From Gordonia polyisoprenivorans NBRC 16320 = JCM 10675 (GTDB lineage Bacteria > Actinomycetota > Actinomycetes > Mycobacteriales > Mycobacteriaceae): DNA of 64,000 bases. The position numbers were made by a program, and so were the translations under genes. Each line of letters opens with the position of its first letter. Position 1 is the stretch's first letter. Below are positions 1 to 64,000 of this stretch, in pieces. The stretch covers positions 1 to 64,000 of the forward strand of contig NZ_BAEI01000054.1 of assembly GCF_000241325.1 (NCBI RefSeq). Reading direction: 5' to 3'. The notes beneath the pieces were generated by a model. The model ran no database searches and was not told the origin of the DNA. It saw only the letters and a program-made list of their open reading frames with translations.

Positions 1-761
1 GCAACACCGGGCTGGCGCAACTGGCGACCGATCTGGTCTGGTTCCTCGACAGCGACGATCAGGCCGACCCCGACTTCGTGGAACGCCTCGTCGACGCGAT
101 CGAGCGCCACGACGCGGCATTCGCCGTCACCCGTACGCGGCGCGTCGACGTCGACGGCAACGTCCTGCAGATCGACGAGGCGCCACCATCGGCCGAGGTG
201 CTCACCGGAGAGCGCTATGCCCGCGAAATCCTCTGCGGCCGCGCGAAGGCCTACGCCTGTACCAAGATCTTTCGCCGCGAGATCCTCGGAACCCACCCGT
301 GGGCACAGGATCAGGCCTACGAAGATGTTGCGACCAGCGTGCGGCTGGCATTGTCGGTGGACCGGGTGGCCACCGTGGCCGAGCCGCTGTATCGCTATCT
401 ATATCGGGACGGCTCGTTGTCGACGGCCCTGAGTCCCTCGACGCTCGACCTCTTCCGCGTCGAAGCCGATGTGCGAGAACTGATCCGCGGCGCCGACCGC
501 GGGGTGGACTGGTCCCGCGACTTCGTGGGCTTCCGTTACCGCGAGGTGCTGACGTCGGTGGCCCACGTCGCGATGCGGTCGGCGCATCACGGCCGGGCCG
601 AACCGCCGCTGTATCGCACCGCGATCCGCCGGGTGCGCGCCGAGATCACCATGCGCGATCTGCCGACCCTGTGGGCCGGACGCCATCTGCGGGAGGCGAG
701 ATTCGCGGTGCTGATGAAGTTCGCACCGGGCCTCTACTCGGCGGTGTTGCGATGGCGCTGA
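1..761 (+). CDS. Family 2 glycosyltransferase, 5' truncated by the window edge
   Basis: The reading frame is open from the first bases (codons begin at position 3), so the gene starts upstream of the window. The visible part opens with NTGLAQLATDLVWFLDSDD, the end of a GT-A Rossmann core whose DSDD is the metal- and nucleotide-sugar-binding DxD motif. It continues into the usual acceptor half of GT2 enzymes. It should be a cytoplasmic or membrane-associated sugar transferase. The stop overlaps the start of the next GT2 gene (752) by 10 nt, so the two are probably co-translated. The donor and acceptor cannot be read from sequence. The internal GTG at 78 is not the true start because conserved GT2 sequence precedes it. 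Confidence 0.85.
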   Translation, partial: NTGLAQLATDLVWFLDSDDQADPDFVERLVDAIERHDAAFAVTRTRRVDVDGNVLQIDEAPPSAEVLTGERYAREILCGRAKAYACTKIFRREILGTHPWAQDQAYEDVATSVRLALSVDRVATVAEPLYRYLYRDGSLSTALSPSTLDLFRVEADVRELIRGADRGVDWSRDFVGFRYREVLTSVAHVAMRSAHHGRAEPPLYRTAIRRVRAEITMRDLPTLWAGRHLREARFAVLMKFAPGLYSAVLRWR

Positions 762-1645
762 CCGGGCGGTCGGACCCACCGCTGGTGACGGTCCTGATGC
801 CGGCGTACAACGCCGCCGACCACATCGAGGCGGCCGCGCGGTCGATTCTCGAGCAGGGCGTCGACGATCTGGAGCTCCTGGTGATCGACGACGGCTCCAC
901 CGACGGCGGTGCCGAGGTGCTGCACACTCTCGACGAACCGCGCATACGTGTGGTGAGACAACCGAATTCGGGACTCGTGGCCGCCTTGAACCGTGGCCTC
1001 GACGAGGCCCGCGGGAGGTATCTGGCGCGCATGGACGCCGACGACATCTCGACCCCCGGCCGGTTGCAGTCGCAACTACGGTGGTTTCACCGGCATCCCG
1101 ACGGGATCGCCTGCGGCACCGACTATGAATTGTTCGGATCGATGACCGGGCGCGTGCGGATGCCGCGTTCGGACAGGGCGTGCCGTCAGCGGCTGCTGCT
1201 GGCCGGAAGTCTGTGTGGCGCTTCGGTGATGATGCGCCGCGACGTCGTGACGGAGGCCGCGCTGCGATTCGATCCGCAGTTCGCCCACGCCGAGGATTAC
1301 GAGTTCTACGCGCGACTCTCGGCGTTCGGACGGATCGGCAACGTCGCGTCGGTGGGTTATCGGTACCGGATTCATCCGTCGCAGGTGAGCAACCGGCACA
1401 GTGCCGAGCAACGGGAGGCGCATCTGGCGATTGCGGCCGCGCATGCGAACCGCACCGGTGTGCGAGCCCTGCCGGATCACGTCGTCCGCGACCTGCTGTG
1501 GCCCGAGGAGGCGGGGGTGGTGCGTACCGCGGTGATCAGCTCGGCGGCCGCAGCGCGGGCATTCCGGCGGAAGCCGGGCGTCCAGACCGCCCGGTTCTGT
1601 TCGCGTCGCGTCATCGAGGCGACGTTGGCTGCCCGACGTCGGTGA
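752..1645 (+). CDS. Family 2 glycosyltransferase
   Basis: A 297-residue GT-A family 2 glycosyltransferase. It begins with the typical strand PPLVTVLMPAYNAADHIE, followed by LLVIDDGSTDGG (nucleotide-binding DDGS) near residue 45 and MDADD (DxD) near residue 95. The ATG at 752 was chosen because it lies directly before the conserved N-terminal strand and overlaps the upstream GT2 stop. The same frame is open far upstream, but that part is a shadow of the previous gene. It is the second gene of a plus-strand pair that converges on the flippase gene; the 3' ends overlap by 35 nt (1611-1645). It probably adds a sugar to a lipid-linked or surface glycan made by this locus. Confidence 0.88.
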   Translation: MALTGRSDPPLVTVLMPAYNAADHIEAAARSILEQGVDDLELLVIDDGSTDGGAEVLHTLDEPRIRVVRQPNSGLVAALNRGLDEARGRYLARMDADDISTPGRLQSQLRWFHRHPDGIACGTDYELFGSMTGRVRMPRSDRACRQRLLLAGSLCGASVMMRRDVVTEAALRFDPQFAHAEDYEFYARLSAFGRIGNVASVGYRYRIHPSQVSNRHSAEQREAHLAIAAAHANRTGVRALPDHVVRDLLWPEEAGVVRTAVISSAAAARAFRRKPGVQTARFCSRRVIEATLAARRR

Positions 1646-2960
1646 CACCGGCGCCCGACCCGCCGGGTCCCGCGACCGGCGGGTCGTCGGTGCATTCGGT
1701 ATGAGGCGTGTTCGCCGGCGTGTCGTGCAGCATCGCGCGCACCCCGAGGATCAGCGGTCTGGCGACCACCGCGAGGGTGATCACCACCGCGAGCAGTGAG
1801 GCGACCGCGACGCCGAGCAGCCCGAGCGGATCGAGCAGCACCCACGCACCACCGACGGTGGTGATCACCATGATCACCTGGGCGGCGACCATCAACCGCA
1901 TCCGTCGTTGGAGCTGGGCGATCAAGAAGTAGGTCACCACAACGGTTTCCACGATCGATTCGACGGCCATGACGACCATCAGCGGACCCGCCGCGTGGAA
2001 GTAGTCGCGGCCGGCGAGCAGCAGCACGACCGGGCCGCCGATCGCCAATCCGGCCGCCACGACCCCGGTGACCAGTCCGAGCATGGTGCCCAGACGTCGT
2101 AATAGTGCCGGGCGGTCGGCGTCGGGCGCGGAGGCCTCGACGATGAACGCCGAACCGATCGACGCGCGCAGCATCCCGGCCGCCGAACACATCGTCCACG
2201 CCAGATTGAAGTAGGCGTTCTGGGTGGTGTCGGTCTTGGCGACGACGACCAGCGGCAACGCCAGCGGGGTCACCGACGACACCAGCATCAGGAAGAAGAA
2301 GGCTCCCTGGAACGACAACAGTTCGCGTCCTGCCGGTAGGTCGCGACGTTGGCCGCGACGAGCGATCGCGGTGCGGCAGACACCGAACACGAAGACGGCG
2401 GTGACCACGGCCGCCAGCAACGCCCAGGAACCGGAGATGGCCAGTGCCGAGGGCACACCGGCCAGGAAGACGATGGGGACGATCTTGATCGCCGAGAGCG
2501 TGATGTTCTTGACCGCGACGGCCGGAGCGCGCCGCAGGCCGGTGAGGATGGGGTCGGTGAGCGCGTAGAGCGCGAACACGACGACCATGGCGACGAAGGC
2601 GATTCGTTCACCGGTGCTGTGCAGGATTCGGTCTCCGAGTCCGACGACGACGAATCCGGTGGCGAGGACGACGCCGGTGGCCGCGGTCAGGAGATACCCG
2701 CCGACGATGTAGCGCAGGGCGGCGCCGCCCGCCACCGGCAGGAACCGCTGGAACGCACCGCCGAGGGACAGGCAGGCCAGAGAGGACAGCACGGTCGCCG
2801 AGCTGATCACCGCCGAGGCCCGGCCGACCTCGGCGGTGGGGAAGTGGTGCTCGGCGACGATCCAGTACACCAGTCCCAGCAGCCCGGTGCCCACTGAGCT
2901 GGCCATGAGGGCAGAAGCGTTGACCGTCAACCGATCCCGGGTGGCGAGCCGGCCGATCAC
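1611..2960 (-). CDS. Wzx-like polysaccharide flippase (MOP superfamily), copy 1
   Basis: A 449-residue polytopic membrane protein with roughly twelve hydrophobic segments, of the oligosaccharide flippase/Wzx type. The N-terminal block (GLLGLVYWIVAEHHFPTAEV and FQRFLPVAG) is clearly paralogous to the second flippase at 9699-11024 (AVLGLVYWVLAGRMYPASEV and LERFLPIAG). Members move lipid-linked sugars, and sometimes other amphiphiles, across the cytoplasmic membrane. The GTG start at 2960 overlaps the upstream TGA by 4 nt, which makes it the last gene of the minus-strand operon that starts with the GriI-like aldolase at 8623. That context suggests it exports the product of this operon. The substrate is not known. 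Confidence 0.82.
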   Translation of the reverse strand: MIGRLATRDRLTVNASALMASSVGTGLLGLVYWIVAEHHFPTAEVGRASAVISSATVLSSLACLSLGGAFQRFLPVAGGAALRYIVGGYLLTAATGVVLATGFVVVGLGDRILHSTGERIAFVAMVVVFALYALTDPILTGLRRAPAVAVKNITLSAIKIVPIVFLAGVPSALAISGSWALLAAVVTAVFVFGVCRTAIARRGQRRDLPAGRELLSFQGAFFFLMLVSSVTPLALPLVVVAKTDTTQNAYFNLAWTMCSAAGMLRASIGSAFIVEASAPDADRPALLRRLGTMLGLVTGVVAAGLAIGGPVVLLLAGRDYFHAAGPLMVVMAVESIVETVVVTYFLIAQLQRRMRLMVAAQVIMVITTVGGAWVLLDPLGLLGVAVASLLAVVITLAVVARPLILGVRAMLHDTPANTPHTECTDDPPVAGPGGSGAGVTDVGQPTSPR

Positions 2961-3931
2961 GCGCGCACCCGAGTGGGCCGGTCGCTGCCTGTTGTGTCCC
3001 TGCCTGTCGTGTCCCCGTCTCTCGTGTCACCGTCGGGCAGGGGCCCGGTGCGCCACGTCCAGCCCGAGGGCACCTTGCGGGCGAACAGGGCCGGGCCGTC
3101 GAGTGCGCGTCGCAGTGCCTCGACATCGAGATCCGGTGGTGAGACGCCGTCGGGGTCGGTCCAGTCGATGTAGTGCTGCCCGTGGATCGTCACGTCGCTG
3201 TGTACGCAGTCGGACTCGGGATGCCGATAGTTGTCGTGGACACACTCGGCGTAGTTCTGCCCGATGGCCGGCGCCCGAGCCGATCCCATGAGGATCGAGT
3301 GGAACACGATCTCGTCGGGGCACGAGGCGAACCGCAGATCCCGCAACCACCCCGGGTCGTCGGCAAGGGTGCGGGCGATGATCCCGATCGCCGCGTCGGT
3401 GAGCGACCACCAGTTGGACCCGCGGTAGAGGCGCCGTTCGATCGGCGGGCGCGGAATGCGACCGGACAATCGGCGCAGGCTCGGATGGTCGGGAAAGTGA
3501 TACCGGTCGACGGTCGCGCGGTGCGGCCCGGAATCCAGTGCGCAATCGACGCGCAGGAACTCGACGTCGCCCGACCACGCGTCGATCAGCTGGGGCAGCG
3601 GCCGAAGCAGCAGATCGGTCCCCGACAACAACGAATGACGATGGTAGACACGGCCGGAGCCCGTGGAGAGGGCAAGTAGCCGCAGGCTGGCCGACACCAG
3701 GCTGATGCCACCCCAGTTCACCCGAATGCGGTCACGCTCGGCGACGAACCGCACCGGATGCACCGCCTCGGGCAGTACGGCACGTACCGCCTCGTGAAAC
3801 GGACGACTGTCGACGGCGCGATCGACGTGGGCATAGACATCGATCTGCGGATGATGTAGCGAGGCAACCAGATCGGCGAACAATGCGGGCTTGTCGTGCG
3901 CGGCGATGTACACCGCGAACCGGGGTGTCAT
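2957..3931 (-). CDS. Core-2/I-branching-type glycosyltransferase (Branch family, GT14-like)
   Basis: A 324-residue protein beginning MTPRFAVYIAAHDKPALFADLV, with the blocks VDVYAHVDR-like, NWGGISLVSASLRLL, RVYHRHSLLSGTDLLL, RGSNWWSLTD and CPDEIVFHSIL. These are the hallmarks of the Branch (core-2/I-branching beta-1,6-N-acetylglucosaminyltransferase) fold. Bacterial members usually transfer a sugar to form a branch on a glycan, and GlcNAc is likely but not certain here. The ATG at 3931 overlaps the TGA of the A-PCP-TE gene by 4 nt (ATGA), and its own stop overlaps the flippase start by 4 nt. It is therefore translationally locked between an adenylating enzyme and a flippase. That is an unusual neighbourhood and suggests the activated acid or its product is glycosylated or attached to a glycan. 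Confidence 0.82.
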   Translation of the reverse strand: MTPRFAVYIAAHDKPALFADLVASLHHPQIDVYAHVDRAVDSRPFHEAVRAVLPEAVHPVRFVAERDRIRVNWGGISLVSASLRLLALSTGSGRVYHRHSLLSGTDLLLRPLPQLIDAWSGDVEFLRVDCALDSGPHRATVDRYHFPDHPSLRRLSGRIPRPPIERRLYRGSNWWSLTDAAIGIIARTLADDPGWLRDLRFASCPDEIVFHSILMGSARAPAIGQNYAECVHDNYRHPESDCVHSDVTIHGQHYIDWTDPDGVSPPDLDVEALRRALDGPALFARKVPSGWTWRTGPLPDGDTRDGDTTGRDTTGSDRPTRVRA

Positions 3932-6477
3932 ACGTTCGCCCCGGTAAGGGCGTCGGTGACGATCTCCGCCGTCGCATCGACGTGCGGTGCGCGCAGGATC
4001 CCGTTGTGGTCGCCGCTGATGCGGTGCACGCCTTGGTGATCGGGCGCGATCACATCCCACCATTCGCCGGGATCGGGGTTGTCCTCGGCGAGAACGACGG
4101 TGACCGGGCCCGGCCAGGGGTGCAATCGATGCAGTAACGCCGAGCGTCGCCCGAGTTCGTGGAAGAGCGACCACTGGGCATCGGCCGGCCGCGGCCACCA
4201 TCCGGCGGTGAGCAATGCCACCCGGGTACGCCACAGCTCCCACGTCGAACAGTGTTCTGCAGCAGCCTGTTCGGGATCGACGACATCGGATCCGGTTGCG
4301 GTGTCGGCGGTGTCGTCGGTGGATGCGGGCAGGTGGACCGGCAGACGACGCTGCAGCGGCCCGGTGAGTACGGTGTCGAGACACACGATGTGCTCGATCA
4401 CCTCGCCGTCGTCGATGAGGATGCGCGCGACCTCCATGGCGATCACGCCACCGAGTGAGTGGCCGACGAATCGATAGGGGCCGTGGGGGCAGAACCGGCG
4501 CACGTGACCGGCGAAACGTCGGGCGGCCCGCCGGATCGTCGGATCGGGGATGCCAAGGTTCTCCAGACCATGGGCGTGGAGGCCGATGACGCGATACCCG
4601 GATAGGCGCCGCGCCAGGGGAGCGAAGGCCAGTGCCGACTCGCCGGCGCCGGCGAAGGCGAACACGATCGGGGTGTGAGCGGGGGAGCCGCCGGGATCGT
4701 TGCTTGCGGCGACATCGTCTGTTCCACGCAGATGGACCACGACGCCGTCGGCGCTCATGGGTGCGCCTGCGTCGATGCGCGCGGCGAGGTCTCGCACGGT
4801 CGGGTCGGTGATCGGTGCGGACGGGGGCAGGCTCACCCCGAAGGTTTCCTCGACGCGTCGCAGGAGGGTCACCGCGGTGAGTGAATCGCCACCGAGCGCG
4901 ACGAAGTCGTCGTCCGCCCCGATCCCGTCTGTCCCGATCCCGAGGAGGTCGGCATAGATCGGTGCCAGCAGCTTTTCGGTACCGGTGGCCGGTGGCATGT
5001 ACGCGGGGCGCCGTCGGGGTGCGGGCAGTGCGCTGCGATCGACCTTGCCGCGCTCGGTGCGGGGGAGTTCGGGCAGAAGGACGATGTGGGTGGGGACCAT
5101 CCAGGACGGCACAGCCCGGCCGATGGCGGTGCGCACCGTCGCGATCGCCGGGGCGCGGGCGGTCCGTGGCGGTGCGACGTATGCGACGAGTTCGGTGCGG
5201 CCCGCGGACTCTCGGGCGATGACCACGGCGTCGCCCACGCCGTCGGCGGCGCGGGCCGCGGCGGTCACCTCGCCGATGTCGACGCGGTAGCCGCGGATCT
5301 TCACCGTGTCGTCGCTGCGACCGAGCAGTGTGAGCCGGTCACCGACGACCCGCCCCATGTCGCCGGTGCGGTGACTGCGTACCGGCAATGCGGTGGGCAC
5401 CCCTTGGTCACCGGTGCCGTGCGTCGCGAAGTCGACGAGCTCACCGTCGCAGAGATATCCGCGTGCGAGATGGGGCGAGCGCACCTCGATCGCGCCGACC
5501 GCGCCGTCCGGGAGTGGTGTGCCGTGCTCGTCGAGCACGCGTATGTGTTTGCCCGCCGCGATGCGTCCGGCGGGCAGCGTGCCGGTCGGCAGCTCCCGGT
5601 CGGGTGTGAACGAGTTGAAGGCGAGGTTTCCGGTCTCCGACGAGCCGGACCGGTTCACGAAGGTGACCTCGGGCGTCAGTGCGCGCAGTCGGTCGACCTC
5701 GACCGCATCGAGCGCTTCACCACAGGTGGCCACCAGGTCGATGCCGCTCAATGCCTCGCCGGCGCCGGCGGTGTCGAGGACCGCCCGCAGCAACGCGGGC
5801 GACAGGTGTAGCGACTGTGGGCGGCGACCTCGAAGTTCGGCGACCAGATCCCCCACGCCGTCGATTCGCGGATCGAGTGTCCACAGCAACGCCCCGGCGA
5901 GCAGCGAGGTGACGGTGACGTCGAGCCCACCACCGAAGGTGGCTGGAAGTGCTTGTGCGACTACCGATCCCGGAACGATGCCCAGTTCGTGGGCGAGTTC
6001 GGTCGCCTGATGCAGCCACAGCTCGTCGCCCTGCCGGACGGCCTTGGGGGTGCCGGTGGAACCAGAGGTGTAGGCGAGCACCGCGCAGTCCACCCGGGGG
6101 TAACCCGGCGCGGATTCGGCTCCGGGCGCGGTGTCTGCGCCGGTCCCGGGGGCGGTGCGCCAGAGCAGTGCTCCGGTGTCGGTGAGGATGGTCGACACCC
6201 GCGACTGCGGCGAGGCTGCATCGAGGGGGATCAACGGATGCGGGGAGAAGAGCACGGCGAGCATCGGCAGGAAGGTCGCCGCCGTACCGTCGACGACGAC
6301 CGCGACCGGCCGGTCGGGATCGGTACAGACCTCGGCGAGAGTTGCCCGGAGGCGGCTCAGCTCGTCGTCGAGCTCGCGATAATCCCAGCACCGGTCGCCG
6401 ATGCGCAGCGCGGATCGGTCGGCGTGGACGGCGACGGCCGCGGCGAACCGATCGGCAAGGCGCTCAGCGTTCTTCAC
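3928..6477 (-). CDS. Stand-alone A-PCP-TE (NRPS-like) synthetase
   Basis: The protein has 849 residues in three domains. The adenylation domain (about 1-490) has A3 YTSGSTGTPKAV (136-147), A5-like SGSSETG (277-283), A7 RTGDMGR (370-376), A8 GRSDDTVKIRGYRVDIGEV (386-404) and the A10 lysine in RTERGKVDR (K478). A carrier domain follows (about 495-570) with phosphopantetheine serine S532 in ALGGDSL. The C-terminal thioesterase (about 600-849) has GHSLGG (nucleophile S674) and a late GDHNGIL histidine. No condensation domain is present. In my hand alignment the residue matching GrsA Asp235 is Gly (FGGGL), which argues against an alpha-amino-acid substrate. The GTG at 6477, overlapping the GriH-like gene by 14 nt, was chosen because adenylation-domain homology begins there. 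The neighbours suggest 3-amino-4-hydroxybenzoate as substrate (inference). Confidence 0.88.
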   Translation of the reverse strand: MKNAERLADRFAAAVAVHADRSALRIGDRCWDYRELDDELSRLRATLAEVCTDPDRPVAVVVDGTAATFLPMLAVLFSPHPLIPLDAASPQSRVSTILTDTGALLWRTAPGTGADTAPGAESAPGYPRVDCAVLAYTSGSTGTPKAVRQGDELWLHQATELAHELGIVPGSVVAQALPATFGGGLDVTVTSLLAGALLWTLDPRIDGVGDLVAELRGRRPQSLHLSPALLRAVLDTAGAGEALSGIDLVATCGEALDAVEVDRLRALTPEVTFVNRSGSSETGNLAFNSFTPDRELPTGTLPAGRIAAGKHIRVLDEHGTPLPDGAVGAIEVRSPHLARGYLCDGELVDFATHGTGDQGVPTALPVRSHRTGDMGRVVGDRLTLLGRSDDTVKIRGYRVDIGEVTAAARAADGVGDAVVIARESAGRTELVAYVAPPRTARAPAIATVRTAIGRAVPSWMVPTHIVLLPELPRTERGKVDRSALPAPRRRPAYMPPATGTEKLLAPIYADLLGIGTDGIGADDDFVALGGDSLTAVTLLRRVEETFGVSLPPSAPITDPTVRDLAARIDAGAPMSADGVVVHLRGTDDVAASNDPGGSPAHTPIVFAFAGAGESALAFAPLARRLSGYRVIGLHAHGLENLGIPDPTIRRAARRFAGHVRRFCPHGPYRFVGHSLGGVIAMEVARILIDDGEVIEHIVCLDTVLTGPLQRRLPVHLPASTDDTADTATGSDVVDPEQAAAEHCSTWELWRTRVALLTAGWWPRPADAQWSLFHELGRRSALLHRLHPWPGPVTVVLAEDNPDPGEWWDVIAPDHQGVHRISGDHNGILRAPHVDATAEIVTDALTGANV

Positions 6478-7639
6478 AGAACTCGGTGATGGGCAGCCCG
6501 ACGTGGCGCGCTTCGGTTGGGACGTAACCCAGCAGCACGTCTCCGGGGGTGAGTTCGGTGACGTTGTTGACGCTGCCGCCGGGGCCGAGCAGGCGAACAT
6601 GCCAATCGTCCTGCGCGATGACATTGATCGTCTTGCCGTCCGGACTCGTCGCAGTGATCGAGATCAGTGGGCGGCGTTCGATCTTCACCCGTCCGATCCG
6701 TACCTCGCGGGCCGAACCGTCCGAACGGACCGCGAGGATCGGCTGACCTGCGCGCAGTTCGCTGACGTAGCGGGTCCGGTTGTCGGGGGTGAGGACATAG
6801 GAGTGCACGGCACCGGCATTCCATCGGAACGGACGCGTCGGCATGTAGGGGAGTGGATGGGTCTCGCTGCAGGACAGGAACATTCCGCTCGCGAACGAAC
6901 CGATGAGGCAACCCTCGTCCAACTCGAGCAGGGAGCACGTGTCGATGCAGGCCCGTTCGCCCATACCGATGTGCTCGACGCCGGTGATCGTCAGGTGGGA
7001 CAGCTCGACCCGGTCGGCGGTCGGGGACAGGATCGTCGCGAGCGCGAGGACGTCGTCGGCGTGCCGGGGTGCGAGGAGCAGCCCGTCGGAGCCGTGTTCG
7101 AGAACGAGTTTCACGATCTCGGCGTCGGTGATGTCATTGACCACGGTCACCGTCTTGCCGCCGGAGTTCTCGGCGGCGGCGATCACGATCTCGAGTGGGA
7201 TCTTGGTGGGATCGGTGAAGGTCAGAACGGTCCACGGGGTGACGCGCACCGCGTCACACGCCTGTGCCAGGGTGGGCGCATCGGAGACGGTGATGTGCAG
7301 GCCGGTCAGGGCGTCGGTGGCGGTGGTGGGATCGACCGCGTCGGCGTCGATGAGGACGAGGTCGGCCTCCGAGGCGGATACGCCATTGGCGGCGAACAGG
7401 ATTCGACGCACGGTCGGTGGCAGATCGCTCAGCACCTGCGGGTCGTCGGCGACGATTCCGTCCAGACCCTGGTTGAGCGCGGCGGCGATGACCGCGTCGC
7501 GCACCGGTGAGTTCAGGCCCCGCACGTCGATCCACCCGAAATGCGTGGTGGCACGCGCAGCTCCGGTGGCGGCGGCGGGCACGATCTGGTCGGTGACGAT
7601 GAGCTCGCCGGTGGCGGTGGACATGTCGGTGGTGGACAC
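6464..7639 (-). CDS. 3-dehydroquinate synthase II family enzyme (GriH-like)
   Basis: A 391-residue protein of the archaeal-type 3-dehydroquinate synthase family (AroB', PF01959). It has the signature GMGERACIDTCSLLELDEG followed by GSFASGMFL and FRWNAGAVHSYVL, and an N-terminal half rich in alpha/beta segments. Bacterial members do not serve the shikimate pathway. In Streptomyces griseus, GriH converts the GriI product to 3-amino-4-hydroxybenzoate (3,4-AHBA), with ammonia release and aromatisation. A GriI homologue lies directly upstream in the same operon, so the same two-step route is likely. The GTG at 7639 is preceded by AGGAA at good spacing; an in-frame ATG at 7624 is the alternative. 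The gene runs 14 nt into the A-PCP-TE gene. Confidence 0.88.
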   Translation of the reverse strand: MSTTDMSTATGELIVTDQIVPAAATGAARATTHFGWIDVRGLNSPVRDAVIAAALNQGLDGIVADDPQVLSDLPPTVRRILFAANGVSASEADLVLIDADAVDPTTATDALTGLHITVSDAPTLAQACDAVRVTPWTVLTFTDPTKIPLEIVIAAAENSGGKTVTVVNDITDAEIVKLVLEHGSDGLLLAPRHADDVLALATILSPTADRVELSHLTITGVEHIGMGERACIDTCSLLELDEGCLIGSFASGMFLSCSETHPLPYMPTRPFRWNAGAVHSYVLTPDNRTRYVSELRAGQPILAVRSDGSAREVRIGRVKIERRPLISITATSPDGKTINVIAQDDWHVRLLGPGGSVNNVTELTPGDVLLGYVPTEARHVGLPITEFCEER

Positions 7640-7718
7640 GGATGGATTCCTGTTCTGCTGACGGTGGTGACGCGCGACCGGAGGGCGTCGGCGCGGTGAA
7701 GTGGGTGGAAGTGTCGGA

Positions 7719-7743
7719 CCGGGCCTGACCCGAACCAGGCCGG
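7719..7743 (-). other. Hairpin-forming inverted repeat in the griI-griH spacer
   Basis: The 126-nt spacer between the aldolase and the GriH-like gene contains CCGGGCCTG (7719-7727) and CAGGCCGG (7736-7743), which can pair with one bulged G around an 8-nt loop. No U-run follows on either strand, so it is not a classical terminator. It might partially attenuate the downstream genes or stabilise the processed transcript. No small ORF with a ribosome binding site was seen in the spacer. Confidence 0.3.
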
Positions 7744-7765
7744 ACTCGAACCCGAGCGATTCGGC

Positions 7766-8623
7766 TCAGGCCGATTCGAGCGCGGCGACGTCGGCGGGCG
7801 CTCCGGCGCGGGCCATCGCGGTGGTGCCCGCGCGCCGGTGCACCAGATCGGCCAGGCTGCTGGCCACCCGGAACGGGTCGGCGGCGTCGAAGATGTTGCG
7901 GCCGAAGCTCAACCCGGCGACTCCGCTGGTGAGCACCTCGGCGCCGAATTCGATGGCCTCGTCGTCGGTGCGACCCGGGCCGCCGGCGACGTAGATCGGT
8001 GCGGGGGTGGAGTCGACGACGGCCCGCATGACCTCTGCGGAGCCGGCGTAGTCGAGTTTGACCATGTCGGCACCGAGATCGGTGGCGATGGCCGCGAGAT
8101 GGGCCAGCGTCGTTCCCGCCGGCTTGGCGGGGAGGGCCGGACCGCGCGCGTACATCATGGCCAGCAGTGGGACCCCGAGCGCGTCGCATTCCCGGGAGAC
8201 GGCGGCGAAGTCCTGCAGTTGTCGTGTCTCGGTCGCGGAGCCGACGTTGACGTGCACACTCACCGCATCCGCGCCGATCCGCAGGGCGGCGTCGACACCC
8301 CCGACGAGTACCTTCGCGTCCTGGTCGGGACCGAGGGAAGTACTCGCCGACAGGTGCACTATCAACCCCATGGTGGCGAATGCCGTCGAGGAGACCTGCT
8401 GTGCGCGACCACGGTGGAGCACCACGGCGTCACAGCCGGAATCGGCCAGCAACCGGACCATGCGTTCGGTGTGGTGCGTGGGGCCCAGCGGACCGACGGT
8501 GACCGAATGGTCCATCGGCACGATCTGGGCTCGCATGGTCACCGGATCCGCGATGCGGGAGAGCCGAATAGCCTTGCCGCCCGTGGGATGTGGACGGCGA
8601 TATCCATCCGGAAAGGTGTTCAT
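7766..8623 (-). CDS. 2-amino-3,7-dideoxy-D-threo-hept-6-ulosonate synthase family aldolase (GriI-like)
   Basis: A 285-residue class I aldolase of the FbaB/AroA' group. It shows PMDHSVTVGPLGP near residue 40, HVNVGSATE, MMYARGP, the Schiff-base lysine K189 in MVKLDYAGS, and VAGGPGRTDDE as the phosphate-binding loop. Archaeal AroA' and Streptomyces GriI condense L-aspartate 4-semialdehyde with a C3 or C6 sugar phosphate; GriI uses dihydroxyacetone phosphate to give the C7 precursor of 3,4-AHBA. The ATG at 8623 was chosen because CAGGAG lies 6 nt upstream; ten in-frame codons further upstream look untranslated. It is the first gene of an operon running to 1611, and an iron box lies 35 nt upstream. 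A 126-nt spacer, unusually long for this operon, separates it from the GriH-like gene. Confidence 0.88.
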   Translation of the reverse strand: MNTFPDGYRRPHPTGGKAIRLSRIADPVTMRAQIVPMDHSVTVGPLGPTHHTERMVRLLADSGCDAVVLHRGRAQQVSSTAFATMGLIVHLSASTSLGPDQDAKVLVGGVDAALRIGADAVSVHVNVGSATETRQLQDFAAVSRECDALGVPLLAMMYARGPALPAKPAGTTLAHLAAIATDLGADMVKLDYAGSAEVMRAVVDSTPAPIYVAGGPGRTDDEAIEFGAEVLTSGVAGLSFGRNIFDAADPFRVASSLADLVHRRAGTTAMARAGAPADVAALESA

Positions 8624-8657
8624 CGGGTCTCCTGGCAGGCCTGGGTGGAACAACTAC

Positions 8658-8676
8658 TTAGGCTAGGCTAGCCTGT
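8658..8676. promoter_or_regulatory. Iron box (IdeR/DmdR-type), aldolase-proximal
   Basis: TTAGGCTAGGCTAGCCTGT matches 15 of 19 positions of the actinobacterial iron-box consensus TTAGGTTAGGCTAACCTAA. It lies 35-53 nt upstream of the GriI-like start, where a bound IdeR/DmdR dimer pair would block RNA polymerase. Iron-loaded IdeR represses at such sites, so the 8623-1611 operon should be induced by iron starvation. Confidence 0.8.
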
Positions 8677-8733
8677 GCGGTGATCGCAATTCGCCGCAGA
8701 AGGTGTGAAGTGCGGCACTCCGGCGAACCGGGC

Positions 8734-8752
8734 TTTGGTTAGGCTAACCTTT
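8734..8752. promoter_or_regulatory. Iron box (IdeR/DmdR-type), near-consensus, with an adjacent weaker box
   Basis: TTTGGTTAGGCTAACCTTT matches 16 of 19 consensus positions with an intact GGTTAGGCTAACC palindrome. A second, weaker match (13 of 19) lies at 8757-8775. Both are 31-72 nt upstream of the plus-strand glycosyltransferase start at 8806. Together with the box at 8658 this makes a divergent control region with up to three sites, expected to switch both arms of the locus on when iron is scarce. Confidence 0.85.
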
Positions 8753-8805
8753 AGTCTACGCTAAGCCTAACTTCAGGTAGTTCGAACCGCAACGAGTGGG
8801 GACCC

Positions 8806-9702
8806 ATGCAGGACAGCGCACGACCGGAAATCATTGGGCACGGTGACATTTCGCCCATCGGGCACGGTGACGTTTCGCCCATCGGGCATGGTGACGTTTC
8901 GCCCATCTCCGACGCGGCGGGCTCTCGTCCGAGCGTCTCGGTGATCATCCCGGCGATGAACGAGGCCAAGAATTTGCCCTATGTGGCCTTCCGGATGCCC
9001 GAGGGCATCGATCAGATCGTCTTCGTCGACGGCAACTCGGCCGACGACACCGTCGCGGTGGCCCGAAAGCTGTGGCCCGAGGCCACTTTCGTGACCCAGA
9101 CCCGCTCGGGCAAGGGCAATGCACTCGCGTGCGGGATCGAGGCCTGCACAGGCGACATCATCGTGACGATCGATGCCGACGGCTCCACCGATCCGGCGGA
9201 GATCCCGCTGTTCGTGCAGGCGCTGGTCGAGGGCGCCGACCTGGCCAAGGGCAGTCGGTTCGTCGGCGCCGGCGGCAGCACCGACATCACCGCATTGCGA
9301 CGGATCGGCAACAAAGCCCTCAACACCATCGTCAACGTCTACTTCCGCACGAAGTTCACCGATCTCTGCTACGGCTACAACGCCTTCTGGGCGCGTCACG
9401 CCGAGCAGATCGAGTTGCCGCCCACCGGATATCGACGGGCGCAATGGGGGGACGGGTTCGAGATCGAGACCGTCATCAACGTTCGGTTGGCCACCGCCGG
9501 TCTGCGGATCACCGAGGTCGGCAGCTTCGAGGGGCCACGACTGCACGGGCGCAGCAACCTCAATGCCTACAGCGATGGCATGCGCGTGTTGCGCACCATC
9601 AACCAGGAGTTCAAGCACTGGCGTTCGCACCGGTCGGCGACGCGTCACGGAGTGCGCGCGGGTGCCGCGATCGAACTCGCATCCGACGAACTCGCGGGGT
9701 GA
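8806..9702 (+). CDS. Family 2 glycosyltransferase (polyprenyl-phosphate sugar transferase-like)
   Basis: A 298-residue GT2 enzyme. After an unusual N-terminal extension of about 40 residues, the GT-A core begins SVSVIIPAMNEAKNLPYV, then VFVDGNSADDT and IIVTIDADGSTDP (DxD near residue 126), and later YGYNAFWAR and GDGFEIET. This pattern is close to dolichyl/polyprenyl-phosphate mannosyl- or glucosyltransferases, so it may charge a lipid carrier. No C-terminal membrane anchor is obvious. The extension contains three tandem copies of an 8-residue unit (IGHGDISP or IGHGDVSP). It starts the plus-strand arm of the iron-box-controlled divergent region, and its stop overlaps the flippase start by 4 nt. 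Confidence 0.85.
   Translation: MQDSARPEIIGHGDISPIGHGDVSPIGHGDVSPISDAAGSRPSVSVIIPAMNEAKNLPYVAFRMPEGIDQIVFVDGNSADDTVAVARKLWPEATFVTQTRSGKGNALACGIEACTGDIIVTIDADGSTDPAEIPLFVQALVEGADLAKGSRFVGAGGSTDITALRRIGNKALNTIVNVYFRTKFTDLCYGYNAFWARHAEQIELPPTGYRRAQWGDGFEIETVINVRLATAGLRITEVGSFEGPRLHGRSNLNAYSDGMRVLRTINQEFKHWRSHRSATRHGVRAGAAIELASDELAG
8833..8904 (+). repeat. Three tandem 24-bp repeats in a coding N-terminus
   Basis: Three head-to-tail 24-bp units (8833-8856, 8857-8880, 8881-8904) differ from each other at only one to three bases. They encode IGHGDISP, IGHGDVSP and IGHGDVSP ahead of the glycosyltransferase core. The unit length keeps the frame, so copy number could vary by slippage without breaking the gene. 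The repeats begin about 58 nt downstream of the nearest iron-box match. Confidence 0.9.
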
Positions 9703-11024
9703 TCGCCGCTCGCGCCGATCTGTCCGACGGGCCTGCACCGACCGGTCAGACGATCGCGAGAAGCTCTGCGGCACTGGTGGTCTCGGGTCTGGGAACCGCG
9801 GTTCTCGGGTTGGTCTACTGGGTCCTGGCCGGGCGCATGTACCCGGCGTCGGAGGTCGGAGCCGCTGCCGCGGTGATCACCACCGCCACCATGCTCTCGG
9901 CGTTCGGCAACCTGGGAATCGGCGCTTATCTCGAACGGTTTCTCCCGATTGCCGGGGAACGCAGCCTGACACTTCCGAGCCGAGGACTGCTGATCGGAGC
10001 GAGCTGCGGCGCGCTGCTCGGCTGCGGGTTCCTGATCGTCGGCCCGACGTCGGAGATGTTCGACGGCGCCGTGCAGATGTGGATGTTCCCGATCGTGGTG
10101 GTGGTCCTGTCGTCGTTCGCGATGCTCGACCACGTGAGCATCGCGATGGGACGCGCCGACTGGTCGGCCCAGAAGAACATCGTGCACGCGGTCGCCAAAC
10201 TCGCCGCTGCGGCCGCGCTCGCACTGTCGGCCGACCGGCTCGGTCTCATCGGCAGCTGGGTGGTGACGGCGGCGATCGCGGCCGCTCTGCTGTGGTGGGT
10301 CGCTCGCCGTGAACTCCGGCTGCGTGCCGCCGATCTCGTGTCGACATCGATGGCGCTGCCCGCGTGGCGGACCCAACGCCGTTTTCTCGCAGGCAATTAC
10401 GGCGTCTATGTGGCCGGCGCGATCACGCCGCTGATCCTGCCGCCGGTGGTGATCGCGCGGGTCGGGGCCGATCAGAATGCGTACTTCTCGATCGTCTGGT
10501 CTCTGGTGAGCGCGGTGCTGGTGCTGTTGACCATGCTGCTGGGCCCGTATGTGGCGGCGATGAGTGCCGACGATGCCGCACGGCCCGCGAATTCCCCGGT
10601 GTCGCCGAATGTCCAAGTGGCCCTGCGTCGTACGCGGCAGTTCGTGGCCATTCTCGTCGGCGGGGCGATGGTGGCGGCGCTGGTCCTGATCGTGATCGGC
10701 CCGGTGTTCCTGCGGCTGGCCGGAGCGGACTACGCCGCACACGGGACCGTCCTGCTCCGGCTCGGTGCCACCGCACTGCCGCTCGCGGCGGTGGGCCTGG
10801 CGTTCGTCGGGATCTGCCGGGTGCGGTGCCGGCTCGGTCCGGCGTTGGCGGTTCAGGTGATCAGTGCCGTGACGATGCTGTCGTTGACCGCCGCGTGGAT
10901 CGGCGATCACGGGCTGATCGCCGCCGGGTGGGCGATGGTCATCGCCGAGGGTACGGCGGCCACACTGGTGGCGGTCCCACTGGCCCGTGCTCTGGGCGGG
11001 CGCGCTCAGCTCGGTCCGAGCTGA
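9699..11024 (+). CDS. Wzx-like polysaccharide flippase (MOP superfamily), copy 2
   Basis: A 441-residue polytopic membrane protein with about twelve hydrophobic stretches, paralogous to the flippase at 1611-2960. It is predicted to translocate a lipid-linked glycan or similar amphiphile across the cytoplasmic membrane. The GTG at 9699 overlaps the TGA of the upstream GT2 gene (GTGA), so the pair is a two-gene iron-regulated unit: a carrier-charging transferase and its flippase. The frame is open upstream, but that part is a shadow of the GT2 gene. The 3' end overlaps the convergent GH16 gene by 19 nt. The two flippases within 10 kb may handle different intermediates. Confidence 0.83.
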   Translation: MIAARADLSDGPAPTGQTIARSSAALVVSGLGTAVLGLVYWVLAGRMYPASEVGAAAAVITTATMLSAFGNLGIGAYLERFLPIAGERSLTLPSRGLLIGASCGALLGCGFLIVGPTSEMFDGAVQMWMFPIVVVVLSSFAMLDHVSIAMGRADWSAQKNIVHAVAKLAAAAALALSADRLGLIGSWVVTAAIAAALLWWVARRELRLRAADLVSTSMALPAWRTQRRFLAGNYGVYVAGAITPLILPPVVIARVGADQNAYFSIVWSLVSAVLVLLTMLLGPYVAAMSADDAARPANSPVSPNVQVALRRTRQFVAILVGGAMVAALVLIVIGPVFLRLAGADYAAHGTVLLRLGATALPLAAVGLAFVGICRVRCRLGPALAVQVISAVTMLSLTAAWIGDHGLIAAGWAMVIAEGTAATLVAVPLARALGGRAQLGPS

Positions 11025-11959
11025 GCGGCGCCAGGTGTCGGCGTGAGATATCCGGCACGGGTGAACGCCGCGACATCATCGATGGGCGAATACACTGCCA
11101 CCCAGTCGATCTCGACCTGACCACGCGTCGGACGTGGTTCGTCGGGTGAGCATGTCGCCGTACCCCAGTCGGCTCGACGTTCACACGCTCCGGCCTCGAC
11201 CTGCATGCCGAGCCACATCGGCACCGACGGCACCATCACCGGATCACGGACCTCCGCCCACACCCGGCCGTCGAGCAGGTACCGGATCAGCCCGGGCAGC
11301 CACTCGACGCCGACGGTGTGCCAGTCGCCGAAGTCGCCGCTCACCTCGGCGTGGGCTTTCTTGTTGTCCCCGTCCCGGTTTCGGGCGTCGACCCAGTGCA
11401 CGAACGCCGACATCTGATCGCGCCGGGAGGCGATGGATTCGGCGAAGTCGATCTCGGGCGGCCATTGTTCGTCCTTGGGCCACAACAGCATGTGATAGGA
11501 GAGATCGGCGCTGTCGGTGGCCCGCATCCGCACCTCCCACCGCCCGTAGGTCTGGGTGACCGGATAGTTGGAGACGCCACCGGTCACCCAACCCGACGTG
11601 GTCTTCTCGCCCAGGAGTCGCAGCACTCCGTCGTGCACGCGCACCATCGACGCATCCCACCGGCCGACGGGATTGCCGCCCGGCGACCCGGAATAGGTAC
11701 TCCAGCGATCGCCGAGGTCACATCGATCGAAGGTGTCGACGAACTCGCGCTTCCACAATCGTCGGTCTTGGGCGGTGGGCGTGGTGCCCGCGCCGTCGAC
11801 CCCTGAGCCGACGCAGTTGGTCGTCTGCGCGGCGTTGTGCATCGGGTCGCCCGACGCCGGTGCGCATGCGGCGACGCCGGCGATCAGCGTGGCGCCCAAC
11901 GCAATCGGCAGCAGCCGCGGGCGTTGTGATCCTGGTCGTTTCCGCCGGGGCCGTCTCAC
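11006..11959 (-). CDS. Glycoside hydrolase family 16 lipoprotein
   Basis: A 317-residue protein with an arginine-rich N-terminus, a hydrophobic segment and the lipobox-like AGVAAC, so it is likely a lipoprotein on the outer face of the membrane. The GH16 fold is supported by FDRCDLGDRWSTY, the concave-face block RWEVRMRATDSADLSYHMLLWP and the catalytic motif E-x-D-x-x-E in PPEIDFAES (E169, D171, E174). GH16 enzymes hydrolyse or transglycosylate beta-1,3/1,4-linked glucans and galactans. In a synthesis locus, such an enzyme often trims or attaches the exported polymer. The GTG at 11959 was chosen for its GTGA overlap with the 65-residue membrane protein gene. It is the last gene of the operon starting at 16435. 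Confidence 0.85.
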   Translation of the reverse strand: MRRPRRKRPGSQRPRLLPIALGATLIAGVAACAPASGDPMHNAAQTTNCVGSGVDGAGTTPTAQDRRLWKREFVDTFDRCDLGDRWSTYSGSPGGNPVGRWDASMVRVHDGVLRLLGEKTTSGWVTGGVSNYPVTQTYGRWEVRMRATDSADLSYHMLLWPKDEQWPPEIDFAESIASRRDQMSAFVHWVDARNRDGDNKKAHAEVSGDFGDWHTVGVEWLPGLIRYLLDGRVWAEVRDPVMVPSVPMWLGMQVEAGACERRADWGTATCSPDEPRPTRGQVEIDWVAVYSPIDDVAAFTRAGYLTPTPGAAQLGPS

Positions 11960-12153
11960 AGCGCCATCACCGCGAGGCGCTGCACGGTCAAGCAGGCGGC
12001 GACCACGGTGCACGCGGCCACCAGGATGGTCACCCGATGTGCCAGGCGACCACGGCCCGTCGTACCCGATGTGGGGACCTGGAATTCGCGAAGTGCCGCG
12101 CCCACCACGAGCAGCACGGCGCCGGCGACGAACGCGGCGATGGTGAGATTCAT
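11956..12153 (-). CDS. Small two-helix membrane protein
   Basis: A 65-residue protein, MNLTIAAFVAGAVLLVVGA and onward, with two hydrophobic segments (about 4-22 and 38-62) joined by a short basic loop. Both ends are fixed by 4-nt overlaps: its ATG overlaps the upstream TGA (12150-12153) and its stop overlaps the GH16 GTG. The overlaps make it very likely a real gene despite its size. No family is recognised. It might be an accessory subunit of the large membrane protein encoded just upstream. Confidence 0.7.
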   Translation of the reverse strand: MNLTIAAFVAGAVLLVVGAALREFQVPTSGTTGRGRLAHRVTILVAACTVVAACLTVQRLAVMAL

Positions 12154-14378
12154 GATGTCGGTCCGTTCTTCACGTTGCGGAGGATCTGCACGCTCGGGGT
12201 GTTGACCGTGACCCGGAAGCGTCCGGTATCGACGACCTCGTCGATCTGTTGACGTAACCACGACGGGTCCTGGCCGTACTGGAGCACGAGCATCTGGATC
12301 CCCTGGTTGGTGATGTAGACGAAGTCGGGATCGCGCTGCTCGGTGCACAATGCGATGTTGTTCAAACAGGGATAGGAGTCGATGAACGCGAACTTCGGGC
12401 CGTGTGGGTCCAGAGTGCGACGAATGCCGACCGAGTGTGGGGCGTGGCTGAAACTCATGACCAGCGAATCCGGGGGAATCGTCGCCATGAACTCGTCGGT
12501 GAGCACCACCTCATCGCGGGTGGACGCCTCGAATGCGGTGTTCAATCCGCGGTTGGTGGTTTCGAGGACACCAACGGCAAACACCGCGACGCACAACACC
12601 ATCGACGTCAGCGCGGTCAGACGTGACGATCCCGGTCGTCGGCGACGGGCCATGTCGATCCGGTGGCCGACCCAGGCCAGGGTCAGGGCGACGAACGGCG
12701 CGAGCACGGGTGAGGCGAGCAGGAAGCAGCGGATGATCATCTCACCGCCGTAACTCTGCAGTGCCACCAGCAGAAACGGTGCGGCACAGAGGAGTCCGGC
12801 GATCAGCCGCGTTCGCTTGGTCCGCCAGACGAACCAGCCGATGAGGCCGACGAGGGCGAATCCACCGGAGGCCATCATGCGCAGATACTGCATTCGGGTG
12901 TAGGTGGGATCGCCGCTGAGTCGATCACCGACGCCGGCCTCCACCGACTGGCCGACCTTGCCGACCTCCTCGACGAGGGACTGCAGGTGACCAAGCCAGA
13001 AGTCGGTGGCGCCGTAAGAGAACCACGCGGCGAAGATCAGGCCGGCCGCCAGCCATAGCGTGCGGTAGCGGGTGGTTCCGGTCGCCGCGAACGCCGCCAA
13101 CGCCACGATCGTGAGGATCGGGGTCATCTGATGGGAGACGGTGCCCGCTGCCACGATGACGACGAGGATCGCCTCGAGAGCCAGGGTGCGTCCCGCGCCG
13201 ATGCCGGGTACGCGACCCGGGGTGCGTCGAAACGCGGTGAGCACACGCTGAATTCGCCCCTGTCCCAAGTCGGGGAGCGGTGCCCGACGCAACTGCCACA
13301 GCAGGGTCGCGAGGATGGCGGTGTAACCGATCAGGGCCATGGCCTGCGGTGCGAAGTAGTCCTGCTGATACCAGTTGAAACCGTGGTAGAGCAGCACCGA
13401 CATCCACGCCAGGCGGGCGCGGCCGGTCACCGCGATCGCGATGGCGTAGACGCCGAAGGACATCACCACACCCGACACCAGTGGTGCCCACACCAGAACG
13501 CCGGTGACGTCCGGTAATCCGGCCGCGGTCTGGACGTGGGCGGCCATGCTGAAGAATCCGGCCCAGCTGAATCGGGCGTCGATCTGATCGGGGAGCGCGT
13601 GACCCTGGGCGAGGATGCTGATGAAACCGCGGTGGACGAAGGACGTCGGGATCGATGTCTCGCCGGTGGCAGCACCGACGAGCATTCCGTTGTAGACGAC
13701 GGCGAGCACCGTCGAGACCGACAGCACCAGCGGGTCGAGGCGTCGGGCGCCCAACGCGGCGACGATCACCACCGCGAGCAGCGCGAGCCCGACGAAGAAG
13801 TAGGCGTCCACACCTGCGATGACGCCGAATCGACCGACCCGCAGCACATCCAGTGACTCGGCAGACACGACGAACAGCGCCAGTGCCACCGCCAGTGCCA
13901 CGAGGCTCCGCGCCCGGCTGCGGGTCCACGTTCGACGACCGAGCCGCCAGGTTCCCGACCGGGTCGCCGCGGGCAGGGTGCGCCAGGTCCAGAGACACAC
14001 CGCGAGTGTGGCAACCATCAGAATCGCTTGCGTGCGTAGCGGACTCCACCATTCCGCGATCATCGTGGTCTGCGCCGCCAGCACGGTGACCGACAAGGAG
14101 ATCGCCGCGGCGAGAATCGCCGACAACGCGCGGCCGGGGATGCGCAGTGCGATGACCAGTGGCAGGCCGGGCAGGGTGAGGACGCCGGCGAAGACGAGTA
14201 CCGCGCGCACCCCGGCGCCGGCGACGTCGAGGTCGACCGCGGCGGCGATGTCGAGGAGGAGCAGCACCACCGCGAGGACCGCAGCCACCGACAGCGCTGC
14301 CCGCGGTGGGAAGCCGTACCCGACCGAGTGGCGATCGGTTCCGGTCCCGGCCTCGGATCGGTCTGTGGTCAGCGTCAT
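12150..14378 (-). CDS. Large polytopic membrane protein, GT-C or polymerase-like
   Basis: A 742-residue protein with a cytoplasmic N-terminus of about 25 residues, then at least twelve hydrophobic segments to about residue 600. It ends in a soluble C-terminal domain of about 130 residues (for example DEFMATIPPDSLVMSFSHAP, and two cysteines in PCLNNIALC). This layout resembles GT-C glycosyltransferases or Wzy-type polymerases, whose soluble tail faces outward, but no diagnostic motif was identified. Its start overlaps the bimodular GT2 gene by 4 nt and its stop overlaps the small membrane protein gene. As the only large integral protein of this operon besides the flippases, it is the best candidate for polymerising or transferring the exported glycan. 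Confidence 0.72.
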   Translation of the reverse strand: MTLTTDRSEAGTGTDRHSVGYGFPPRAALSVAAVLAVVLLLLDIAAAVDLDVAGAGVRAVLVFAGVLTLPGLPLVIALRIPGRALSAILAAAISLSVTVLAAQTTMIAEWWSPLRTQAILMVATLAVCLWTWRTLPAATRSGTWRLGRRTWTRSRARSLVALAVALALFVVSAESLDVLRVGRFGVIAGVDAYFFVGLALLAVVIVAALGARRLDPLVLSVSTVLAVVYNGMLVGAATGETSIPTSFVHRGFISILAQGHALPDQIDARFSWAGFFSMAAHVQTAAGLPDVTGVLVWAPLVSGVVMSFGVYAIAIAVTGRARLAWMSVLLYHGFNWYQQDYFAPQAMALIGYTAILATLLWQLRRAPLPDLGQGRIQRVLTAFRRTPGRVPGIGAGRTLALEAILVVIVAAGTVSHQMTPILTIVALAAFAATGTTRYRTLWLAAGLIFAAWFSYGATDFWLGHLQSLVEEVGKVGQSVEAGVGDRLSGDPTYTRMQYLRMMASGGFALVGLIGWFVWRTKRTRLIAGLLCAAPFLLVALQSYGGEMIIRCFLLASPVLAPFVALTLAWVGHRIDMARRRRPGSSRLTALTSMVLCVAVFAVGVLETTNRGLNTAFEASTRDEVVLTDEFMATIPPDSLVMSFSHAPHSVGIRRTLDPHGPKFAFIDSYPCLNNIALCTEQRDPDFVYITNQGIQMLVLQYGQDPSWLRQQIDEVVDTGRFRVTVNTPSVQILRNVKNGPTS

Positions 14379-16435
14379 GCGGTCGATCCCGTCGGATGTT
14401 CACCGGCGTGGCCGGTACCGGTGCCGGGCATCGCCCGGCCGCGGCAACGGCGATGGCCGCGCAAGAACAGTGCAGGTCCGGCGAAATAGCCGCGCCGTTC
14501 GAGTGTGCGCAGTTCGTCGGGCCATTGTTCCCGGGCGAACGCCGAGACATTCTCCGACCCGGGCACCAACAGCGCGCGCAGACCCGCGGGAATACGCCAG
14601 GCCAGGGCCAGACCGTGCCGGGACAACGCCAGCTTGGTCAGCGACGCCGACATCCCGGTGCCGTATCCGAAACTCTGCGTGCGCAACTCGGCCATGTTGT
14701 CGCGGTGGTAGTGCGTCACCACGGCGTCCGGGCGGTACGCGATCGCCCATCCGGAAAGGATGACCGAACGCATCAGGTCGAGGTCCTCACCGCCGCGCGA
14801 CGGGGTTCCCGTTCCGAGGCGTTCGTCGAACACCCCGGTGTGCGGCAGGATCTCGGCTGCGAGCGCCAGATTGTTCCCGCTGCCCAGCTGGCCCGCGGTG
14901 TAGGGAAAGAAGAAGTTGTGCTCGCCGGCAACGCCCGCCGCGACGTGTGTCGGATGCGGGCGCAGCGCCCACACCGTGAGGTCCTCGCCTTTGTCGAAGA
15001 CCCGGGCGTCCTCGAACATCTGCTGCAGCTCGGTGAGGGACTCCACGCCCACAACGCGGCCGGTCACGGCGCCGATGGTGCCGGTGGAATCGCGCACGAA
15101 GGTCTCCACGATCGTCGAGACCCAGTCCGGACGTGGTTGGGCGTCGTCGTCGGTGAACGCGATGATTCGTCCCGTCGCCGCGGCGATACCGGCGTTGCGG
15201 GCCGCGGAGATGCCCGGAAACGGTTCGTCGACCACCCGCAGCCGCGGATCGTCGAAGTCGTCGAGGATCTGCCGGGTCCGCCCGGACGCCGGACGGTTGT
15301 CCACGACGATGACCTCGATTGGTGAATGATTTTGGGCAAGAACGGCTCTCACCGTGTCGGTGAGGAGGTCGCGACCGATCGTCGGGATGACCACCGACAC
15401 CGTGTCGGTGCCGGTGTACGGAGCCCGCGCGGCCGTGACCGGGCCACCGCCACGCCGGGCCGTGACCGGGCCACCGCCACGCCGGGCTGACACCGTACCG
15501 GCGGCGGTCACCGCCACGCCGAGCACCATGACGAGCAACCGGGCGAGCGCCCCGAGGTCTCCGCGCAGCAGCTGGCCGAGATACCGCAGGATCCCGGTGG
15601 GAATGGTCCGCAGGACGTAGGAGGTCTCCGCGGAGAACGCATCGTTCGTGCCGGCCATCCGGCGCAGCACGGCCTTCGACCGGCCCTCGTGCAGGCAGCG
15701 TCGGAAGAAATACCGCAGTGTCGCGCGGGACTCGGTGACCGAGTGGTCGACCGCGAATCCGGCCCTCCGCACGATCCGACCGTCGGTGAACCGGCGGTGC
15801 AACTCGATGCCCATCAGCGTCTCCTCGCAACCGACCGGCAGATCTCCGACGCGCCCGAGTTCGCCGGCGAAGCCGCCGATCTCGACCAGTGCGGTACGCC
15901 GGACGGCCATCGCGGCGCCGATCGGATTGCGGATGTCGGCACCGTCGGGGGCGATACCCCGATAGTCGCAGCCGACCACCCAGCCGAACTCGTCGGGAAA
16001 CCAGCCGGGAGCGCCGATGCCCGACCAGGCGGCCTCGACGCGCCCGCCGATGGCGAGGAGCGACGGGTCGCGGAAGGCTCGACGCACATCGGCGAGCCCG
16101 CCCGGCCGCAGCACCGCGTCGTCGTCGAGGAAAACCACGAGATCTTCTGTCGCGCACCGCAGGCCGGTGTTGCGGGCACCGGACAACCCACGGGTCTGTC
16201 CGTTGGGCACGACATCGATGCGTGCCGGGCGGTCGTGGACCAGGGTTTTCACCCGGTCCCCGAGCGCGTCGTTGTGGTCGGTGACCACCACGAGACGATC
16301 GGCGGGATGCAGTTGTGCGGTGACCGCATCGATCGCGCGTGTCAGAAGCGTCATGCGGTCGTCGGTGTAGCAGCAGATGACGACGCAGATGCCGTCGTCG
16401 TGCGGATGGGGATCATGCGGATGGGGTGAGGTCAC
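14375..16435 (-). CDS. Bimodular glycosyltransferase with two family 2 domains
   Basis: A 686-residue protein with two GT2 modules in tandem. Module 1 (about 15-330) has ICVVICCYTDDRM, GLSGARNTGL and VFLDDDAV. Module 2 (about 345-640) has VSVVIPTIGRDLLTDT, GISAARNAGI and AFTDDDAQ. The linker near residue 330 carries two copies of ARRGGGPVT, and the N-terminus carries short His-Pro-Asp repeats. Bimodular GT2 enzymes often make alternating or two-step linkages. It is the first gene of the minus-strand operon ending with the GH16 gene. An iron box lies about 70 nt upstream, so iron limitation should induce it. The ATG at 16435 opens the frame immediately before the His-rich tail. Confidence 0.85.
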   Translation of the reverse strand: MTSPHPHDPHPHDDGICVVICCYTDDRMTLLTRAIDAVTAQLHPADRLVVVTDHNDALGDRVKTLVHDRPARIDVVPNGQTRGLSGARNTGLRCATEDLVVFLDDDAVLRPGGLADVRRAFRDPSLLAIGGRVEAAWSGIGAPGWFPDEFGWVVGCDYRGIAPDGADIRNPIGAAMAVRRTALVEIGGFAGELGRVGDLPVGCEETLMGIELHRRFTDGRIVRRAGFAVDHSVTESRATLRYFFRRCLHEGRSKAVLRRMAGTNDAFSAETSYVLRTIPTGILRYLGQLLRGDLGALARLLVMVLGVAVTAAGTVSARRGGGPVTARRGGGPVTAARAPYTGTDTVSVVIPTIGRDLLTDTVRAVLAQNHSPIEVIVVDNRPASGRTRQILDDFDDPRLRVVDEPFPGISAARNAGIAAATGRIIAFTDDDAQPRPDWVSTIVETFVRDSTGTIGAVTGRVVGVESLTELQQMFEDARVFDKGEDLTVWALRPHPTHVAAGVAGEHNFFFPYTAGQLGSGNNLALAAEILPHTGVFDERLGTGTPSRGGEDLDLMRSVILSGWAIAYRPDAVVTHYHRDNMAELRTQSFGYGTGMSASLTKLALSRHGLALAWRIPAGLRALLVPGSENVSAFAREQWPDELRTLERRGYFAGPALFLRGHRRCRGRAMPGTGTGHAGEHPTGSTA
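15435..15488 (-). repeat. Two tandem 27-bp repeats in the linker of the bimodular glycosyltransferase
   Basis: Two adjacent 27-bp units (15435-15461 and 15462-15488) differ only in the last base and encode ARRGGGPVT twice in the inter-domain linker. A recent in-frame duplication is the simplest explanation. It lengthens the flexible hinge without touching either catalytic domain. Confidence 0.88.
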
Positions 16436-16505
16436 CGGGTGTACTCCCTCGAATCCGGTCGGGTCGGGCTCGCGGATTCCGTGCCGCAGAGGGATTCGGT
16501 GCCGC

Positions 16506-16524
16506 TAAGGTGAGCCTAAGCTAG
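16506..16524. promoter_or_regulatory. Iron box upstream of the bimodular glycosyltransferase operon
   Basis: On the minus strand the site reads CTAGCTTAGGCTCACCTTA, matching 15 of 19 positions of the iron-box consensus. It is 71-89 nt upstream of the start at 16435. The ABC-F gene on the plus strand starts 130 nt away on the other side and has its own TAGACT -10-like element (16642-16647), so the box probably controls only the minus-strand operon. Confidence 0.75.
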
Positions 16525-16655
16525 TGTAGTAGACCCTAACCCGGCGTCCCAATCGGCCGTCCGATGTTGGCACCGCGTGCCCGCATCGTGTCGCTGACGT
16601 GGGCGGATGCGCGCGATGCGGTCTTGATGTCGCTCGGCGATTAGACTGGACCGTC

Positions 16656-18284
<1,629 letters not shown>

Positions 18285-18326
18285 GACCGGCCGGGGTCAC
18301 CCCGACCGATCCCAGACGAACGATCG

Positions 18327-19874
18327 TCAGACGTTCGAGGGCCAATACGCCTTGCGGAGAATGCCTTTCACGAGCTTGCCGGTGGGGGTCCGGGGTAGGT
18401 CGTCGACGAAGTCGACCGAACGGGGCACCTTGTAGCCCGCGATCTTCTCGCGCGTGAAGTCGAGCAACTCGGCGGCGAGCTCATCGGAGGGTGAGAACCC
18501 GGGCGCGAGTTGGACACACGCCTTGGCGACCTCGCCGAGATCGGGATCGGGGACGCCGATCACACCGACATCGAACACGGCCGGATGGGTGACGAGGACG
18601 TTCTCGGCCTCCTGCGGGTAGATGTTGACCCCGCCGGAAATGATCATGAAGGCCTTGCGGTCGGTGAGGTAGAGGTAGCCGTCCTCGTCGACGTAGCCGA
18701 CGTCGCCGGTGGTCGACCAGTTGTCGTGCGCGGGGTGCCGCGCCTGGGCGGTCTTCTCCGGGTCGTTGTGGTATTCGAAGACGGCCTCCTCGCGCTCGAA
18801 GTAGACCAGTCCGACCTCGCCGGTGGGCAGATCGTTGCCGTCCTCGTCGCAGATGTGCACCACGCCGAGTAGCGGCTTGCCCACCGAACCAGGATGATCC
18901 AGTGCCTCCTGGGGTCCGATGAACGTGGCTCCGGCGGCCTCGGTGGAGGCGTAGTACTCGTGGATCACCGGGCCCCACCACTCGATCATGGCGCGCTTGA
19001 CCTCGGCCGGGCAGGGCGCGGCGGCGTGAATGGCGACCTTCATGCTCGAGACGTCGTACCGGGAGCGGACCTCCTCGGGCAGTTTCAGCATGCGGATGAA
19101 CATGGTGGGCACCCACTGGCTGTGGGTGACGTGATAGGTCTCGATGAGTCGCAGGGCTTCCTCGGGTTCGAAGCGGTCCATGAACACCACGGTGCCGCCC
19201 ACCGAATTGGTGGTGCCGCAATACCGCAGTGGCGCAGCGTGATACAGCGGCGCGGGGGAGAGGTAGACGGAATTCTCGTCGAATCCGTACATCGGGGCGA
19301 ACACGGCGGTGTAGGCGTCGGGGATCTCGTCGACCTGGCCTTGCGGCAGTGGGGTCTGGATTCCCTTGGGCCGTCCGGTGGTTCCCGACGAGTAGAGCAT
19401 GTCGGTGCCGCGGGGCTGATCGGTTCGCGGCTGCGACGACGCGCTCGCGAGGACCTTCTCGTACGAGTCGAAGCCGGGCAGTTCGCCGCCCCAGACGAGG
19501 CGGTGTCCGGGTGCGGCGAGGGCGGGGAGTTCACCCGCACGCTCTACGGCGTGCGCCACCGACGCCCCCGCGAAGACAACCTGCGCGTTGGAGTCGGAGA
19601 GGATGTAATTGGTCTCCTCGGCCGTCAGGTGATGGTTGATCGCGGTGACGTACATGCCGCTGCGCAGCGCCGCCCAGTAGACCTCGAAGCTGTGCAGGTC
19701 GTTCTCGGAGACCACGGCGATCGCATCCCCGGACTTCAGGCCGAGGGAGTGGAGATGATTGGCCAGGCGTGTGGAGTTCTCGTCGAGTTCTCGGTAGGTC
19801 AACTGCTCGCCGGTCGAGGCGCGGATGACGGCGGGCTTGTCGGGGGTACGGGCGGCGAAGACTCCAGGGAACAC
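18327..19874 (-). CDS. Acyl-CoA ligase (FadD-like, ANL superfamily)
   Basis: A 515-residue adenylate-forming enzyme with P-loop YSSGTTGRPKG, motif YYASTEAAG, TGDVGYVDEDGYLYLTDR, hinge region GGVNIYPQE and the C-terminal lysine in RTPTGKLVKG. It should convert a carboxylic acid to its CoA thioester via an acyl-adenylate. FadD4-like members of this type activate fatty or steroid side-chain acids, but the substrate is not readable. The GTG at 19874 has GGAGAG at good spacing. It is divergent from the large SARP-type regulator, with a 105-bp intergenic region holding an inverted repeat, so the regulator may control it. It converges with the ABC-F gene, leaving a 42-bp gap. Confidence 0.88.
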   Translation of the reverse strand: MFPGVFAARTPDKPAVIRASTGEQLTYRELDENSTRLANHLHSLGLKSGDAIAVVSENDLHSFEVYWAALRSGMYVTAINHHLTAEETNYILSDSNAQVVFAGASVAHAVERAGELPALAAPGHRLVWGGELPGFDSYEKVLASASSQPRTDQPRGTDMLYSSGTTGRPKGIQTPLPQGQVDEIPDAYTAVFAPMYGFDENSVYLSPAPLYHAAPLRYCGTTNSVGGTVVFMDRFEPEEALRLIETYHVTHSQWVPTMFIRMLKLPEEVRSRYDVSSMKVAIHAAAPCPAEVKRAMIEWWGPVIHEYYASTEAAGATFIGPQEALDHPGSVGKPLLGVVHICDEDGNDLPTGEVGLVYFEREEAVFEYHNDPEKTAQARHPAHDNWSTTGDVGYVDEDGYLYLTDRKAFMIISGGVNIYPQEAENVLVTHPAVFDVGVIGVPDPDLGEVAKACVQLAPGFSPSDELAAELLDFTREKIAGYKVPRSVDFVDDLPRTPTGKLVKGILRKAYWPSNV

Positions 19875-19923
19875 GATCTCTCCTCATCGGCGATGACAAC
19901 TGTAAGCAAGGTTATAGCGAGCG

Positions 19924-19940
19924 CTCACTCGGTAGGTGAG
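19924..19940. promoter_or_regulatory. Inverted repeat in the divergent ligase/regulator intergenic region
   Basis: CTCAC (19924-19928) and GTGAG (19936-19940) form an inverted repeat with a 7-nt spacer. It directly follows the self-complementary GAGCGCTC, within the 105 bp between the acyl-CoA ligase and the SARP-type regulator. It may be an operator for the adjacent regulator, though SARP proteins more often bind direct repeats, so this is tentative. Confidence 0.35.
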
Positions 19941-19979
19941 AATCTGTCCGAATCGCCCGAATCCGTTTATCGTCGTCAC

Positions 19980-22814
19980 ATGCCATTCGAGGTCCGCGTT
20001 CTGGGCGCGCTGGCGGTGCATGTCGACGGGGTCGAGGTGCCGTTGGGGGGCCCGCTGCCACGAGCCCTGCTGTCGCGTCTGTTGATCGCGGGTGGCGAGG
20101 TGGTGTCGGCGTCGACGATCATCGACGATCTGTGGCATCAGAGCCCGCCACGGACGGCCACCGGAACTCTGCAGGCTTATGTCTCGACGCTGCGACGCGT
20201 TCTCGAGCCGGCGCACGCACAGAAGTCGCCGGAGGTGCTCGTCCGCACCGGAAGCGGCTACCGATTGCTCATCCCTCACGACGCAGTGGATGCGAATGCC
20301 TTTGTCGCACAAGCGCAGCGAGGGCGCGCCCTACTCGAGTCCGGCAACGCCGCGGCGGCGCGTGACATCCTCGCGCAGGCGCTGGCCCGGTGGCGCGGAC
20401 CGGCGTACAGCGACATCGAGGGTTGGGAGTTCGCCGAGATCGAAGCCACGCGCCTCGCCGCGGTGCGAGCCGACGCCGTCGACGACCACCTCGCCGCGAC
20501 GAGTGCATGTGGCGACCACGAGTCGGTCATCGTCGAGTTGTCCGCCCTCCTGCGTGCCGATCCGCTGCGGGAGAAGCGCTGGGAACTGCTCGCTCTGACG
20601 CAGTACCGTGCGGGTCGGCAGGCGCAGGCATTGGAGAGCCTGCGGACTGCGCGCGGCGTGCTCGCCGACGAGATCGGCGCCGATCCCGGACCGTCGCTGG
20701 TGGCCCTGCAGGAAGCCATCCTGCGACACGATCCCGGTTTGATCGTCGACGTGGAGCACCACGCCCGCGCTCGTCTGGGACGTCACATCCCGGTCGCGCT
20801 CACTTCCTTCGTCGGGCGGCGCGACGACCTCGCCGACATCGAGCGCGCACTCGGAACCGATCGACTGGTGACGCTCACGGGACCGGGCGGCATCGGCAAA
20901 ACACGTCTGGCGATGGCGGTTGCCGCGGCGCGCTCCGACCACGACGGTCCGTGGTTCGTCGATGCCTCGGGCACCCGGGATCACGACTCCCTCGTCGAGG
21001 CCACGACGCGCGTGCTCGGCGTCACCGCGAGCGGTGGAGTCGACGTGCTCACCGCACTGCTGAGCTCGCGCCGAACGCTACTCGTCCTCGACAACTGTGA
21101 GCACGTGGCAGGCGAGGTCGCGAAGCTCGTCCTGGCGCTGCTGACCGGATGCCCCGGCGTGCGGGTGCTCGCCACCAGCCGGGTGCGGCTCGGTGTTCCC
21201 GGTGAGCATGTCCACGTTGTCGGACCGCTGCGCGAGGCCGCAACACTGTTCACCGAACGCGCGCCTCGCGCCGCGCGCAGCGAGGACCCGGCCGACATCG
21301 TCACCCTGTGCCGGGCCCTCGACAATCTGCCCCTGGCAATCGAACTCGCGGCCGCGCGGACCTCGATGTTGTCGGTGCGGCAACTGCACCACCTGTTGAT
21401 CGATCGGTTCGCACTGCTGCGCACCGCGCGAGCCGCGTTACCGGGTACGGCGGGTGAGCGTCACTCGAGCATGTACGCGGCCATCGAGGGGTCCTACCGT
21501 GCCCTCGACGAATCGCAACGGCGGTTGTTCGAGGCGCTGACGGTGTTCGCAGGCGGATTCGATCACGGCGCAGCCGAAGCGGTGACCGGACACGGGTCGC
21601 GTCTGCTCGGTGACCTCGAGGCGCTCATCGACTCCTCGATGGTGACCGTCCTCGGTGGCGACCCGCGGCGCTACCGCATCCTGGATACGCTGCGCGAGTT
21701 CGCCGTCGACCATCTTGATGAATCCCGCGCCGCCGCCTTGCAAGCAGCGCACCTGCGGTGGGTGCGCGCGATGAGCGCCGAGGTCGATGCGGGACTGCGC
21801 GGTCCCGACACCCTTGCCTGGACGCGTCGTCTCGACGCCGAGATGCCCAACATTCATGCGGCGCTGGCGCGGTGCCGCCACGCCGACCCGGCGGCGTACA
21901 CGCAGATCGTCGGTGGCATCTTCTGGTACTGGTACCGTCGCGGCCACGTCGACGAGGGGCTGCGAATGCTGCGACCGGCCCTGACGGTGGCCGACGACCC
22001 CGGCATTCCCGTTGCCGACAGGCTGCGTGCGCTGTGCGGCGCGCTCGTGATCGCCTATCTCGCAGGTGATCTGGATGTGCTGCGCGACTCGATGGGGCGT
22101 CTTGACGCGACTCTGTCCAGCGCGCCACTGGACATGACCAGTCGTGACGACCGTCTTGCCCACGCCGATGCCGCGGTGACCCTGGGATTCTTCCAGGGTG
22201 GTGCCGGTGCGGTCGAGTCCGGCATCGCCCTGGCTCGCGGCGCCTTGTCGGTGGCGACGTCCGACGGGCTGCCGCAGGTCGCGGCGGAGGCCCGGATGGC
22301 GCTCGGCGCCGCGTGTTTTCGCGCCGGTGACCACGATGCGGCCGATGACGAACTCGCCCTGGCGGTCGAGCTCGGGCGCGAGTGCGGATACGACTGGTTG
22401 GTCGCCTCGGCGTTGTGGATCCATGCCAAGAACGACATCGCGCGCGGCCGGGTGCACGGCCCGGCACAGGAGAAGCTGACCGAGATGATCGCGGCCTGCG
22501 AACGGATCGACGATCTGACGTCCTGGATGGTGGCCGTCTACACGCTCGCCTACGTCGAGTTCGTCCGGGGCGAACACGAGGCCGCCGCCTGTCTGCTCGG
22601 GGTGGCCGACCACCACGGTGCAGTGACCGGATATCGGCCGGAGCGGATGGACATCATCGATCTCGCCTCGTACGGACACGAGATGACCGAGGGGATCGAC
22701 GCGCAGGTGCTGGGGGAGGGGATGGCGACGGGTCGTGCGCTCGAGCGCGCCGCGGTCGCCGAGCTGATCCGCGAACGCGTCGCCGCGGCGGGCCGGAATC
22801 CCGCGATCGGGTAG
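19980..22814 (+). CDS. AfsR/SARP-type transcriptional regulator with NB-ARC and TPR regions
   Basis: A 944-residue regulator. Residues 1-95 form an OmpR-like winged helix of the SARP type (FEVRVLGALAVHVDG to VRTGSGYRLLI). About 95-245 is the bacterial transcriptional activation domain (ADPLREKRWELLALTQYRAGRQAQAL). A NOD-type ATPase follows, with Walker A TGPGGIGKTRLA near 297 and Walker B LLVLDNCEH near 366. The C-terminal part is helical and TPR-like. Such AfsR-class proteins activate secondary-metabolite or nutrient genes in response to signals sensed by the TPR part. The ATG at 19980 directly precedes the SARP fold; the longer open frame upstream is antisense to the ligase. Likely targets are the divergent ligase and possibly the flanking five-gene operon (inference). 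Confidence 0.87.
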   Translation: MPFEVRVLGALAVHVDGVEVPLGGPLPRALLSRLLIAGGEVVSASTIIDDLWHQSPPRTATGTLQAYVSTLRRVLEPAHAQKSPEVLVRTGSGYRLLIPHDAVDANAFVAQAQRGRALLESGNAAAARDILAQALARWRGPAYSDIEGWEFAEIEATRLAAVRADAVDDHLAATSACGDHESVIVELSALLRADPLREKRWELLALTQYRAGRQAQALESLRTARGVLADEIGADPGPSLVALQEAILRHDPGLIVDVEHHARARLGRHIPVALTSFVGRRDDLADIERALGTDRLVTLTGPGGIGKTRLAMAVAAARSDHDGPWFVDASGTRDHDSLVEATTRVLGVTASGGVDVLTALLSSRRTLLVLDNCEHVAGEVAKLVLALLTGCPGVRVLATSRVRLGVPGEHVHVVGPLREAATLFTERAPRAARSEDPADIVTLCRALDNLPLAIELAAARTSMLSVRQLHHLLIDRFALLRTARAALPGTAGERHSSMYAAIEGSYRALDESQRRLFEALTVFAGGFDHGAAEAVTGHGSRLLGDLEALIDSSMVTVLGGDPRRYRILDTLREFAVDHLDESRAAALQAAHLRWVRAMSAEVDAGLRGPDTLAWTRRLDAEMPNIHAALARCRHADPAAYTQIVGGIFWYWYRRGHVDEGLRMLRPALTVADDPGIPVADRLRALCGALVIAYLAGDLDVLRDSMGRLDATLSSAPLDMTSRDDRLAHADAAVTLGFFQGGAGAVESGIALARGALSVATSDGLPQVAAEARMALGAACFRAGDHDAADDELALAVELGRECGYDWLVASALWIHAKNDIARGRVHGPAQEKLTEMIAACERIDDLTSWMVAVYTLAYVEFVRGEHEAAACLLGVADHHGAVTGYRPERMDIIDLASYGHEMTEGIDAQVLGEGMATGRALERAAVAELIRERVAAAGRNPAIG

Positions 22815-22962
22815 ATCGCGGGTATGGGCGGAGATCAGTTCTCGCCGGCCGGGTTCGCCGTGGCCGGGTCGCTCTCCAAGTGATTTACCAGTGCCACCGA
22901 TCATGCTGTCGGCACCGAGTTCTCCGTCATCGGAGAGCCCCGATTCACCGAGGACATGTCCC

Positions 22963-23646
22963 ATGATCATCGAGAACTCCCCATCCGCGGAGTCGACGGG
23001 TACCGATCCCGGCCGTCGGAGAACCGACGATCTCTCCCCCGACCCCACGTTGCCGACCAACCGGGTACAGATGATCGGGTCGGCCCTCGTGGTCGGCGCG
23101 ATGAGCTGGGGAGTCGCACTCACGTGTCTCGACGGTGTGGACGGGTTCGGTGCCGCCTCACTCCTCACCGGGATCGCTGCGCTGATGTTCCAGGCGGCGC
23201 TACTGGGGTTGCTGCACCTGCAGTACCGCGATCGGGCCATGACCGGTAAGGGTGGCGCCGCGCGGGTGGCGCGTATCGGATACACGGCGCAGGCCGTGGT
23301 GCTCGCCGGCGCGATGGTCTCGACCACGCTCGACGCGTTCTGGCTCATCCAGGGCTCGCTCGTGTGGACGGTGTTCGACTCGTGCTGGCCGTTGTCGATG
23401 CTCGGCATGCTGATCATCGGCATTCGCGTCGCGATCGCCGGTCGTTGGCATGGCGCTCTGCGGTGGCAGACGCTGTTCGCGCAGAGCTGGCTGGTGTGGG
23501 GAATCCCGTTGTCGGCGTTGGGGTTCGTCGGTTCAGTACTCGGTGGTGCGCAGATCGTCCTCGGGTATGGGGTCCTCGGCGGGCTGCTCGTCGCGTGGCC
23601 CGCCCGGGGACGAACGGCGTCGACCGCGTGGTCACACGACAGGTGA
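22963..23646 (+). CDS. Membrane protein of unknown function
   Basis: A 227-residue protein with a polar N-terminus of about 40 residues and about five hydrophobic segments (for example MIGSALVVGAMSWGVALTC and the stretch after LLTGIAALMFQAA). No family or motif is recognised. The ATG at 22963 was chosen over a GTG at 22891 because GAGGAC lies 8 nt upstream. It follows the SARP regulator by 148 bp, a gap that contains only a short hairpin (CTCCG-TCAT-CGGAG), so it may have its own promoter. It converges with the aminotransferase gene. Confidence 0.62.
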   Translation: MIIENSPSAESTGTDPGRRRTDDLSPDPTLPTNRVQMIGSALVVGAMSWGVALTCLDGVDGFGAASLLTGIAALMFQAALLGLLHLQYRDRAMTGKGGAARVARIGYTAQAVVLAGAMVSTTLDAFWLIQGSLVWTVFDSCWPLSMLGMLIIGIRVAIAGRWHGALRWQTLFAQSWLVWGIPLSALGFVGSVLGGAQIVLGYGVLGGLLVAWPARGRTASTAWSHDR

Positions 23647-23667
23647 CTCCCGCACGGGCGGCGGGGA

Positions 23668-24663
23668 TCAGGCGACGCTGCGGCGCAGTGCTGCCTCGAT
23701 GGCGTCGCCGACCATGGGGTCGCCCACCGTGAGCCGGAAACCATGTGTGCCACAGACCTTGCCCTGAATTCCCGATCGGGTCAGCAGGTGGTCGAGGGTG
23801 AGTCCGTCGGGGCCGGGGACATAGACGAAGTTGGCCTCACCGGCCAGCGTGGGGTAGCCCAGTTGCTCGAGTTGCGCTGCCAGCCGAGTGCGCTCGGCGC
23901 GGACGGCTCCGACCCGATCTCGGATCTCACCGTCGGCGCCGAGCACCGCCGTCACCGCGGCGGCGGCGGTGGTGCTCACCGCGAACGGCAACTCGCGTCT
24001 GAGGATCCCCGCCATCGCCTCGTGACCGCCGAATGCGTAACCCGCGCGCAGTCCGGCCAGACCGTAGGCCTTCGAGAACGTGCGCAGCACCACGAGGTGC
24101 GCACATCGCGAGATCAGGTCGAGCACGTCGGGTGGCGACGAGCAGTACTCCACATATGCCTGATCGAGCACCACTCGGGTCGACACCGGAATCCGGGCGA
24201 GCAGGTCGGACAATGCGTCCGCGTCGACGGTGAGTCCGGTCGGATTGTGCGGTGAGCACACGATGACCGCTGCGGTGTCGGGTCCGATCGCGGCGGTGAG
24301 CGCCTCCAGGTCCGGGCGACCGCCGGCGTCGAGCGGCGTGGTGCGCAGGTGGCCGCCGATCATGCCGGCCAGGAGTGCGAATCCGTCGAAGGTCGGTGCA
24401 GGCGTGAGGATCACCGGCGACGAGATCCCGCGGATGTGGGCGCGCTGCACCGCATCGGCGAGGATGGCGTGGGCCAGGGCGGTCGCGCCCGGCCCGACGC
24501 TCACCTGGGCGGGGTCGAGTCCGATGTGTGCGGCGATCGCGCGGCGTGTGGTGTCGGCTCCGAATTCGGGATAGCGATGGACGGTGTCGGACGCCGCGGC
24601 GATCGCCGCCGCCACCGAGGGCGGTGGCGGCAGGTGTGACTCGTTGAGATCGCAGCGGATCAC
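23668..24663 (-). CDS. PLP-dependent aminotransferase, class I/II (HisC/CobD-like)
   Basis: A 331-residue fold-type I PLP enzyme. It has the N-terminal LNESHLPPPPSV motif typical of the HisC/CobD group, PHNPTG (about 185), LDQAYVEY and the cofactor lysine in RTFSKAYGLAGLRAGY. HisC-like aminotransferases act on histidinol phosphate or aromatic and other keto acids, and some CobD-like members are decarboxylases. This copy is embedded in a biosynthetic operon rather than a his operon. The GTG at 24663 overlaps the TGA of the KAS III-like gene by 4 nt. It is the last gene of the iron-box operon beginning at 29684. It may aminate the ketone made by the ThDP or KAS III-like enzyme (inference). Confidence 0.85.
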   Translation of the reverse strand: MIRCDLNESHLPPPPSVAAAIAAASDTVHRYPEFGADTTRRAIAAHIGLDPAQVSVGPGATALAHAILADAVQRAHIRGISSPVILTPAPTFDGFALLAGMIGGHLRTTPLDAGGRPDLEALTAAIGPDTAAVIVCSPHNPTGLTVDADALSDLLARIPVSTRVVLDQAYVEYCSSPPDVLDLISRCAHLVVLRTFSKAYGLAGLRAGYAFGGHEAMAGILRRELPFAVSTTAAAAVTAVLGADGEIRDRVGAVRAERTRLAAQLEQLGYPTLAGEANFVYVPGPDGLTLDHLLTRSGIQGKVCGTHGFRLTVGDPMVGDAIEAALRRSVA

Positions 24664-25712
24664 GAGCGGCCCGACCACCGCACGGCGGCTGCCGCGGCGA
24701 AATCGCCGGCGTGAGCGAAGGCCGCCATCATGATCACATCCGGGTCGCGCAGGCGGCCGCTGTCGATCAGTGCGTCGAGTGTCATCGGGATGCCCACGGC
24801 GAACAGGTTGCCGCACTCCTCGAAGGTGTCGGGATGCCGCTCGGCCGGAAGTTCCAGTGCCTCACGCCAATTGCGTAAGAAGATGCGGTTGGGTTGGTTG
24901 GTGATCAACCAGTCGAGATCGCGGGGTCGGATGTCGATGGCCGTGGCGGCCTCGATTGCGACCTCGGGGACGAGCCGATTGCCGCGGGTCAGCACCTTGG
25001 CGATCTTGGACTCGGTGAAGCCGACGTGGATCTGTCCGGGGCCCGATTCCCAGTACTTGCGGGCCGGCTCGGACACCGCGGTCATGTCCGCCGAATACTC
25101 ACCGTGCGAGCGGCATACGGTGGTCAGCACCGGATTGGGGCCGTCGCCGAGCATCAGGGTCGCGACCGCCGCGCCGTCGCCGGGGATGGCGGCCTGCGCC
25201 TTGCCGCGTACCTGCTCCTGGGTGAAGATCTGTCCGGCACTGTTCTGGGCCAGCGCGAGGAGCGCCGTGCCGCCGCCGCGGGCACGCAGCAGCGCTCCGC
25301 CGACCTCGATCATGTGCAGGAAGGCGGCGCAGCCACCGTTGTGCACATCGAGGACCGTGGTGGGGCGCAGGCCCAGACGGTGGGCCAATTCGCCCGCGCA
25401 CCCGCGCACCGGGACCTCCGGCAACTGGCTGTGGGTCACCACGATGTCGACGTCGTCGAGGTGACCGGCGCCGTGACGGGCGATGAGTCGTTGCGCCGCG
25501 GCCACCATCATGTCGGCGTTGGACTCGTCGGCGCCGGCATGGTGGCGGTGGGCGGGTGCCCGGAACATGACGTTGTCGGCGAGGTCGTCGTCCAGCGCGA
25601 ACTGCGCGAAATATGCTGCCGGAACCCGGTTCTCGGGGCGGTACGTCGCGATATCGCCCAGGTACAGGTCGGTCGGCTCGGCATGTGCGGTCGTCTGGGC
25701 ACGTGCGGTCAT
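24660..25712 (-). CDS. KAS III-like (thiolase-fold) enzyme with altered active site
   Basis: A 350-residue thiolase-fold protein of the 3-oxoacyl-ACP synthase III superfamily. Supporting blocks are DIVVTHSQLPEVPVRG, the nucleophile region HNGGCAAFLH with Cys, GDGAAVATLMLGDG and the C-terminal half ITNQPNRIFLRNW with ECGNLFAVGIPMTLD. FabH has an H-x-x-N element where this protein reads N-Q-P-N, and the glycine-rich C-terminus is replaced by FAHAGDF. A non-decarboxylative role, such as acyl transfer to N, O or S as in CerJ- or PqsBC-like enzymes, is possible. The ATG at 25712 overlaps the SRPBCC gene stop (ATGA). The frame is open upstream, but the coupled start is preferred. Confidence 0.8.
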   Translation of the reverse strand: MTARAQTTAHAEPTDLYLGDIATYRPENRVPAAYFAQFALDDDLADNVMFRAPAHRHHAGADESNADMMVAAAQRLIARHGAGHLDDVDIVVTHSQLPEVPVRGCAGELAHRLGLRPTTVLDVHNGGCAAFLHMIEVGGALLRARGGGTALLALAQNSAGQIFTQEQVRGKAQAAIPGDGAAVATLMLGDGPNPVLTTVCRSHGEYSADMTAVSEPARKYWESGPGQIHVGFTESKIAKVLTRGNRLVPEVAIEAATAIDIRPRDLDWLITNQPNRIFLRNWREALELPAERHPDTFEECGNLFAVGIPMTLDALIDSGRLRDPDVIMMAAFAHAGDFAAAAAVRWSGRS

Positions 25713-26374
25713 CTTCTCATCCATTCGGGGGTCAGCGGCAGGCCGGTGCGATGGCGGCGTTCGGCGATGGCGGTGAGATTGTCGAGTTCGACCTGATGGC
25801 CCGCGGCGAACATGTCCCACAGATCGCCGACCCACTCCTCACGACCGGGCGGGACGGTGTCGGGGAAGGGATTGCGGTCGTAGAACGGATGGCGGCAATT
25901 GGTCCACAGCACGACTGATCCCGGCCGGTTCAGCACGAGGTGGGCGTCGACGACCCGCATCAGATAGATCATCCAGAGGTGATCGGGTTGGTCCCAGGCA
26001 CAGTGGTAGTCGACGGTCATCGCTCCCGGGTCGGCGACGGTGCGGACATAGATGGCGGTGTCGGTATTGAGCCGGTCGGTACCCACCCACAGCCCGGCGG
26101 TCTCGGTCCGGCGCAGATCCCTTGTGCTGTAGGTCCATTCCTCCAGAGATCGGGTGTCGGAAAGCCAATCGAACAGTTCTCGCGGCGGTGCGTCGACGTA
26201 TCCGTGCACGGTGCAGAACTCGCCGTAGATCTGATCGTGCGGATACACCGACCGCACCCGGTCGACGAGCATCGGGGTGCTCTGCGCACGCGAATGCGTC
26301 TCGACCCGGATGACGCCGGGCAGCGGTTCGGCGGGATCGAGATCGGAGAGAGCGCCCGTGGTATCGGTGGTCAT
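25709..26374 (-). CDS. SRPBCC (START-like) domain protein
   Basis: A 221-residue soluble protein. The central part, from about VHGYVDAPPRELFDWLSDTRSLEEWTY to the C-terminal long helix (GDLWDMFAAGHQVELDNLTAIAERR), fits the SRPBCC/START helix-grip fold. That fold binds hydrophobic ligands in polyketide aromatases/cyclases and hydroxylase subunits. No catalytic residue can be assigned with confidence. Its ATG overlaps the ThDP gene stop by 4 nt, and its stop overlaps the KAS III-like start by 4 nt. This places it strictly in stoichiometry with both enzymes. A cyclase or intermediate-shielding role in the pathway is a reasonable guess. Confidence 0.7.
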   Translation of the reverse strand: MTTDTTGALSDLDPAEPLPGVIRVETHSRAQSTPMLVDRVRSVYPHDQIYGEFCTVHGYVDAPPRELFDWLSDTRSLEEWTYSTRDLRRTETAGLWVGTDRLNTDTAIYVRTVADPGAMTVDYHCAWDQPDHLWMIYLMRVVDAHLVLNRPGSVVLWTNCRHPFYDRNPFPDTVPPGREEWVGDLWDMFAAGHQVELDNLTAIAERRHRTGLPLTPEWMRR

Positions 26375-28047
26375 CGAACTCCTCTGCGTAGGGGGTGAAA
26401 CGGCGGGATCTCGTCGGGATCGGTGTCGACGACGAGGCAGGCTGGGCCGGGCCGCGTGAGCACGTCACGGGTGACCGCGTCGAGGTCGCGAGGATCGGTG
26501 ACCCGCCGGACCGGCAGGTCGGGAAACATCGCCGCGAGCCCGGCCGCGATATCGGTGGGACCGAAGGTGTTGAGCCCCGGCGTATCCGGGAAGAAGATCC
26601 GTTCCCGGGTGACGCACATGCCATGCGCATTGTTGTTCGCGACGATCAAGGTCATCGGTGCCCGGTGTTCGATCGCGGTGTGGATCTCCATACCGTGCAT
26701 CAGGAACGATCCGTCGCCGGCGATGACGACTGTGCGTGTAGCGCTCCGGACATCGTCGGCGCCGGCGATCGCCACCCCGACGCCCGCTGCGATCGCATGA
26801 CCCATGCCGCCCATACCGAGGGCGATCGCGAATCGCCCACGCCCGAACGGAAGATGGTGCACCGCAGCCGCTCCGATGTTTCCGGCATCGGCGAAGACGA
26901 CTGCGTCATCGGGCAGCTGCCTACCGACGGCGTCGATGACCGCGCTCATCCGCGGCAACGCAGAGCCGGGGTCGAGGTCGGGGAGGAGCTCCACGGCCCG
27001 CCGATCGAATCGAGTGTCGTCCGGACCGCGCCGGGTACCGATTCGACGGCGTAGCTGCTCGACGAGGTCGGACACGGCGTCGGCGAGGTGCCCGCACGGA
27101 ATGTGCTCGGTGCCGGGAAGTCTCGGGGCGTGGGCGCCGAGGTGGATAACCGTGCGGGCGGCGAGGAACTCGTCGAGGCCGGCACGGTCGGTCAGGGTCA
27201 TCCGGCAACCGAGCACCAGGCAGGTGCGCGCGTCGGCGATCGCACGCGACGCGGACCGATGACCCATCACCCCGGTCACGCCGGCGCATCCGGGTCCCGC
27301 GACGTCGCGCCCGTCCGGGGCGACGACCACCGAGGCGCCCAGCATGTCGGCGAGCGCGTGGACCGGAGCCGACAGCCCGGCACGCGAGGCCTCGTCACCG
27401 ACCCAGATGCAGACCCGACCGCGATCGGCCACCAGGCGATCGATCGTCGCGGTGAGGTCGGGAACGGCCGGCGGCTCCACCGGTCGACGCGATGGTGGGT
27501 CATGGTCGGAGTGGTGCTCGGCGGCAATGTCTTTCGGAATCACGATCACCGCGGGCGACGATCGCTGCAGCGTCTGCATGGCCTCGTCGAGGACCGTGTC
27601 GATCTCGGTGGCCGACCGTACGACGCCGACACTTCCGGCGACCCCGGACAACGTGGCACGCAGATCGATGGTGTCCGGGGGATCGAGCATGTCCTGGAAA
27701 GCGCCGCATCCGACGGTTGCGGTGGCCGGCGCACCGATCACGGTGAGGACGGGCACCCGGCTGTCGTACGACTCGGCCAGCGCCGCAACCACATTGAGTG
27801 CGCCGCCACCGGAGGTGGTGAACACTGCGGCGGGACGCGCGAAGATCCGGGCGACGCCATCGGCCATGGCCGCCGCGGCGAACTCGTGTTTGGCGATCAC
27901 CGGCCGGGTCCGGCCGGCGTGGACGGCCGCGTCGAAGAGCTCCTCGATGTTCGCTCCGTGCACGCCGAAGATCGAGGTGATCCCTTCGGCGTGCAGGCGC
28001 TCGACGATGTGGTCGGCGACCCTGCGGTCCCGACATCGACTGGTCAT
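26371..28047 (-). CDS. Thiamine diphosphate-dependent enzyme (acetolactate synthase-like)
   Basis: A 558-residue protein with the three-domain layout of the ALS/benzoylformate decarboxylase family. The N-terminal pyrimidine-binding domain has the activating Glu in AKHEFAAAAMADGVAR. The middle domain is Rossmann-like. The C-terminal diphosphate-binding domain has GDGSFLMHGMEIHTAIEHRA and ANNN (the GDG-to-NN motif). It likely decarboxylates a 2-keto acid and ligates the acyl unit to an acceptor. It is not the housekeeping IlvB: no IlvN follows and the neighbours are accessory enzymes. It starts 5 bp after the GMC oxidase stop and overlaps the SRPBCC gene. Pairing with an aminotransferase recalls the PigD/PigE logic of alkyl-pyrrole synthesis (analogy only). 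Confidence 0.85.
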   Translation of the reverse strand: MTSRCRDRRVADHIVERLHAEGITSIFGVHGANIEELFDAAVHAGRTRPVIAKHEFAAAAMADGVARIFARPAAVFTTSGGGALNVVAALAESYDSRVPVLTVIGAPATATVGCGAFQDMLDPPDTIDLRATLSGVAGSVGVVRSATEIDTVLDEAMQTLQRSSPAVIVIPKDIAAEHHSDHDPPSRRPVEPPAVPDLTATIDRLVADRGRVCIWVGDEASRAGLSAPVHALADMLGASVVVAPDGRDVAGPGCAGVTGVMGHRSASRAIADARTCLVLGCRMTLTDRAGLDEFLAARTVIHLGAHAPRLPGTEHIPCGHLADAVSDLVEQLRRRIGTRRGPDDTRFDRRAVELLPDLDPGSALPRMSAVIDAVGRQLPDDAVVFADAGNIGAAAVHHLPFGRGRFAIALGMGGMGHAIAAGVGVAIAGADDVRSATRTVVIAGDGSFLMHGMEIHTAIEHRAPMTLIVANNNAHGMCVTRERIFFPDTPGLNTFGPTDIAAGLAAMFPDLPVRRVTDPRDLDAVTRDVLTRPGPACLVVDTDPDEIPPFHPLRRGVR

Positions 28048-28052
28048 AGGTG

Positions 28053-29684
28053 TCAGCGGGTGCTCAGGAAACGGTCCATGGTGCGCTCGGCGAGTGCGGT
28101 GATGGTCAATGACGGGTTGACCAATCCCACCGCGCCCGGGGCGAACGAGCCGTCGACGACGTAGAGGTTGTCATACCCGCGGACTCGGCCCTCGGCGTCG
28201 GCAGCCTGCCCGACGACGACTCCGCCGAGCCCGTGGAACGTTGCGCCGGAACCGAATCCGGAGAGCCGGTCGTAGATCGGGATGCCGTTGGCCGGGTGGC
28301 CGAATCGCGTCTCGGTCCGCTGATGGAAGTGCTGGGCGAAGGCGATCGCGCGGCGGTCCAGGACGCTGGAACCTTCGGGGTACGGGTAGTTCAGCTGCGT
28401 CGCGCCGGTGGCGTGGTCGTAGTCGATGGTGCCGCGCTCGTCGGTGTGCACCTGGATCAGGTGTGTGGTCGCCAACGAGCCCGCGGGTGCGGGGAAGGGG
28501 CTGGCCTGATAGATCATCGTGGCCGGTCCACCGGGCAGCCGGTCCTCACGGATGCGGGCATAGCCCGGACCGCCCTGGATCGGCCCGTGCTGGTCACGGA
28601 GCGCGGTGCGCACGATGAGGAAGTCGCCGTTGCCGCCGAAGCCGTTGCCGATCTTCGGCGACAGCCGGGGGAGCGTGCCCTGTGCGCGGGCCCGGACCAA
28701 CAATGACGTGGTGTGGTAGGAGCCCGCGGCCATGAAGAGATGGTCGGCTTCGGCGGTGACGAGGCGGACCGTACGCCGCGCGTCGTCGATCAGCCGGGCC
28801 CGCACGATATAGCCGGGCCGCCGTGAGCGTTCCCGGATCTCGAAGACCTCGTGCATGGGTTTGATCGTCACGAATCCGGTCCGCTCGGCGGCGGGTAGGT
28901 AGTTGTGATCGACGGAGTTCTTGGCGCCGCTGTTGACGCCGTAGGACAGGTCACCGATCGAGACGCCGGGCTTGGCGCGTCCGGCGAGTTCGGCACGCAC
29001 CCGATCCCAGTCGATGGCGTACTCCACGAATTGCGGTGCGATTCCGTAGCGTTCGAGGATTGTCAACCAGGAACGCGCGCCCACGTAGTTGGGGTGGGCG
29101 AGGATGTCGTCGGGCAGGCCCGAGGTGTTCAGCATCTTCCGGGCCCGCGGGTAGTACTCGGCGGCGAGCTCGTCGTAGCCCGTGCCACCGGGGAACACGG
29201 TCTCGAAATCTGCCTTGTCGGGCTGGAGGGTGAACGCGCCGAACACCAGGGAACCGCCGCCGACGCCCGCGCCGTGCACCGACTCGATGCCGTTGCCGCG
29301 GATGGTGTCGAGAACGCCGGGATAACGCTGGGTGGGTACCCGACCGACGCTCGAGATCCCGGCGGTGTCGTCGAACCACGCGGCACGGCGGTCGGGTCGG
29401 TCGAAGGTCGCGAAGGTGTTGCCGTCGGGGCGGATCGGCCAGCGCCGCCCCCGCTCGAACACCGTGGTCGTGATCCCGGCCTCGCCCAGGCGAAGTGCGG
29501 CCACCGCACCGCCGAAGCCGCTTCCGATGACGATCGCGGTGGCGCCGGGAGCCGGTGCTCCCGGCGCGGCCGATGCCGGTGTCCCCGACGGGGAACCGAG
29601 TACGGCGGCACCGAGCGCGCCGGCCCCGGCACCGCGCAGCACGGAACGTCGGCTGATCGCAACCGAAGAAGAATCTGAACGCAT
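28053..29684 (-). CDS. GMC-family oxidoreductase, cholesterol oxidase-like, with Tat signal
   Basis: A 543-residue flavoprotein. The N-terminus reads AISRRSVLRGAGAGALGAA, a twin-arginine signal, so export in folded form with bound FAD is predicted. The dinucleotide motif VIGSGFGGAVAALRLGEAG lies near residue 50, VGGGSLVFGAF near 150, and the GMC catalytic His/Asn region at GATFHGLGG and NPSLTITALAER. The overall pattern is that of class I (non-covalent FAD) cholesterol oxidases, which oxidise sterol 3-hydroxyls, but no steroid genes are near. It is the first gene of an iron-box-controlled five-gene operon, which suggests it oxidises a pathway intermediate outside the cytoplasm. The ATG at 29684 is required for the Tat signal. 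Confidence 0.83.
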   Translation of the reverse strand: MRSDSSSVAISRRSVLRGAGAGALGAAVLGSPSGTPASAAPGAPAPGATAIVIGSGFGGAVAALRLGEAGITTTVFERGRRWPIRPDGNTFATFDRPDRRAAWFDDTAGISSVGRVPTQRYPGVLDTIRGNGIESVHGAGVGGGSLVFGAFTLQPDKADFETVFPGGTGYDELAAEYYPRARKMLNTSGLPDDILAHPNYVGARSWLTILERYGIAPQFVEYAIDWDRVRAELAGRAKPGVSIGDLSYGVNSGAKNSVDHNYLPAAERTGFVTIKPMHEVFEIRERSRRPGYIVRARLIDDARRTVRLVTAEADHLFMAAGSYHTTSLLVRARAQGTLPRLSPKIGNGFGGNGDFLIVRTALRDQHGPIQGGPGYARIREDRLPGGPATMIYQASPFPAPAGSLATTHLIQVHTDERGTIDYDHATGATQLNYPYPEGSSVLDRRAIAFAQHFHQRTETRFGHPANGIPIYDRLSGFGSGATFHGLGGVVVGQAADAEGRVRGYDNLYVVDGSFAPGAVGLVNPSLTITALAERTMDRFLSTR

Positions 29685-29705
29685 CCTGTGAAGATAGCCA
29701 GAAAA

Positions 29706-29724
29706 TTAGGCCAGGCAAACCTTT
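29706..29724. promoter_or_regulatory. Iron box upstream of the GMC/ThDP/KAS III operon
   Basis: TTAGGCCAGGCAAACCTTT matches 14 of 19 iron-box positions and keeps both AGG and CCT half-site cores. It lies 22-40 nt upstream of the GMC start, where binding would cover the promoter. The acnR stop lies 22 nt away on the other side, so the only gene it can control directly is the GMC operon. Confidence 0.65.
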
Positions 29725-29745
29725 GCTGACCGAGGGTGATCTACT

Positions 29746-30345
29746 TCACAGCGATTCGCTCACTGGGCCCGCGGGGGCGCCCCGCGACACGCGGACCGAC
29801 TCCTCGACGAGGTCGAGTACATCGTGGAGATCATCGGTGGGCTGACCGGTCGCCAGCCGGGTGATGAGCCCGTCCAGCACGAGGTCGAGATACTTCACCA
29901 AGACCTCCGCGGGCACATCGTCACGAAGGCGGCCGGAGGCGCGCCCGCGTTCGAGTCGGGCGAGCGTGGCCTTCTCCACATCCGCCGAATGCGACATCCA
30001 GGCATCACGAAAGCTCTTGTCCGTCCGCAACTTTCGTGCGATCTCCAGACGCGTGCCGAGCCAGTTGAAATCCTGGGGACGGGCCAGCACATCGCGCATC
30101 ACCTGCACGAGGCCCTGTTCGGCTGCCACGTCGGCCATGCGCTCGGCGTCCTCGGACGCCAGTGCCAGGAACAGGGCTTCCTTGTCACGGAAATGATGGA
30201 AGATCGCGCCGCGGGACAGCCCCGTCGATTCCTCGATGCGTTTGACGGTGGCACCGTCGTATCCGTACTCGGCGAAACAATGCCGCGCGCCGTCGAGAAT
30301 CTCCCGACGACGCGCGGCAAGTCGGTCATCGCTGACCTTGGGCAC
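29746..30345 (-). CDS. acnR: TetR-family repressor AcnR (Rv1474c-like)
   Basis: A 199-residue TetR-family regulator. Residues 10-57 form the DNA-binding helices (ILDGARHCFAEYGYDGATVKR and SRGAIFHHFRDKEALFLAL). The C-terminal ligand-binding half is helical. In Corynebacterium glutamicum, AcnR represses the aconitase gene and responds to citrate-Mg. The position directly downstream of acn (31-bp gap, same strand) and a matching operator upstream of acn support the same role here. The GTG at 30345 is preceded by GGAG nine nt upstream. It is probably co-transcribed with acn and so autoregulated through the acn promoter. Confidence 0.93.
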   Translation of the reverse strand: MPKVSDDRLAARRREILDGARHCFAEYGYDGATVKRIEESTGLSRGAIFHHFRDKEALFLALASEDAERMADVAAEQGLVQVMRDVLARPQDFNWLGTRLEIARKLRTDKSFRDAWMSHSADVEKATLARLERGRASGRLRDDVPAEVLVKYLDLVLDGLITRLATGQPTDDLHDVLDLVEESVRVSRGAPAGPVSESL

Positions 30346-30376
30346 TTGAGTTGCTCCTCGTTCTCGAGCGGGTGCC

Positions 30377-33187
<2,811 letters not shown>

Positions 33188-33607
33188 GTGTAATCCACTC
33201 TCCTCTGGCCGGCGGGCTGCGCCGGCGTGTGCGTGACGTCCCGGGCGACGGTCTCCGGGACGGCTGCGTACTTCATCGGCGAACTGACCGGCTCGTCGAC
33301 TCTGACCATCCACCCGACGGGCTGCGTCGGGGTCGTGCTCGATGCTTCATCCAGCGACGTTTCATCCAGCGACCGCGGGGTTTCCGCGGTGACGTAATCC
33401 AGTCTAACAGTACGGGCGTACTGCTAACAAGGACCGTCCACCGGCGCGTGCGACGCGGACCCCCAGATGCTCACGACTTCCTCATTCTGTCGTACCGTTC
33501 TGATCGGGGTTCGGTGAGCATCCACCGACGACCGCACATTTAATGATCGCGAAACGTGGTGGCCACCGAGACCGGTGCGCACCATCCTGCTCGAGGAAGC
33601 GGAGACG
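33188..33607. other. Intergenic region between acn and the Rv1476-like gene
   Basis: This 420-bp divergent region holds the acn control sequences on the left-reading strand, including the AcnR operator at 33408. It also has two direct copies of TTCATCCAGCGAC about 15 bp apart near 33345-33375. No protein-coding frame with a convincing ribosome binding site was found. The part from 33430 to 33560 is richer in A/T than the surrounding genes, and probably contains promoters for both directions. Confidence 0.5.
33408..33423. promoter_or_regulatory. AcnR operator
   Basis: CAGTACGGGCGTACTG is an exact match to the AcnR site known from Corynebacterium glutamicum (CAGNAC, four spacer bases, GTACTG). 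The palindrome extends outward as TAACAGTAC...GTACTGCTA. It lies about 220 nt upstream of the acn start, which implies a long leader or a distal promoter. Confidence 0.88.
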
Positions 33608-34288
33608 ATGAATCCTGGTCCGGCCACCGACGGCGCCCAGATACTCGCCGCACCCGGCACGACCGTTCTCGCGGCGCCCGCCTCCTCCTACGACACCCAA
33701 GGTGTCACCGCCACCACCGCCCCCGGTGGCGTCGACCTGACCGCGATCGCCGCCGACCTCCGTGATGATCACGTCTACAGCGAGGACCCCGCGCAGATCG
33801 GCGCCCTCAAACAGGTCGTGGCGCATGCTCAGGCCGACGGGCACGACATCAATCTGGTGGTGCTCAAGCAGCAGATGCCCACGTTCACGATGTATCGCGA
33901 CATCGCCACCGAACTGCAACAACACGTCGGCGGGACGGTGCTGGTCTTCGGTCCCAATTCGGTGGGCAGTGCGTCGCCGGAGTTCAGCCGGGTCAACCTC
34001 GAGGACGCCACCGACAATCTGACGCTGTCGAATCCTCCGCAGGCCGCACAGCAAATGGTGGACGCGATCACCAAACCCGGGGTCGACTGGACGCTGGTCA
34101 CGATCGTGCTGATCGCCGTCGTCGTCATCGGAGCGATCGTCGGCCGCATCCGGAGTCTGCGGCGCCGGGACCGCGGCGCGCAGACATCCGCAGCAGAGCT
34201 CATTCATGGTGCCGGGGGCGAGGAGTCCGAGACGGACGGGAAAGCCCCCACCGGAGCTGTCGCGCCCGGCTCGAGGAACGACTCCTAG
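33608..34288 (+). CDS. Rv1476-like single-span membrane protein
   Basis: A 226-residue protein with a low-complexity N-terminus and an alpha/beta region containing VDLTAIAADLRDDHVYSEDP and HDINLVVLKQQMP. One transmembrane helix lies near residue 165-185 (WTLVTIVLIAVVVIGAIVG), followed by a basic, then acidic cytoplasmic tail. This is the organisation of the mycobacterial Rv1476 family found upstream of ripA. The function is unknown; the location suggests envelope or peptidoglycan work. The ATG at 33608 has GGAG closely upstream. A GTG at 33575 would add 11 residues and cannot be excluded. Confidence 0.75.
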   Translation: MNPGPATDGAQILAAPGTTVLAAPASSYDTQGVTATTAPGGVDLTAIAADLRDDHVYSEDPAQIGALKQVVAHAQADGHDINLVVLKQQMPTFTMYRDIATELQQHVGGTVLVFGPNSVGSASPEFSRVNLEDATDNLTLSNPPQAAQQMVDAITKPGVDWTLVTIVLIAVVVIGAIVGRIRSLRRRDRGAQTSAAELIHGAGGEESETDGKAPTGAVAPGSRNDS

Positions 34289-34671
34289 GGCGGCCTCCCG
34301 GTCCTGTCCACCGTCGTCGAGGTGCCTCCGGCGCGTCTTCGACGCCGTCCTCGGCGATGGTCTCGGTGTCACCCGATGGGCTGACGCCGTGACAGCGGCG
34401 GTCCGTTGCCAATTCGATACCAACCCAACCTTTCGGACTTTGAGCAGTTCACAGCATCGGTGCAGGTAATCACGTCTTTGTAATTCGTTGCACCCGTTTT
34501 CTCCTGTGGCAAATGTGACGTACGGTTCCAATGTCACGTGTGGTGTAGATGTCCATCAATGCGCCATATGTGATGCGTGTTGCATCGTCGGCGTCGTGCG
34601 CCGCGCGGGGTTGCAGACGCTGTTCGTGCCACGGATGACCACATCCGCTGACAGACGGCGAGGGAGTGCCA
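34289..34671. other. Intergenic region upstream of ripA
   Basis: No gene was found in these 383 bp. The stretch 34410-34620 is markedly A/T-richer than the flanking genes. It contains two similar 9-mers 19 bp apart, ATGTGACGT (34513) and ATGTCACGT (34532), whose cores GTGAC and GTCAC also form an inverted repeat. Mycobacterial ripA is controlled by the response regulator MtrA, so these could be MtrA or Crp/GlxR-type sites, but neither identification is secure. Confidence 0.4.
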
Positions 34672-36204
34672 GTGAGGCGAGGGACCACAGGAGTGGGCCG
34701 CAGGGCGGCGCGCCGATGGGCGTCGTTGGCGACGTCGCTCGTCGCGGCCACCGTCGGGCTGGTTGCCGTGATGGGTCCGGCGGCGGCCGCACCGACCACC
34801 TCGCGCGCCCCGAGCTCGCCGGTATCGGCGCTGATCAATCAGATCGCCCAGGTCAACCAGAATCTCAGCGACCTCGACAGCGCGGTCGCCGCCCGGCAGG
34901 AGGCGGCCAACCACGCCGTCGTCGACTACCAGAACGCCGTCGCCGCGCAGCGTCTCGCCGCCGTGGCCGCCGACGACGCCCAACAATCACTGGGTCGTGC
35001 AACCCGGGCCACCGAGGCCGCCCAACGTGAGTTCGACCAGTTCGTCCGCTCGGTCTATCGGACCGGCGGGAACGAGGGCACGCTGACCGAGTACCTCTCG
35101 TCGTCGGACCCGCAGAAGGTGCTCGACCGCGTCACCGTCATCAATCAGCTCGGCCGCGACCAACAGCAGACCATCCGGCGCTTGCAGGTGGCGCGGAATC
35201 AGCAGGCCAACCAGGTGGCGGCGCTGCAGGCGACGAAGCGCCAGACCGCCTACGCGGCGCAAAGCGCCCAGACCCGCCGCGACGATGCCGTCGCCGCGGT
35301 GTCGGCGGCCCGCGGCGCGATCGCCGACCAACAGCGCAAACGAGCCACCCTGGTCCAACAACGCAACGCGGTCCAGACCCAACTCGACAAACTGCGCGGG
35401 ACGGCGCGCCCGACGCAGGTCGACGCCCCGGCGCCCGCGGATCTGTTGACCGGGCTGTTCCGCAATCTGCCGGGACAGGCGCAACCCGGCCCGGTGACCG
35501 TCAGCCCCACCCAGGCGGCCGGGGACAACGACGCCATGCAGGTTGCCGCCGAGGCCGCTGCGCGACTGGCCCTCGACGTGACCCAGAAGGTCCTCTCCGG
35601 GCTCGTCGGCCAGCAGCAGGTGCCGCATTCGGAACTGCTCGACGAACTCGGACTCGGCGGAGCGGGGCTGGGCAGCGACGGCGGTGACACCCTGAGCTCG
35701 CGCCTGGGTTCGGGCAGCCTCGGGCAGCTCTTCGGCAGCTCCGGCGGAGGTGGAGGCGGAGTCGTCCGCCCGGGACTGCGAGGCCCGCAGGCCGTCGAGA
35801 TCGTCGTGAACCGTGCGTTGTCGCAGCTGAACGTGCCCTATGCGTGGGGCGGTGGTGATGCCAACGGGCCGACCCAGGGCATCCGCGACGGCGGCGTCGC
35901 CGACAGCTACGGCGACTACAACAAGATCGGGTTCGACTGCTCGGGTCTGATGGTCTATGCCTTTGCCGGCGTCGGAATCGAGCTGCCGCACTACACCGGC
36001 TATCAGTACACCTCGGGGCCGCAGTTCCCGCTGGCGCAGATGCAGCGCGGCGACATGATCTTCTACGGCCCCAACGCCAGTGAGCACGTCGCCCTTTATC
36101 TCGGCGACGGAAAGATGGTCGAGGCGCCTCAGTCGGGCGACGTGGTGAAGGTGTCGCCGGTGCGCACCGACGGCGCGATGCCCAACGTCGTCCGTCTCCT
36201 CTGA
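34672..36204 (+). CDS. ripA: Secreted peptidoglycan endopeptidase RipA (NlpC/P60)
   Basis: A 510-residue exported hydrolase. A Sec signal peptide covers about residues 1-40 (basic start, hydrophobic core, AAAAPT). A long coiled coil rich in Ala, Gln and Arg follows (about 50-235), then a Gly/Pro linker with GGGGGG. The C-terminal NlpC/P60 domain (about 375-510) has the catalytic Cys in FDCSGLMVYAF (near 423) and the His in SEHVALYLG. RipA cleaves the D-Glu-mDAP bond of the stem peptide and is needed for daughter-cell separation. The GTG at 34672 has GAGGGA at ideal spacing; GTG at 34666 is an alternative. M. tuberculosis has ripB directly after ripA; here no second NlpC/P60 gene follows. Confidence 0.92.
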   Translation: MRRGTTGVGRRAARRWASLATSLVAATVGLVAVMGPAAAAPTTSRAPSSPVSALINQIAQVNQNLSDLDSAVAARQEAANHAVVDYQNAVAAQRLAAVAADDAQQSLGRATRATEAAQREFDQFVRSVYRTGGNEGTLTEYLSSSDPQKVLDRVTVINQLGRDQQQTIRRLQVARNQQANQVAALQATKRQTAYAAQSAQTRRDDAVAAVSAARGAIADQQRKRATLVQQRNAVQTQLDKLRGTARPTQVDAPAPADLLTGLFRNLPGQAQPGPVTVSPTQAAGDNDAMQVAAEAAARLALDVTQKVLSGLVGQQQVPHSELLDELGLGGAGLGSDGGDTLSSRLGSGSLGQLFGSSGGGGGGVVRPGLRGPQAVEIVVNRALSQLNVPYAWGGGDANGPTQGIRDGGVADSYGDYNKIGFDCSGLMVYAFAGVGIELPHYTGYQYTSGPQFPLAQMQRGDMIFYGPNASEHVALYLGDGKMVEAPQSGDVVKVSPVRTDGAMPNVVRLL

Positions 36205-36359
36205 CCGGTGGGTCGGCGGGCTCACGCTCGTTCATCCGACCTACCGGCGTCGGCGACGCCCGCGCCCTTCGTGGCATGTTCTCAGTCGGCGCCGCTAGGC
36301 TGGCAACGACGAGAGCGGGGGTACGTCCGTCGCCGGATCAGCAACGACAGGAGCAAGGG

Positions 36360-37598
36360 TTGACCTCACATCCCACAGTCGAGTCGACGGCGCAGGGGGC
36401 CGGCGCGGCGGGCTTCGAATTGAGCGACGCCGACGTCAAGCTCGTGGAACGGGCGATCTACGAGGTCAAGCGGGTCATCGTCGGCCAGGACCAGCTCGTC
36501 GAACGCATTCTCGTGGGCCTGCTCGCCCGCGGCCACATCCTGCTCGAGGGTGTTCCCGGGGTGGCCAAGACCCTCGCGGTCGAGACCTTCGCCAAGGTGA
36601 TCGGCGGCAGTTTCTCCCGCGTCCAGTTCACCCCCGACCTCGTCCCGACCGACCTCATCGGCACACGGATCTATCGTCAGGGACGCGAGGAGTTCGACAC
36701 CGAACTCGGCCCCGTGGTCGCGAACTTCCTGCTCGCCGACGAGATCAACCGCGCGCCCGCAAAGGTCCAGTCGGCGCTGCTCGAGGTGATGGCCGAGCGT
36801 CATGTCTCGATTGGCGGAACGACCTATCCGATGCCCGATCCGTTCCTGGTGATGGCCACCCAGAACCCGATCGAGAACGAGGGCGTCTACCCCCTGCCCG
36901 AGGCGCAGCGCGACCGGTTCCTGTTCAAGGTGCTCGTCGACTACCCGTCGGTGGAGGAAGAACGCGAGATCGTCTATCGGATGGGCAATGTCGCCCCCGA
37001 GGCATCGCAGATCCTCGATCCCGCGGCCACCATCCGCCTGCAGCGGACCGCCGCCAACGTCTTCGTGCACCACGCCCTGGTCGACTACGTCGTGCGCGTC
37101 ATCAACGCCACCCGCCGCCCGGCTGAACTCGGACTGACCGATGCCGCGAGCTGGCTGTCCTACGGCGCCTCGCCGCGCGCGACCCTCGGTATCGTCGCGG
37201 CGGCCCGGGCACTGGCGCTCGTGCGCGGGCGCGACTACGTCATCCCACAGGACATCGTCGAGATCATCCCGGACGTGCTACGGCACCGTCTGGTCCTCAG
37301 TTACGACGCGATGGCCGACGAGATCACCGCGGACACGGTGATCACCCGCATTCTGCAGACCGTCGGTCTGCCGCAGGTCGGCGCACAACCGATGGCCGCC
37401 CCGTACCCGTCGAACCAGCAGCACCCGTCGAACCAGCAGCCGGGACTCCAGCAGACAGGACCCCAGCAGCCGGGTCTGGATCACCCCACCCCGCCGGCAT
37501 CGCCGGTCGGTGCGCCGCCGAGCGTCGGTCAGCAGATCACCGCCCAGCCGGGTCAGCACGCACCCAACCAGGCGACCGCGCACTATGGCGGCCAATAG
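36360..37598 (+). CDS. moxR: MoxR-family AAA+ ATPase
   Basis: A 412-residue MoxR ATPase with Walker A EGVPGVAKT (about 62), Walker B LLADEIN (about 123), sensor 1 MATQNPIE and the arginine finger region LPEAQRDRF. MoxR proteins act as chaperones for VWA-domain partners, which here follow immediately (DUF58 and VWA). The C-terminal 60 residues are a Pro/Gln-rich tail with QQHPSNQQ repeats, absent from typical MoxR. The TTG at 36360 is preferred because AGGAG lies 6 nt upstream; an ATG at 36276 would add 28 residues without homology. A TAGGCT element near 36295 may be its -10. The 3' end overlaps the DUF58 gene by 14 nt. Confidence 0.9.
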   Translation: MTSHPTVESTAQGAGAAGFELSDADVKLVERAIYEVKRVIVGQDQLVERILVGLLARGHILLEGVPGVAKTLAVETFAKVIGGSFSRVQFTPDLVPTDLIGTRIYRQGREEFDTELGPVVANFLLADEINRAPAKVQSALLEVMAERHVSIGGTTYPMPDPFLVMATQNPIENEGVYPLPEAQRDRFLFKVLVDYPSVEEEREIVYRMGNVAPEASQILDPAATIRLQRTAANVFVHHALVDYVVRVINATRRPAELGLTDAASWLSYGASPRATLGIVAAARALALVRGRDYVIPQDIVEIIPDVLRHRLVLSYDAMADEITADTVITRILQTVGLPQVGAQPMAAPYPSNQQHPSNQQPGLQQTGPQQPGLDHPTPPASPVGAPPSVGQQITAQPGQHAPNQATAHYGGQ

Positions 37599-38523
37599 CG
37601 ATCTGCCGTCGCTCGGGGCGGGACTGCTCGAGGAGCCGCAGCTCACCGCGGCGCTGAAGATGCTCGAGCTCACCGTGCGGCGCAAACTCGACGGAGTGCT
37701 GCAGGGCGAGCACCTCGGCCTCATCCCGGGGCCCGGTTCCGAGCCGGGGGAGGCGCGCCCCTACCAGCCCGGCGACGACATCCGCCGCATGGAATGGTCG
37801 GTGACCGCACGCACCACGCAGCCGCATGTTCGTCAGATGATCGCCGACCGCGAGCTCGAGACGTGGCTCGTGGTCGACGCGTCGGCGAGCCTCGATTTCG
37901 GCACCGTCAACTGCACCAAAAGGGATCTGGCGGTCGCGGCGGCAGCCGCGATCGTTCACCTGACCTCCGGTGGCGGCAATCGGCACGGGGCGATCGTGGT
38001 GACCGGTGACCAGGTCGTCCGCGTCCCGGCGCGGGCCGGACGAGTGCACGCCCAACATGTGCTGAAGACGATCGCCACCACCACGCGCGGCGCTCCCGGT
38101 GTCCGTGGCGACCTCGACGCCGGTATCGAGGCGCTCCGTCGTCCGCAACGACGCCGCGGTCTGGCCGTGGTGATCAGTGATTTCCTCGGACCGATCACCT
38201 GGGAGCGGTCGCTGCGGGCGATTGCCGCCCACCACGAACTCCTCGCCGTGGAGGTGCTCGATCCGCGTGATGTGGAACTGCCGCCGATCGGTGAGGTCCG
38301 CCTGGCCGACGCCGAGTCCGGCGAGGTGCGTGAGGTGACCATCACCGACCGCCTCCGCCATGATTTCTCGGTGGCGGCCCAGGCCCACCAGGACAAGGTG
38401 CGGCGCACCATCCGCAGTTGCGGCGGTCCGGTGTTGTCGCTGCGCACCGACCGGGACTGGCTCACCGACGTCGTCAAGTTCGTCGGCCGGCGCCGCCGCG
38501 GCCTCGCGGCCGGGGTCGGGTGA
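37585..38523 (+). CDS. DUF58 protein (Rv1480-like)
   Basis: A 312-residue protein of the DUF58 family. It carries the diagnostic RPYQPGDDIRRMEWSVTART block followed by a degenerate VWA-like domain (LVVDASASLDFG, a D-x-S-x-S-like element). DUF58 proteins are encoded between MoxR ATPases and VWA membrane proteins and are thought to be MoxR substrates or adaptors. The ATG at 37585 lies inside the 3' end of moxR, so the genes are translationally coupled. No signal peptide or membrane helix is evident, in keeping with a cytoplasmic protein. The start gives a length close to Rv1480. Confidence 0.9.
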   Translation: MAANSDLPSLGAGLLEEPQLTAALKMLELTVRRKLDGVLQGEHLGLIPGPGSEPGEARPYQPGDDIRRMEWSVTARTTQPHVRQMIADRELETWLVVDASASLDFGTVNCTKRDLAVAAAAAIVHLTSGGGNRHGAIVVTGDQVVRVPARAGRVHAQHVLKTIATTTRGAPGVRGDLDAGIEALRRPQRRRGLAVVISDFLGPITWERSLRAIAAHHELLAVEVLDPRDVELPPIGEVRLADAESGEVREVTITDRLRHDFSVAAQAHQDKVRRTIRSCGGPVLSLRTDRDWLTDVVKFVGRRRRGLAAGVG

Positions 38524-38530
38524 TCACGGA

Positions 38531-39508
38531 GTGTTCTCCAACCCCTGGTGGCTGTTGCTCGCCCTGCTCGTGGCCGGCGTCGTCGCCTGCTATGTCTACA
38601 TCCTCCGGGCTCGTCGCAGGCGAACCCTGCAGTTCGCCAACACCGAGGTCCTCGACCGGGTCACCACGCCCGATGGTCGCTGGACACGATGGGCCCGCCA
38701 CGCCCCGATCGCCCTGCTGATCGTCGCGTTGCTCCTGCTCGTCGTCGCCGCGGCCGGACCGCAGGCCGATCGCAAGGTGCCGCGCAACAAGGCCACCGTC
38801 ATCCTGGTCATGGACGTCTCGCGATCCATGGAGTCGACCGACGTCGCGCCGACGCGGCTCAAGGCGGCGCAGGCCGCGGCGAAGAAATTCGCCGACGACC
38901 TCACCGACGGCATCAACCTGGGCCTGATCTCGTTCGCCGGGACGGCGTCGAATCTCGTCACGCCCACACCGGATCACGGTGCGACCAAGTCCGCCGTCGA
39001 CAAACTGCAACTGGCCGACAAGACGGCCACCGGTGAGGGCATCTTCGCGGCCATCCAGCAGATCCAGACGCTCAACGCCGTCCTCGGCGGTGACTCCGGC
39101 GCGCCACCGGCACGCATCGTGTTGCTCTCCGACGGCAAGGAGACGGTGCCCGACGACCCCGACGACCCGCGCGGCGCCTTCACCGCGGCCCGTAAGGCCA
39201 AGGAGGAGAACATCCCGGTGTCCACGATCTCCTTCGGTACCGCGACCGGCACCGTGGATCTCGACGGCGATCAGGTACCGGTGCCCGTCGACGACGACAC
39301 CCTGCGTCAGATCGCCAACCTCTCCGGCGGCCGGTTCTTCACCGCGTCGAGTCTCGACGAGCTCAACAAGGTCTACGAATCGCTGCAGCAGGACATCGGC
39401 TACGAGATCCGCAAGGGCGACAACTCGCGACCCTGGATCATCTCCGGCACGATCCTCGCGATCGCCGCGGTCATCGGCTCGCTGGTCATCAACCAGCGCC
39501 TGCCGTAG
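38531..39508 (+). CDS. VWA-domain membrane protein (Rv1481-like)
   Basis: A 325-residue protein with two N-terminal transmembrane helices (WWLLLALLVAGVVACYVYI and IALLIVALLLLVVAAAG). A von Willebrand factor A domain follows, with an intact MIDAS motif VMDVSRSMES and later FAGTAS and LLSDGKETV. A final helix lies near the C-terminus (IISGTILAIAAVIGSLVI). This BatA-like layout is the usual third member of MoxR-DUF58-VWA operons and is thought to receive metal-dependent partners at the envelope. GTG at 38531 follows the DUF58 stop by 7 nt. The ribosome binding site is weak. Confidence 0.9.
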   Translation: MFSNPWWLLLALLVAGVVACYVYILRARRRRTLQFANTEVLDRVTTPDGRWTRWARHAPIALLIVALLLLVVAAAGPQADRKVPRNKATVILVMDVSRSMESTDVAPTRLKAAQAAAKKFADDLTDGINLGLISFAGTASNLVTPTPDHGATKSAVDKLQLADKTATGEGIFAAIQQIQTLNAVLGGDSGAPPARIVLLSDGKETVPDDPDDPRGAFTAARKAKEENIPVSTISFGTATGTVDLDGDQVPVPVDDDTLRQIANLSGGRFFTASSLDELNKVYESLQQDIGYEIRKGDNSRPWIISGTILAIAAVIGSLVINQRLP

Positions 39509-39586
39509 TCGGTGCACCGGAGGCGTCGGTGTGTGCGGGTGCGCGCCCAGGGCCGACCTGGCAGCAAGTGACACCGATCCAACCGA

Positions 39587-40342
<756 letters not shown>

Positions 40343-40415
40343 ACTCTCCGGATCCGTTCTCCCACCATCGATTTTCTCTATCCCCCCGACCCCGCACAGC
40401 AGAGGAGTTCTCGCC

Positions 40416-41249
40416 GTGAGCGGAATCCTGGACGGCAAGACCGTCCTCGTCACCGGCATCATCACCGATGCCTCCATCGCCTTCCACACCGCCAAGGTCG
40501 CCCAGGAGCAGGGCGCGAAGGTCATCATCACCGGGATCCCGGAGCGATTGCGGCTGATCGACCGCATCGCCAAGCGGCTACCGCAGGAGGTCCCGCCGGC
40601 GATCCCGCTCGACGTCACCGACGAGGAGTCGCTCGCCGCACTCGCCGACAAGGTCGGTGAACTCGCGCCCGAGGGCGTCGACGGAGTGGTGCACTCGATC
40701 GCGTTCGCGCCCAAAACCCTGATGGGCCCCGACGCCGTGCCGTTCCTCGACGGCCCGGGCCCCGACGTGTCCAAGGCCTTCGAGATCTCGGCGTGGAGCT
40801 ACGCGTCGCTCGCGCGCGCGGTGCTGCCGGTGATGAACGAACGCGGCTCGATCGTCGGCATGGACTTCGATCCGCGGACCGCGATGCCCGACTACAACTG
40901 GATGGGGGTGGCCAAGGCCGCCCTGGAGTCGGTGAACCGTTATGTGGCGCGTGAGGTTGGCTACGCCAAGCGGATCCGGTCCAATCTGGTCGCGGCCGGT
41001 CCCATTAAAACGCTTGCTGCCAAGGCGATTTCGGGCACCGCGACGGATGACGCGAAGAAGCTGAACATGCTCAACGAGTACTGGAACGGTGCGTCGCCGA
41101 TCGGCTGGGACGTCAACGATCCGGGCGTGGTGGGCACCAGTGTGTGCACACTGCTCTCCGACTATCTGCCGGGCACCACCGGGTCGATCGTCTACGTCGA
41201 CGGCGGGGCGAGCCACAACACCTGGTTCCCTGAGGACTTCATCAAGTGA
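40416..41249 (+). CDS. inhA: Enoyl-ACP reductase InhA
   Basis: A 277-residue enoyl-ACP reductase, NADH-dependent, that completes each FAS-II elongation round. Diagnostic blocks are [39 protein letters not shown], the catalytic Tyr and Lys region [16 protein letters not shown], and [17 protein letters not shown]. The length is within ten residues of M. tuberculosis InhA (269). The GTG at 40416 has an AGAGGAG ribosome binding site nine nt upstream. The residues around the isoniazid-NAD pocket look conserved at the level visible here (for example the Ser in [10 protein letters not shown]). Confidence 0.96.
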
Positions 41250-41253
41250 GCGT

Positions 41254-42396
41254 GTGTCGGTGACCGTCGCGCCCGAACGCGGGGACGTCGATCGCACCGG
41301 CGAGCGCCGGCCGTTCGACTCCGTGCTGTTCCTGTCCTTCGGGGGGCCCGACGGGCCCGACGACGTGATCCCCTTCCTGGAGAACGTCACCCGAGGGCGT
41401 GGTGTGCCCCGGGAGCGCCTCGAGGCGGTGGCGCAGCACTACCTGCACTTCGGTGGTGTGTCACCGATCAACCGGCTCAATCTCGACCTGATCGCGGCCC
41501 TGCGTGCCGAGTTGGACCGTCGCGGGCACGAGGGGCTGCCGGTCTTCTTCGGTAACCGCAACTGGCATCCGATGATCGCCGACACCGTCACCGAGATGTA
41601 CGACGCGGGTCATCGGCGGATTCTGGTGTTCCCGACGTCGGCCTGGGGTGGCTATTCCGGTTGTCGGCAGTACCACGAGGACATCGAGCACGCGGTGACC
41701 GAGCTGTCGCGCCGCCGACCCGCGGCCGCATCGTCGGATCCCGTTCTGCTGCGCAAACTCCCACAGTATTGGGATCGTCCGGCGATGGTGGCGGCCGGCC
41801 GTGACGCGATCACGCGTGCGGCGGCCCTCCTTCCGCCCGCGTCACGCCCGCCGCGTCTGGTGTGCACGGCGCATTCGGTGCCGAGCGCCGCCGACGCGAA
41901 CTCCGGGCCCGCCGCCGACGGCGGCCACCTGTATTCGCATCAGGTGGCTCGTGCGGCCGAGATGGTTGCGCGGGCAGCCGGTTTCGACGTCCACGACCAG
42001 GTGTGGCAGTCGCGGTCGGGACCGCCGCAGGTGCCCTGGTTGAGCCCGGACATTTGCGATCATCTCGAAACACTGGCCGAGCAGGGCACCACGCAGGTCA
42101 TCGTCTACCCGGTGGGTTTCATCTCCGATCATCTCGAGGTGATCTGGGATCTCGACAACGAGGCGGCCGATACCGCGCGGCGTCTGGGAATGGATTACGT
42201 CCGCGCCGACACCGTGGGTACCGACGCGCGTTTCGTGTCCCTGATCGCCGATCTCGTCGACGACCACCTTGCCGATGACCGCTATGCCGGTGCTGCAACC
42301 ACTCCGGCGGGCGAGCCGCCGATGGGGTGCGGGGACAACGGGGCGATCTGCCGGGACCGCTGCTGTGTCCCGGTGGCCCGCCCGACCCGCCGCTGA
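41254..42396 (+). CDS. hemH: Ferrochelatase (coproporphyrin ferrochelatase type)
   Basis: A 380-residue ferrochelatase that inserts Fe2+ into the porphyrin in the last part of haem synthesis; actinobacterial enzymes use coproporphyrin III (CpfC). Motifs: FLSFGGPDGPDDV, FFGNRNWHPMIADT, PTSAWGGYSGCRQYHED, CTAHSVPSA and VYPVGFISDHLEVIWDLD. It carries the internal Cys in SGCRQY and a C-terminal cluster, CGDNGAICRDRCC, consistent with the [2Fe-2S] centre of the mycobacterial enzyme. GTG at 41254 or 41260 can serve as start, just after inhA; the inhA-hemH order is as in mycobacteria. Fe-S dependence suits a locus rich in iron-linked genes. Confidence 0.93.
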   Translation: MSVTVAPERGDVDRTGERRPFDSVLFLSFGGPDGPDDVIPFLENVTRGRGVPRERLEAVAQHYLHFGGVSPINRLNLDLIAALRAELDRRGHEGLPVFFGNRNWHPMIADTVTEMYDAGHRRILVFPTSAWGGYSGCRQYHEDIEHAVTELSRRRPAAASSDPVLLRKLPQYWDRPAMVAAGRDAITRAAALLPPASRPPRLVCTAHSVPSAADANSGPAADGGHLYSHQVARAAEMVARAAGFDVHDQVWQSRSGPPQVPWLSPDICDHLETLAEQGTTQVIVYPVGFISDHLEVIWDLDNEAADTARRLGMDYVRADTVGTDARFVSLIADLVDDHLADDRYAGAATTPAGEPPMGCGDNGAICRDRCCVPVARPTRR

Positions 42397-42448
42397 CGGC
42401 GGGGGGCGATCACCCTCACCGGGGATGTGGATCGTCGGCGACCGCCGA

Positions 42449-43240
42449 TCACCACGTGGTGCCGAGGAATTCGGCGATGATCCGGTTCACCGCGGCGGCG
42501 CGCGCGGCATGGGCGAGACCGACCAGCCGCCGCAGCTCCCCATCGCCGGATGACCACTGTGCGGCGGTTGCCCCGAATCCGGCTCCGGCCTCGCCGGCGA
42601 GGATCGCGATCGACTCGACCTGTGCCGCGGTCTCGATCATGCGTGTCGCACGCATGTCGTCGTGTGGTGGCACCTCGACGAGGTGGCGGTGGGTCTGTGC
42701 GCGCAGCGTTCCGCGCAGATCGACGGGCATCGTCGCCGTCCGGCCACCGATCTTCGTGATCAGCTCGGCTGTCGTCGAGATTGCCTGTCGCAGTTCGTAT
42801 TCGATGTCGCCGGCGAGCCCGGTTGCCCCGCTTGGCACCTCCGATCGGTAGCGCATCGCCCGCCAGCGGCAGGAGCCGTCGTGTTCGGTCGGGATCAGTG
42901 CCAGCGGCGTCGCGGCGCCGTCGTCGATCAACAGGACCTCGCCGGCGGCGAAGGCGGCGGTGGTGGCCTCGTCGGGCGGGAGGCCCTGCGGGTCACCGGC
43001 GCTGGGGAGCCGGACCGAGAGGCGTCCGGCGTCGCGGAGCAGGGTGAGCATTCCCAGAACACCGGCCGGGGTCGGGTCGGGCGTGCCCGTCCGGTCGTCG
43101 AGGACGTGCAGATCGGCGGTTCCGGCGAGGGTGTCGACGACGTCGTCGGGGGAGCAGCGTCCGGCGATCCACGCCGCAGACCACGCGCCCAGGGCGCTGG
43201 CCGGCCAGGCGTGTTGCAGGACATGGTCGATACTGGTCAT
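42449..43240 (-). CDS. Conserved protein of unknown function (Rv1486c-like)
   Basis: A 263-residue, mostly alpha-helical and alanine-rich soluble protein, beginning MTSIDHVLQHAWPASALGAWSAAW. No catalytic motif is recognisable. It occupies the position and orientation of M. tuberculosis Rv1486c, between ferrochelatase and the NfeD-like gene. The ATG near 43240 was chosen over an upstream GTG at 43270 because it is next to the conserved helical start. It is transcribed alone, divergent from the DUF3097 gene. Confidence 0.75.
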   Translation of the reverse strand: MTSIDHVLQHAWPASALGAWSAAWIAGRCSPDDVVDTLAGTADLHVLDDRTGTPDPTPAGVLGMLTLLRDAGRLSVRLPSAGDPQGLPPDEATTAAFAAGEVLLIDDGAATPLALIPTEHDGSCRWRAMRYRSEVPSGATGLAGDIEYELRQAISTTAELITKIGGRTATMPVDLRGTLRAQTHRHLVEVPPHDDMRATRMIETAAQVESIAILAGEAGAGFGATAAQWSSGDGELRRLVGLAHAARAAAVNRIIAEFLGTTW

Positions 43241-43319
43241 AGGTCGTCCACGATACCTTCCGGTTCGCACATCGGCGCCCGGCGTGGCTTTCGCCGGTCT
43301 GGGGCGGGAGTTGGTTAGC

Positions 43320-44159
43320 GTGACGGGTGTGACCGACGATCGTTACGGACGAGATGTACTGGCGGCGCCGCGCCGCGCCGCGCCCCGCACCCCAGAGGTG
43401 GCGGCAGAGCGAGACCTGGTCGTCGAGGACGCGGCCAGCGGATTCTGCGGCGCCGTCGTCGGACTCGAGAAGAGCTATGCCGGCGACCTGGTACGGCTCG
43501 AGGACCGCCACGGGCGTACGCGGGTCTTCGTCATGCATCCCGCGGCGTTCCTCATCGACGGTTCGCCGGTGACCCTGGTCCGACCGCGCACCCGGGGTCC
43601 GGTCGCGGCACAGCGCACCGCGTCGGGATCACGGGTGGCGCCCGCGGCGCGCGCCCGCACGGCCCGTGCGAGCCGGATCTTCGTCGAGGGCGTGCACGAC
43701 GCCACTCTTCTCGAACGCGTCTGGGGATCGGATCTGCGCGCCGAGGGGGTGGTGGTCGTGGGGCTCGACGGCCTCGACAACCTCGACGCCGTACTCGCCG
43801 ATTTCGGGCCTGCCGCCCATCGCCGAGCGGGTGTGTTGGTCGACCACCTCGTTGCCGGTTCCAAGGAGGAGCGCCTGACCGCGGATGTGGGGGAGCACGT
43901 CCTCGTTCGTGGGCATCGGTTCATCGATGTCTGGGAAGCGGTCAAACCGGCCTCCGTCGGCATCCGGGCCTGGCCGACGGTGCCGCGCGGGGAGGAGTGG
44001 AAGGCCGGGGTGTGTACCCGATTGGGCTGGGGCACACCACAAGACGGCTGGCGTCGGGTGCTGTCGAAGGTCACCGACTTCCGTGACCTCGAGGTGGATC
44101 TGTTGCGCTCGGTCGAGGAACTCATCGATTTCGTGACCGCCGCGGACGGCGACGGCTGA
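43320..44159 (+). CDS. DUF3097 protein, possibly TOPRIM-like
   Basis: A 279-residue protein of the actinobacterial DUF3097 family. The N-terminal part contains a beta-rich segment (GAVVGLEKSYAGDLVRLEDRHGRTRVF). The C-terminal half begins IFVEGVHDATLLERVWG, continues VVVVGLDGLDNL and has VLVDHLVAGSKEERL. The E-G-x-x-D and later D-x-x-x-x-x-x-K/E arrangement recalls TOPRIM domains of nucleases and primases, but this is my inference. GTG at 43320 is preceded by GGGAG; a second GTG lies 9 nt downstream. I do not recall this gene at the same place in M. tuberculosis. Confidence 0.75.
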   Translation: MTGVTDDRYGRDVLAAPRRAAPRTPEVAAERDLVVEDAASGFCGAVVGLEKSYAGDLVRLEDRHGRTRVFVMHPAAFLIDGSPVTLVRPRTRGPVAAQRTASGSRVAPAARARTARASRIFVEGVHDATLLERVWGSDLRAEGVVVVGLDGLDNLDAVLADFGPAAHRRAGVLVDHLVAGSKEERLTADVGEHVLVRGHRFIDVWEAVKPASVGIRAWPTVPRGEEWKAGVCTRLGWGTPQDGWRRVLSKVTDFRDLEVDLLRSVEELIDFVTAADGDG

Positions 44160-44235
44160 GTCGGCGATCGCTCCGGGGACTCGGGCGCGGTCCGGATCGC
44201 CGCTGCCCCGGTGGCGATTCTGGCAGACTGGACCC

Positions 44236-44664
44236 ATGAGCACCCTGATCTGGCTGGTGGCCGTGATCGTGCTGCTGATCGGCGAGATGGTCAGCGGAGA
44301 TCTGGTGCTGCTCATGCTCGGTGGTGGCGCGCTCGCCGCCACGGGTGTGGATTTCTTTGTCTCACCACCCATCTGGGTGGACGTGGTGGTGTTCGCGGTG
44401 GTTGCGGTCGCGTTGCTGGCATTCGTGCGGCCGGTGGCCAAACGGCATCTGATGTCCCGACCGGCATTGCTGACCAACGTCGAGGCGCTCGAGGGCAAGC
44501 ACGCCACGGTCCTCGCGTCCGTCGACGAACACCGCGGCCGGGTGAAGATCGACGGCGAGGAGTGGTCCGCCCGCGCGATGACCCCCGGCGATCATTTCGA
44601 ACCGGGCGAACAGGTGACCGTGATGCAGATCGACGGCGCGACCGCCGTCGTATGGAAGGGGTGA
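44236..44664 (+). CDS. NfeD-like membrane protein (Rv1487-like)
   Basis: A 142-residue NfeD-family protein. Three hydrophobic segments fill residues 3-70, and a soluble OB-fold domain (about 80-140) includes the motif GRVKIDGEEWSARA. NfeD proteins pair with SPFH/stomatin proteins and are thought to help membrane quality control or raft organisation. The SPFH partner gene starts at the stop of this one (GTGA overlap). The ATG at 44236 lies only a few bases downstream of CAGACT, so the transcript may be leaderless. Confidence 0.9.
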   Translation: MSTLIWLVAVIVLLIGEMVSGDLVLLMLGGGALAATGVDFFVSPPIWVDVVVFAVVAVALLAFVRPVAKRHLMSRPALLTNVEALEGKHATVLASVDEHRGRVKIDGEEWSARAMTPGDHFEPGEQVTVMQIDGATAVVWKG

Positions 44665-45905
44665 GGGTCGTGGAGTACATCGGCTTGGTGGTGGCCGTCC
44701 TGGTGATCGTGTTGGTGGTGGTCACCCTCGCGAAATCGGTGGCCCTCATCCCGCAGGCGGAGGCGGCGGTGATCGAACGCCTGGGGCGCTACACCCGTAC
44801 CGTGTCGGGGCAGTTGACCCTGCTGGTGCCGTTCATCGACCGGATCCGGGCGCGCGTCGACATCCGCGAACGCGTGGTGTCCTTCCCCCCGCAGCCGGTC
44901 ATCACCGAGGACAACCTCACCCTGTCGATCGACACCGTCGTCTACTTCCAGGTCACCAATCCGCGGTCGGCGGTCTACGAGATCGACGACTACATCGCCG
45001 GCGTCGAGCAGCTGACCATCACCACACTGCGCAACGTGGTCGGTGGCATGACCCTCGAGGAGACGCTGACGTCGAGGGACTCGATCAACGGCCAGTTGCG
45101 CGGCGTACTCGACGAGGCGACCGGGCGATGGGGACTGCGCGTGGCGCGCGTCGAGCTCAAGTCGATCATGCCGCCGCCGTCGATCCAGGAATCGATGGAA
45201 AAGCAGATGAAGGCCGACCGTGAGAAGCGCGCGACCATCCTGGCCGCGGAGGGACAGCGCGAGTCGGCGATCAAGACCGCCGAGGGTGCCAAGCAGAGCC
45301 AGATCCTGTCCGCCGAGGGTGCCAAGCAGGCCGCGATCCTCTCCGCCGAGGCCGAGCGGCAGTCCCGCATCCTGCGTGCCCAGGGCGATCGCGCGGCGAC
45401 CTACCTCAAGGCGCAGGGTGAGGCCAAGGCGATCCAGAAGACCTTCGCCGCGGTCAAGGCGAGCAAGCCGACACCGGAGATCCTCGCCTATCAGTACCTG
45501 CAACAGATCCCCGAGATGGCCAAGGGCGAAGCCAGCAAGGTGTGGGTGTTGCCGACCGACTTCGGTTCGGCCCTCCAGGGATTCGCGAAGTCGTTCGGCG
45601 TCAAGGGCGACGACGGGGTGTTCCGCTACGAGCCCGCCGACGACATCCCGGCCGACGTCGACGAATCCGACACCGAGGGCTGGTTCGACATGACCACCGA
45701 CCCGCGGGTGGCGCGTGCGGTTGCCGAGGCCGAGGCGGTTGCCCGTCAGCCCGTCGAACCCGATGCTCCGCTGCGTGCGGCCACTCGTCGCTCCATCCCC
45801 GCCGACACCACCTCGTCGGGAGCGCTCGACGCGGCACCGGGATTCGCGGCGGCACCCGCGGTCGAATCGGCCGCCCCGACCGACACCGCCGAGCCGAGCT
45901 CGTAG
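44661..45905 (+). CDS. SPFH/stomatin-like protein (Rv1488-like)
   Basis: A 414-residue protein with an N-terminal membrane anchor (IGLVVAVLVIVLVVVTLAK). An SPFH domain follows (EAAVIERLGRYTRTVSGQL to about residue 190), then a long Ala/Glu/Lys/Gln coiled coil with repeated AEGAKQ motifs (AEGQRESAIKTAEGAKQSQI). The Ala/Pro-rich C-terminal tail is about 90 residues longer than usual. SPFH proteins oligomerise on the inner membrane and regulate proteases or lipid domains; the NfeD neighbour is its usual partner. Possible starts are ATG 44652, GTG 44661 and GTG 44670; the GTGA overlap favours 44661. Confidence 0.9.
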   Translation: MRVVEYIGLVVAVLVIVLVVVTLAKSVALIPQAEAAVIERLGRYTRTVSGQLTLLVPFIDRIRARVDIRERVVSFPPQPVITEDNLTLSIDTVVYFQVTNPRSAVYEIDDYIAGVEQLTITTLRNVVGGMTLEETLTSRDSINGQLRGVLDEATGRWGLRVARVELKSIMPPPSIQESMEKQMKADREKRATILAAEGQRESAIKTAEGAKQSQILSAEGAKQAAILSAEAERQSRILRAQGDRAATYLKAQGEAKAIQKTFAAVKASKPTPEILAYQYLQQIPEMAKGEASKVWVLPTDFGSALQGFAKSFGVKGDDGVFRYEPADDIPADVDESDTEGWFDMTTDPRVARAVAEAEAVARQPVEPDAPLRAATRRSIPADTTSSGALDAAPGFAAAPAVESAAPTDTAEPSS

Positions 45906-45939
45906 GCCCGCGTCGTCCGGCTCCACGCCTGGCGGGGTC

Positions 45940-47580
45940 TCACGCCGGTGGCGAGGACGAGGGTGCGGACATCGCGTTCACCGACGCCGACGGGGCACTC
46001 GGTGCGGTGCCCGAGGGCGTGTGTGTCGTGGTCGCCGGCACCGGACCGGCGTCGGGTACCCCGATCTCGGCGGCCATGGTGGGCAGCGCGTCGGTGAAGG
46101 CCTGCTCGGCGAATTGCCATGTGTGCCCGCCCGATTGCAGATGGATCGAACAGGTGATGCCCACTTTTTCACCGTCGGCGCACAGCGTTCGTGCCGCGGT
46201 CAGCTCAGACCCCGGGGTGATGTGCCCACCGCCGTCGCGGCCACCGAGTCCGGTGCCACCCTGGCCCGGGCCACCCCACTTGCCCTGATTCCCGTGTCCC
46301 TGGCCCCCTTGTCCCTGGCCCCCTTGTCCCTGGCCCCCTTGTCCCTGGCCCCCTTGTCCTTGACCCCACTGCCCCTGGCCCCGGCCGCCCTGTCCCGGGT
46401 GGTGTCCGCCGTGCTGTCCCGGACCGCCGGGACCCCAGCCGCCGCCGGAGGATTCGTCGAACCACCCCGAGACCCCGGTGTAGCGACCGTGCCGCGCCAT
46501 GACCGTCGCCGGGTCGAAGTCGGCGTAGGCCGTGGTGCTGCCCCCGAAGAGCCGGCTGACCGTCTGGCTCGTGGTGCCGGAGTTGGGGGCGGCGTCGCCG
46601 GCGATGTCCTCGAACGAGGTGAATTCATCGGGGTGCATGGTCACCAGGTCCACCGCGCAGGTGCCGCCCATCGACCAGCCGACCACGCCCCAGTTGGCGG
46701 CGGCAGGCGATGCGTGGAACTGCGAGATCACCGCCGGACGGACCTCGTCGGTCAGATGTGTGGCGACGTTGCCGCGGGGCCCGTTGACGCATTCGGTGTC
46801 GTTGTTGAAGCTTCCGCCCACATCCGGGAACACCAGGATCGGAGCCTGTCCGTGATGTGTCCGCGCGTAGGCGTCGATGATCTGGACGGCATGTCCGGTG
46901 CGCATCCAGTCGGCGGGGGTGTTGAATTCGCCGCTGATCATCATCACGACCGGAAGGGTCGGCGGGGTGGGGCCGGCGAACCACGCGGGTGGCAGATAGA
47001 CGTATTCGGTGCGATGGGCGAAATCGCTGTGCGCCGAACCGGTGTCGATGGAGACCACCTTGCCGGTGGTCTGCACGGTGTTGCGATCGGCGGCCAGCGT
47101 CGAGTTGTCGATCTGGTCGGGCAGCGGTCCGGCAGTCAGTTGCGCCCACGCCTCCTGAACGGTCGGGAAGTAGCCGACCCACTGGTTCACACTGAGCGCC
47201 GCCGCCGCGAGCACGGCGATCACCGACAACACCGATGCCACCCGGCGCCACCACTGGGTGCGACGTGCACCGACGACGACCAGCGCCACCGCGGCGCCCA
47301 GCGCGCCGATCCACCACCACAAGAGCTGCGGCGCGGGGTCGGAGGACATACCCTCTGAGGACCAGTATTCGTATGCGGCCCACACCGTCAGTGCGCCGAC
47401 TCCGACGCTCACCGGAATCCAGAGCAGCCACCATCGTCGCGACCGGCGTGCGATGACCAGGACCAAGAGGACGATGGCGACGATCTCGATGGTCAGCGGC
47501 AGCCAGCCGTCGAGCAACGAAACGCCGTGTCCGTACGTGTGCGAACCCACTCGCGCCAGTGTGCGTCCCGGAACTGGCAC
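45940..47580 (-). CDS. Membrane-anchored esterase (esterase D/mycolyltransferase-like) with Gly-Gln repeat insert
   Basis: A 546-residue protein. Four transmembrane helices occupy about residues 25-145. An alpha/beta-hydrolase domain of the esterase D/antigen 85 type follows: VYLPPAWFAG, PVVMMISGEFN, ILVFPDVGGSFNNDTECVNG, nucleophile WSMGGTCAVDL. Between the nucleophile half and the final strand-His region (HLQSGGHTWQF) lies a Gly/Gln-rich insert of about 60 residues built from GQGGQ units. A Ser/Pro/Thr-rich tail ends the protein. The catalytic domain should face outside the membrane. It may act on mycolyl or other acyl esters; substrate unknown. GTG at 47580 was taken as start; a GTG ten codons downstream is possible. 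Confidence 0.82.
   Translation of the reverse strand: MPVPGRTLARVGSHTYGHGVSLLDGWLPLTIEIVAIVLLVLVIARRSRRWWLLWIPVSVGVGALTVWAAYEYWSSEGMSSDPAPQLLWWWIGALGAAVALVVVGARRTQWWRRVASVLSVIAVLAAAALSVNQWVGYFPTVQEAWAQLTAGPLPDQIDNSTLAADRNTVQTTGKVVSIDTGSAHSDFAHRTEYVYLPPAWFAGPTPPTLPVVMMISGEFNTPADWMRTGHAVQIIDAYARTHHGQAPILVFPDVGGSFNNDTECVNGPRGNVATHLTDEVRPAVISQFHASPAAANWGVVGWSMGGTCAVDLVTMHPDEFTSFEDIAGDAAPNSGTTSQTVSRLFGGSTTAYADFDPATVMARHGRYTGVSGWFDESSGGGWGPGGPGQHGGHHPGQGGRGQGQWGQGQGGQGQGGQGQGGQGQGGQGHGNQGKWGGPGQGGTGLGGRDGGGHITPGSELTAARTLCADGEKVGITCSIHLQSGGHTWQFAEQAFTDALPTMAAEIGVPDAGPVPATTTHTPSGTAPSAPSASVNAMSAPSSSPPA
46291..46365 (-). repeat. Five 15-bp tandem repeats encoding GQGGQ units
   Basis: Five adjacent 15-bp units (46291-46365) are present. 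The three central ones (46306-46350), CCCTTGTCCCTGGCC on the plus strand, are identical and the outer two have one to three changes. The unit keeps the frame and encodes GQGGQ. It forms the core of the flexible insert in the esterase and is prone to slippage. Confidence 0.92.
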
Positions 47581-47673
47581 CTCGCCGTCAATCAGCTGAG
47601 AGTCCGCTCAACGCTTGATATTTCGGGCTCGAGAAACCGACCAGCCCGACTTATCGGACCGTGCCGGCCGCGG

Positions 47674-48234
47674 TCACACGGCCAGGAGGTGCCCCACCCC
47701 GGCCATCCCGCACGCCCACAGCACCGAGGCGAAGGTGCCCATGATGAACTGCTCGCTGGCATGCGGCGCGCGTAGTTCCGGAAACCGGGCCAGGCTCTTG
47801 ACCGCGAGGATGATCGCCAGCCCCTCCGGCCAACCGAGCAGCAGGGTCCCGACGACGGCGAGCCGTTCGAGGTATCCGATCACCCGGCCACCACGCAGCG
47901 GACCGGACTCGGGTTCGTCCGGCCGGCCCGCGGGCGGTGCGCTGGGGGCCGGGGCCCTGGTGACGCCTCCGGCGATGAGTACCGATCGGACGATGGCGCC
48001 GCCGGCGGTGACCGCGGCCGTGGTGGCCGCGAGGGATCCGATGACGGACACGGCGTGGGTGGTCGGTGCGGTACCGGACCACGCGCACAGTGCGGCCACC
48101 GCTGCGAGCAGCAACGAGACGACGCTCGACGCCGGATCGATCCACTCGCGGTTGCCGAGCCGACGGTGCAGCGCCATCGCCGCCCCGGGGAGCGCGGCGA
48201 TCACGATGAGCACCGTGATGGCGGTGGCGGTCAT
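47674..48234 (-). CDS. Membrane protein downstream of the SatD-like gene
   Basis: A 186-residue protein with four to five hydrophobic segments (for example TATAITVLIVIAALPGAAMAL, SVVSLLLAAVAALCAWSG, and a C-terminal IMGTFASVLWACGMAGVGHLL). A Pro/Gly-rich loop lies in the middle. No family can be named with certainty, although genes downstream of satD often encode DUF3307-type membrane proteins and this one may be a distant analogue. The ATG at 48234 overlaps the SatD-like stop by 4 nt, so the two products probably act together. Confidence 0.72.
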   Translation of the reverse strand: MTATAITVLIVIAALPGAAMALHRRLGNREWIDPASSVVSLLLAAVAALCAWSGTAPTTHAVSVIGSLAATTAAVTAGGAIVRSVLIAGGVTRAPAPSAPPAGRPDEPESGPLRGGRVIGYLERLAVVGTLLLGWPEGLAIILAVKSLARFPELRAPHASEQFIMGTFASVLWACGMAGVGHLLAV

Positions 48235-48827
48235 CGGGGGTCCTCGGCGGGTCGGTCGGCGCGGGCGAGGAGATCGGCGACGAGATCTCGCGTGGGCGAC
48301 TCCAGTTCCCAGCGCGCCGCCCGCAATCGCTGCGACATGGCCTGCGGGGTGATGCCGAGCTCTTCGGCCGCCGCGGTCTGTCGCAGGCCGCCACGGACCA
48401 GCGACACGGCCTCCCGGCCCGCGGCCGAGCGGGTGATCACGATCTCGGTGAGCAGACGCAGAGCGGTGTCGGCGTGTTCGGCCCACCGGGACGCTCCGCG
48501 CACCGCCAGCGGTGGCCGCGCGGCCTTGGCCGCTTCCACCGCGGCCCGCGCATGCTCGAACGCCTCACCGCGGCCCGCCCGGGTCTGCGCAGGGAGCGGT
48601 GTCTCGACGTCGCCGATGCCGATGCCGATGCTCCAATGTCCCTCGTCGGCCAGCAGCAGGGTGACGGCGACGACGGCGTCCGGGTCGGTGAGTACGGCCT
48701 GGACCTCGTCGCCTGCGGTGCGGTCGAAGGGTCGGAGGACCGGGGTGTCGGCAACGGCGGTGAGCAGGTCGGGAACGCGGTCGCGGTCCGTCCGGCTCCG
48801 GCGCTGGTCGATCGTCATCACGAACAC
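48231..48827 (-). CDS. SatD-like protein with helix-turn-helix
   Basis: A 198-residue protein starting FVMTIDQRRSRTDRDRVPDLL, the D-x-x-x-S-R opening seen in SatD-family proteins. The central part has a VTLLLADEGHWSIGIGIGDVETPLP region resembling a degenerate nucleotidyl-cyclase-like core. The C-terminal helix-turn-helix reads RQTAAAEELGITPQAMSQRLRAA. SatD-like proteins are poorly characterised; some are linked to acid or stress response. GTG at 48827 keeps the conserved N-terminus; the ATG at 48818 would remove it. The upstream region contains regularly spaced ATCAAG/CTTGAT motifs, which may be its own operator. Confidence 0.75.
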   Translation of the reverse strand: MFVMTIDQRRSRTDRDRVPDLLTAVADTPVLRPFDRTAGDEVQAVLTDPDAVVAVTLLLADEGHWSIGIGIGDVETPLPAQTRAGRGEAFEHARAAVEAAKAARPPLAVRGASRWAEHADTALRLLTEIVITRSAAGREAVSLVRGGLRQTAAAEELGITPQAMSQRLRAARWELESPTRDLVADLLARADRPAEDPR

Positions 48828-48897
48828 AGCAGATCACCCGCCACCGACAGGGCGGTTGCGGCGACTGCGGTTGCGGGGACCCCGCGGCCCGTGGTGC

Positions 48898-48966
48898 CTC
48901 ATGCCACAAGTATGAGGACTTGTCATCGGTATATCAAGCAAAATGACTTGATATGAATAAATCAAG
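48898..48966. promoter_or_regulatory. Low-GC operator-like region with alternating ATCAAG/CTTGAT motifs
   Basis: ATATCAAG (48931-48938) and CTTGATAT (48947-48954) form a perfect 8-bp inverted repeat. A further ATCAAG starts at 48961, so the three half-sites sit at a regular 14-bp spacing. CTCAT/ATGAG (48898-48916) forms another inverted repeat. The block is strikingly A/T-rich for this genome and lies upstream of the SatD-like gene and just after the TVP38 stop. It may be an operator, a terminator or both. Confidence 0.55.
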
Positions 48967-49723
48967 TTTGAGAAGTTGATGGCCGAAGGGGTGTCCGCAC
49001 GTCGACGACGAGCCCGATGACCCCGATCGCGAAGAACGTGGCGCTCAGAGCCAGCAACCACGGGTTCTGTCGACCGGTCAGCGCGTCGCCGAGAAGCACG
49101 ACCGCCACGGTTCCCGGGGCCATGCACGTCACACTCGCCAGCAGGTAGGGGCCGGTGCGCACCGAGGAGAGTCCCGCGCAGTAGTTCAGCAGCCAGAACG
49201 GACAGACCGGGATCAGCCGCAGCGACCCGACGGCCAGCCAGCCGCGCGCGGCCAGCCGGTACTCGACCGCTCGCATCACCGGCCGCTGCAGGAATGGCTG
49301 AATGCGGGACCGCCCGACACCACGGGCCACCCGGAACGCCAGGTACGCCGCCAGGGTTGCCGAGATCATCGCGCCGATCACGCCGACGACGGGACCGAAG
49401 AAAATCCCCGACATGACGGTGAAGATGGTGCGGGGGATCGGCAGTGCCGTGCATACCACGTAGGCGCCGAAGAACACCCAGACGAAGGCGGGCCCGAGAT
49501 TCTCGCCCCAGGCGCGCACACTGCCGACCGAGGGAAGGGGAACGAGATAGGAGATGGCCAGCACCGCGCACACCGCGACGAGTCCGAGGACCGCGTTGCG
49601 GATACTGCGGCGCGATTGGGTGGTCATCGCATCTCTGGACCTGCCCGGCGACCCCGACGGGATCGGCGGCTCGGGCGAGGCGGGTGCCACGGACTCGCCG
49701 GAACCACTGCGATCGTTACGCAC
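48962..49723 (-). CDS. TVP38/TMEM64 family membrane protein (Rv1491c-like)
   Basis: A 253-residue membrane protein with five to six helices and the SNARE-associated/VTT domain. Family motifs are visible as GIFFGPVVGVIGAMISATLAAYLAFRVARGVGR and LRLIPVCPFWLLNYCAGLSSVRTGPYLLAS. VTT/DedA proteins are linked to lipid scrambling and envelope homeostasis. The start at 49723 gives a Pro/Ser-rich tail of about 32 residues before MTTQSRRSIRN; an internal ATG there (about 49627) would give the core family length and is a real alternative. It is divergent from mutA by 182 bp, as in mycobacteria. Confidence 0.88.
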   Translation of the reverse strand: MRNDRSGSGESVAPASPEPPIPSGSPGRSRDAMTTQSRRSIRNAVLGLVAVCAVLAISYLVPLPSVGSVRAWGENLGPAFVWVFFGAYVVCTALPIPRTIFTVMSGIFFGPVVGVIGAMISATLAAYLAFRVARGVGRSRIQPFLQRPVMRAVEYRLAARGWLAVGSLRLIPVCPFWLLNYCAGLSSVRTGPYLLASVTCMAPGTVAVVLLGDALTGRQNPWLLALSATFFAIGVIGLVVDVRTPLRPSTSQT

Positions 49724-49905
49724 CGCTCCACTCTAGGGCGGTCCGCTCGACCGGCTCCCGCGTGATCGCGGCCGAGTCCGCCGGGCCAGGCGTGTCGGAC
49801 GTGGCATACGTCACGACACGGGCCTACTGTGCGGTACCGAGCGAGCGATCGGCTAAGGTCAACTACGCTCTCGACCGAGCGCATGATGGAGGTGTGTGCA
49901 GCACG

Positions 49906-51843
49906 ATGCCCGAGCACAGCGAACAGCCCGAGCAGTCCCGACAGGCGCTCGACGAGGCATACAAGACATGGTCGCGGGCCGCGGCCGGGGTGCTCGCCAA
50001 GTCGCGGCGCGTCGAGGTCGATGATCTCCCCGACACCCCCGAGGCACTGCTGTCCACGCAGACCCGGGACGGGCTGACCGTCCGCCCGCTCTACACGCGC
50101 CGAGACGAGACCGCAGAACCCGGTGTCCCCGGTGGCTTCCCCTACGTCCGTGGGGCCGACCCGCACCGCGACGTCCTCACCGGCTGGCGGGTGACCGAAC
50201 GATTCGGCGACGATCCGGCATCGGCCCAACAGGTCAACACCGAGATCCTCGAGGCGATGAACAACGGGACCAGCGGCCTGTGGCTGGCCGTCGGAGGTGC
50301 ACTGACCGCCGACGACCTCGCCACCGTGCTGTCCGGTGTCTACCTGGACCTCGTGCCGATCACCCTCGACGGCGGCGCCTCGGGTATCGAGGCCGCACGC
50401 GCCCTGCTCGCCGTCCTCGACGGTGCGCCCGCGGGCGCGAACACCGCCGCGCCGACCGCGGCGACGACGCTGTCCCTCGGGCTCTCACCGCTGACCGCCG
50501 CATACTCGGGACGGCCCACGGTGGCACCCGAGGCGGCCACGGAACTGGCGGTCGAGGTCGCGGGGGCGCACGGCGCCGCGGTTCGCACCCTCCGGGTCGA
50601 CGGCACCGACTTCGCCACCGCCGGTGCCGACAACGGACTCGAACTGGCCCTGTCGGTGGCTGCCGCGGTGGCGCATCTGCGTGATCTCACCGCCGCCGGA
50701 CTCGACCCCGCGGCCGCGCTGGAACAGCTCACCTTCGCCGTCTCGGTCGCCGACGATCAGTTCGCCGGAATCGCGAAACTGCGTGCGCTGCGGCGTATCT
50801 GGGCTCGGGTGGCCGAGGTGATCGGCGCACCGAACTCCGGTGGCGCGCTGACCCATGCGGTCACCGACCTGTCGATGTACAGCCAGCGTGATCCGTGGGT
50901 CAACATGCTGCGCAGCACCATCGCCGCCTTCGGTGCCGGCGTCGGCGGTGCCGACCAGGTCACCGTCCTGCGGTACGACGCCGCGTTGCCCGCCGATGCG
51001 CGCACCTCCGGAGCCGCGTTCTCCCGGCGGATCGCCCGCAACACCCAGCTGTTGCTCCTCGAGGAGTCCAACATCGGACGCGTGCTCGATCCGGCAGGCG
51101 GATCGTGGTTCGTCGAATCGCTCACCGACGACCTCGCCGCGAACGCGTGGGCGGTCTTCGGTGACATCGAGAAGCAGGGCGGATATCGCGCCGCCCTCGA
51201 CTCGGGGTGGATCGCCGAGCGTGTCGCCGAGTCGTTGCAGACCCGGGACGTGGCGGTCGCCCATCGTCGCGAATCGGTGACCGGGGTCAACGAGTTCCCG
51301 AATCTCGCCGAGAAGCCGATCACCGGCGCCCCGGCCACGACGACCGACCTCGTCGGCGCGACCCCGCGACTGGCCCGCGTCGGACGCGCCTTCGAGCAGT
51401 TGCGGGATCGCTCCGACGCCCAGTTCGCCGACACCGGCACCCGTCCGCGAATCCTGTTGCTGCCGTTGGGAAGTGTGGCCGAGCACAACGGCCGCACCAC
51501 GTTCGTCGCGAATCTGCTCGCGGCGGGCGGGATCGAGGCGGTGAACCCCGGGCCGCTCGACGCGTCGACCATCCCCACCGCGATCGCCGACACCGGCACG
51601 CCGATCGCCGTCCTGTGCGGCGCCAAGGCGCGCTACGCCGAGGACGGTCCGGCGGCGCTGGCCGCGGCGCGGGCAGCGGGTCTGGCGCACGTGCTGCTCG
51701 CCGGACCGGACAAGGAATGGCCCGCCGGTGACGACCGCCCCGATGGCTCGCTGCGTGTGGGCATCGACGCGGTGGCCACCCTCACCGACCTCTTCGACCG
51801 GCTCGTCCCCTCCGTCCCCGCCACCTCGGGAGCCAGCGCATGA
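49906..51843 (+). CDS. mutA: Methylmalonyl-CoA mutase small subunit
   Basis: A 645-residue protein, the small (non-catalytic) subunit of the MutAB heterodimer that interconverts methylmalonyl-CoA and succinyl-CoA. It has the TIM-barrel blocks [18 protein letters not shown] and [17 protein letters not shown]. The C-terminal B12-like domain reads [18 protein letters not shown], lacking the D-x-H-x-x-G cobalt-ligand motif, as expected for MutA. The ATG at 49906 was chosen. The GTG at 49894 and the GGAGG just upstream leave some doubt. The stop overlaps mutB by 4 nt. Propionyl-CoA from odd-chain or cholesterol breakdown would be the source of its substrate. Confidence 0.93.
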
Positions 51844-54104
51844 CCAACACCGAACAGACAACCGCGATACCGAGTTTCGCCGACGTCGACCTCGCCGTCG
51901 AGGTGCCGGCGGTACCGGCCGACGCGGCTGCGGAGGTGATCGGGGACCTCTCGGCCGCCCACGGTTACAGCACCGAGCAGGTCACCTGGAGCACCCCCGA
52001 GCAGATCGACGTCACGCCGGTGTACACCCGCGCCGACCGGGATGCGGTGACCACCGACGGCGCCCACCCGTATCCGTTGGATTCGGTACCCGGGGCGGCG
52101 CCGTTCATCCGCGGCCCGTATCCGACGATGTACGTCAACCAGCCGTGGACCATCCGCCAGTACGCGGGCTTCTCCACCGCGGCGGAATCCAACGCCTTCT
52201 ACCGCCGCAACCTGGCGGCCGGGCAGAAGGGCCTGTCGGTGGCCTTCGACCTGGCCACCCACCGCGGCTACGATTCCGACCATCCACGCGTCGCCGGTGA
52301 CGTCGGCATGGCGGGTGTGGCGATCGACTCCATCCTCGACATGCGCCAGCTCTTCGACGGCATCGACCTCGGCAGCGTGTCGGTGTCGATGACGATGAAC
52401 GGTGCGGTGCTGCCCATCCTGGCGCTGTATGTCGTTGCCGCAGAGGAACAGGGCGTGCCGCCGGAGAAGCTGGCGGGGACCATCCAGAACGACATCCTCA
52501 AGGAGTTCATGGTCCGCAACACCTACATCTATCCGCCCAAGCCGTCGATGCGGATCATCTCCAACATCTTCGAGTACACCAGCCAGAAGATGCCGCGGTT
52601 CAACTCGATCTCCATCTCCGGCTATCACATCCAGGAGGCCGGGGCCACCGCCGATCTCGAGCTCGCCTACACCCTCGCCGACGGTGTGGAGTACATCCGC
52701 GCCGGCCTCGACGCCGGGCTCGACATCGACAAGTTCGCCCCGCGACTGTCGTTCTTCTGGGGCATCGGGATGAACTTCTTCATGGAGGTCGCCAAGCTGC
52801 GTGCCGCGCGTCTGCTGTGGAGCGAACTCGTCGCCCAGTTCGATCCGAAGAACCCGAAATCGTTGTCGCTGCGCACACATTCGCAGACCTCGGGGTGGTC
52901 GTTGACCGCCCAGGACGTGTTCAACAACGTCGCCCGTACCTGCGTCGAGGCGATGGCGGCCACCCAGGGTCACACCCAGTCGTTGCACACCAACGCCCTC
53001 GACGAGGCGATCGCCCTGCCGACGGACTTCTCCGCCCGCATCGCCCGCAACACCCAGCTGCTGTTGCAGCAGGAATCGGGTACCACACGCCCGATCGATC
53101 CGTGGGCGGGCAGCAACTACGTCGAGTGGCTGACCCATCAGCTCGCCCAGAAGGCCCGCGAGCACATCGCCGAGGTCGAGGCGACCGGCGGTATGACGCA
53201 GGCGATCAACGAGGGTCTGCCGAAGTTGCGGATCGAGGAGGCCGCCGCCCGCACGCAGGCGCGCATCGACTCCGGTCAGCAGCCGCTCATCGGGGTCAAC
53301 AAGTACCGCGTCGAGGACGACGAGGAGATCGAGGTCCTCAAGGTCGAGAACTCCAAGGTGCGCACCGAACAACTCGAGAAGCTCGATCGGCTTCGCGCAG
53401 GCCGGGATTCGGCGGCGGTGGAGGCGGCCCTGGCCGATCTGACGCGCGCCGCGGCCAGCGACGACGGCGGCATGGAGAACAACCTGATGGCCCTGGCCAT
53501 CGAGGCCGCCCGGCAGCAGGCGACCGTCGGCGAGATCTCCGCGGCGCTGGAAAAGGTCTATGGTCGCCATCAGGCAGAGATCAAGACCATCAGCGGGGTG
53601 TATCGACATGAGGTGGGTGCGGTGACCGGCGTCGAGGCGGCCACGGAGATCGTCGAGCAGTTCGCCGAGGCGGAGGGTCGGCGCCCGCGCGTGCTGGTCG
53701 CCAAGATGGGCCAGGACGGACACGACCGCGGGCAGAAGGTGATCGCGACGGCATTCGCCGACCTCGGCTTCGACGTCGACGTGGGCCCGCTGTTCGCCAC
53801 CCCCGAGGAGGTCGCCACGCAAGCCGCCGACAACGACGTCCACGTCGTCGGTGTGTCCTCGCTGGCCGCCGGGCATCTGACACTGGTGCCCGCGCTGCGC
53901 AAGGCGCTCGAGGAGGTCGGCCGCCCCGACATCATGATCGTCGTCGGTGGGGTGATCCCGCCCGGTGATTTCGAGGAGCTCTACGAGGCAGGCGCCGCGG
54001 CGATCTTCCCGCCCGGTACCGTCATCGCCGACTCGGCGGTCGAACTCGTCGGCAAGCTCGCCGACAATCTCGGGCTCGAACTCGCCGGAGTCGCTTCCGA
54101 GTGA
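51840..54104 (+). CDS. mutB: Methylmalonyl-CoA mutase large subunit
   Basis: A 754-residue catalytic subunit of the adenosylcobalamin-dependent mutase. Residues [29 protein letters not shown] and [19 protein letters not shown] belong to the substrate barrel. The C-terminal cobalamin domain has the base-off motif [11 protein letters not shown] (D-x-H-x-x-G, near residue 625) with later [16 protein letters not shown] and [10 protein letters not shown]. It overlaps mutA (ATGA) and meaB (GTGA), so the three gene products are made in fixed proportion. The M. tuberculosis mazEF4 pair between mutB and meaB is absent here. Confidence 0.97.
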
Positions 54105-55117
54105 CCGACCAGAGCGGCACACGGGCAGCGGTACGCCGACGGGTAGACGTCGATGCGCTCGCCGAGGCCATCCTCGAGGACCGTCGCGCGGACCTCGCCC
54201 GCGCGATCACCCTCGTCGAATCGCGTCGGCCCGATCACCGCGCCGCGGCGCAGGAGTTGCTCCTGCGTCTGACTCCGCACTCGGGCAAGTCGTTTCGGGT
54301 CGGCATCACCGGCGTCCCGGGGGTCGGTAAGTCCACCACGATCGAAGCACTCGGACTGCATCTCATCGAGCAGGGGCACAAGGTCGCGGTACTCGCCGTC
54401 GACCCGTCCTCGACGCGTACCGGCGGGTCGATCCTCGGGGACAAGACCCGGATGGGCCGGTTGTCGATGGACAAGCGTGCCTACATCCGGCCGTCACCGA
54501 CGTCCGGCACGCTCGGCGGGGTCGCCAAGGCCACCCGCGAGTCGATCGTCCTCGTCGAGGCCGCAGGTTTCGACGTGGTGCTGGTGGAGACCGTCGGCGT
54601 CGGCCAGTCGGAGGTCGCGGTGGCCAACATGGTCGACACGTTCTCGTTCCTGACCCTGGCCCGCACCGGGGATTCGTTGCAGGGCATCAAGAAAGGTGTC
54701 CTCGAGCTCGCCGACGTGATCATCGTCAACAAGGCCGACGGCAAACATCTCACCGAGGCGAACGCGGCCGCCCGCGAGCTGAAGAACGCGCTGCGGCTGA
54801 TCTATCCGCACGACGCACTGTGGTTTCCACCCGTGCAGACGATGAGCGCGCTGGAGAACACCGGCGTCGACGAGTACTGGGCGGCGGTGGAACGTCATCG
54901 CGAGACACTGCTCGCCGCAGGTGAATTCGAGGCCCGACGCAATCGTCAGCAGATCGAGTGGATGTGGGAGATGGCGCGCGAGACCGTGCTGGCACGCCTC
55001 GCCGATTCCCCGGAGGTCAAGTCGGTGCGCGCCGAGGTCGAGCAGCAGGTACGCGAGGCCACGCTGACCCCGGCGCTCGGCGCGCAGCGCATCATCGAGA
55101 CCTTCGACAACCGCTGA
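54101..55117 (+). CDS. meaB: Methylmalonyl-CoA mutase GTPase chaperone MeaB
   Basis: A 338-residue G3E-type GTPase with Walker [10 protein letters not shown] (about 71), [18 protein letters not shown], switch [18 protein letters not shown] and base-recognition NKAD. MeaB protects and gates the loading of adenosylcobalamin into the mutase and ejects damaged cofactor. GTG at 54101 overlaps the mutB stop. It closes the conserved backbone; a strong terminator follows directly and the siderophore locus begins beyond it. Confidence 0.95.
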
Positions 55118-55134
55118 CCCGACAACCCGAACGC

Positions 55135-55171
55135 ACACCGGCGCCGCACCTTCGAGGTGCGGCGCCGGTGT
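55135..55171. terminator. Strong bidirectional hairpin terminator
   Basis: A perfect 17-bp inverted repeat (55135-55151 and 55155-55171) with a TCG loop, built from ACACCGGCGCCGCACCT and its complement. It lies between the convergent meaB and siderophore-binding-protein genes. No U-run follows, which is normal for this group. It likely stops transcription from both sides and insulates the siderophore locus from mutAB-meaB. Confidence 0.85.
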
Positions 55172-55197
55172 TCTTCAGCGGGTCGGTCGCACGCGGG

Positions 55198-56169
55198 TCA
55201 GAGCTTGGCGGCCACCGGATTCAGGGTGTCGATGACGAACCCGACCGACGGCGCACTGGGCACGCTGAACGCGGGTTGGGTCTTGTCGTCGAGGTAGACG
55301 ACCGTACCGTTCTTGACGGCAGTGAGGTTGCTCCAGCCGGGTACCTGGTTCACCACGGCGTTGTTGCCGCCGGGAACATAGACGACCAGCAGATCCGAGT
55401 TCAGCAGGTCGATCCGCTCCGGCGAGATCAGCGCACGGGTGGACTGACCGTTGTGCAGTGCGGCCACCTGCGGGTTCAGGGTGAAGCCCAGTTGGGCGAT
55501 CAGGCCCGCAGCGGCATCCTTGGTGGAGTTGATCGCCCCGACCTGACCGGTCGGGCCCACCTGCGCGAAGGTGAAGGTCTTGCCCTGCGCCTTGGCGTTG
55601 TTCGACTTGAACGTCGAGATCTCACCATTGGTGGCATCGATCAGTTTCTGTGCCTGATCGCCGACGCCGAACATCTTACCGGCCGTCGTGGTCAGTTGCT
55701 CCCAGGTGTCGGCGGTGGCGCCTTTGGTCAGTACCGGGATCGTCGGGGCGATCTCCTTGAGCTTGTTGTACTGGTCCTCGCTGCCGAGGTAGCCGGCCAG
55801 GATGAGGTCGGGGTTGAACTTGGCCAGTTCGGCGACGGTCACCTGGGTCGGGTCGGCGACCTCGACGATCTGTGCGTTGTTGGCGGGGGTCCACGAGAAC
55901 GTCGGCGTGCCCTTCGGGACGAACGCCGCGGTGATCGGGATATTCAGTGCTGCAAGGGTATCGGTCCAGTCACTGAGCAGTGTCACCACGCGGGTGGGCT
56001 TGGCGGTGATCTCCGTCGAGCCGTATTCGTGATCGATGGTCACCGGGGTGAACGACGAACTGCTCTGTGCCGAGTTGTCGTCGGGGGAGGAGCAGGCGCC
56101 GAGGAAGGCGATCAGGCCCACCGCGACGGCCACCACCAGGCCGCGCAGCATCGGTCGTGTGTTCTTCAC
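55198..56169 (-). CDS. Ferric-siderophore ABC transporter substrate-binding lipoprotein
   Basis: A 323-residue lipoprotein with a signal peptide ending in the lipobox LGAC (about residue 26). A type III (FecB/BtuF-like) binding fold follows: TRVVTLLSDWTDTLAALNI, FNPDLILAGYLGSEDQYNKLKEIAP and a long central helix. It should deliver an Fe3+-siderophore to an ABC permease; no permease gene is in the window. It follows entA on the same strand after an 84-bp gap, and is probably the last gene of the entB-entA operon. The substrate is most likely the catecholate made by the neighbouring genes. Confidence 0.87.
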   Translation of the reverse strand: MKNTRPMLRGLVVAVAVGLIAFLGACSSPDDNSAQSSSSFTPVTIDHEYGSTEITAKPTRVVTLLSDWTDTLAALNIPITAAFVPKGTPTFSWTPANNAQIVEVADPTQVTVAELAKFNPDLILAGYLGSEDQYNKLKEIAPTIPVLTKGATADTWEQLTTTAGKMFGVGDQAQKLIDATNGEISTFKSNNAKAQGKTFTFAQVGPTGQVGAINSTKDAAAGLIAQLGFTLNPQVAALHNGQSTRALISPERIDLLNSDLLVVYVPGGNNAVVNQVPGWSNLTAVKNGTVVYLDDKTQPAFSVPSAPSVGFVIDTLNPVAAKL

Positions 56170-56253
56170 GAGAATCCAATCAGTTGTGTGGGAGGAGTGG
56201 GGATTTCGGCGGGCGAGGTGTCGTCCGGTGCGGCGTTGCCCGTGGCGACGGGG

Positions 56254-56985
56254 TCACATGTCCAACGTCGCACCTCCGTCGACCCGCAGGTCGTGCAGCG
56301 TGACGTGGCGCGCCGCATCCGAGGCGAGGAAGACGACGGTCTCGGCGATGTCGGCCGGGTCGGCGATCCGGCCGAGCGGTATGCCCAACCGGAAGCGGGC
56401 GGCGTCGCCGACGAGCACCGTGTCGCGATCGGCATCGGAGGCCCACATACCCCGGAGCATGGGGGTGTCGGTGGACCCGGGGGAGACGATGTTGACGCGT
56501 ACGCCGGAGGGGGCCGCGGCCAGCCCGAGTGACCGTGCGTAGGAGGTCGCGGCAGCCTTGGATGCCGCGTACGCCGGTAACGCGGTGCGCGGCACGGTGG
56601 CGGCGTTGCTGGAGACGACCACCGCCGAGCCTCGTCGACGGGCGGTCATCGAGGGCAGGGCCACGTCGAGGAGGTTGCGGACGCCACCGGCGTTGACGGC
56701 CATGCAGGTGTCCCAGTCGTCGCTCATCACGCCGGCGGCGGCGACCACCACACCGATCGGACCGTGTTCGGTGTCGAGCTCGTCCCAGGCGGCGCGCACG
56801 GCGTCGCGATCGGTCACGTCGACGGCACGAATATCGGTGTCGGGCTGACGGTCCCATCCGATGACGGTGGCACCGGCGGCCCTCAGGGCGTCGACGACGG
56901 CAGACCCGATGCCGCCCGCGGCGCCGGTCACCAGGGCGACCTCACCGGCCGGCCCGGCCGGCCCGGCGGTGGATCCTCCGGTCAC
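56254..56985 (-). CDS. entA: 2,3-dihydro-2,3-dihydroxybenzoate dehydrogenase
   Basis: A 243-residue short-chain dehydrogenase with TGAAGGIG near residue 20, AAAG ([16 protein letters not shown]) and the active-site Ser/Tyr/Lys ([21 protein letters not shown]). The family (EntA/DhbA) oxidises 2,3-dihydro-2,3-dihydroxybenzoate to 2,3-dihydroxybenzoate (DHB). GTG at 56985 overlaps the stop of the isochorismatase gene (GTGA). Assignment rests on the close linkage to EntB- and EntE-like genes, since many SDRs share these motifs. No isochorismate synthase is in the window; it must lie beyond the right edge or elsewhere. Confidence 0.85.
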
Positions 56986-57668
56986 GCCGTGACTCCGGAC
57001 CGATCCGTGCCGACACCGTCGGAGGCGTGTTCTGTGGCCGCTACCTGCACAGCGCGCAACACCTGTGCGGCGCGGACGACCCGTCCGGCGCGTTTGCCGA
57101 TGTACTCGGCGGCCATCCGGTGCTCGTCGCGGGAGAAGTCACCCATCGCGTCGACGACGAAGAAGGGGGCGACGTCGCTCATGAACGCGTCGGTGGCGCT
57201 GATCATGCAGCCCATGTGGGCGTAGACCCCCACGATGATCAACTGGTCGCGGCCGTGGTGGGCGAGCAGTTGGCGTAGGTCGGTGCGCTGGAAACCCGAG
57301 TATCGCCACTTGGTGACGCAGATGTCACCGTCACGTGGCGTGAGTTGCTCGATGATCTCCTCGTCGCGTCCGGAGGAGAGTCCCTTGCCCCAGAAGTCGG
57401 AGAGGATGCCGCGTCGCGAGGGATGTTGATCGCCGGGTTGGGCGGTGTAGACCACCGGAACGCCTGCCGCCGAACATGCTTCGCGGATCGCGATCATATT
57501 GGGTAGTGCCGTGGCCATCGGTTCGTGGTCGAGCCGGTAGGCGTCGATGAAGTAGCGCTGCATGTCGTGGATCAGCAGCGCGGCGCGTTCTGGCTGCAAC
57601 GTCCATTCCACGCGGGCGGGGAAGGGGCCCACGGGTATCTGGTACGGAGCGATCGGGGGAATGGACAC
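56982..57668 (-). CDS. entB: Isochorismatase (EntB-type without aryl carrier domain)
   Basis: A 228-residue isochorismatase. Catalytic residues are seen in [13 protein letters not shown] (Asp), TKWRYSGF (Lys) and [18 protein letters not shown] (Cys). It converts isochorismate to 2,3-dihydro-2,3-dihydroxybenzoate. E. coli EntB and Bacillus DhbB have a further C-terminal aryl carrier domain; here the protein ends after the isochorismatase fold and no carrier serine motif is present. GTG at 57668, with the conserved [11 protein letters not shown] start, faces the entE GTG only 22 bp away. The transcript is probably leaderless: TACCCT lies 6 nt before the GTG. Confidence 0.9.
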
Positions 57669-57672
57669 AGCA

Positions 57673-57691
57673 TTAGGGTAGCCTCACCTTG
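57673..57691. promoter_or_regulatory. Iron box covering divergent leaderless promoters of entB and entE
   Basis: TTAGGGTAGCCTCACCTTG matches 14 of 19 iron-box positions. The two start codons are separated by only 22 bp. TAGCCT (57679-57684) lies 6 nt before the entE GTG, and TACCCT on the other strand (57675-57680) lies 6 nt before the entB GTG. One bound IdeR-type repressor would therefore cover both -10 elements. Confidence 0.78.
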
Positions 57692-59268
57692 TGCACGCGA
57701 CGCCCTGGCCCCCCGAACTCGCCGAGAAGTACCGCACGACAGGTGCCTGGACGGGCGAGAACTTCGACGACATCCTCACCACGCGAGCCCGCGACCGGCG
57801 TTTCGCCGACAAGATCGCCGTCGTCGACGACGAGCGCTCGCTGACCTACGCCGAGTTGGACGAACGCGTCGAGCGGCTGGCGGCCGGGCTGGTCGGCCTG
57901 GGTATCGCAGTCGACGACCGGGTGATCGTGCAGATCCCGAACTCGGTGGCCTACGTCGAGGCGGTGTTCGCGTTGTTCCGCGTACGCGCCCTGCCCGTCT
58001 TCGGATTGCCCGCCCACCGCGAGACCGAACTGGTCGGCATCGCCCGCTCGGCCGCAGCGGTGGCGATCATCTCTCCGGCGAGCGGTCGCGGCGTCGACTA
58101 CCGGGCTCTGGCACAACGCGTGGCCGACGCGGTCGACTCGGTGCGGCTGCTCATCGACTCGGACACTTTCGAGGAGCTCTGGGCGCAACCGCTCGAGCAT
58201 CCTCGCGCCGATCCCGAGCAGCTCGGCTTCCTGCAGCTCTCCGGCGGCAGTACCGGAGTGCCGAAGCTGATCCCGCGCACGGCTGCCGATTACCTGTACA
58301 GCGTGCGGCGCAGCAATGAGGTCTGCGGTGTCGACGAGAACACGGTCTATCTCGTCGTGTTGCCCGCCGCGCACAATTTCCCGATGAGTTCGCCGGGCAT
58401 CCTCGGTGCGCTGTATGCCGGCGCGACGGTGGTGCTCTCGCCGAGCCCGACGCCGTCGGTCGCCTGGGAACTCGTTGCGCGCGAACGGGTCACCATGGTG
58501 GGCCTGGTGCCACCGCTGGCCCGGCTGTGGACCGAGACTGCCGAGGCCGGTACCTCGCTGGACCTGTCGAGTCTGCAGACCGTGCAGGTCGGCGGCGCGC
58601 GGTGTCCCGACGAGTTGGCGCGGCGGATCGGCCCCGCTCTGGGGGTGCGGCTGCAGCAGGTGTTCGGGATGGCCGAGGGTCTGGTCTGCTACACGCGGCT
58701 CGACGATCCCGACGACCAGATCACCTCCACGCAGGGCAGACCGATGTCGTCGCTGGACGAGCTGCGGCTGGTCGACGAGCACGGGGCGCCGGTCACCGAC
58801 GGTCCGGGTTTCCTGGAAACCCAGGGCCCCTACACGATTCGCTCCTACTGGCGCGACGCGAGCCCGGAGTCGTTTGCCGCCGACGGGTGGTATCGCACCG
58901 GTGACGTCGTCGAACTGACCGCGCAGGGCAACCTCGTGGTGCGGGGGCGGGCCGCCGACCGCATCAATCGCGGCGGTGAGAAGGTCTCGGCCGAACAGGT
59001 CGAGGAGCATCTGCTGGCCCACCCGGCTGTCCGCGACGCCATCGTCGTCGCCGCGTCCGACACGTACCTGGGCGAGCGCACCTGTGCCTATGTGGTGCCC
59101 GTCGACACCGACGACCCACCCACCCTGGCGGGCCTGCGCGCCTTCGTCCGCAACTCCGGCCTCGCCGAATGGAAGCTCCCCGACGCCATCGAGGTGATCG
59201 AGGCGTTCCCCGAGACCGGGGTGGGTAAGGTCAGCCGAAAGAAGTTGCGGGAGTTGCTCACCCGCTGA
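57691..59268 (+). CDS. entE: 2,3-dihydroxybenzoate-AMP ligase
   Basis: A 525-residue stand-alone aryl-acid adenylating enzyme. Diagnostic features are the start WPPELAEKYRTTGAWTGENF, P-loop QLSGGSTGVPKLIPRT, and the aryl-acid marker Asn in PAAHNFPMSSPG (where alpha-amino-acid domains have Asp235). Others are FGMAEGLVCYTRLDDP, YRTGDVVEL and RINRGGEKVSAEQVEEHLLAHP. It activates DHB and loads an aryl carrier protein. No carrier domain is in this window except the NRPS PCP, so the ArCP must be encoded to the right. It converges with the MFS gene (9-bp gap). Confidence 0.93.
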   Translation: MHATPWPPELAEKYRTTGAWTGENFDDILTTRARDRRFADKIAVVDDERSLTYAELDERVERLAAGLVGLGIAVDDRVIVQIPNSVAYVEAVFALFRVRALPVFGLPAHRETELVGIARSAAAVAIISPASGRGVDYRALAQRVADAVDSVRLLIDSDTFEELWAQPLEHPRADPEQLGFLQLSGGSTGVPKLIPRTAADYLYSVRRSNEVCGVDENTVYLVVLPAAHNFPMSSPGILGALYAGATVVLSPSPTPSVAWELVARERVTMVGLVPPLARLWTETAEAGTSLDLSSLQTVQVGGARCPDELARRIGPALGVRLQQVFGMAEGLVCYTRLDDPDDQITSTQGRPMSSLDELRLVDEHGAPVTDGPGFLETQGPYTIRSYWRDASPESFAADGWYRTGDVVELTAQGNLVVRGRAADRINRGGEKVSAEQVEEHLLAHPAVRDAIVVAASDTYLGERTCAYVVPVDTDDPPTLAGLRAFVRNSGLAEWKLPDAIEVIEAFPETGVGKVSRKKLRELLTR

Positions 59269-59277
59269 CCGTGCGGG

Positions 59278-60609
59278 TCAGGACACGGGGATCGCGGTCG
59301 GGCGTTCGCCGCGCACGCGCACCAGCGAGCGCAGGACCACCGCGCAGATCAGCGACAGGACCAGCAGCGTCAGCCCGAAGTAGATCACCGCGTCGGAGGC
59401 CACCCAGATGGCTCCGTACGCTCCGGCGACCAGCGAGCCGACCGTCACCCCGCCCACCTCCTGCGCCATCCAGATCCCGTTCACGCGACCGAGCAGTGGA
59501 CCTGGGGTGTGTTGCTGGATCAAGGTGTAGCGCAGCACCTCCTGGACGGATTCGAAGTACCCGACGACGACGAGCAGGCCGAGCATCAGCCACGCGTAGG
59601 GCGCGAGTCCGAAAGCGATCATGATGACGAAGGTCAGCGTGAGCGCGGCCAGCAACACCACGCCCGGCCGTCGGAGTCCGCCGAGCCAACCGCTGGTGAT
59701 CGCGCCCAGCATCGCGCCGGTAGCCACCGCGGCGAACAGCAGGCCGGTGATCGAGGCGTTTCCGTCGAATCGCTGCGCCACGAGCGCCGGCAACAGGGCG
59801 ACGATGCCCGGCGCGAACATCGCCAGCGTGCCCACCGCCATCACCGCGGTGATCACCCGCCGGGTGCGCAGGAACCGCCACAGGGACGGTGTCGTGGCGG
59901 CGGTGGTTTCGACGGTCGTCGTGTCGTCCGGGGTGCGGTCGCGGGGCTCCTCGTCGGCGCGCTCCGATCGGTCGCCGAGAATCGCCGCATCCGGTGGGAG
60001 ACTCGGCAATCCGAGAAGGATGAGCACCGCCACCGTGGCAACCACCGCGGCGGTGACGTAGGCCCACTGCACGCCGGCCGCGCCGATGATGAATCCGGCG
60101 ATCCCGGGGGAGACCGCCGAGCCCAGACGAACACTGAACGCCCCGAGCGCACCGACCGAGGGGAGGTGTCTCCTGTCGATCAGCGTCGGTATGGCCGCCA
60201 TCAGCGCGGCAATGGACAGTGCCCCGATGAGCCCGTCGGTCACGGCCAACACATAGAGCACCGGTAGCGCCGCAGCCTGACCGAACACGCCGAAGGCATT
60301 GGCGGCCAACCCCATGAAGGCGAGCGCGGCCGCGCTGCGCCCGACGAGGATCAGTGACCGGCGATCGAACCGGTCGGCGAGGACACCGCCGAGGGGCATG
60401 CCGAGGAACGTCGCGAGGCCGGTGACCGCGGTGGCGGTGCCGACCTGCATCGACGATCCGGTCAGGTTGTACACCTGCACCGGCACCGACACCAGCAGCA
60501 TGCCGATCCCCACGAGGGAGATCAACCGGGCCACGAAGATCCGTCGGAAGGGCACGCTCACCCGTAGCGGGGTGATGTCGATGAGCACTGCTCGGACGGC
60601 TGCGGCCAT
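59278..60609 (-). CDS. MFS siderophore exporter (EntS-like)
   Basis: A 443-residue major facilitator protein with about twelve hydrophobic segments and the family motif GGVLADRFDRRSLI between helices 2 and 3. A central cytoplasmic loop rich in Asp, Glu and Thr lies near residues 210-240. It resembles EntS, which exports enterobactin. The ATG at 60609 shares one base with the NRPS stop (TGATG), so translation is coupled to siderophore assembly. The frame is open upstream, but that part is a shadow of the NRPS. Confidence 0.88.
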   Translation of the reverse strand: MAAAVRAVLIDITPLRVSVPFRRIFVARLISLVGIGMLLVSVPVQVYNLTGSSMQVGTATAVTGLATFLGMPLGGVLADRFDRRSLILVGRSAAALAFMGLAANAFGVFGQAAALPVLYVLAVTDGLIGALSIAALMAAIPTLIDRRHLPSVGALGAFSVRLGSAVSPGIAGFIIGAAGVQWAYVTAAVVATVAVLILLGLPSLPPDAAILGDRSERADEEPRDRTPDDTTTVETTAATTPSLWRFLRTRRVITAVMAVGTLAMFAPGIVALLPALVAQRFDGNASITGLLFAAVATGAMLGAITSGWLGGLRRPGVVLLAALTLTFVIMIAFGLAPYAWLMLGLLVVVGYFESVQEVLRYTLIQQHTPGPLLGRVNGIWMAQEVGGVTVGSLVAGAYGAIWVASDAVIYFGLTLLVLSLICAVVLRSLVRVRGERPTAIPVS

Positions 60610-63600
60610 CAGTTCTCTCCAGGTGTCGGGGTCGTGTCGTTCTCGGTGAGTGTCGTGAGCGCGGCGACCCATCGATCGGCCAGTGCGGCCACCGTATCGT
60701 CGTCGACCACGCCGGGCTGCGACACCCATGTGGCACTCAGTTGCGGACCGTCGGGCCCGTCGAGGGTGACCACGTTGATGATCAGGCCGTAGCCGGCGGG
60801 CATGAGCTCGCCGGGGCCGATCTCCGCCGATTCCGGGGCCATGGCCCATCCGTCGAACTCGAAGGACCGGTATCGGCCCAGATAGTTGAATTCGATGGCG
60901 GCCGAGGGCAGATCGATCCCGGCCACATGGCGCAGGAGGCCGTAGCCGAGTCCGCCGTCGGGGATCTCGGCACGGGTGGCGGCCAGCGCGCGCGCCTGTT
61001 GGGCGGCATCGGATCCGCCGCCGACGACAACCGGATGCACGGCGGTGAACCATCCGACGCTGCCGGTGAGGTCGGCACCGGGTACGGCCTGCTCCTCGCG
61101 GCCGTGCCCCTCGAGGTCGACGAGTGTCGGCGCGGGTAGTGCGGCACCCAATGCACCGAGCAACACGTCGTCGATACCGACCCGCAGCCGTGCCGGCAAC
61201 GGACCCAGGACGGCTCGCGCGACCGGCGTGTCGACGGTGACCCGATGCCGGTGGGCGTGGACCTCGCGATCGATGTCCGGGGCCGGTGGCCGCGAGAACA
61301 CAGGCGCGGTCGCCGAGGCGGTGAGCCGCTGCCACAGGGGGAGTTCGCCGCGGCGATCGGCTGCCACCAATTCGGTTGCCCAACCGGCGAATCCGGCCGG
61401 AACCGGGCCGAGGGAGACCGGCTGACCGGCGACGATCTGGGTGTAGGCGGCGATCAGTTCGGGGACGACCACACGCCACGAGACGCCGTCGACGACGAGA
61501 TGGTGGATCTGCAGGAGCAGACGTCCGGGTTCGTCTCCGAAGTCCAGCCACACCACCGACATCATCACGCCGGCCGCCGGGTCGAGGTGCTCGCGTGCCC
61601 GCTGCGCCACCGCCATGACATCGCGGTCGGTCTCCCGGCGCACCGGAACGGGTGCCGAATCGGCGGGAATGTCGAAACGCCAGGGGTTTTCGTCGGCGAC
61701 GAGTCGTGCCCGCAGCATCGCGTGCCGCGTCGTGAGTGCCGCCAGAGCGCCGGAGAGGGCCTCCACATCGAGTCCGACGGGCACGGTGAGCAATGCCGAC
61801 TGATGGAATCCGGTGACGAGCCGGGCATCGGATCCGGCGAGCGACTGCAGCCAGCGCACGATCGGGGAGGCCGGGACCGGGCCCGACTCGAGACGCGGCA
61901 GAGCCGCGGCTTCGGTGGCCTGCCCCGCCACGGGGACGCGCAGGCGTGCGGCGAGTTCGGCCGGGGTGCGATGGGTCATCACATCGCGGGGGCCGACCAC
62001 GAAGTTCGCTGCACGCAATCGCGCGACGAGCTGCATCGCCACGATGCTGTCACCGCCGAGTTCGGCGAAGTCGTCGTCGATGCCGATCTCGTCCGCGGCG
62101 AGATCGAGCACCTCGGCGAAGGCCTCGCAGATGCGTTGCTGCTCGGGTGTTTCCGGCGTGCGGATGACCCGATCGAACGACGGCTCCGGTAGTGATCGAC
62201 GGTCGATCTTCCCATTGCTCAGGGTGGGGAATGTCGCGCAGATGACCACAACCGCGGGCACCATGTAGTCGGGTAGTGAGGACCGTAGCCGCGCGCGGAT
62301 GAGGGAGGCCTCGGGTGTCCGATCCCGGGCCGGCACCACGTACCCGATCAGATGACCGCCCCGGGCCACCGCGATCGCGGCCGAGACGTCGGCATCGGCG
62401 AGCATCGCCGCCTCGACGTCGCCGAGTTCGACGCGGTGCCCGCGTATCTTCACCTGATCGTCGCCACGACCGCGATACTCGATCGCCGCCTCGCCCGGTC
62501 CGTTCTCACCTGCGGTCGTCCAGCGCACCACGTCGCCGGTGCGATACATCCGGGTGCCGTCGCCGGCGATCGGGTCGGCGACGAACCGCTCGGCGGTCAG
62601 TTCACCACGCGCGAGGTAGCCGCGGGCCAAACCGGCACCGGCGAGGTACAACTCGCCGTCGACGCCGTCGGCGACCGGCAGCAGATGGTCGTCGAGGACG
62701 TAGGCGCGCACCCCGTCGACCGGATGGCCGATCACCGGTCGGGGCGTGTCGGACACCCGCGCGACGAGCGCGTCGACGGTGCCCTCGGTGGGGCCGTAGA
62801 GGTTGTAGGCGTCGGAGTCCGGTAACGCGCGCAGCGCCTCCCACTGTTCGCCGGAGATCGCTTCACCACCGAAACCGATTGCGGCCATCGACCTCTCGAC
62901 GCCGCCGAGCTGCCGAAGATGTGACGGGGTGAGTTCGAGGAAGTCCCACCGCTGCTCGAGGAGGGTGGCCGCGAGAGCCTGCGCGTCGCGCTGGACCTCG
63001 TCGTCGACGATGCTCACCTCGTGGCCGTCGAGCAACCACAACTGCGGCTGCCAGGAGGCGTCGAAGGCCAGCGACCACGCATGCCCGACTCGCAGCCGCT
63101 CGCGGCCGGTGCGCGCCACCGCAGGCCGGTGCAGCATCCGGCGGTGGCTGGCGAACAGGTTGCTCAACCCCCGGTGGGTGATCACCACGCCCTTGGGTGT
63201 CCCGGTCGATCCGGACGTGAAGATGAGATAGGCGGGATGCTCGGGATGGATCGGGGTGCTGCGTATCTCCGGCCCCCACGACGCCTCGTCCCCGCGGGGT
63301 GCGAGGAGATCGTCGTCGAGGCGGTCGATGATGCGTTGCGGCCGGGCGGCCTCGATCATCGCCGCCACCCGGTGAGCGGGGGTGTCGGGCTCGATCGGCA
63401 GGTACGCCGCACCGGCATAGAGGACACCGAAGATCGTCTCCATCGCGGTGATCCCGCGCGGGAGCCGGACGACGACGACGTCCTCGGCGCCGATCCCGGC
63501 GCCGATCAATCGGGCGGCGATCAGCCGGACCCGGTCGTGCAACTCGCCGAAGGTGCGTCGCCCGTCCGGCCCGCGCAGCGCCGGCGCCGACGGGTCCCGC

Positions 63601-64000
63601 TCGACCGCGGCGTCGAGCAGCACGTCGAACGTGGTCGGTTCGGGGCCGGGCCGGTACAGCTCCCGGCGCTCCCGGGCGGTCCGGATGTCCAACTGACGCA
63701 ACGGCGTATCGGGCCGCGCCGCCATGAACTCAAGAATCGTCACGAGCCGCCGTGCCATGGCCTCGACGGTCGGCCGGTCGAACAGGTCGGTGCTGTATTC
63801 GATGACCCCGCCCACACGTGCCCCGCTCGATCCTGCGGTGGTCGCGTCACCCGAGGTCGAGTCCTCGGTGAAGTCGAACGACAGATCGAACTTCGCGGTC
63901 GTCGGTGCGGGCAGCGAGGCGGGGGGATTGCGCTCCGGATCACCGCCGGGCAGCACGCCGTCGACGTAGACCACCATCGTCTGGAACAACGGGTTCATCG
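60609..64000 (-). CDS. NRPS module C(partial)-A-PCP-E, 5' end beyond the window
   Basis: At least 1130 residues of a non-ribosomal peptide synthetase. It begins inside a condensation domain (NPLFQTMVVYVDG), so the gene continues past the right edge. An adenylation domain (about 120-610) has IFTSGSTGTPKGV, NLYGPTEGTV, YRTGDVVRW, DDQVKIRGHRVELGDVE and SNGKIDRR. A carrier domain follows with Ser651 in LGGDSIVAM. The C-terminal part (about 720-1115) is an epimerisation domain, shown by HHLVVDGVSW (about 829), VGWFTAVHPV and the FNYLGR motif. No thioesterase follows. The last amino acid would be delivered in the D form. Linked DHB genes and this module suit a heterobactin-like siderophore (inference). 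Confidence 0.92.
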   Translation of the reverse strand, partial: MNPLFQTMVVYVDGVLPGGDPERNPPASLPAPTTAKFDLSFDFTEDSTSGDATTAGSSGARVGGVIEYSTDLFDRPTVEAMARRLVTILEFMAARPDTPLRQLDIRTARERRELYRPGPEPTTFDVLLDAAVERDPSAPALRGPDGRRTFGELHDRVRLIAARLIGAGIGAEDVVVVRLPRGITAMETIFGVLYAGAAYLPIEPDTPAHRVAAMIEAARPQRIIDRLDDDLLAPRGDEASWGPEIRSTPIHPEHPAYLIFTSGSTGTPKGVVITHRGLSNLFASHRRMLHRPAVARTGRERLRVGHAWSLAFDASWQPQLWLLDGHEVSIVDDEVQRDAQALAATLLEQRWDFLELTPSHLRQLGGVERSMAAIGFGGEAISGEQWEALRALPDSDAYNLYGPTEGTVDALVARVSDTPRPVIGHPVDGVRAYVLDDHLLPVADGVDGELYLAGAGLARGYLARGELTAERFVADPIAGDGTRMYRTGDVVRWTTAGENGPGEAAIEYRGRGDDQVKIRGHRVELGDVEAAMLADADVSAAIAVARGGHLIGYVVPARDRTPEASLIRARLRSSLPDYMVPAVVVICATFPTLSNGKIDRRSLPEPSFDRVIRTPETPEQQRICEAFAEVLDLAADEIGIDDDFAELGGDSIVAMQLVARLRAANFVVGPRDVMTHRTPAELAARLRVPVAGQATEAAALPRLESGPVPASPIVRWLQSLAGSDARLVTGFHQSALLTVPVGLDVEALSGALAALTTRHAMLRARLVADENPWRFDIPADSAPVPVRRETDRDVMAVAQRAREHLDPAAGVMMSVVWLDFGDEPGRLLLQIHHLVVDGVSWRVVVPELIAAYTQIVAGQPVSLGPVPAGFAGWATELVAADRRGELPLWQRLTASATAPVFSRPPAPDIDREVHAHRHRVTVDTPVARAVLGPLPARLRVGIDDVLLGALGAALPAPTLVDLEGHGREEQAVPGADLTGSVGWFTAVHPVVVGGGSDAAQQARALAATRAEIPDGGLGYGLLRHVAGIDLPSAAIEFNYLGRYRSFEFDGWAMAPESAEIGPGELMPAGYGLIINVVTLDGPDGPQLSATWVSQPGVVDDDTVAALADRWVAALTTLTENDTTPTPGEN

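Follow-up and report, generated by a model that had tools for sequence, protein, structure and literature searches.

Catecholate siderophores of the petrobactin and 2,3-DHB type contain an aryl acid with vicinal hydroxyl groups, which is made under iron control and activated by adenylation, and the system described here can be likened to them. It differs in that the aryl unit would arise by C3+C4 condensation (as known for GriI/GriH) instead of from shikimate, in that this unit bears an amino group, and in that its partner is glycan machinery and not a peptide or polyamine scaffold. Polysaccharide loci of the Wzx/Wzy type combine GT2 proteins, Polysacc_synt-like flippases, a large polytopic membrane protein and GH16 proteins, as is the case here, whereas in the present locus these genes stand under iron boxes, in operons with genes for an A-PCP-TE protein and for aryl acid synthesis.

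The ferroverdin/bagremycin cluster (fev/bag) of Streptomyces directs GriI/GriH-type synthesis of 3-amino-4-hydroxybenzoate (3,4-AHBA) and yields an iron-binding aromatic derivative, an adenylating enzyme joining carboxylate to hydroxyl; according to the sections cited, ferroverdins bind Fe2+ and are produced under iron overload (PMC6692506, PMC9221444). Predicted GriI/GriH-type 3,4-AHBA synthesis genes are also present here, but, unlike fev/bag as portrayed in those sections, they are accompanied by iron boxes, a PHBH-type protein (X), an SsuD-like protein (Y), an A-PCP-TE and glycan genes. In the ahbamycin cluster (ahb), ahbI and ahbH make 3,4-AHBA, and a gene for an adenylating enzyme overlaps ahbH; the adenylating enzymes named in the cited part are acyl-CoA ligases, in contrast to the A-PCP-TE found here (PMC10179220). 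The words iron, siderophore, polysaccharide and thioesterase do not occur in that paper (word search), nor do hydroxybenzo or AHBA occur in surveys of Gordonia metabolism (PMC9680422) and of Rhodococcus (PMC5550956). Searches of open-licence PubMed Central turned up no publication in which 3,4-AHBA occurs together with iron control and the export of a glycan.

Gordonia and some related bacteria appear to possess an undescribed iron-starvation pathway for an iron-binding aromatic, usually encoded beside genes for glycan attachment and export. Our preferred reading, held tentatively and with slightly less than even confidence, is that the analysed DNA carries the glycan half of an iron-starvation regulon centred on a 3,4-AHBA pathway, whose product would be attached to glycan and bind iron.

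Organisation of the locus

The window, i.e. the whole stretch of 64,000 nucleotides that was analysed, comes from a Gordonia contig. Pfam searches and a box scan bore out the positions earlier proposed for GriI/GriH, A-PCP-TE, the glycosyltransferases, the flippase-like proteins and three DtxR/IdeR-type boxes (Table 1). The earlier note was also right about the content of a locus spanning 1611..16524, but not about its bounds: the locus also includes A0 and A1 (3-1645) and has partner genes on another contig. The 4-nt overlaps said to connect the genes exist at most junctions (2957-2960, 3928-3931, 12150-12153 and 14375-14378 on predicted starts, and 9699-9702 if the GTG at 9699 is the start of flippase 2), but GriI and GriH are separated by a 126-nt gap, and GriH and A-PCP-TE overlap by 14 nt (6464-6477).

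Table 1. Genes and iron boxes of the locus
Feature	Position	Strand	Remarks
A0, GT2-type glycosyltransferase	3..761	+	5' end lost at contig edge
A1, GT2 glycosyltransferase	752..1645	+	PF00535 111 bits
B, flippase-like membrane protein 1	1611..2960	-	PF01943 19.2 bits, below cut-off 28.2
C, Branch/GT14-type glycosyltransferase	2957..3931	-	PF02485 24.6 bits, cut-off 23.4
D, stand-alone A-PCP-TE	3928..6477	-	Pfam AMP-binding, PP-binding and Thioesterase
E, candidate GriH-type 3,4-AHBA synthase (DHQS-II family)	6464..7639	-	PF01959 E 9e-103
F, GriI-type DhnA/DeoC aldolase	7766..8623	-	Pfam DeoC-type 3.6e-42; NF005556 278 bits (cut-off 241)
Iron box, DtxR/IdeR-type, 15/19	8658..8676	.	precedes griI operon
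Iron box, DtxR/IdeR-type, 16/19	8734..8752	.	precedes GT2b-flippase 2 operon
G (GT2b), polyprenyl-phosphate-sugar-synthase-like glycosyltransferase	8806..9702	+	NCBIfam matches below cut-offs
H, flippase-like protein 2	9699..11024	+	PF01943 31.2 bits, cut-off 28.2
I, GH16 protein, probable lipoprotein	11006..11899	-	Pfam; start uncertain
J, 65-aa membrane protein	11956..12153	-	no Pfam match; found in several type 1 loci
K, 742-aa membrane protein	12150..14378	-	matches no known family; may be a polymerase or GT-C
L, bimodular GT2	14375..16435	-	Pfam, NCBIfam
Iron box, DtxR/IdeR-type, 15/19	16506..16524	.	precedes L-K-J-I operon

The starts of GT2b (8806 or 8941) and flippase 2 (9699 or 9777) are uncertain. 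The name flippase is tentative for B because of its PF01943 score. Two of the seven flippase-like proteins scanned passed the cut-off of this model, namely flippase 2 of the window and the orthologue of B in L034 (30.1 bits), and the protein at L131:5436-6743 gave no match. K matched nothing in Pfam or NCBIfam, and nothing significantly among PDB sequences.

Conservation of the iron boxes

Boxes were scored as matches out of 19 to the consensus TTAGGTTAGSCTAACCTAA, and the line of at least 14 was settled after the first scan. No site reached this line in 20 simulated 64-kb sequences (1.28 Mb). The whole 6.28-Mb genome holds only two sites with at most three mismatches, the box at 8734 among them, and a reversed control pattern found none at this stringency. 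All 25 griI-griH loci of the clade (Gordonia, Rhodococcus and Mycolicibacterium) have a box of at least 14, either before griI (20 loci) or before the head gene of the apparent operon (five), while in the 67 distant control loci the 65 griI upstream regions scored reached 12 at most. These conserved boxes at operon heads sustain the proposed iron-box control, and we regard predicted iron control and module membership as well supported at the sequence level.

Glycan genes share this feature to varying degrees. Of the 19 clade loci with a GT2b gene, 17 have a box of at least 14 in front of it (20/33 over all loci), and over all loci the same applies to 11/42 biGT2-like and 4/29 A-PCP-TE genes; among background upstream regions the figure was 20/384, 12 of the 20 being shared with a labelled gene. 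Boxes of 14-17 precede orthologues of the head of the L-K-J-I operon in L119-L122, L133 and L141, and the A0 orthologue in L032 has one of 15 about 40 bp upstream. The locus unites, as siderophore clusters do, iron boxes with predicted genes for ligand synthesis and activation; dedicated genes for ferric-siderophore uptake were sought among its genes (window 1-16.6 kb; Pfam, NCBIfam) and not found.

We infer both the identity of the repressor and the direction of control. The genome itself encodes DtxR-family proteins (seven PF01325 matches, six above the cut-off), but this model is not specific for IdeR, since 13 of 14 control genomes also match. That the boxes are non-functional, an ordinary cell-wall glycan cluster merely lying beside a cryptic 3,4-AHBA antibiotic pathway, is hardly credible: such a reading must contend with 25/25 clade loci against no control gene above 12, with the empty simulated sequences, and with boxes of 13-15 at Y genes unlinked to griIH.

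The proposed 3,4-AHBA pathway and its partner genes

A DeoC/DhnA aldolase is encoded next to a protein of the DHQS-II family in 25/25 clade and 67/67 control loci. GriH scores 407 bits against the BagC_FevH model (strict cut-off 750) and at most 241 against DHQS-II equivalog models, its top score being that of the general subfamily model NF002625 (473 bits); GriI is ambiguous between BagB_FevI (241) and TIGR01949 (251). It is less likely that GriH is an ordinary DHQ synthase serving aromatic amino acid synthesis, because BagC/FevH surpasses every DHQS-II equivalog model and because the gene travels with X and Y. A general Pfam scan of the locus genes revealed no o-aminophenol oxidase or copper chaperone (GriF/GriE, FevF/FevE).

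The GriI/GriH part of the pathway was recognised in the earlier note, which missed two further oxygenases. X is of the 4-hydroxybenzoate 3-hydroxylase (PHBH) type, and Y is an SsuD-like FMNH2-dependent monooxygenase. Y (at the preset E<=1e-100) and X (at E<=1e-140) each occur in 17 of 201 genomes, the same 17 that contain this GriH; the X line was drawn afterwards, in a gap between 4.8e-142 and 1.1e-137, and at the preset 1e-120 X is found in 26/201. GriH at E<=0.001 is present in 25/201 genomes, the 17 scoring 1.2e-170 or better. Six of the 17, including two one-contig genomes, have Y, or X together with Y, at a site separate from griIH. In the genome studied here, X, Y, an arylamine N-acetyltransferase (NAT) and a protein Z are on another contig, where Y has an iron box of 15 and the best site upstream of X scores only 11. 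The unlinked Y genes of the other five genomes also have boxes of their own (15 in G029 and G021, 14 in G052 and G027, 13 in G034).

X scores 505.7 bits against subfamily model NF006091 (cut-off 351) and 450.4 against equivalog TIGR02360, short of the cut-off of 538.7, and is therefore a relative of 4-hydroxybenzoate 3-hydroxylase, perhaps with another substrate. Seven PHBH active-site residues are invariant in 21/21 X rows. The exact co-occurrence of X and Y with GriH bears on the ligand, which is probably not plain 3,4-AHBA.

Z lacks a Pfam match, and even its best PDB match, to an unrelated protein, is not significant (E 0.045). Its rows share an invariant His (10/10) within HxxxD (8/10) or HxxxE (2/10), a motif that fits a condensation/PapA-type acyltransferase. 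Profile comparison with C domains by hhalign was non-significant (probability 0.4%, E 0.15; two unrelated alignments gave E 0.7 and 0.45), and the assignment was not adopted, although it remains a lead.

Association of the aryl acid and glycan genes

The earlier note had staked its proposal on griIH and glycan genes being found together in relatives, and they are. Of the 25 clade loci, 19 encode an A-PCP-TE and 19 a flippase; 18 encode the two together, and 17 have GT2b in addition. Each of these figures is 0/67 in the controls, on hand-chosen score lines (loose for K) and, as with every count given here, uncorrected for relatedness; one control locus was counted twice (L048 = L160), and L159 and L196 share about 4 kb. 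The association is not strict. Four loci (L040, L041, L138 and L139) have griIH and X under iron boxes and no glycan genes in the fetched stretch, partial glycan sets adjoin griIH in L036 (without A-PCP-TE) and L039 (GT2b only), and L106-L109 are iron-box A-PCP-TE/glycan clusters without griIH. Two griIH genomes (G016 and G028) carry a GT2b-K-Z type glycan cluster elsewhere, with no box of at least 14 (L222, L223). The griIH and glycan modules may be separable, because each exists without the other.

The A-PCP-TE contains the motifs LGGDS and GHSLGG, with A4 FGGGLD lacking Asp235 and A5 SGSSET. The residue in the place of Asp235 (placed by motif) is Gly or Ala in 22/22 rows, which indicates a substrate that is "not a standard amino acid" and nothing further; naming it from the pocket was abandoned, as six of these rows come from clusters without griIH. 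Nor need the substrate be 3,4-AHBA, since homologues occur in iron-box NRPS clusters of the griIH-less genomes G004 and G039. In three genera the gene follows griH on the same strand, either immediately or with Y or a flippase gene in between. The griIH-linked proteins occupy three places on the tree (the label requires at least five changes), and type 3 proteins, whose loci lack griIH, branch from within the griIH-linked type 2 proteins.

These data bear on a rival that we consider possible but rather unlikely, i.e. two independent iron-controlled modules often found at one site, with X-griI-griH-Y making a small soluble aminocatechol that acts as chelator or reductant, and with the A-PCP-TE of a separate envelope glycan taking a different acid. 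It would account for the halves that stand alone under iron boxes, for X and Y on another contig and for the nested type 3 proteins. It fits poorly with the position of A-PCP-TE downstream of griH in three genera (with the 14-nt overlap in the window) and with griIH-linked proteins in three lineages; a like overlap with ahbH served, in the part of the ahbamycin paper cited, to assign AhbL2 to 3,4-AHBA (PMC10179220).

Our preferred reading, a single pathway with a glycan-attached product, builds on enzyme families, conserved boxes and co-occurrence, which comparison of the sequences supports; from these we infer the products of X and Y, the A-PCP-TE substrate, glycan attachment and iron capture. 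Iron scarcity would take a DtxR/IdeR-type repressor off the boxes, and GriI and GriH would form 3,4-AHBA. X would add a second ring hydroxyl beside the first, probably giving the catechol 3-amino-4,5-dihydroxybenzoate, Y would make some further FMNH2-dependent change, and in some strains NAT may act on the amine. The A-PCP-TE would activate the carboxylate for transfer to a sugar or lipid-linked sugar from the GT2/GT14 enzymes, the flippases would export the conjugate, GH16 and K would trim or polymerise the glycan, and the aryl groups would capture ferric iron outside the cell. A stronger form, in which a Wzx-type exported glycan bearing 3-amino-4,5-dihydroxybenzoate from C3 and C4 metabolites acts as a surface-anchored, polymer-bound catecholate chelator in place of a diffusible siderophore, is doubtful. 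If the pathway is real, a hydroxylated aminobenzoate that does not derive from shikimate would join the ligands of bacterial iron acquisition, and an exported glycan might join its carriers. The proposed pathway predicts a concrete, testable regulon spread across several loci, and would connect iron with A-PCP-TE proteins and with a number of uncharacterised envelope-glycan clusters.

Two further readings are suggested by individual relatives, whose gene arrangements also count in favour of the preferred one. In Rhodococcus RD6.2 (L131), FTR1, EfeO-like and EfeB-type (DyP-peroxidase) genes adjoin the cluster, FTR1 behind a box of at least 14. o-Aminophenols are redox-active, and an aminophenol or aminocatechol could reduce Fe(III) outside the cell, iron then entering as Fe(II). 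This is very improbable: such a set was matched in no other fetched clade stretch, and A-PCP-TE and glycan export would be left unexplained.

G. sihwensis has an iron-box NRPS cluster that takes in griI, griH, X, Y and NAT and also encodes a 5,840-aa NRPS, an ABC-2 exporter, a GT2, an A-PCP-TE and an esterase-family protein, and no flippase exceeded the score line in this stretch (L035). The product might accordingly be a glycosylated aryl siderophore of the diffusible kind, secreted as a small glycoside or glycopeptide, the flippases exporting its lipid-linked precursor and not a surface polymer. We consider this improbable, though less so than the reductant, given that the scans of window 1-16.6 kb turned up no uptake gene, that 19/25 clade loci encode flippase-like proteins, and that the GH16 protein and K, which type 1 loci include, are more in keeping with a polymer than with a small molecule.

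Operons and iron boxes of the glycan locus

The window covers the opening 64 kb of a contig of 158 kb, with four apparent operons between positions 3 and 16,435. Gene calls and family profile matches bore out the earlier note's gene list for this locus, and its three proposed iron boxes were all recovered, with scores of 15, 16 and 15 out of 19 against what we take to be the DtxR/IdeR consensus. These boxes are not chance occurrences. Simulated 64-kb sequences (n = 20) contained seven sites scoring 13 and none above, while resampling of the 182-bp gap between griI and GT2b (2000 times) gave a score of at least 14 in 15 cases and 16 never. The whole genome has two sites with at most three mismatches, including that at 8734, and it encodes DtxR-family proteins. 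For background, among 384 regions upstream of unlabelled genes in clade-type loci, 20 scored at least 14, and 12 of these 20 have a box in common with a labelled gene.

Since the GT2 gene A0, whose operon start is missing from the window, has boxes in relatives, the same control probably extends to all four operons. These boxes lie 33-41 bp upstream of A0 in L032 (score 15), L047 (14), L119 (15) and L132 (14); boxes of 13 precede A0 in L034 and L045.

Elsewhere in the window we observed a second, ordinary-looking catecholate siderophore cluster with genes for a periplasmic binding protein, an SDR, an isochorismatase, an AMP ligase, an MFS exporter and, close to the end of the window, an NRPS. 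At another iron-box-like site, the GMC-type oxidoreductase gene is followed by TPP-enzyme and ketosynthase-III-like genes.

Features of the window and of related loci
Feature	Location	Strand	Remarks
Operon A0-A1		+	5' end missing at contig edge
Operon griI-griH-A-PCP-TE-GT14-flippase 1		-	
Operon GT2b-flippase 2		+	
Operon biGT2-K-J-GH16		-	
Iron-box-like site	window 29706-29724		14/19; between GMC-type oxidoreductase gene and TetR regulator
Catecholate siderophore cluster	window 55198-63998		
Iron box	window 57673		15/19; between isochorismatase and AMP ligase genes
X/Y site	C103:29989-33100		other contig of the same genome
WxL cell-wall-binding protein site	L110:1970-4276		G149; box of 15 between it and A-PCP-TE
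WxL-interacting protein site	L110:17227-18501		G149; box of 17 upstream of nearby GT2b
EfeUOB-like genes	L131:17266-20611		Rhodococcus sp. RD6.2
Protein Z	L215:11166-12467		HGLGD-like motif

Conservation of the boxes and of the partner genes X and Y

The comparison set 25 griI-griH loci whose GriH belongs to one clade (65% identity or more to that of the window), namely the window itself, 16 loci from relatives' genomes and 8 further named loci, against 67 more distant control loci, 6 from relatives' genomes and 61 from the best 80 of 329 matches of a wider search. The genus of the window, Gordonia, was assigned from named relatives among these best 80, in which the GriH of G. desulfuricans was the closest named one (83%). 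The stretches extend only about 10 kb from griH, and the griI box score is the best within 250 bp upstream.

A box of at least 14 precedes griI in 20 of the 25 clade loci. In the remaining five (L037, L038, L046, L138 and L139) griI lies on the same strand behind X or GT2b-X, and a box of 15-16 precedes this head gene. The top score among controls, where griI was called and scored in 65 of 67 loci, was 12. Clade loci contain A-PCP-TE (19/25), a flippase-like gene (19/25), both (18/25), both with GT2b (17/25), GT2b (19/25), a biGT2-like gene (17/25), GT14 (9/25) and K, encoding the large membrane protein (9/25), as well as X (20/25), Y (14/25) and the arylamine N-acetyltransferase NAT (5/25); each was found in 0 of the 67 control loci. 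Looser labels place NAT in seven loci, including L215 and the contig-cut L042. Gene absences in L033 and L042 mean little, because both are on short contigs.

The earlier gene list, correct within the window, overlooked X and Y, a half of the pathway that lies beside griIH in many relatives. X is a PF01494 protein that passes the cut-off of the 4-hydroxybenzoate-3-monooxygenase subfamily model and not that of the equivalog model; Y is a luciferase-like FMNH2 monooxygenase, nearest SsuD. Neither was found in the 64-kb window, and both are encoded on contig C103 of the same genome, with NAT between them and protein Z adjoining. NAT is a fitting neighbour, since excerpts of PMC11213898 describe the S. 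griseus arylamine N-acetyltransferase as able to acetylate 3,4-AHBA. The Y/NAT promoter on C103 has a box of 15, that of X only 11. The flanking genes (LmeA-, GlnR/MshD- and Pst-type, so annotated in L041) are those of the X-griI-griH-Y site in L040 and L041, which argues that griIH and X/Y were separated in the window's lineage; for L215 and L040 the flank match rests on gene order and a single tblastn label rather than on Pfam.

Y (E ≤ 1e-100), X (E ≤ 1e-140) and GriH (E ≤ 1.2e-170) occur in an identical 17 of 201 genomes: the window's own, 15 of the same genus, and G105. The set is split in six of the 17, with X and Y elsewhere in the window's genome, G029 and G052, and Y elsewhere in G021, G027 and G034; G029 and G021 are each one contig, and in the other four the parts are spread over separate contigs. 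G048 carries X and GT2b on another contig; this separation may be an assembly artefact because griI sits at its contig's edge. The displaced Y genes have boxes of 15 (window's genome, G029, G021), 14 (G052, G027) and 13 (G034). These boxes, together with the 17-genome coincidence, are the strongest evidence that the genes would act jointly under iron control.

Predicted chemistry and known systems

Seven PHBH active-site residues, at what we take to be the PHBH numbers, are invariant in 21 of 21 X sequences, so X should hydroxylate a 4-hydroxybenzoate adjacent to the 4-OH. On 3,4-AHBA it would act at the free ortho position C5, and the product would be the catechol 3-amino-4,5-dihydroxybenzoate. 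The A-PCP-TE protein contains both carrier and thioesterase motifs, and the Asp expected with alpha-amino acid substrates is missing; with the called start, its gene shares 14 nt with griH. According to excerpts of PMC10179220, a like overlap in the ahb cluster was the authors' ground for assigning the adenylating enzyme concerned to 3,4-AHBA.

The closest iron-related 3,4-AHBA products found were the ferroverdins, described in excerpts of PMC6692506 and PMC9221444 as Fe2+ complexes of a nitroso derivative produced under iron overload, whereas iron-starvation control is proposed here. In the portions of the open-licence PubMed Central literature covered, no 3,4-AHBA pathway of iron starvation was found, nor one linked to glycan export. 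The locus would be classed with iron-controlled aryl-ligand synthesis, as a variant of it. A glycan-bound chelator, if true, would be a candidate for a new kind of system.

Separability of the two halves and related clusters

In a tree of 30 A-PCP-TE proteins, griIH-linked members occupy three positions: type 1 (window, G. desulfuricans, G. amarae, Rhodococcus), type 2 (G. aichiensis, Gordonia sp. OPL2, the Mycolicibacterium group) and G. sihwensis, beside an NRPS-associated lineage. The griIH link requires at least five changes, gains or losses. Nested inside type 2 is type 3 (L106-L109, same genus), which is without griIH and retains a box of 14-15 upstream of flippase-A-PCP-TE. The halves are separable both ways (L040, L041, L138 and L139 versus L106-L109). 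In G055, griIH-X-Y (L039) and A-PCP-TE-GT14-flippase (L119) are on separate contigs and both have their own box of 15; the glycan set is incomplete in L036 and L039. G016 and G028 each have, elsewhere, a glycan cluster of GT2b-K-Z type with no box of at least 14 (L222, L223), and some genomes without griIH contain A-PCP-TE homologues within iron-box NRPS clusters (L225, L229). A-PCP-TE may accordingly use several acids, or another one. Expression, binding, glycan attachment and iron capture are all putative for this locus.

In Gordonia, NRPS clusters that combine A-PCP-TE with iron boxes were observed in L220, L221, L225, L228, L229 and L126/L231. Three of their NRPS genes have 3-5 A-domain matches each (up to 5,840 aa); Pfam identified GT2, esterase and ABC-2 exporter genes in L126, and GT2 and esterase genes in L221 too. 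These clusters look like an undescribed family of glycosylated lipopeptides or siderophores. Protein Z, in which the HGLGD-like motif is conserved, had a Pfam match in 0 of 10 members and was found in many of the clusters described here, with or without griIH. In G149, from another family, the WxL cell-wall-binding protein gene is divergent from A-PCP-TE. In L131, genes for FTR1 (box of at least 14 upstream), a cupredoxin-imelysin protein and a DyP-peroxidase adjoin flippase 1.
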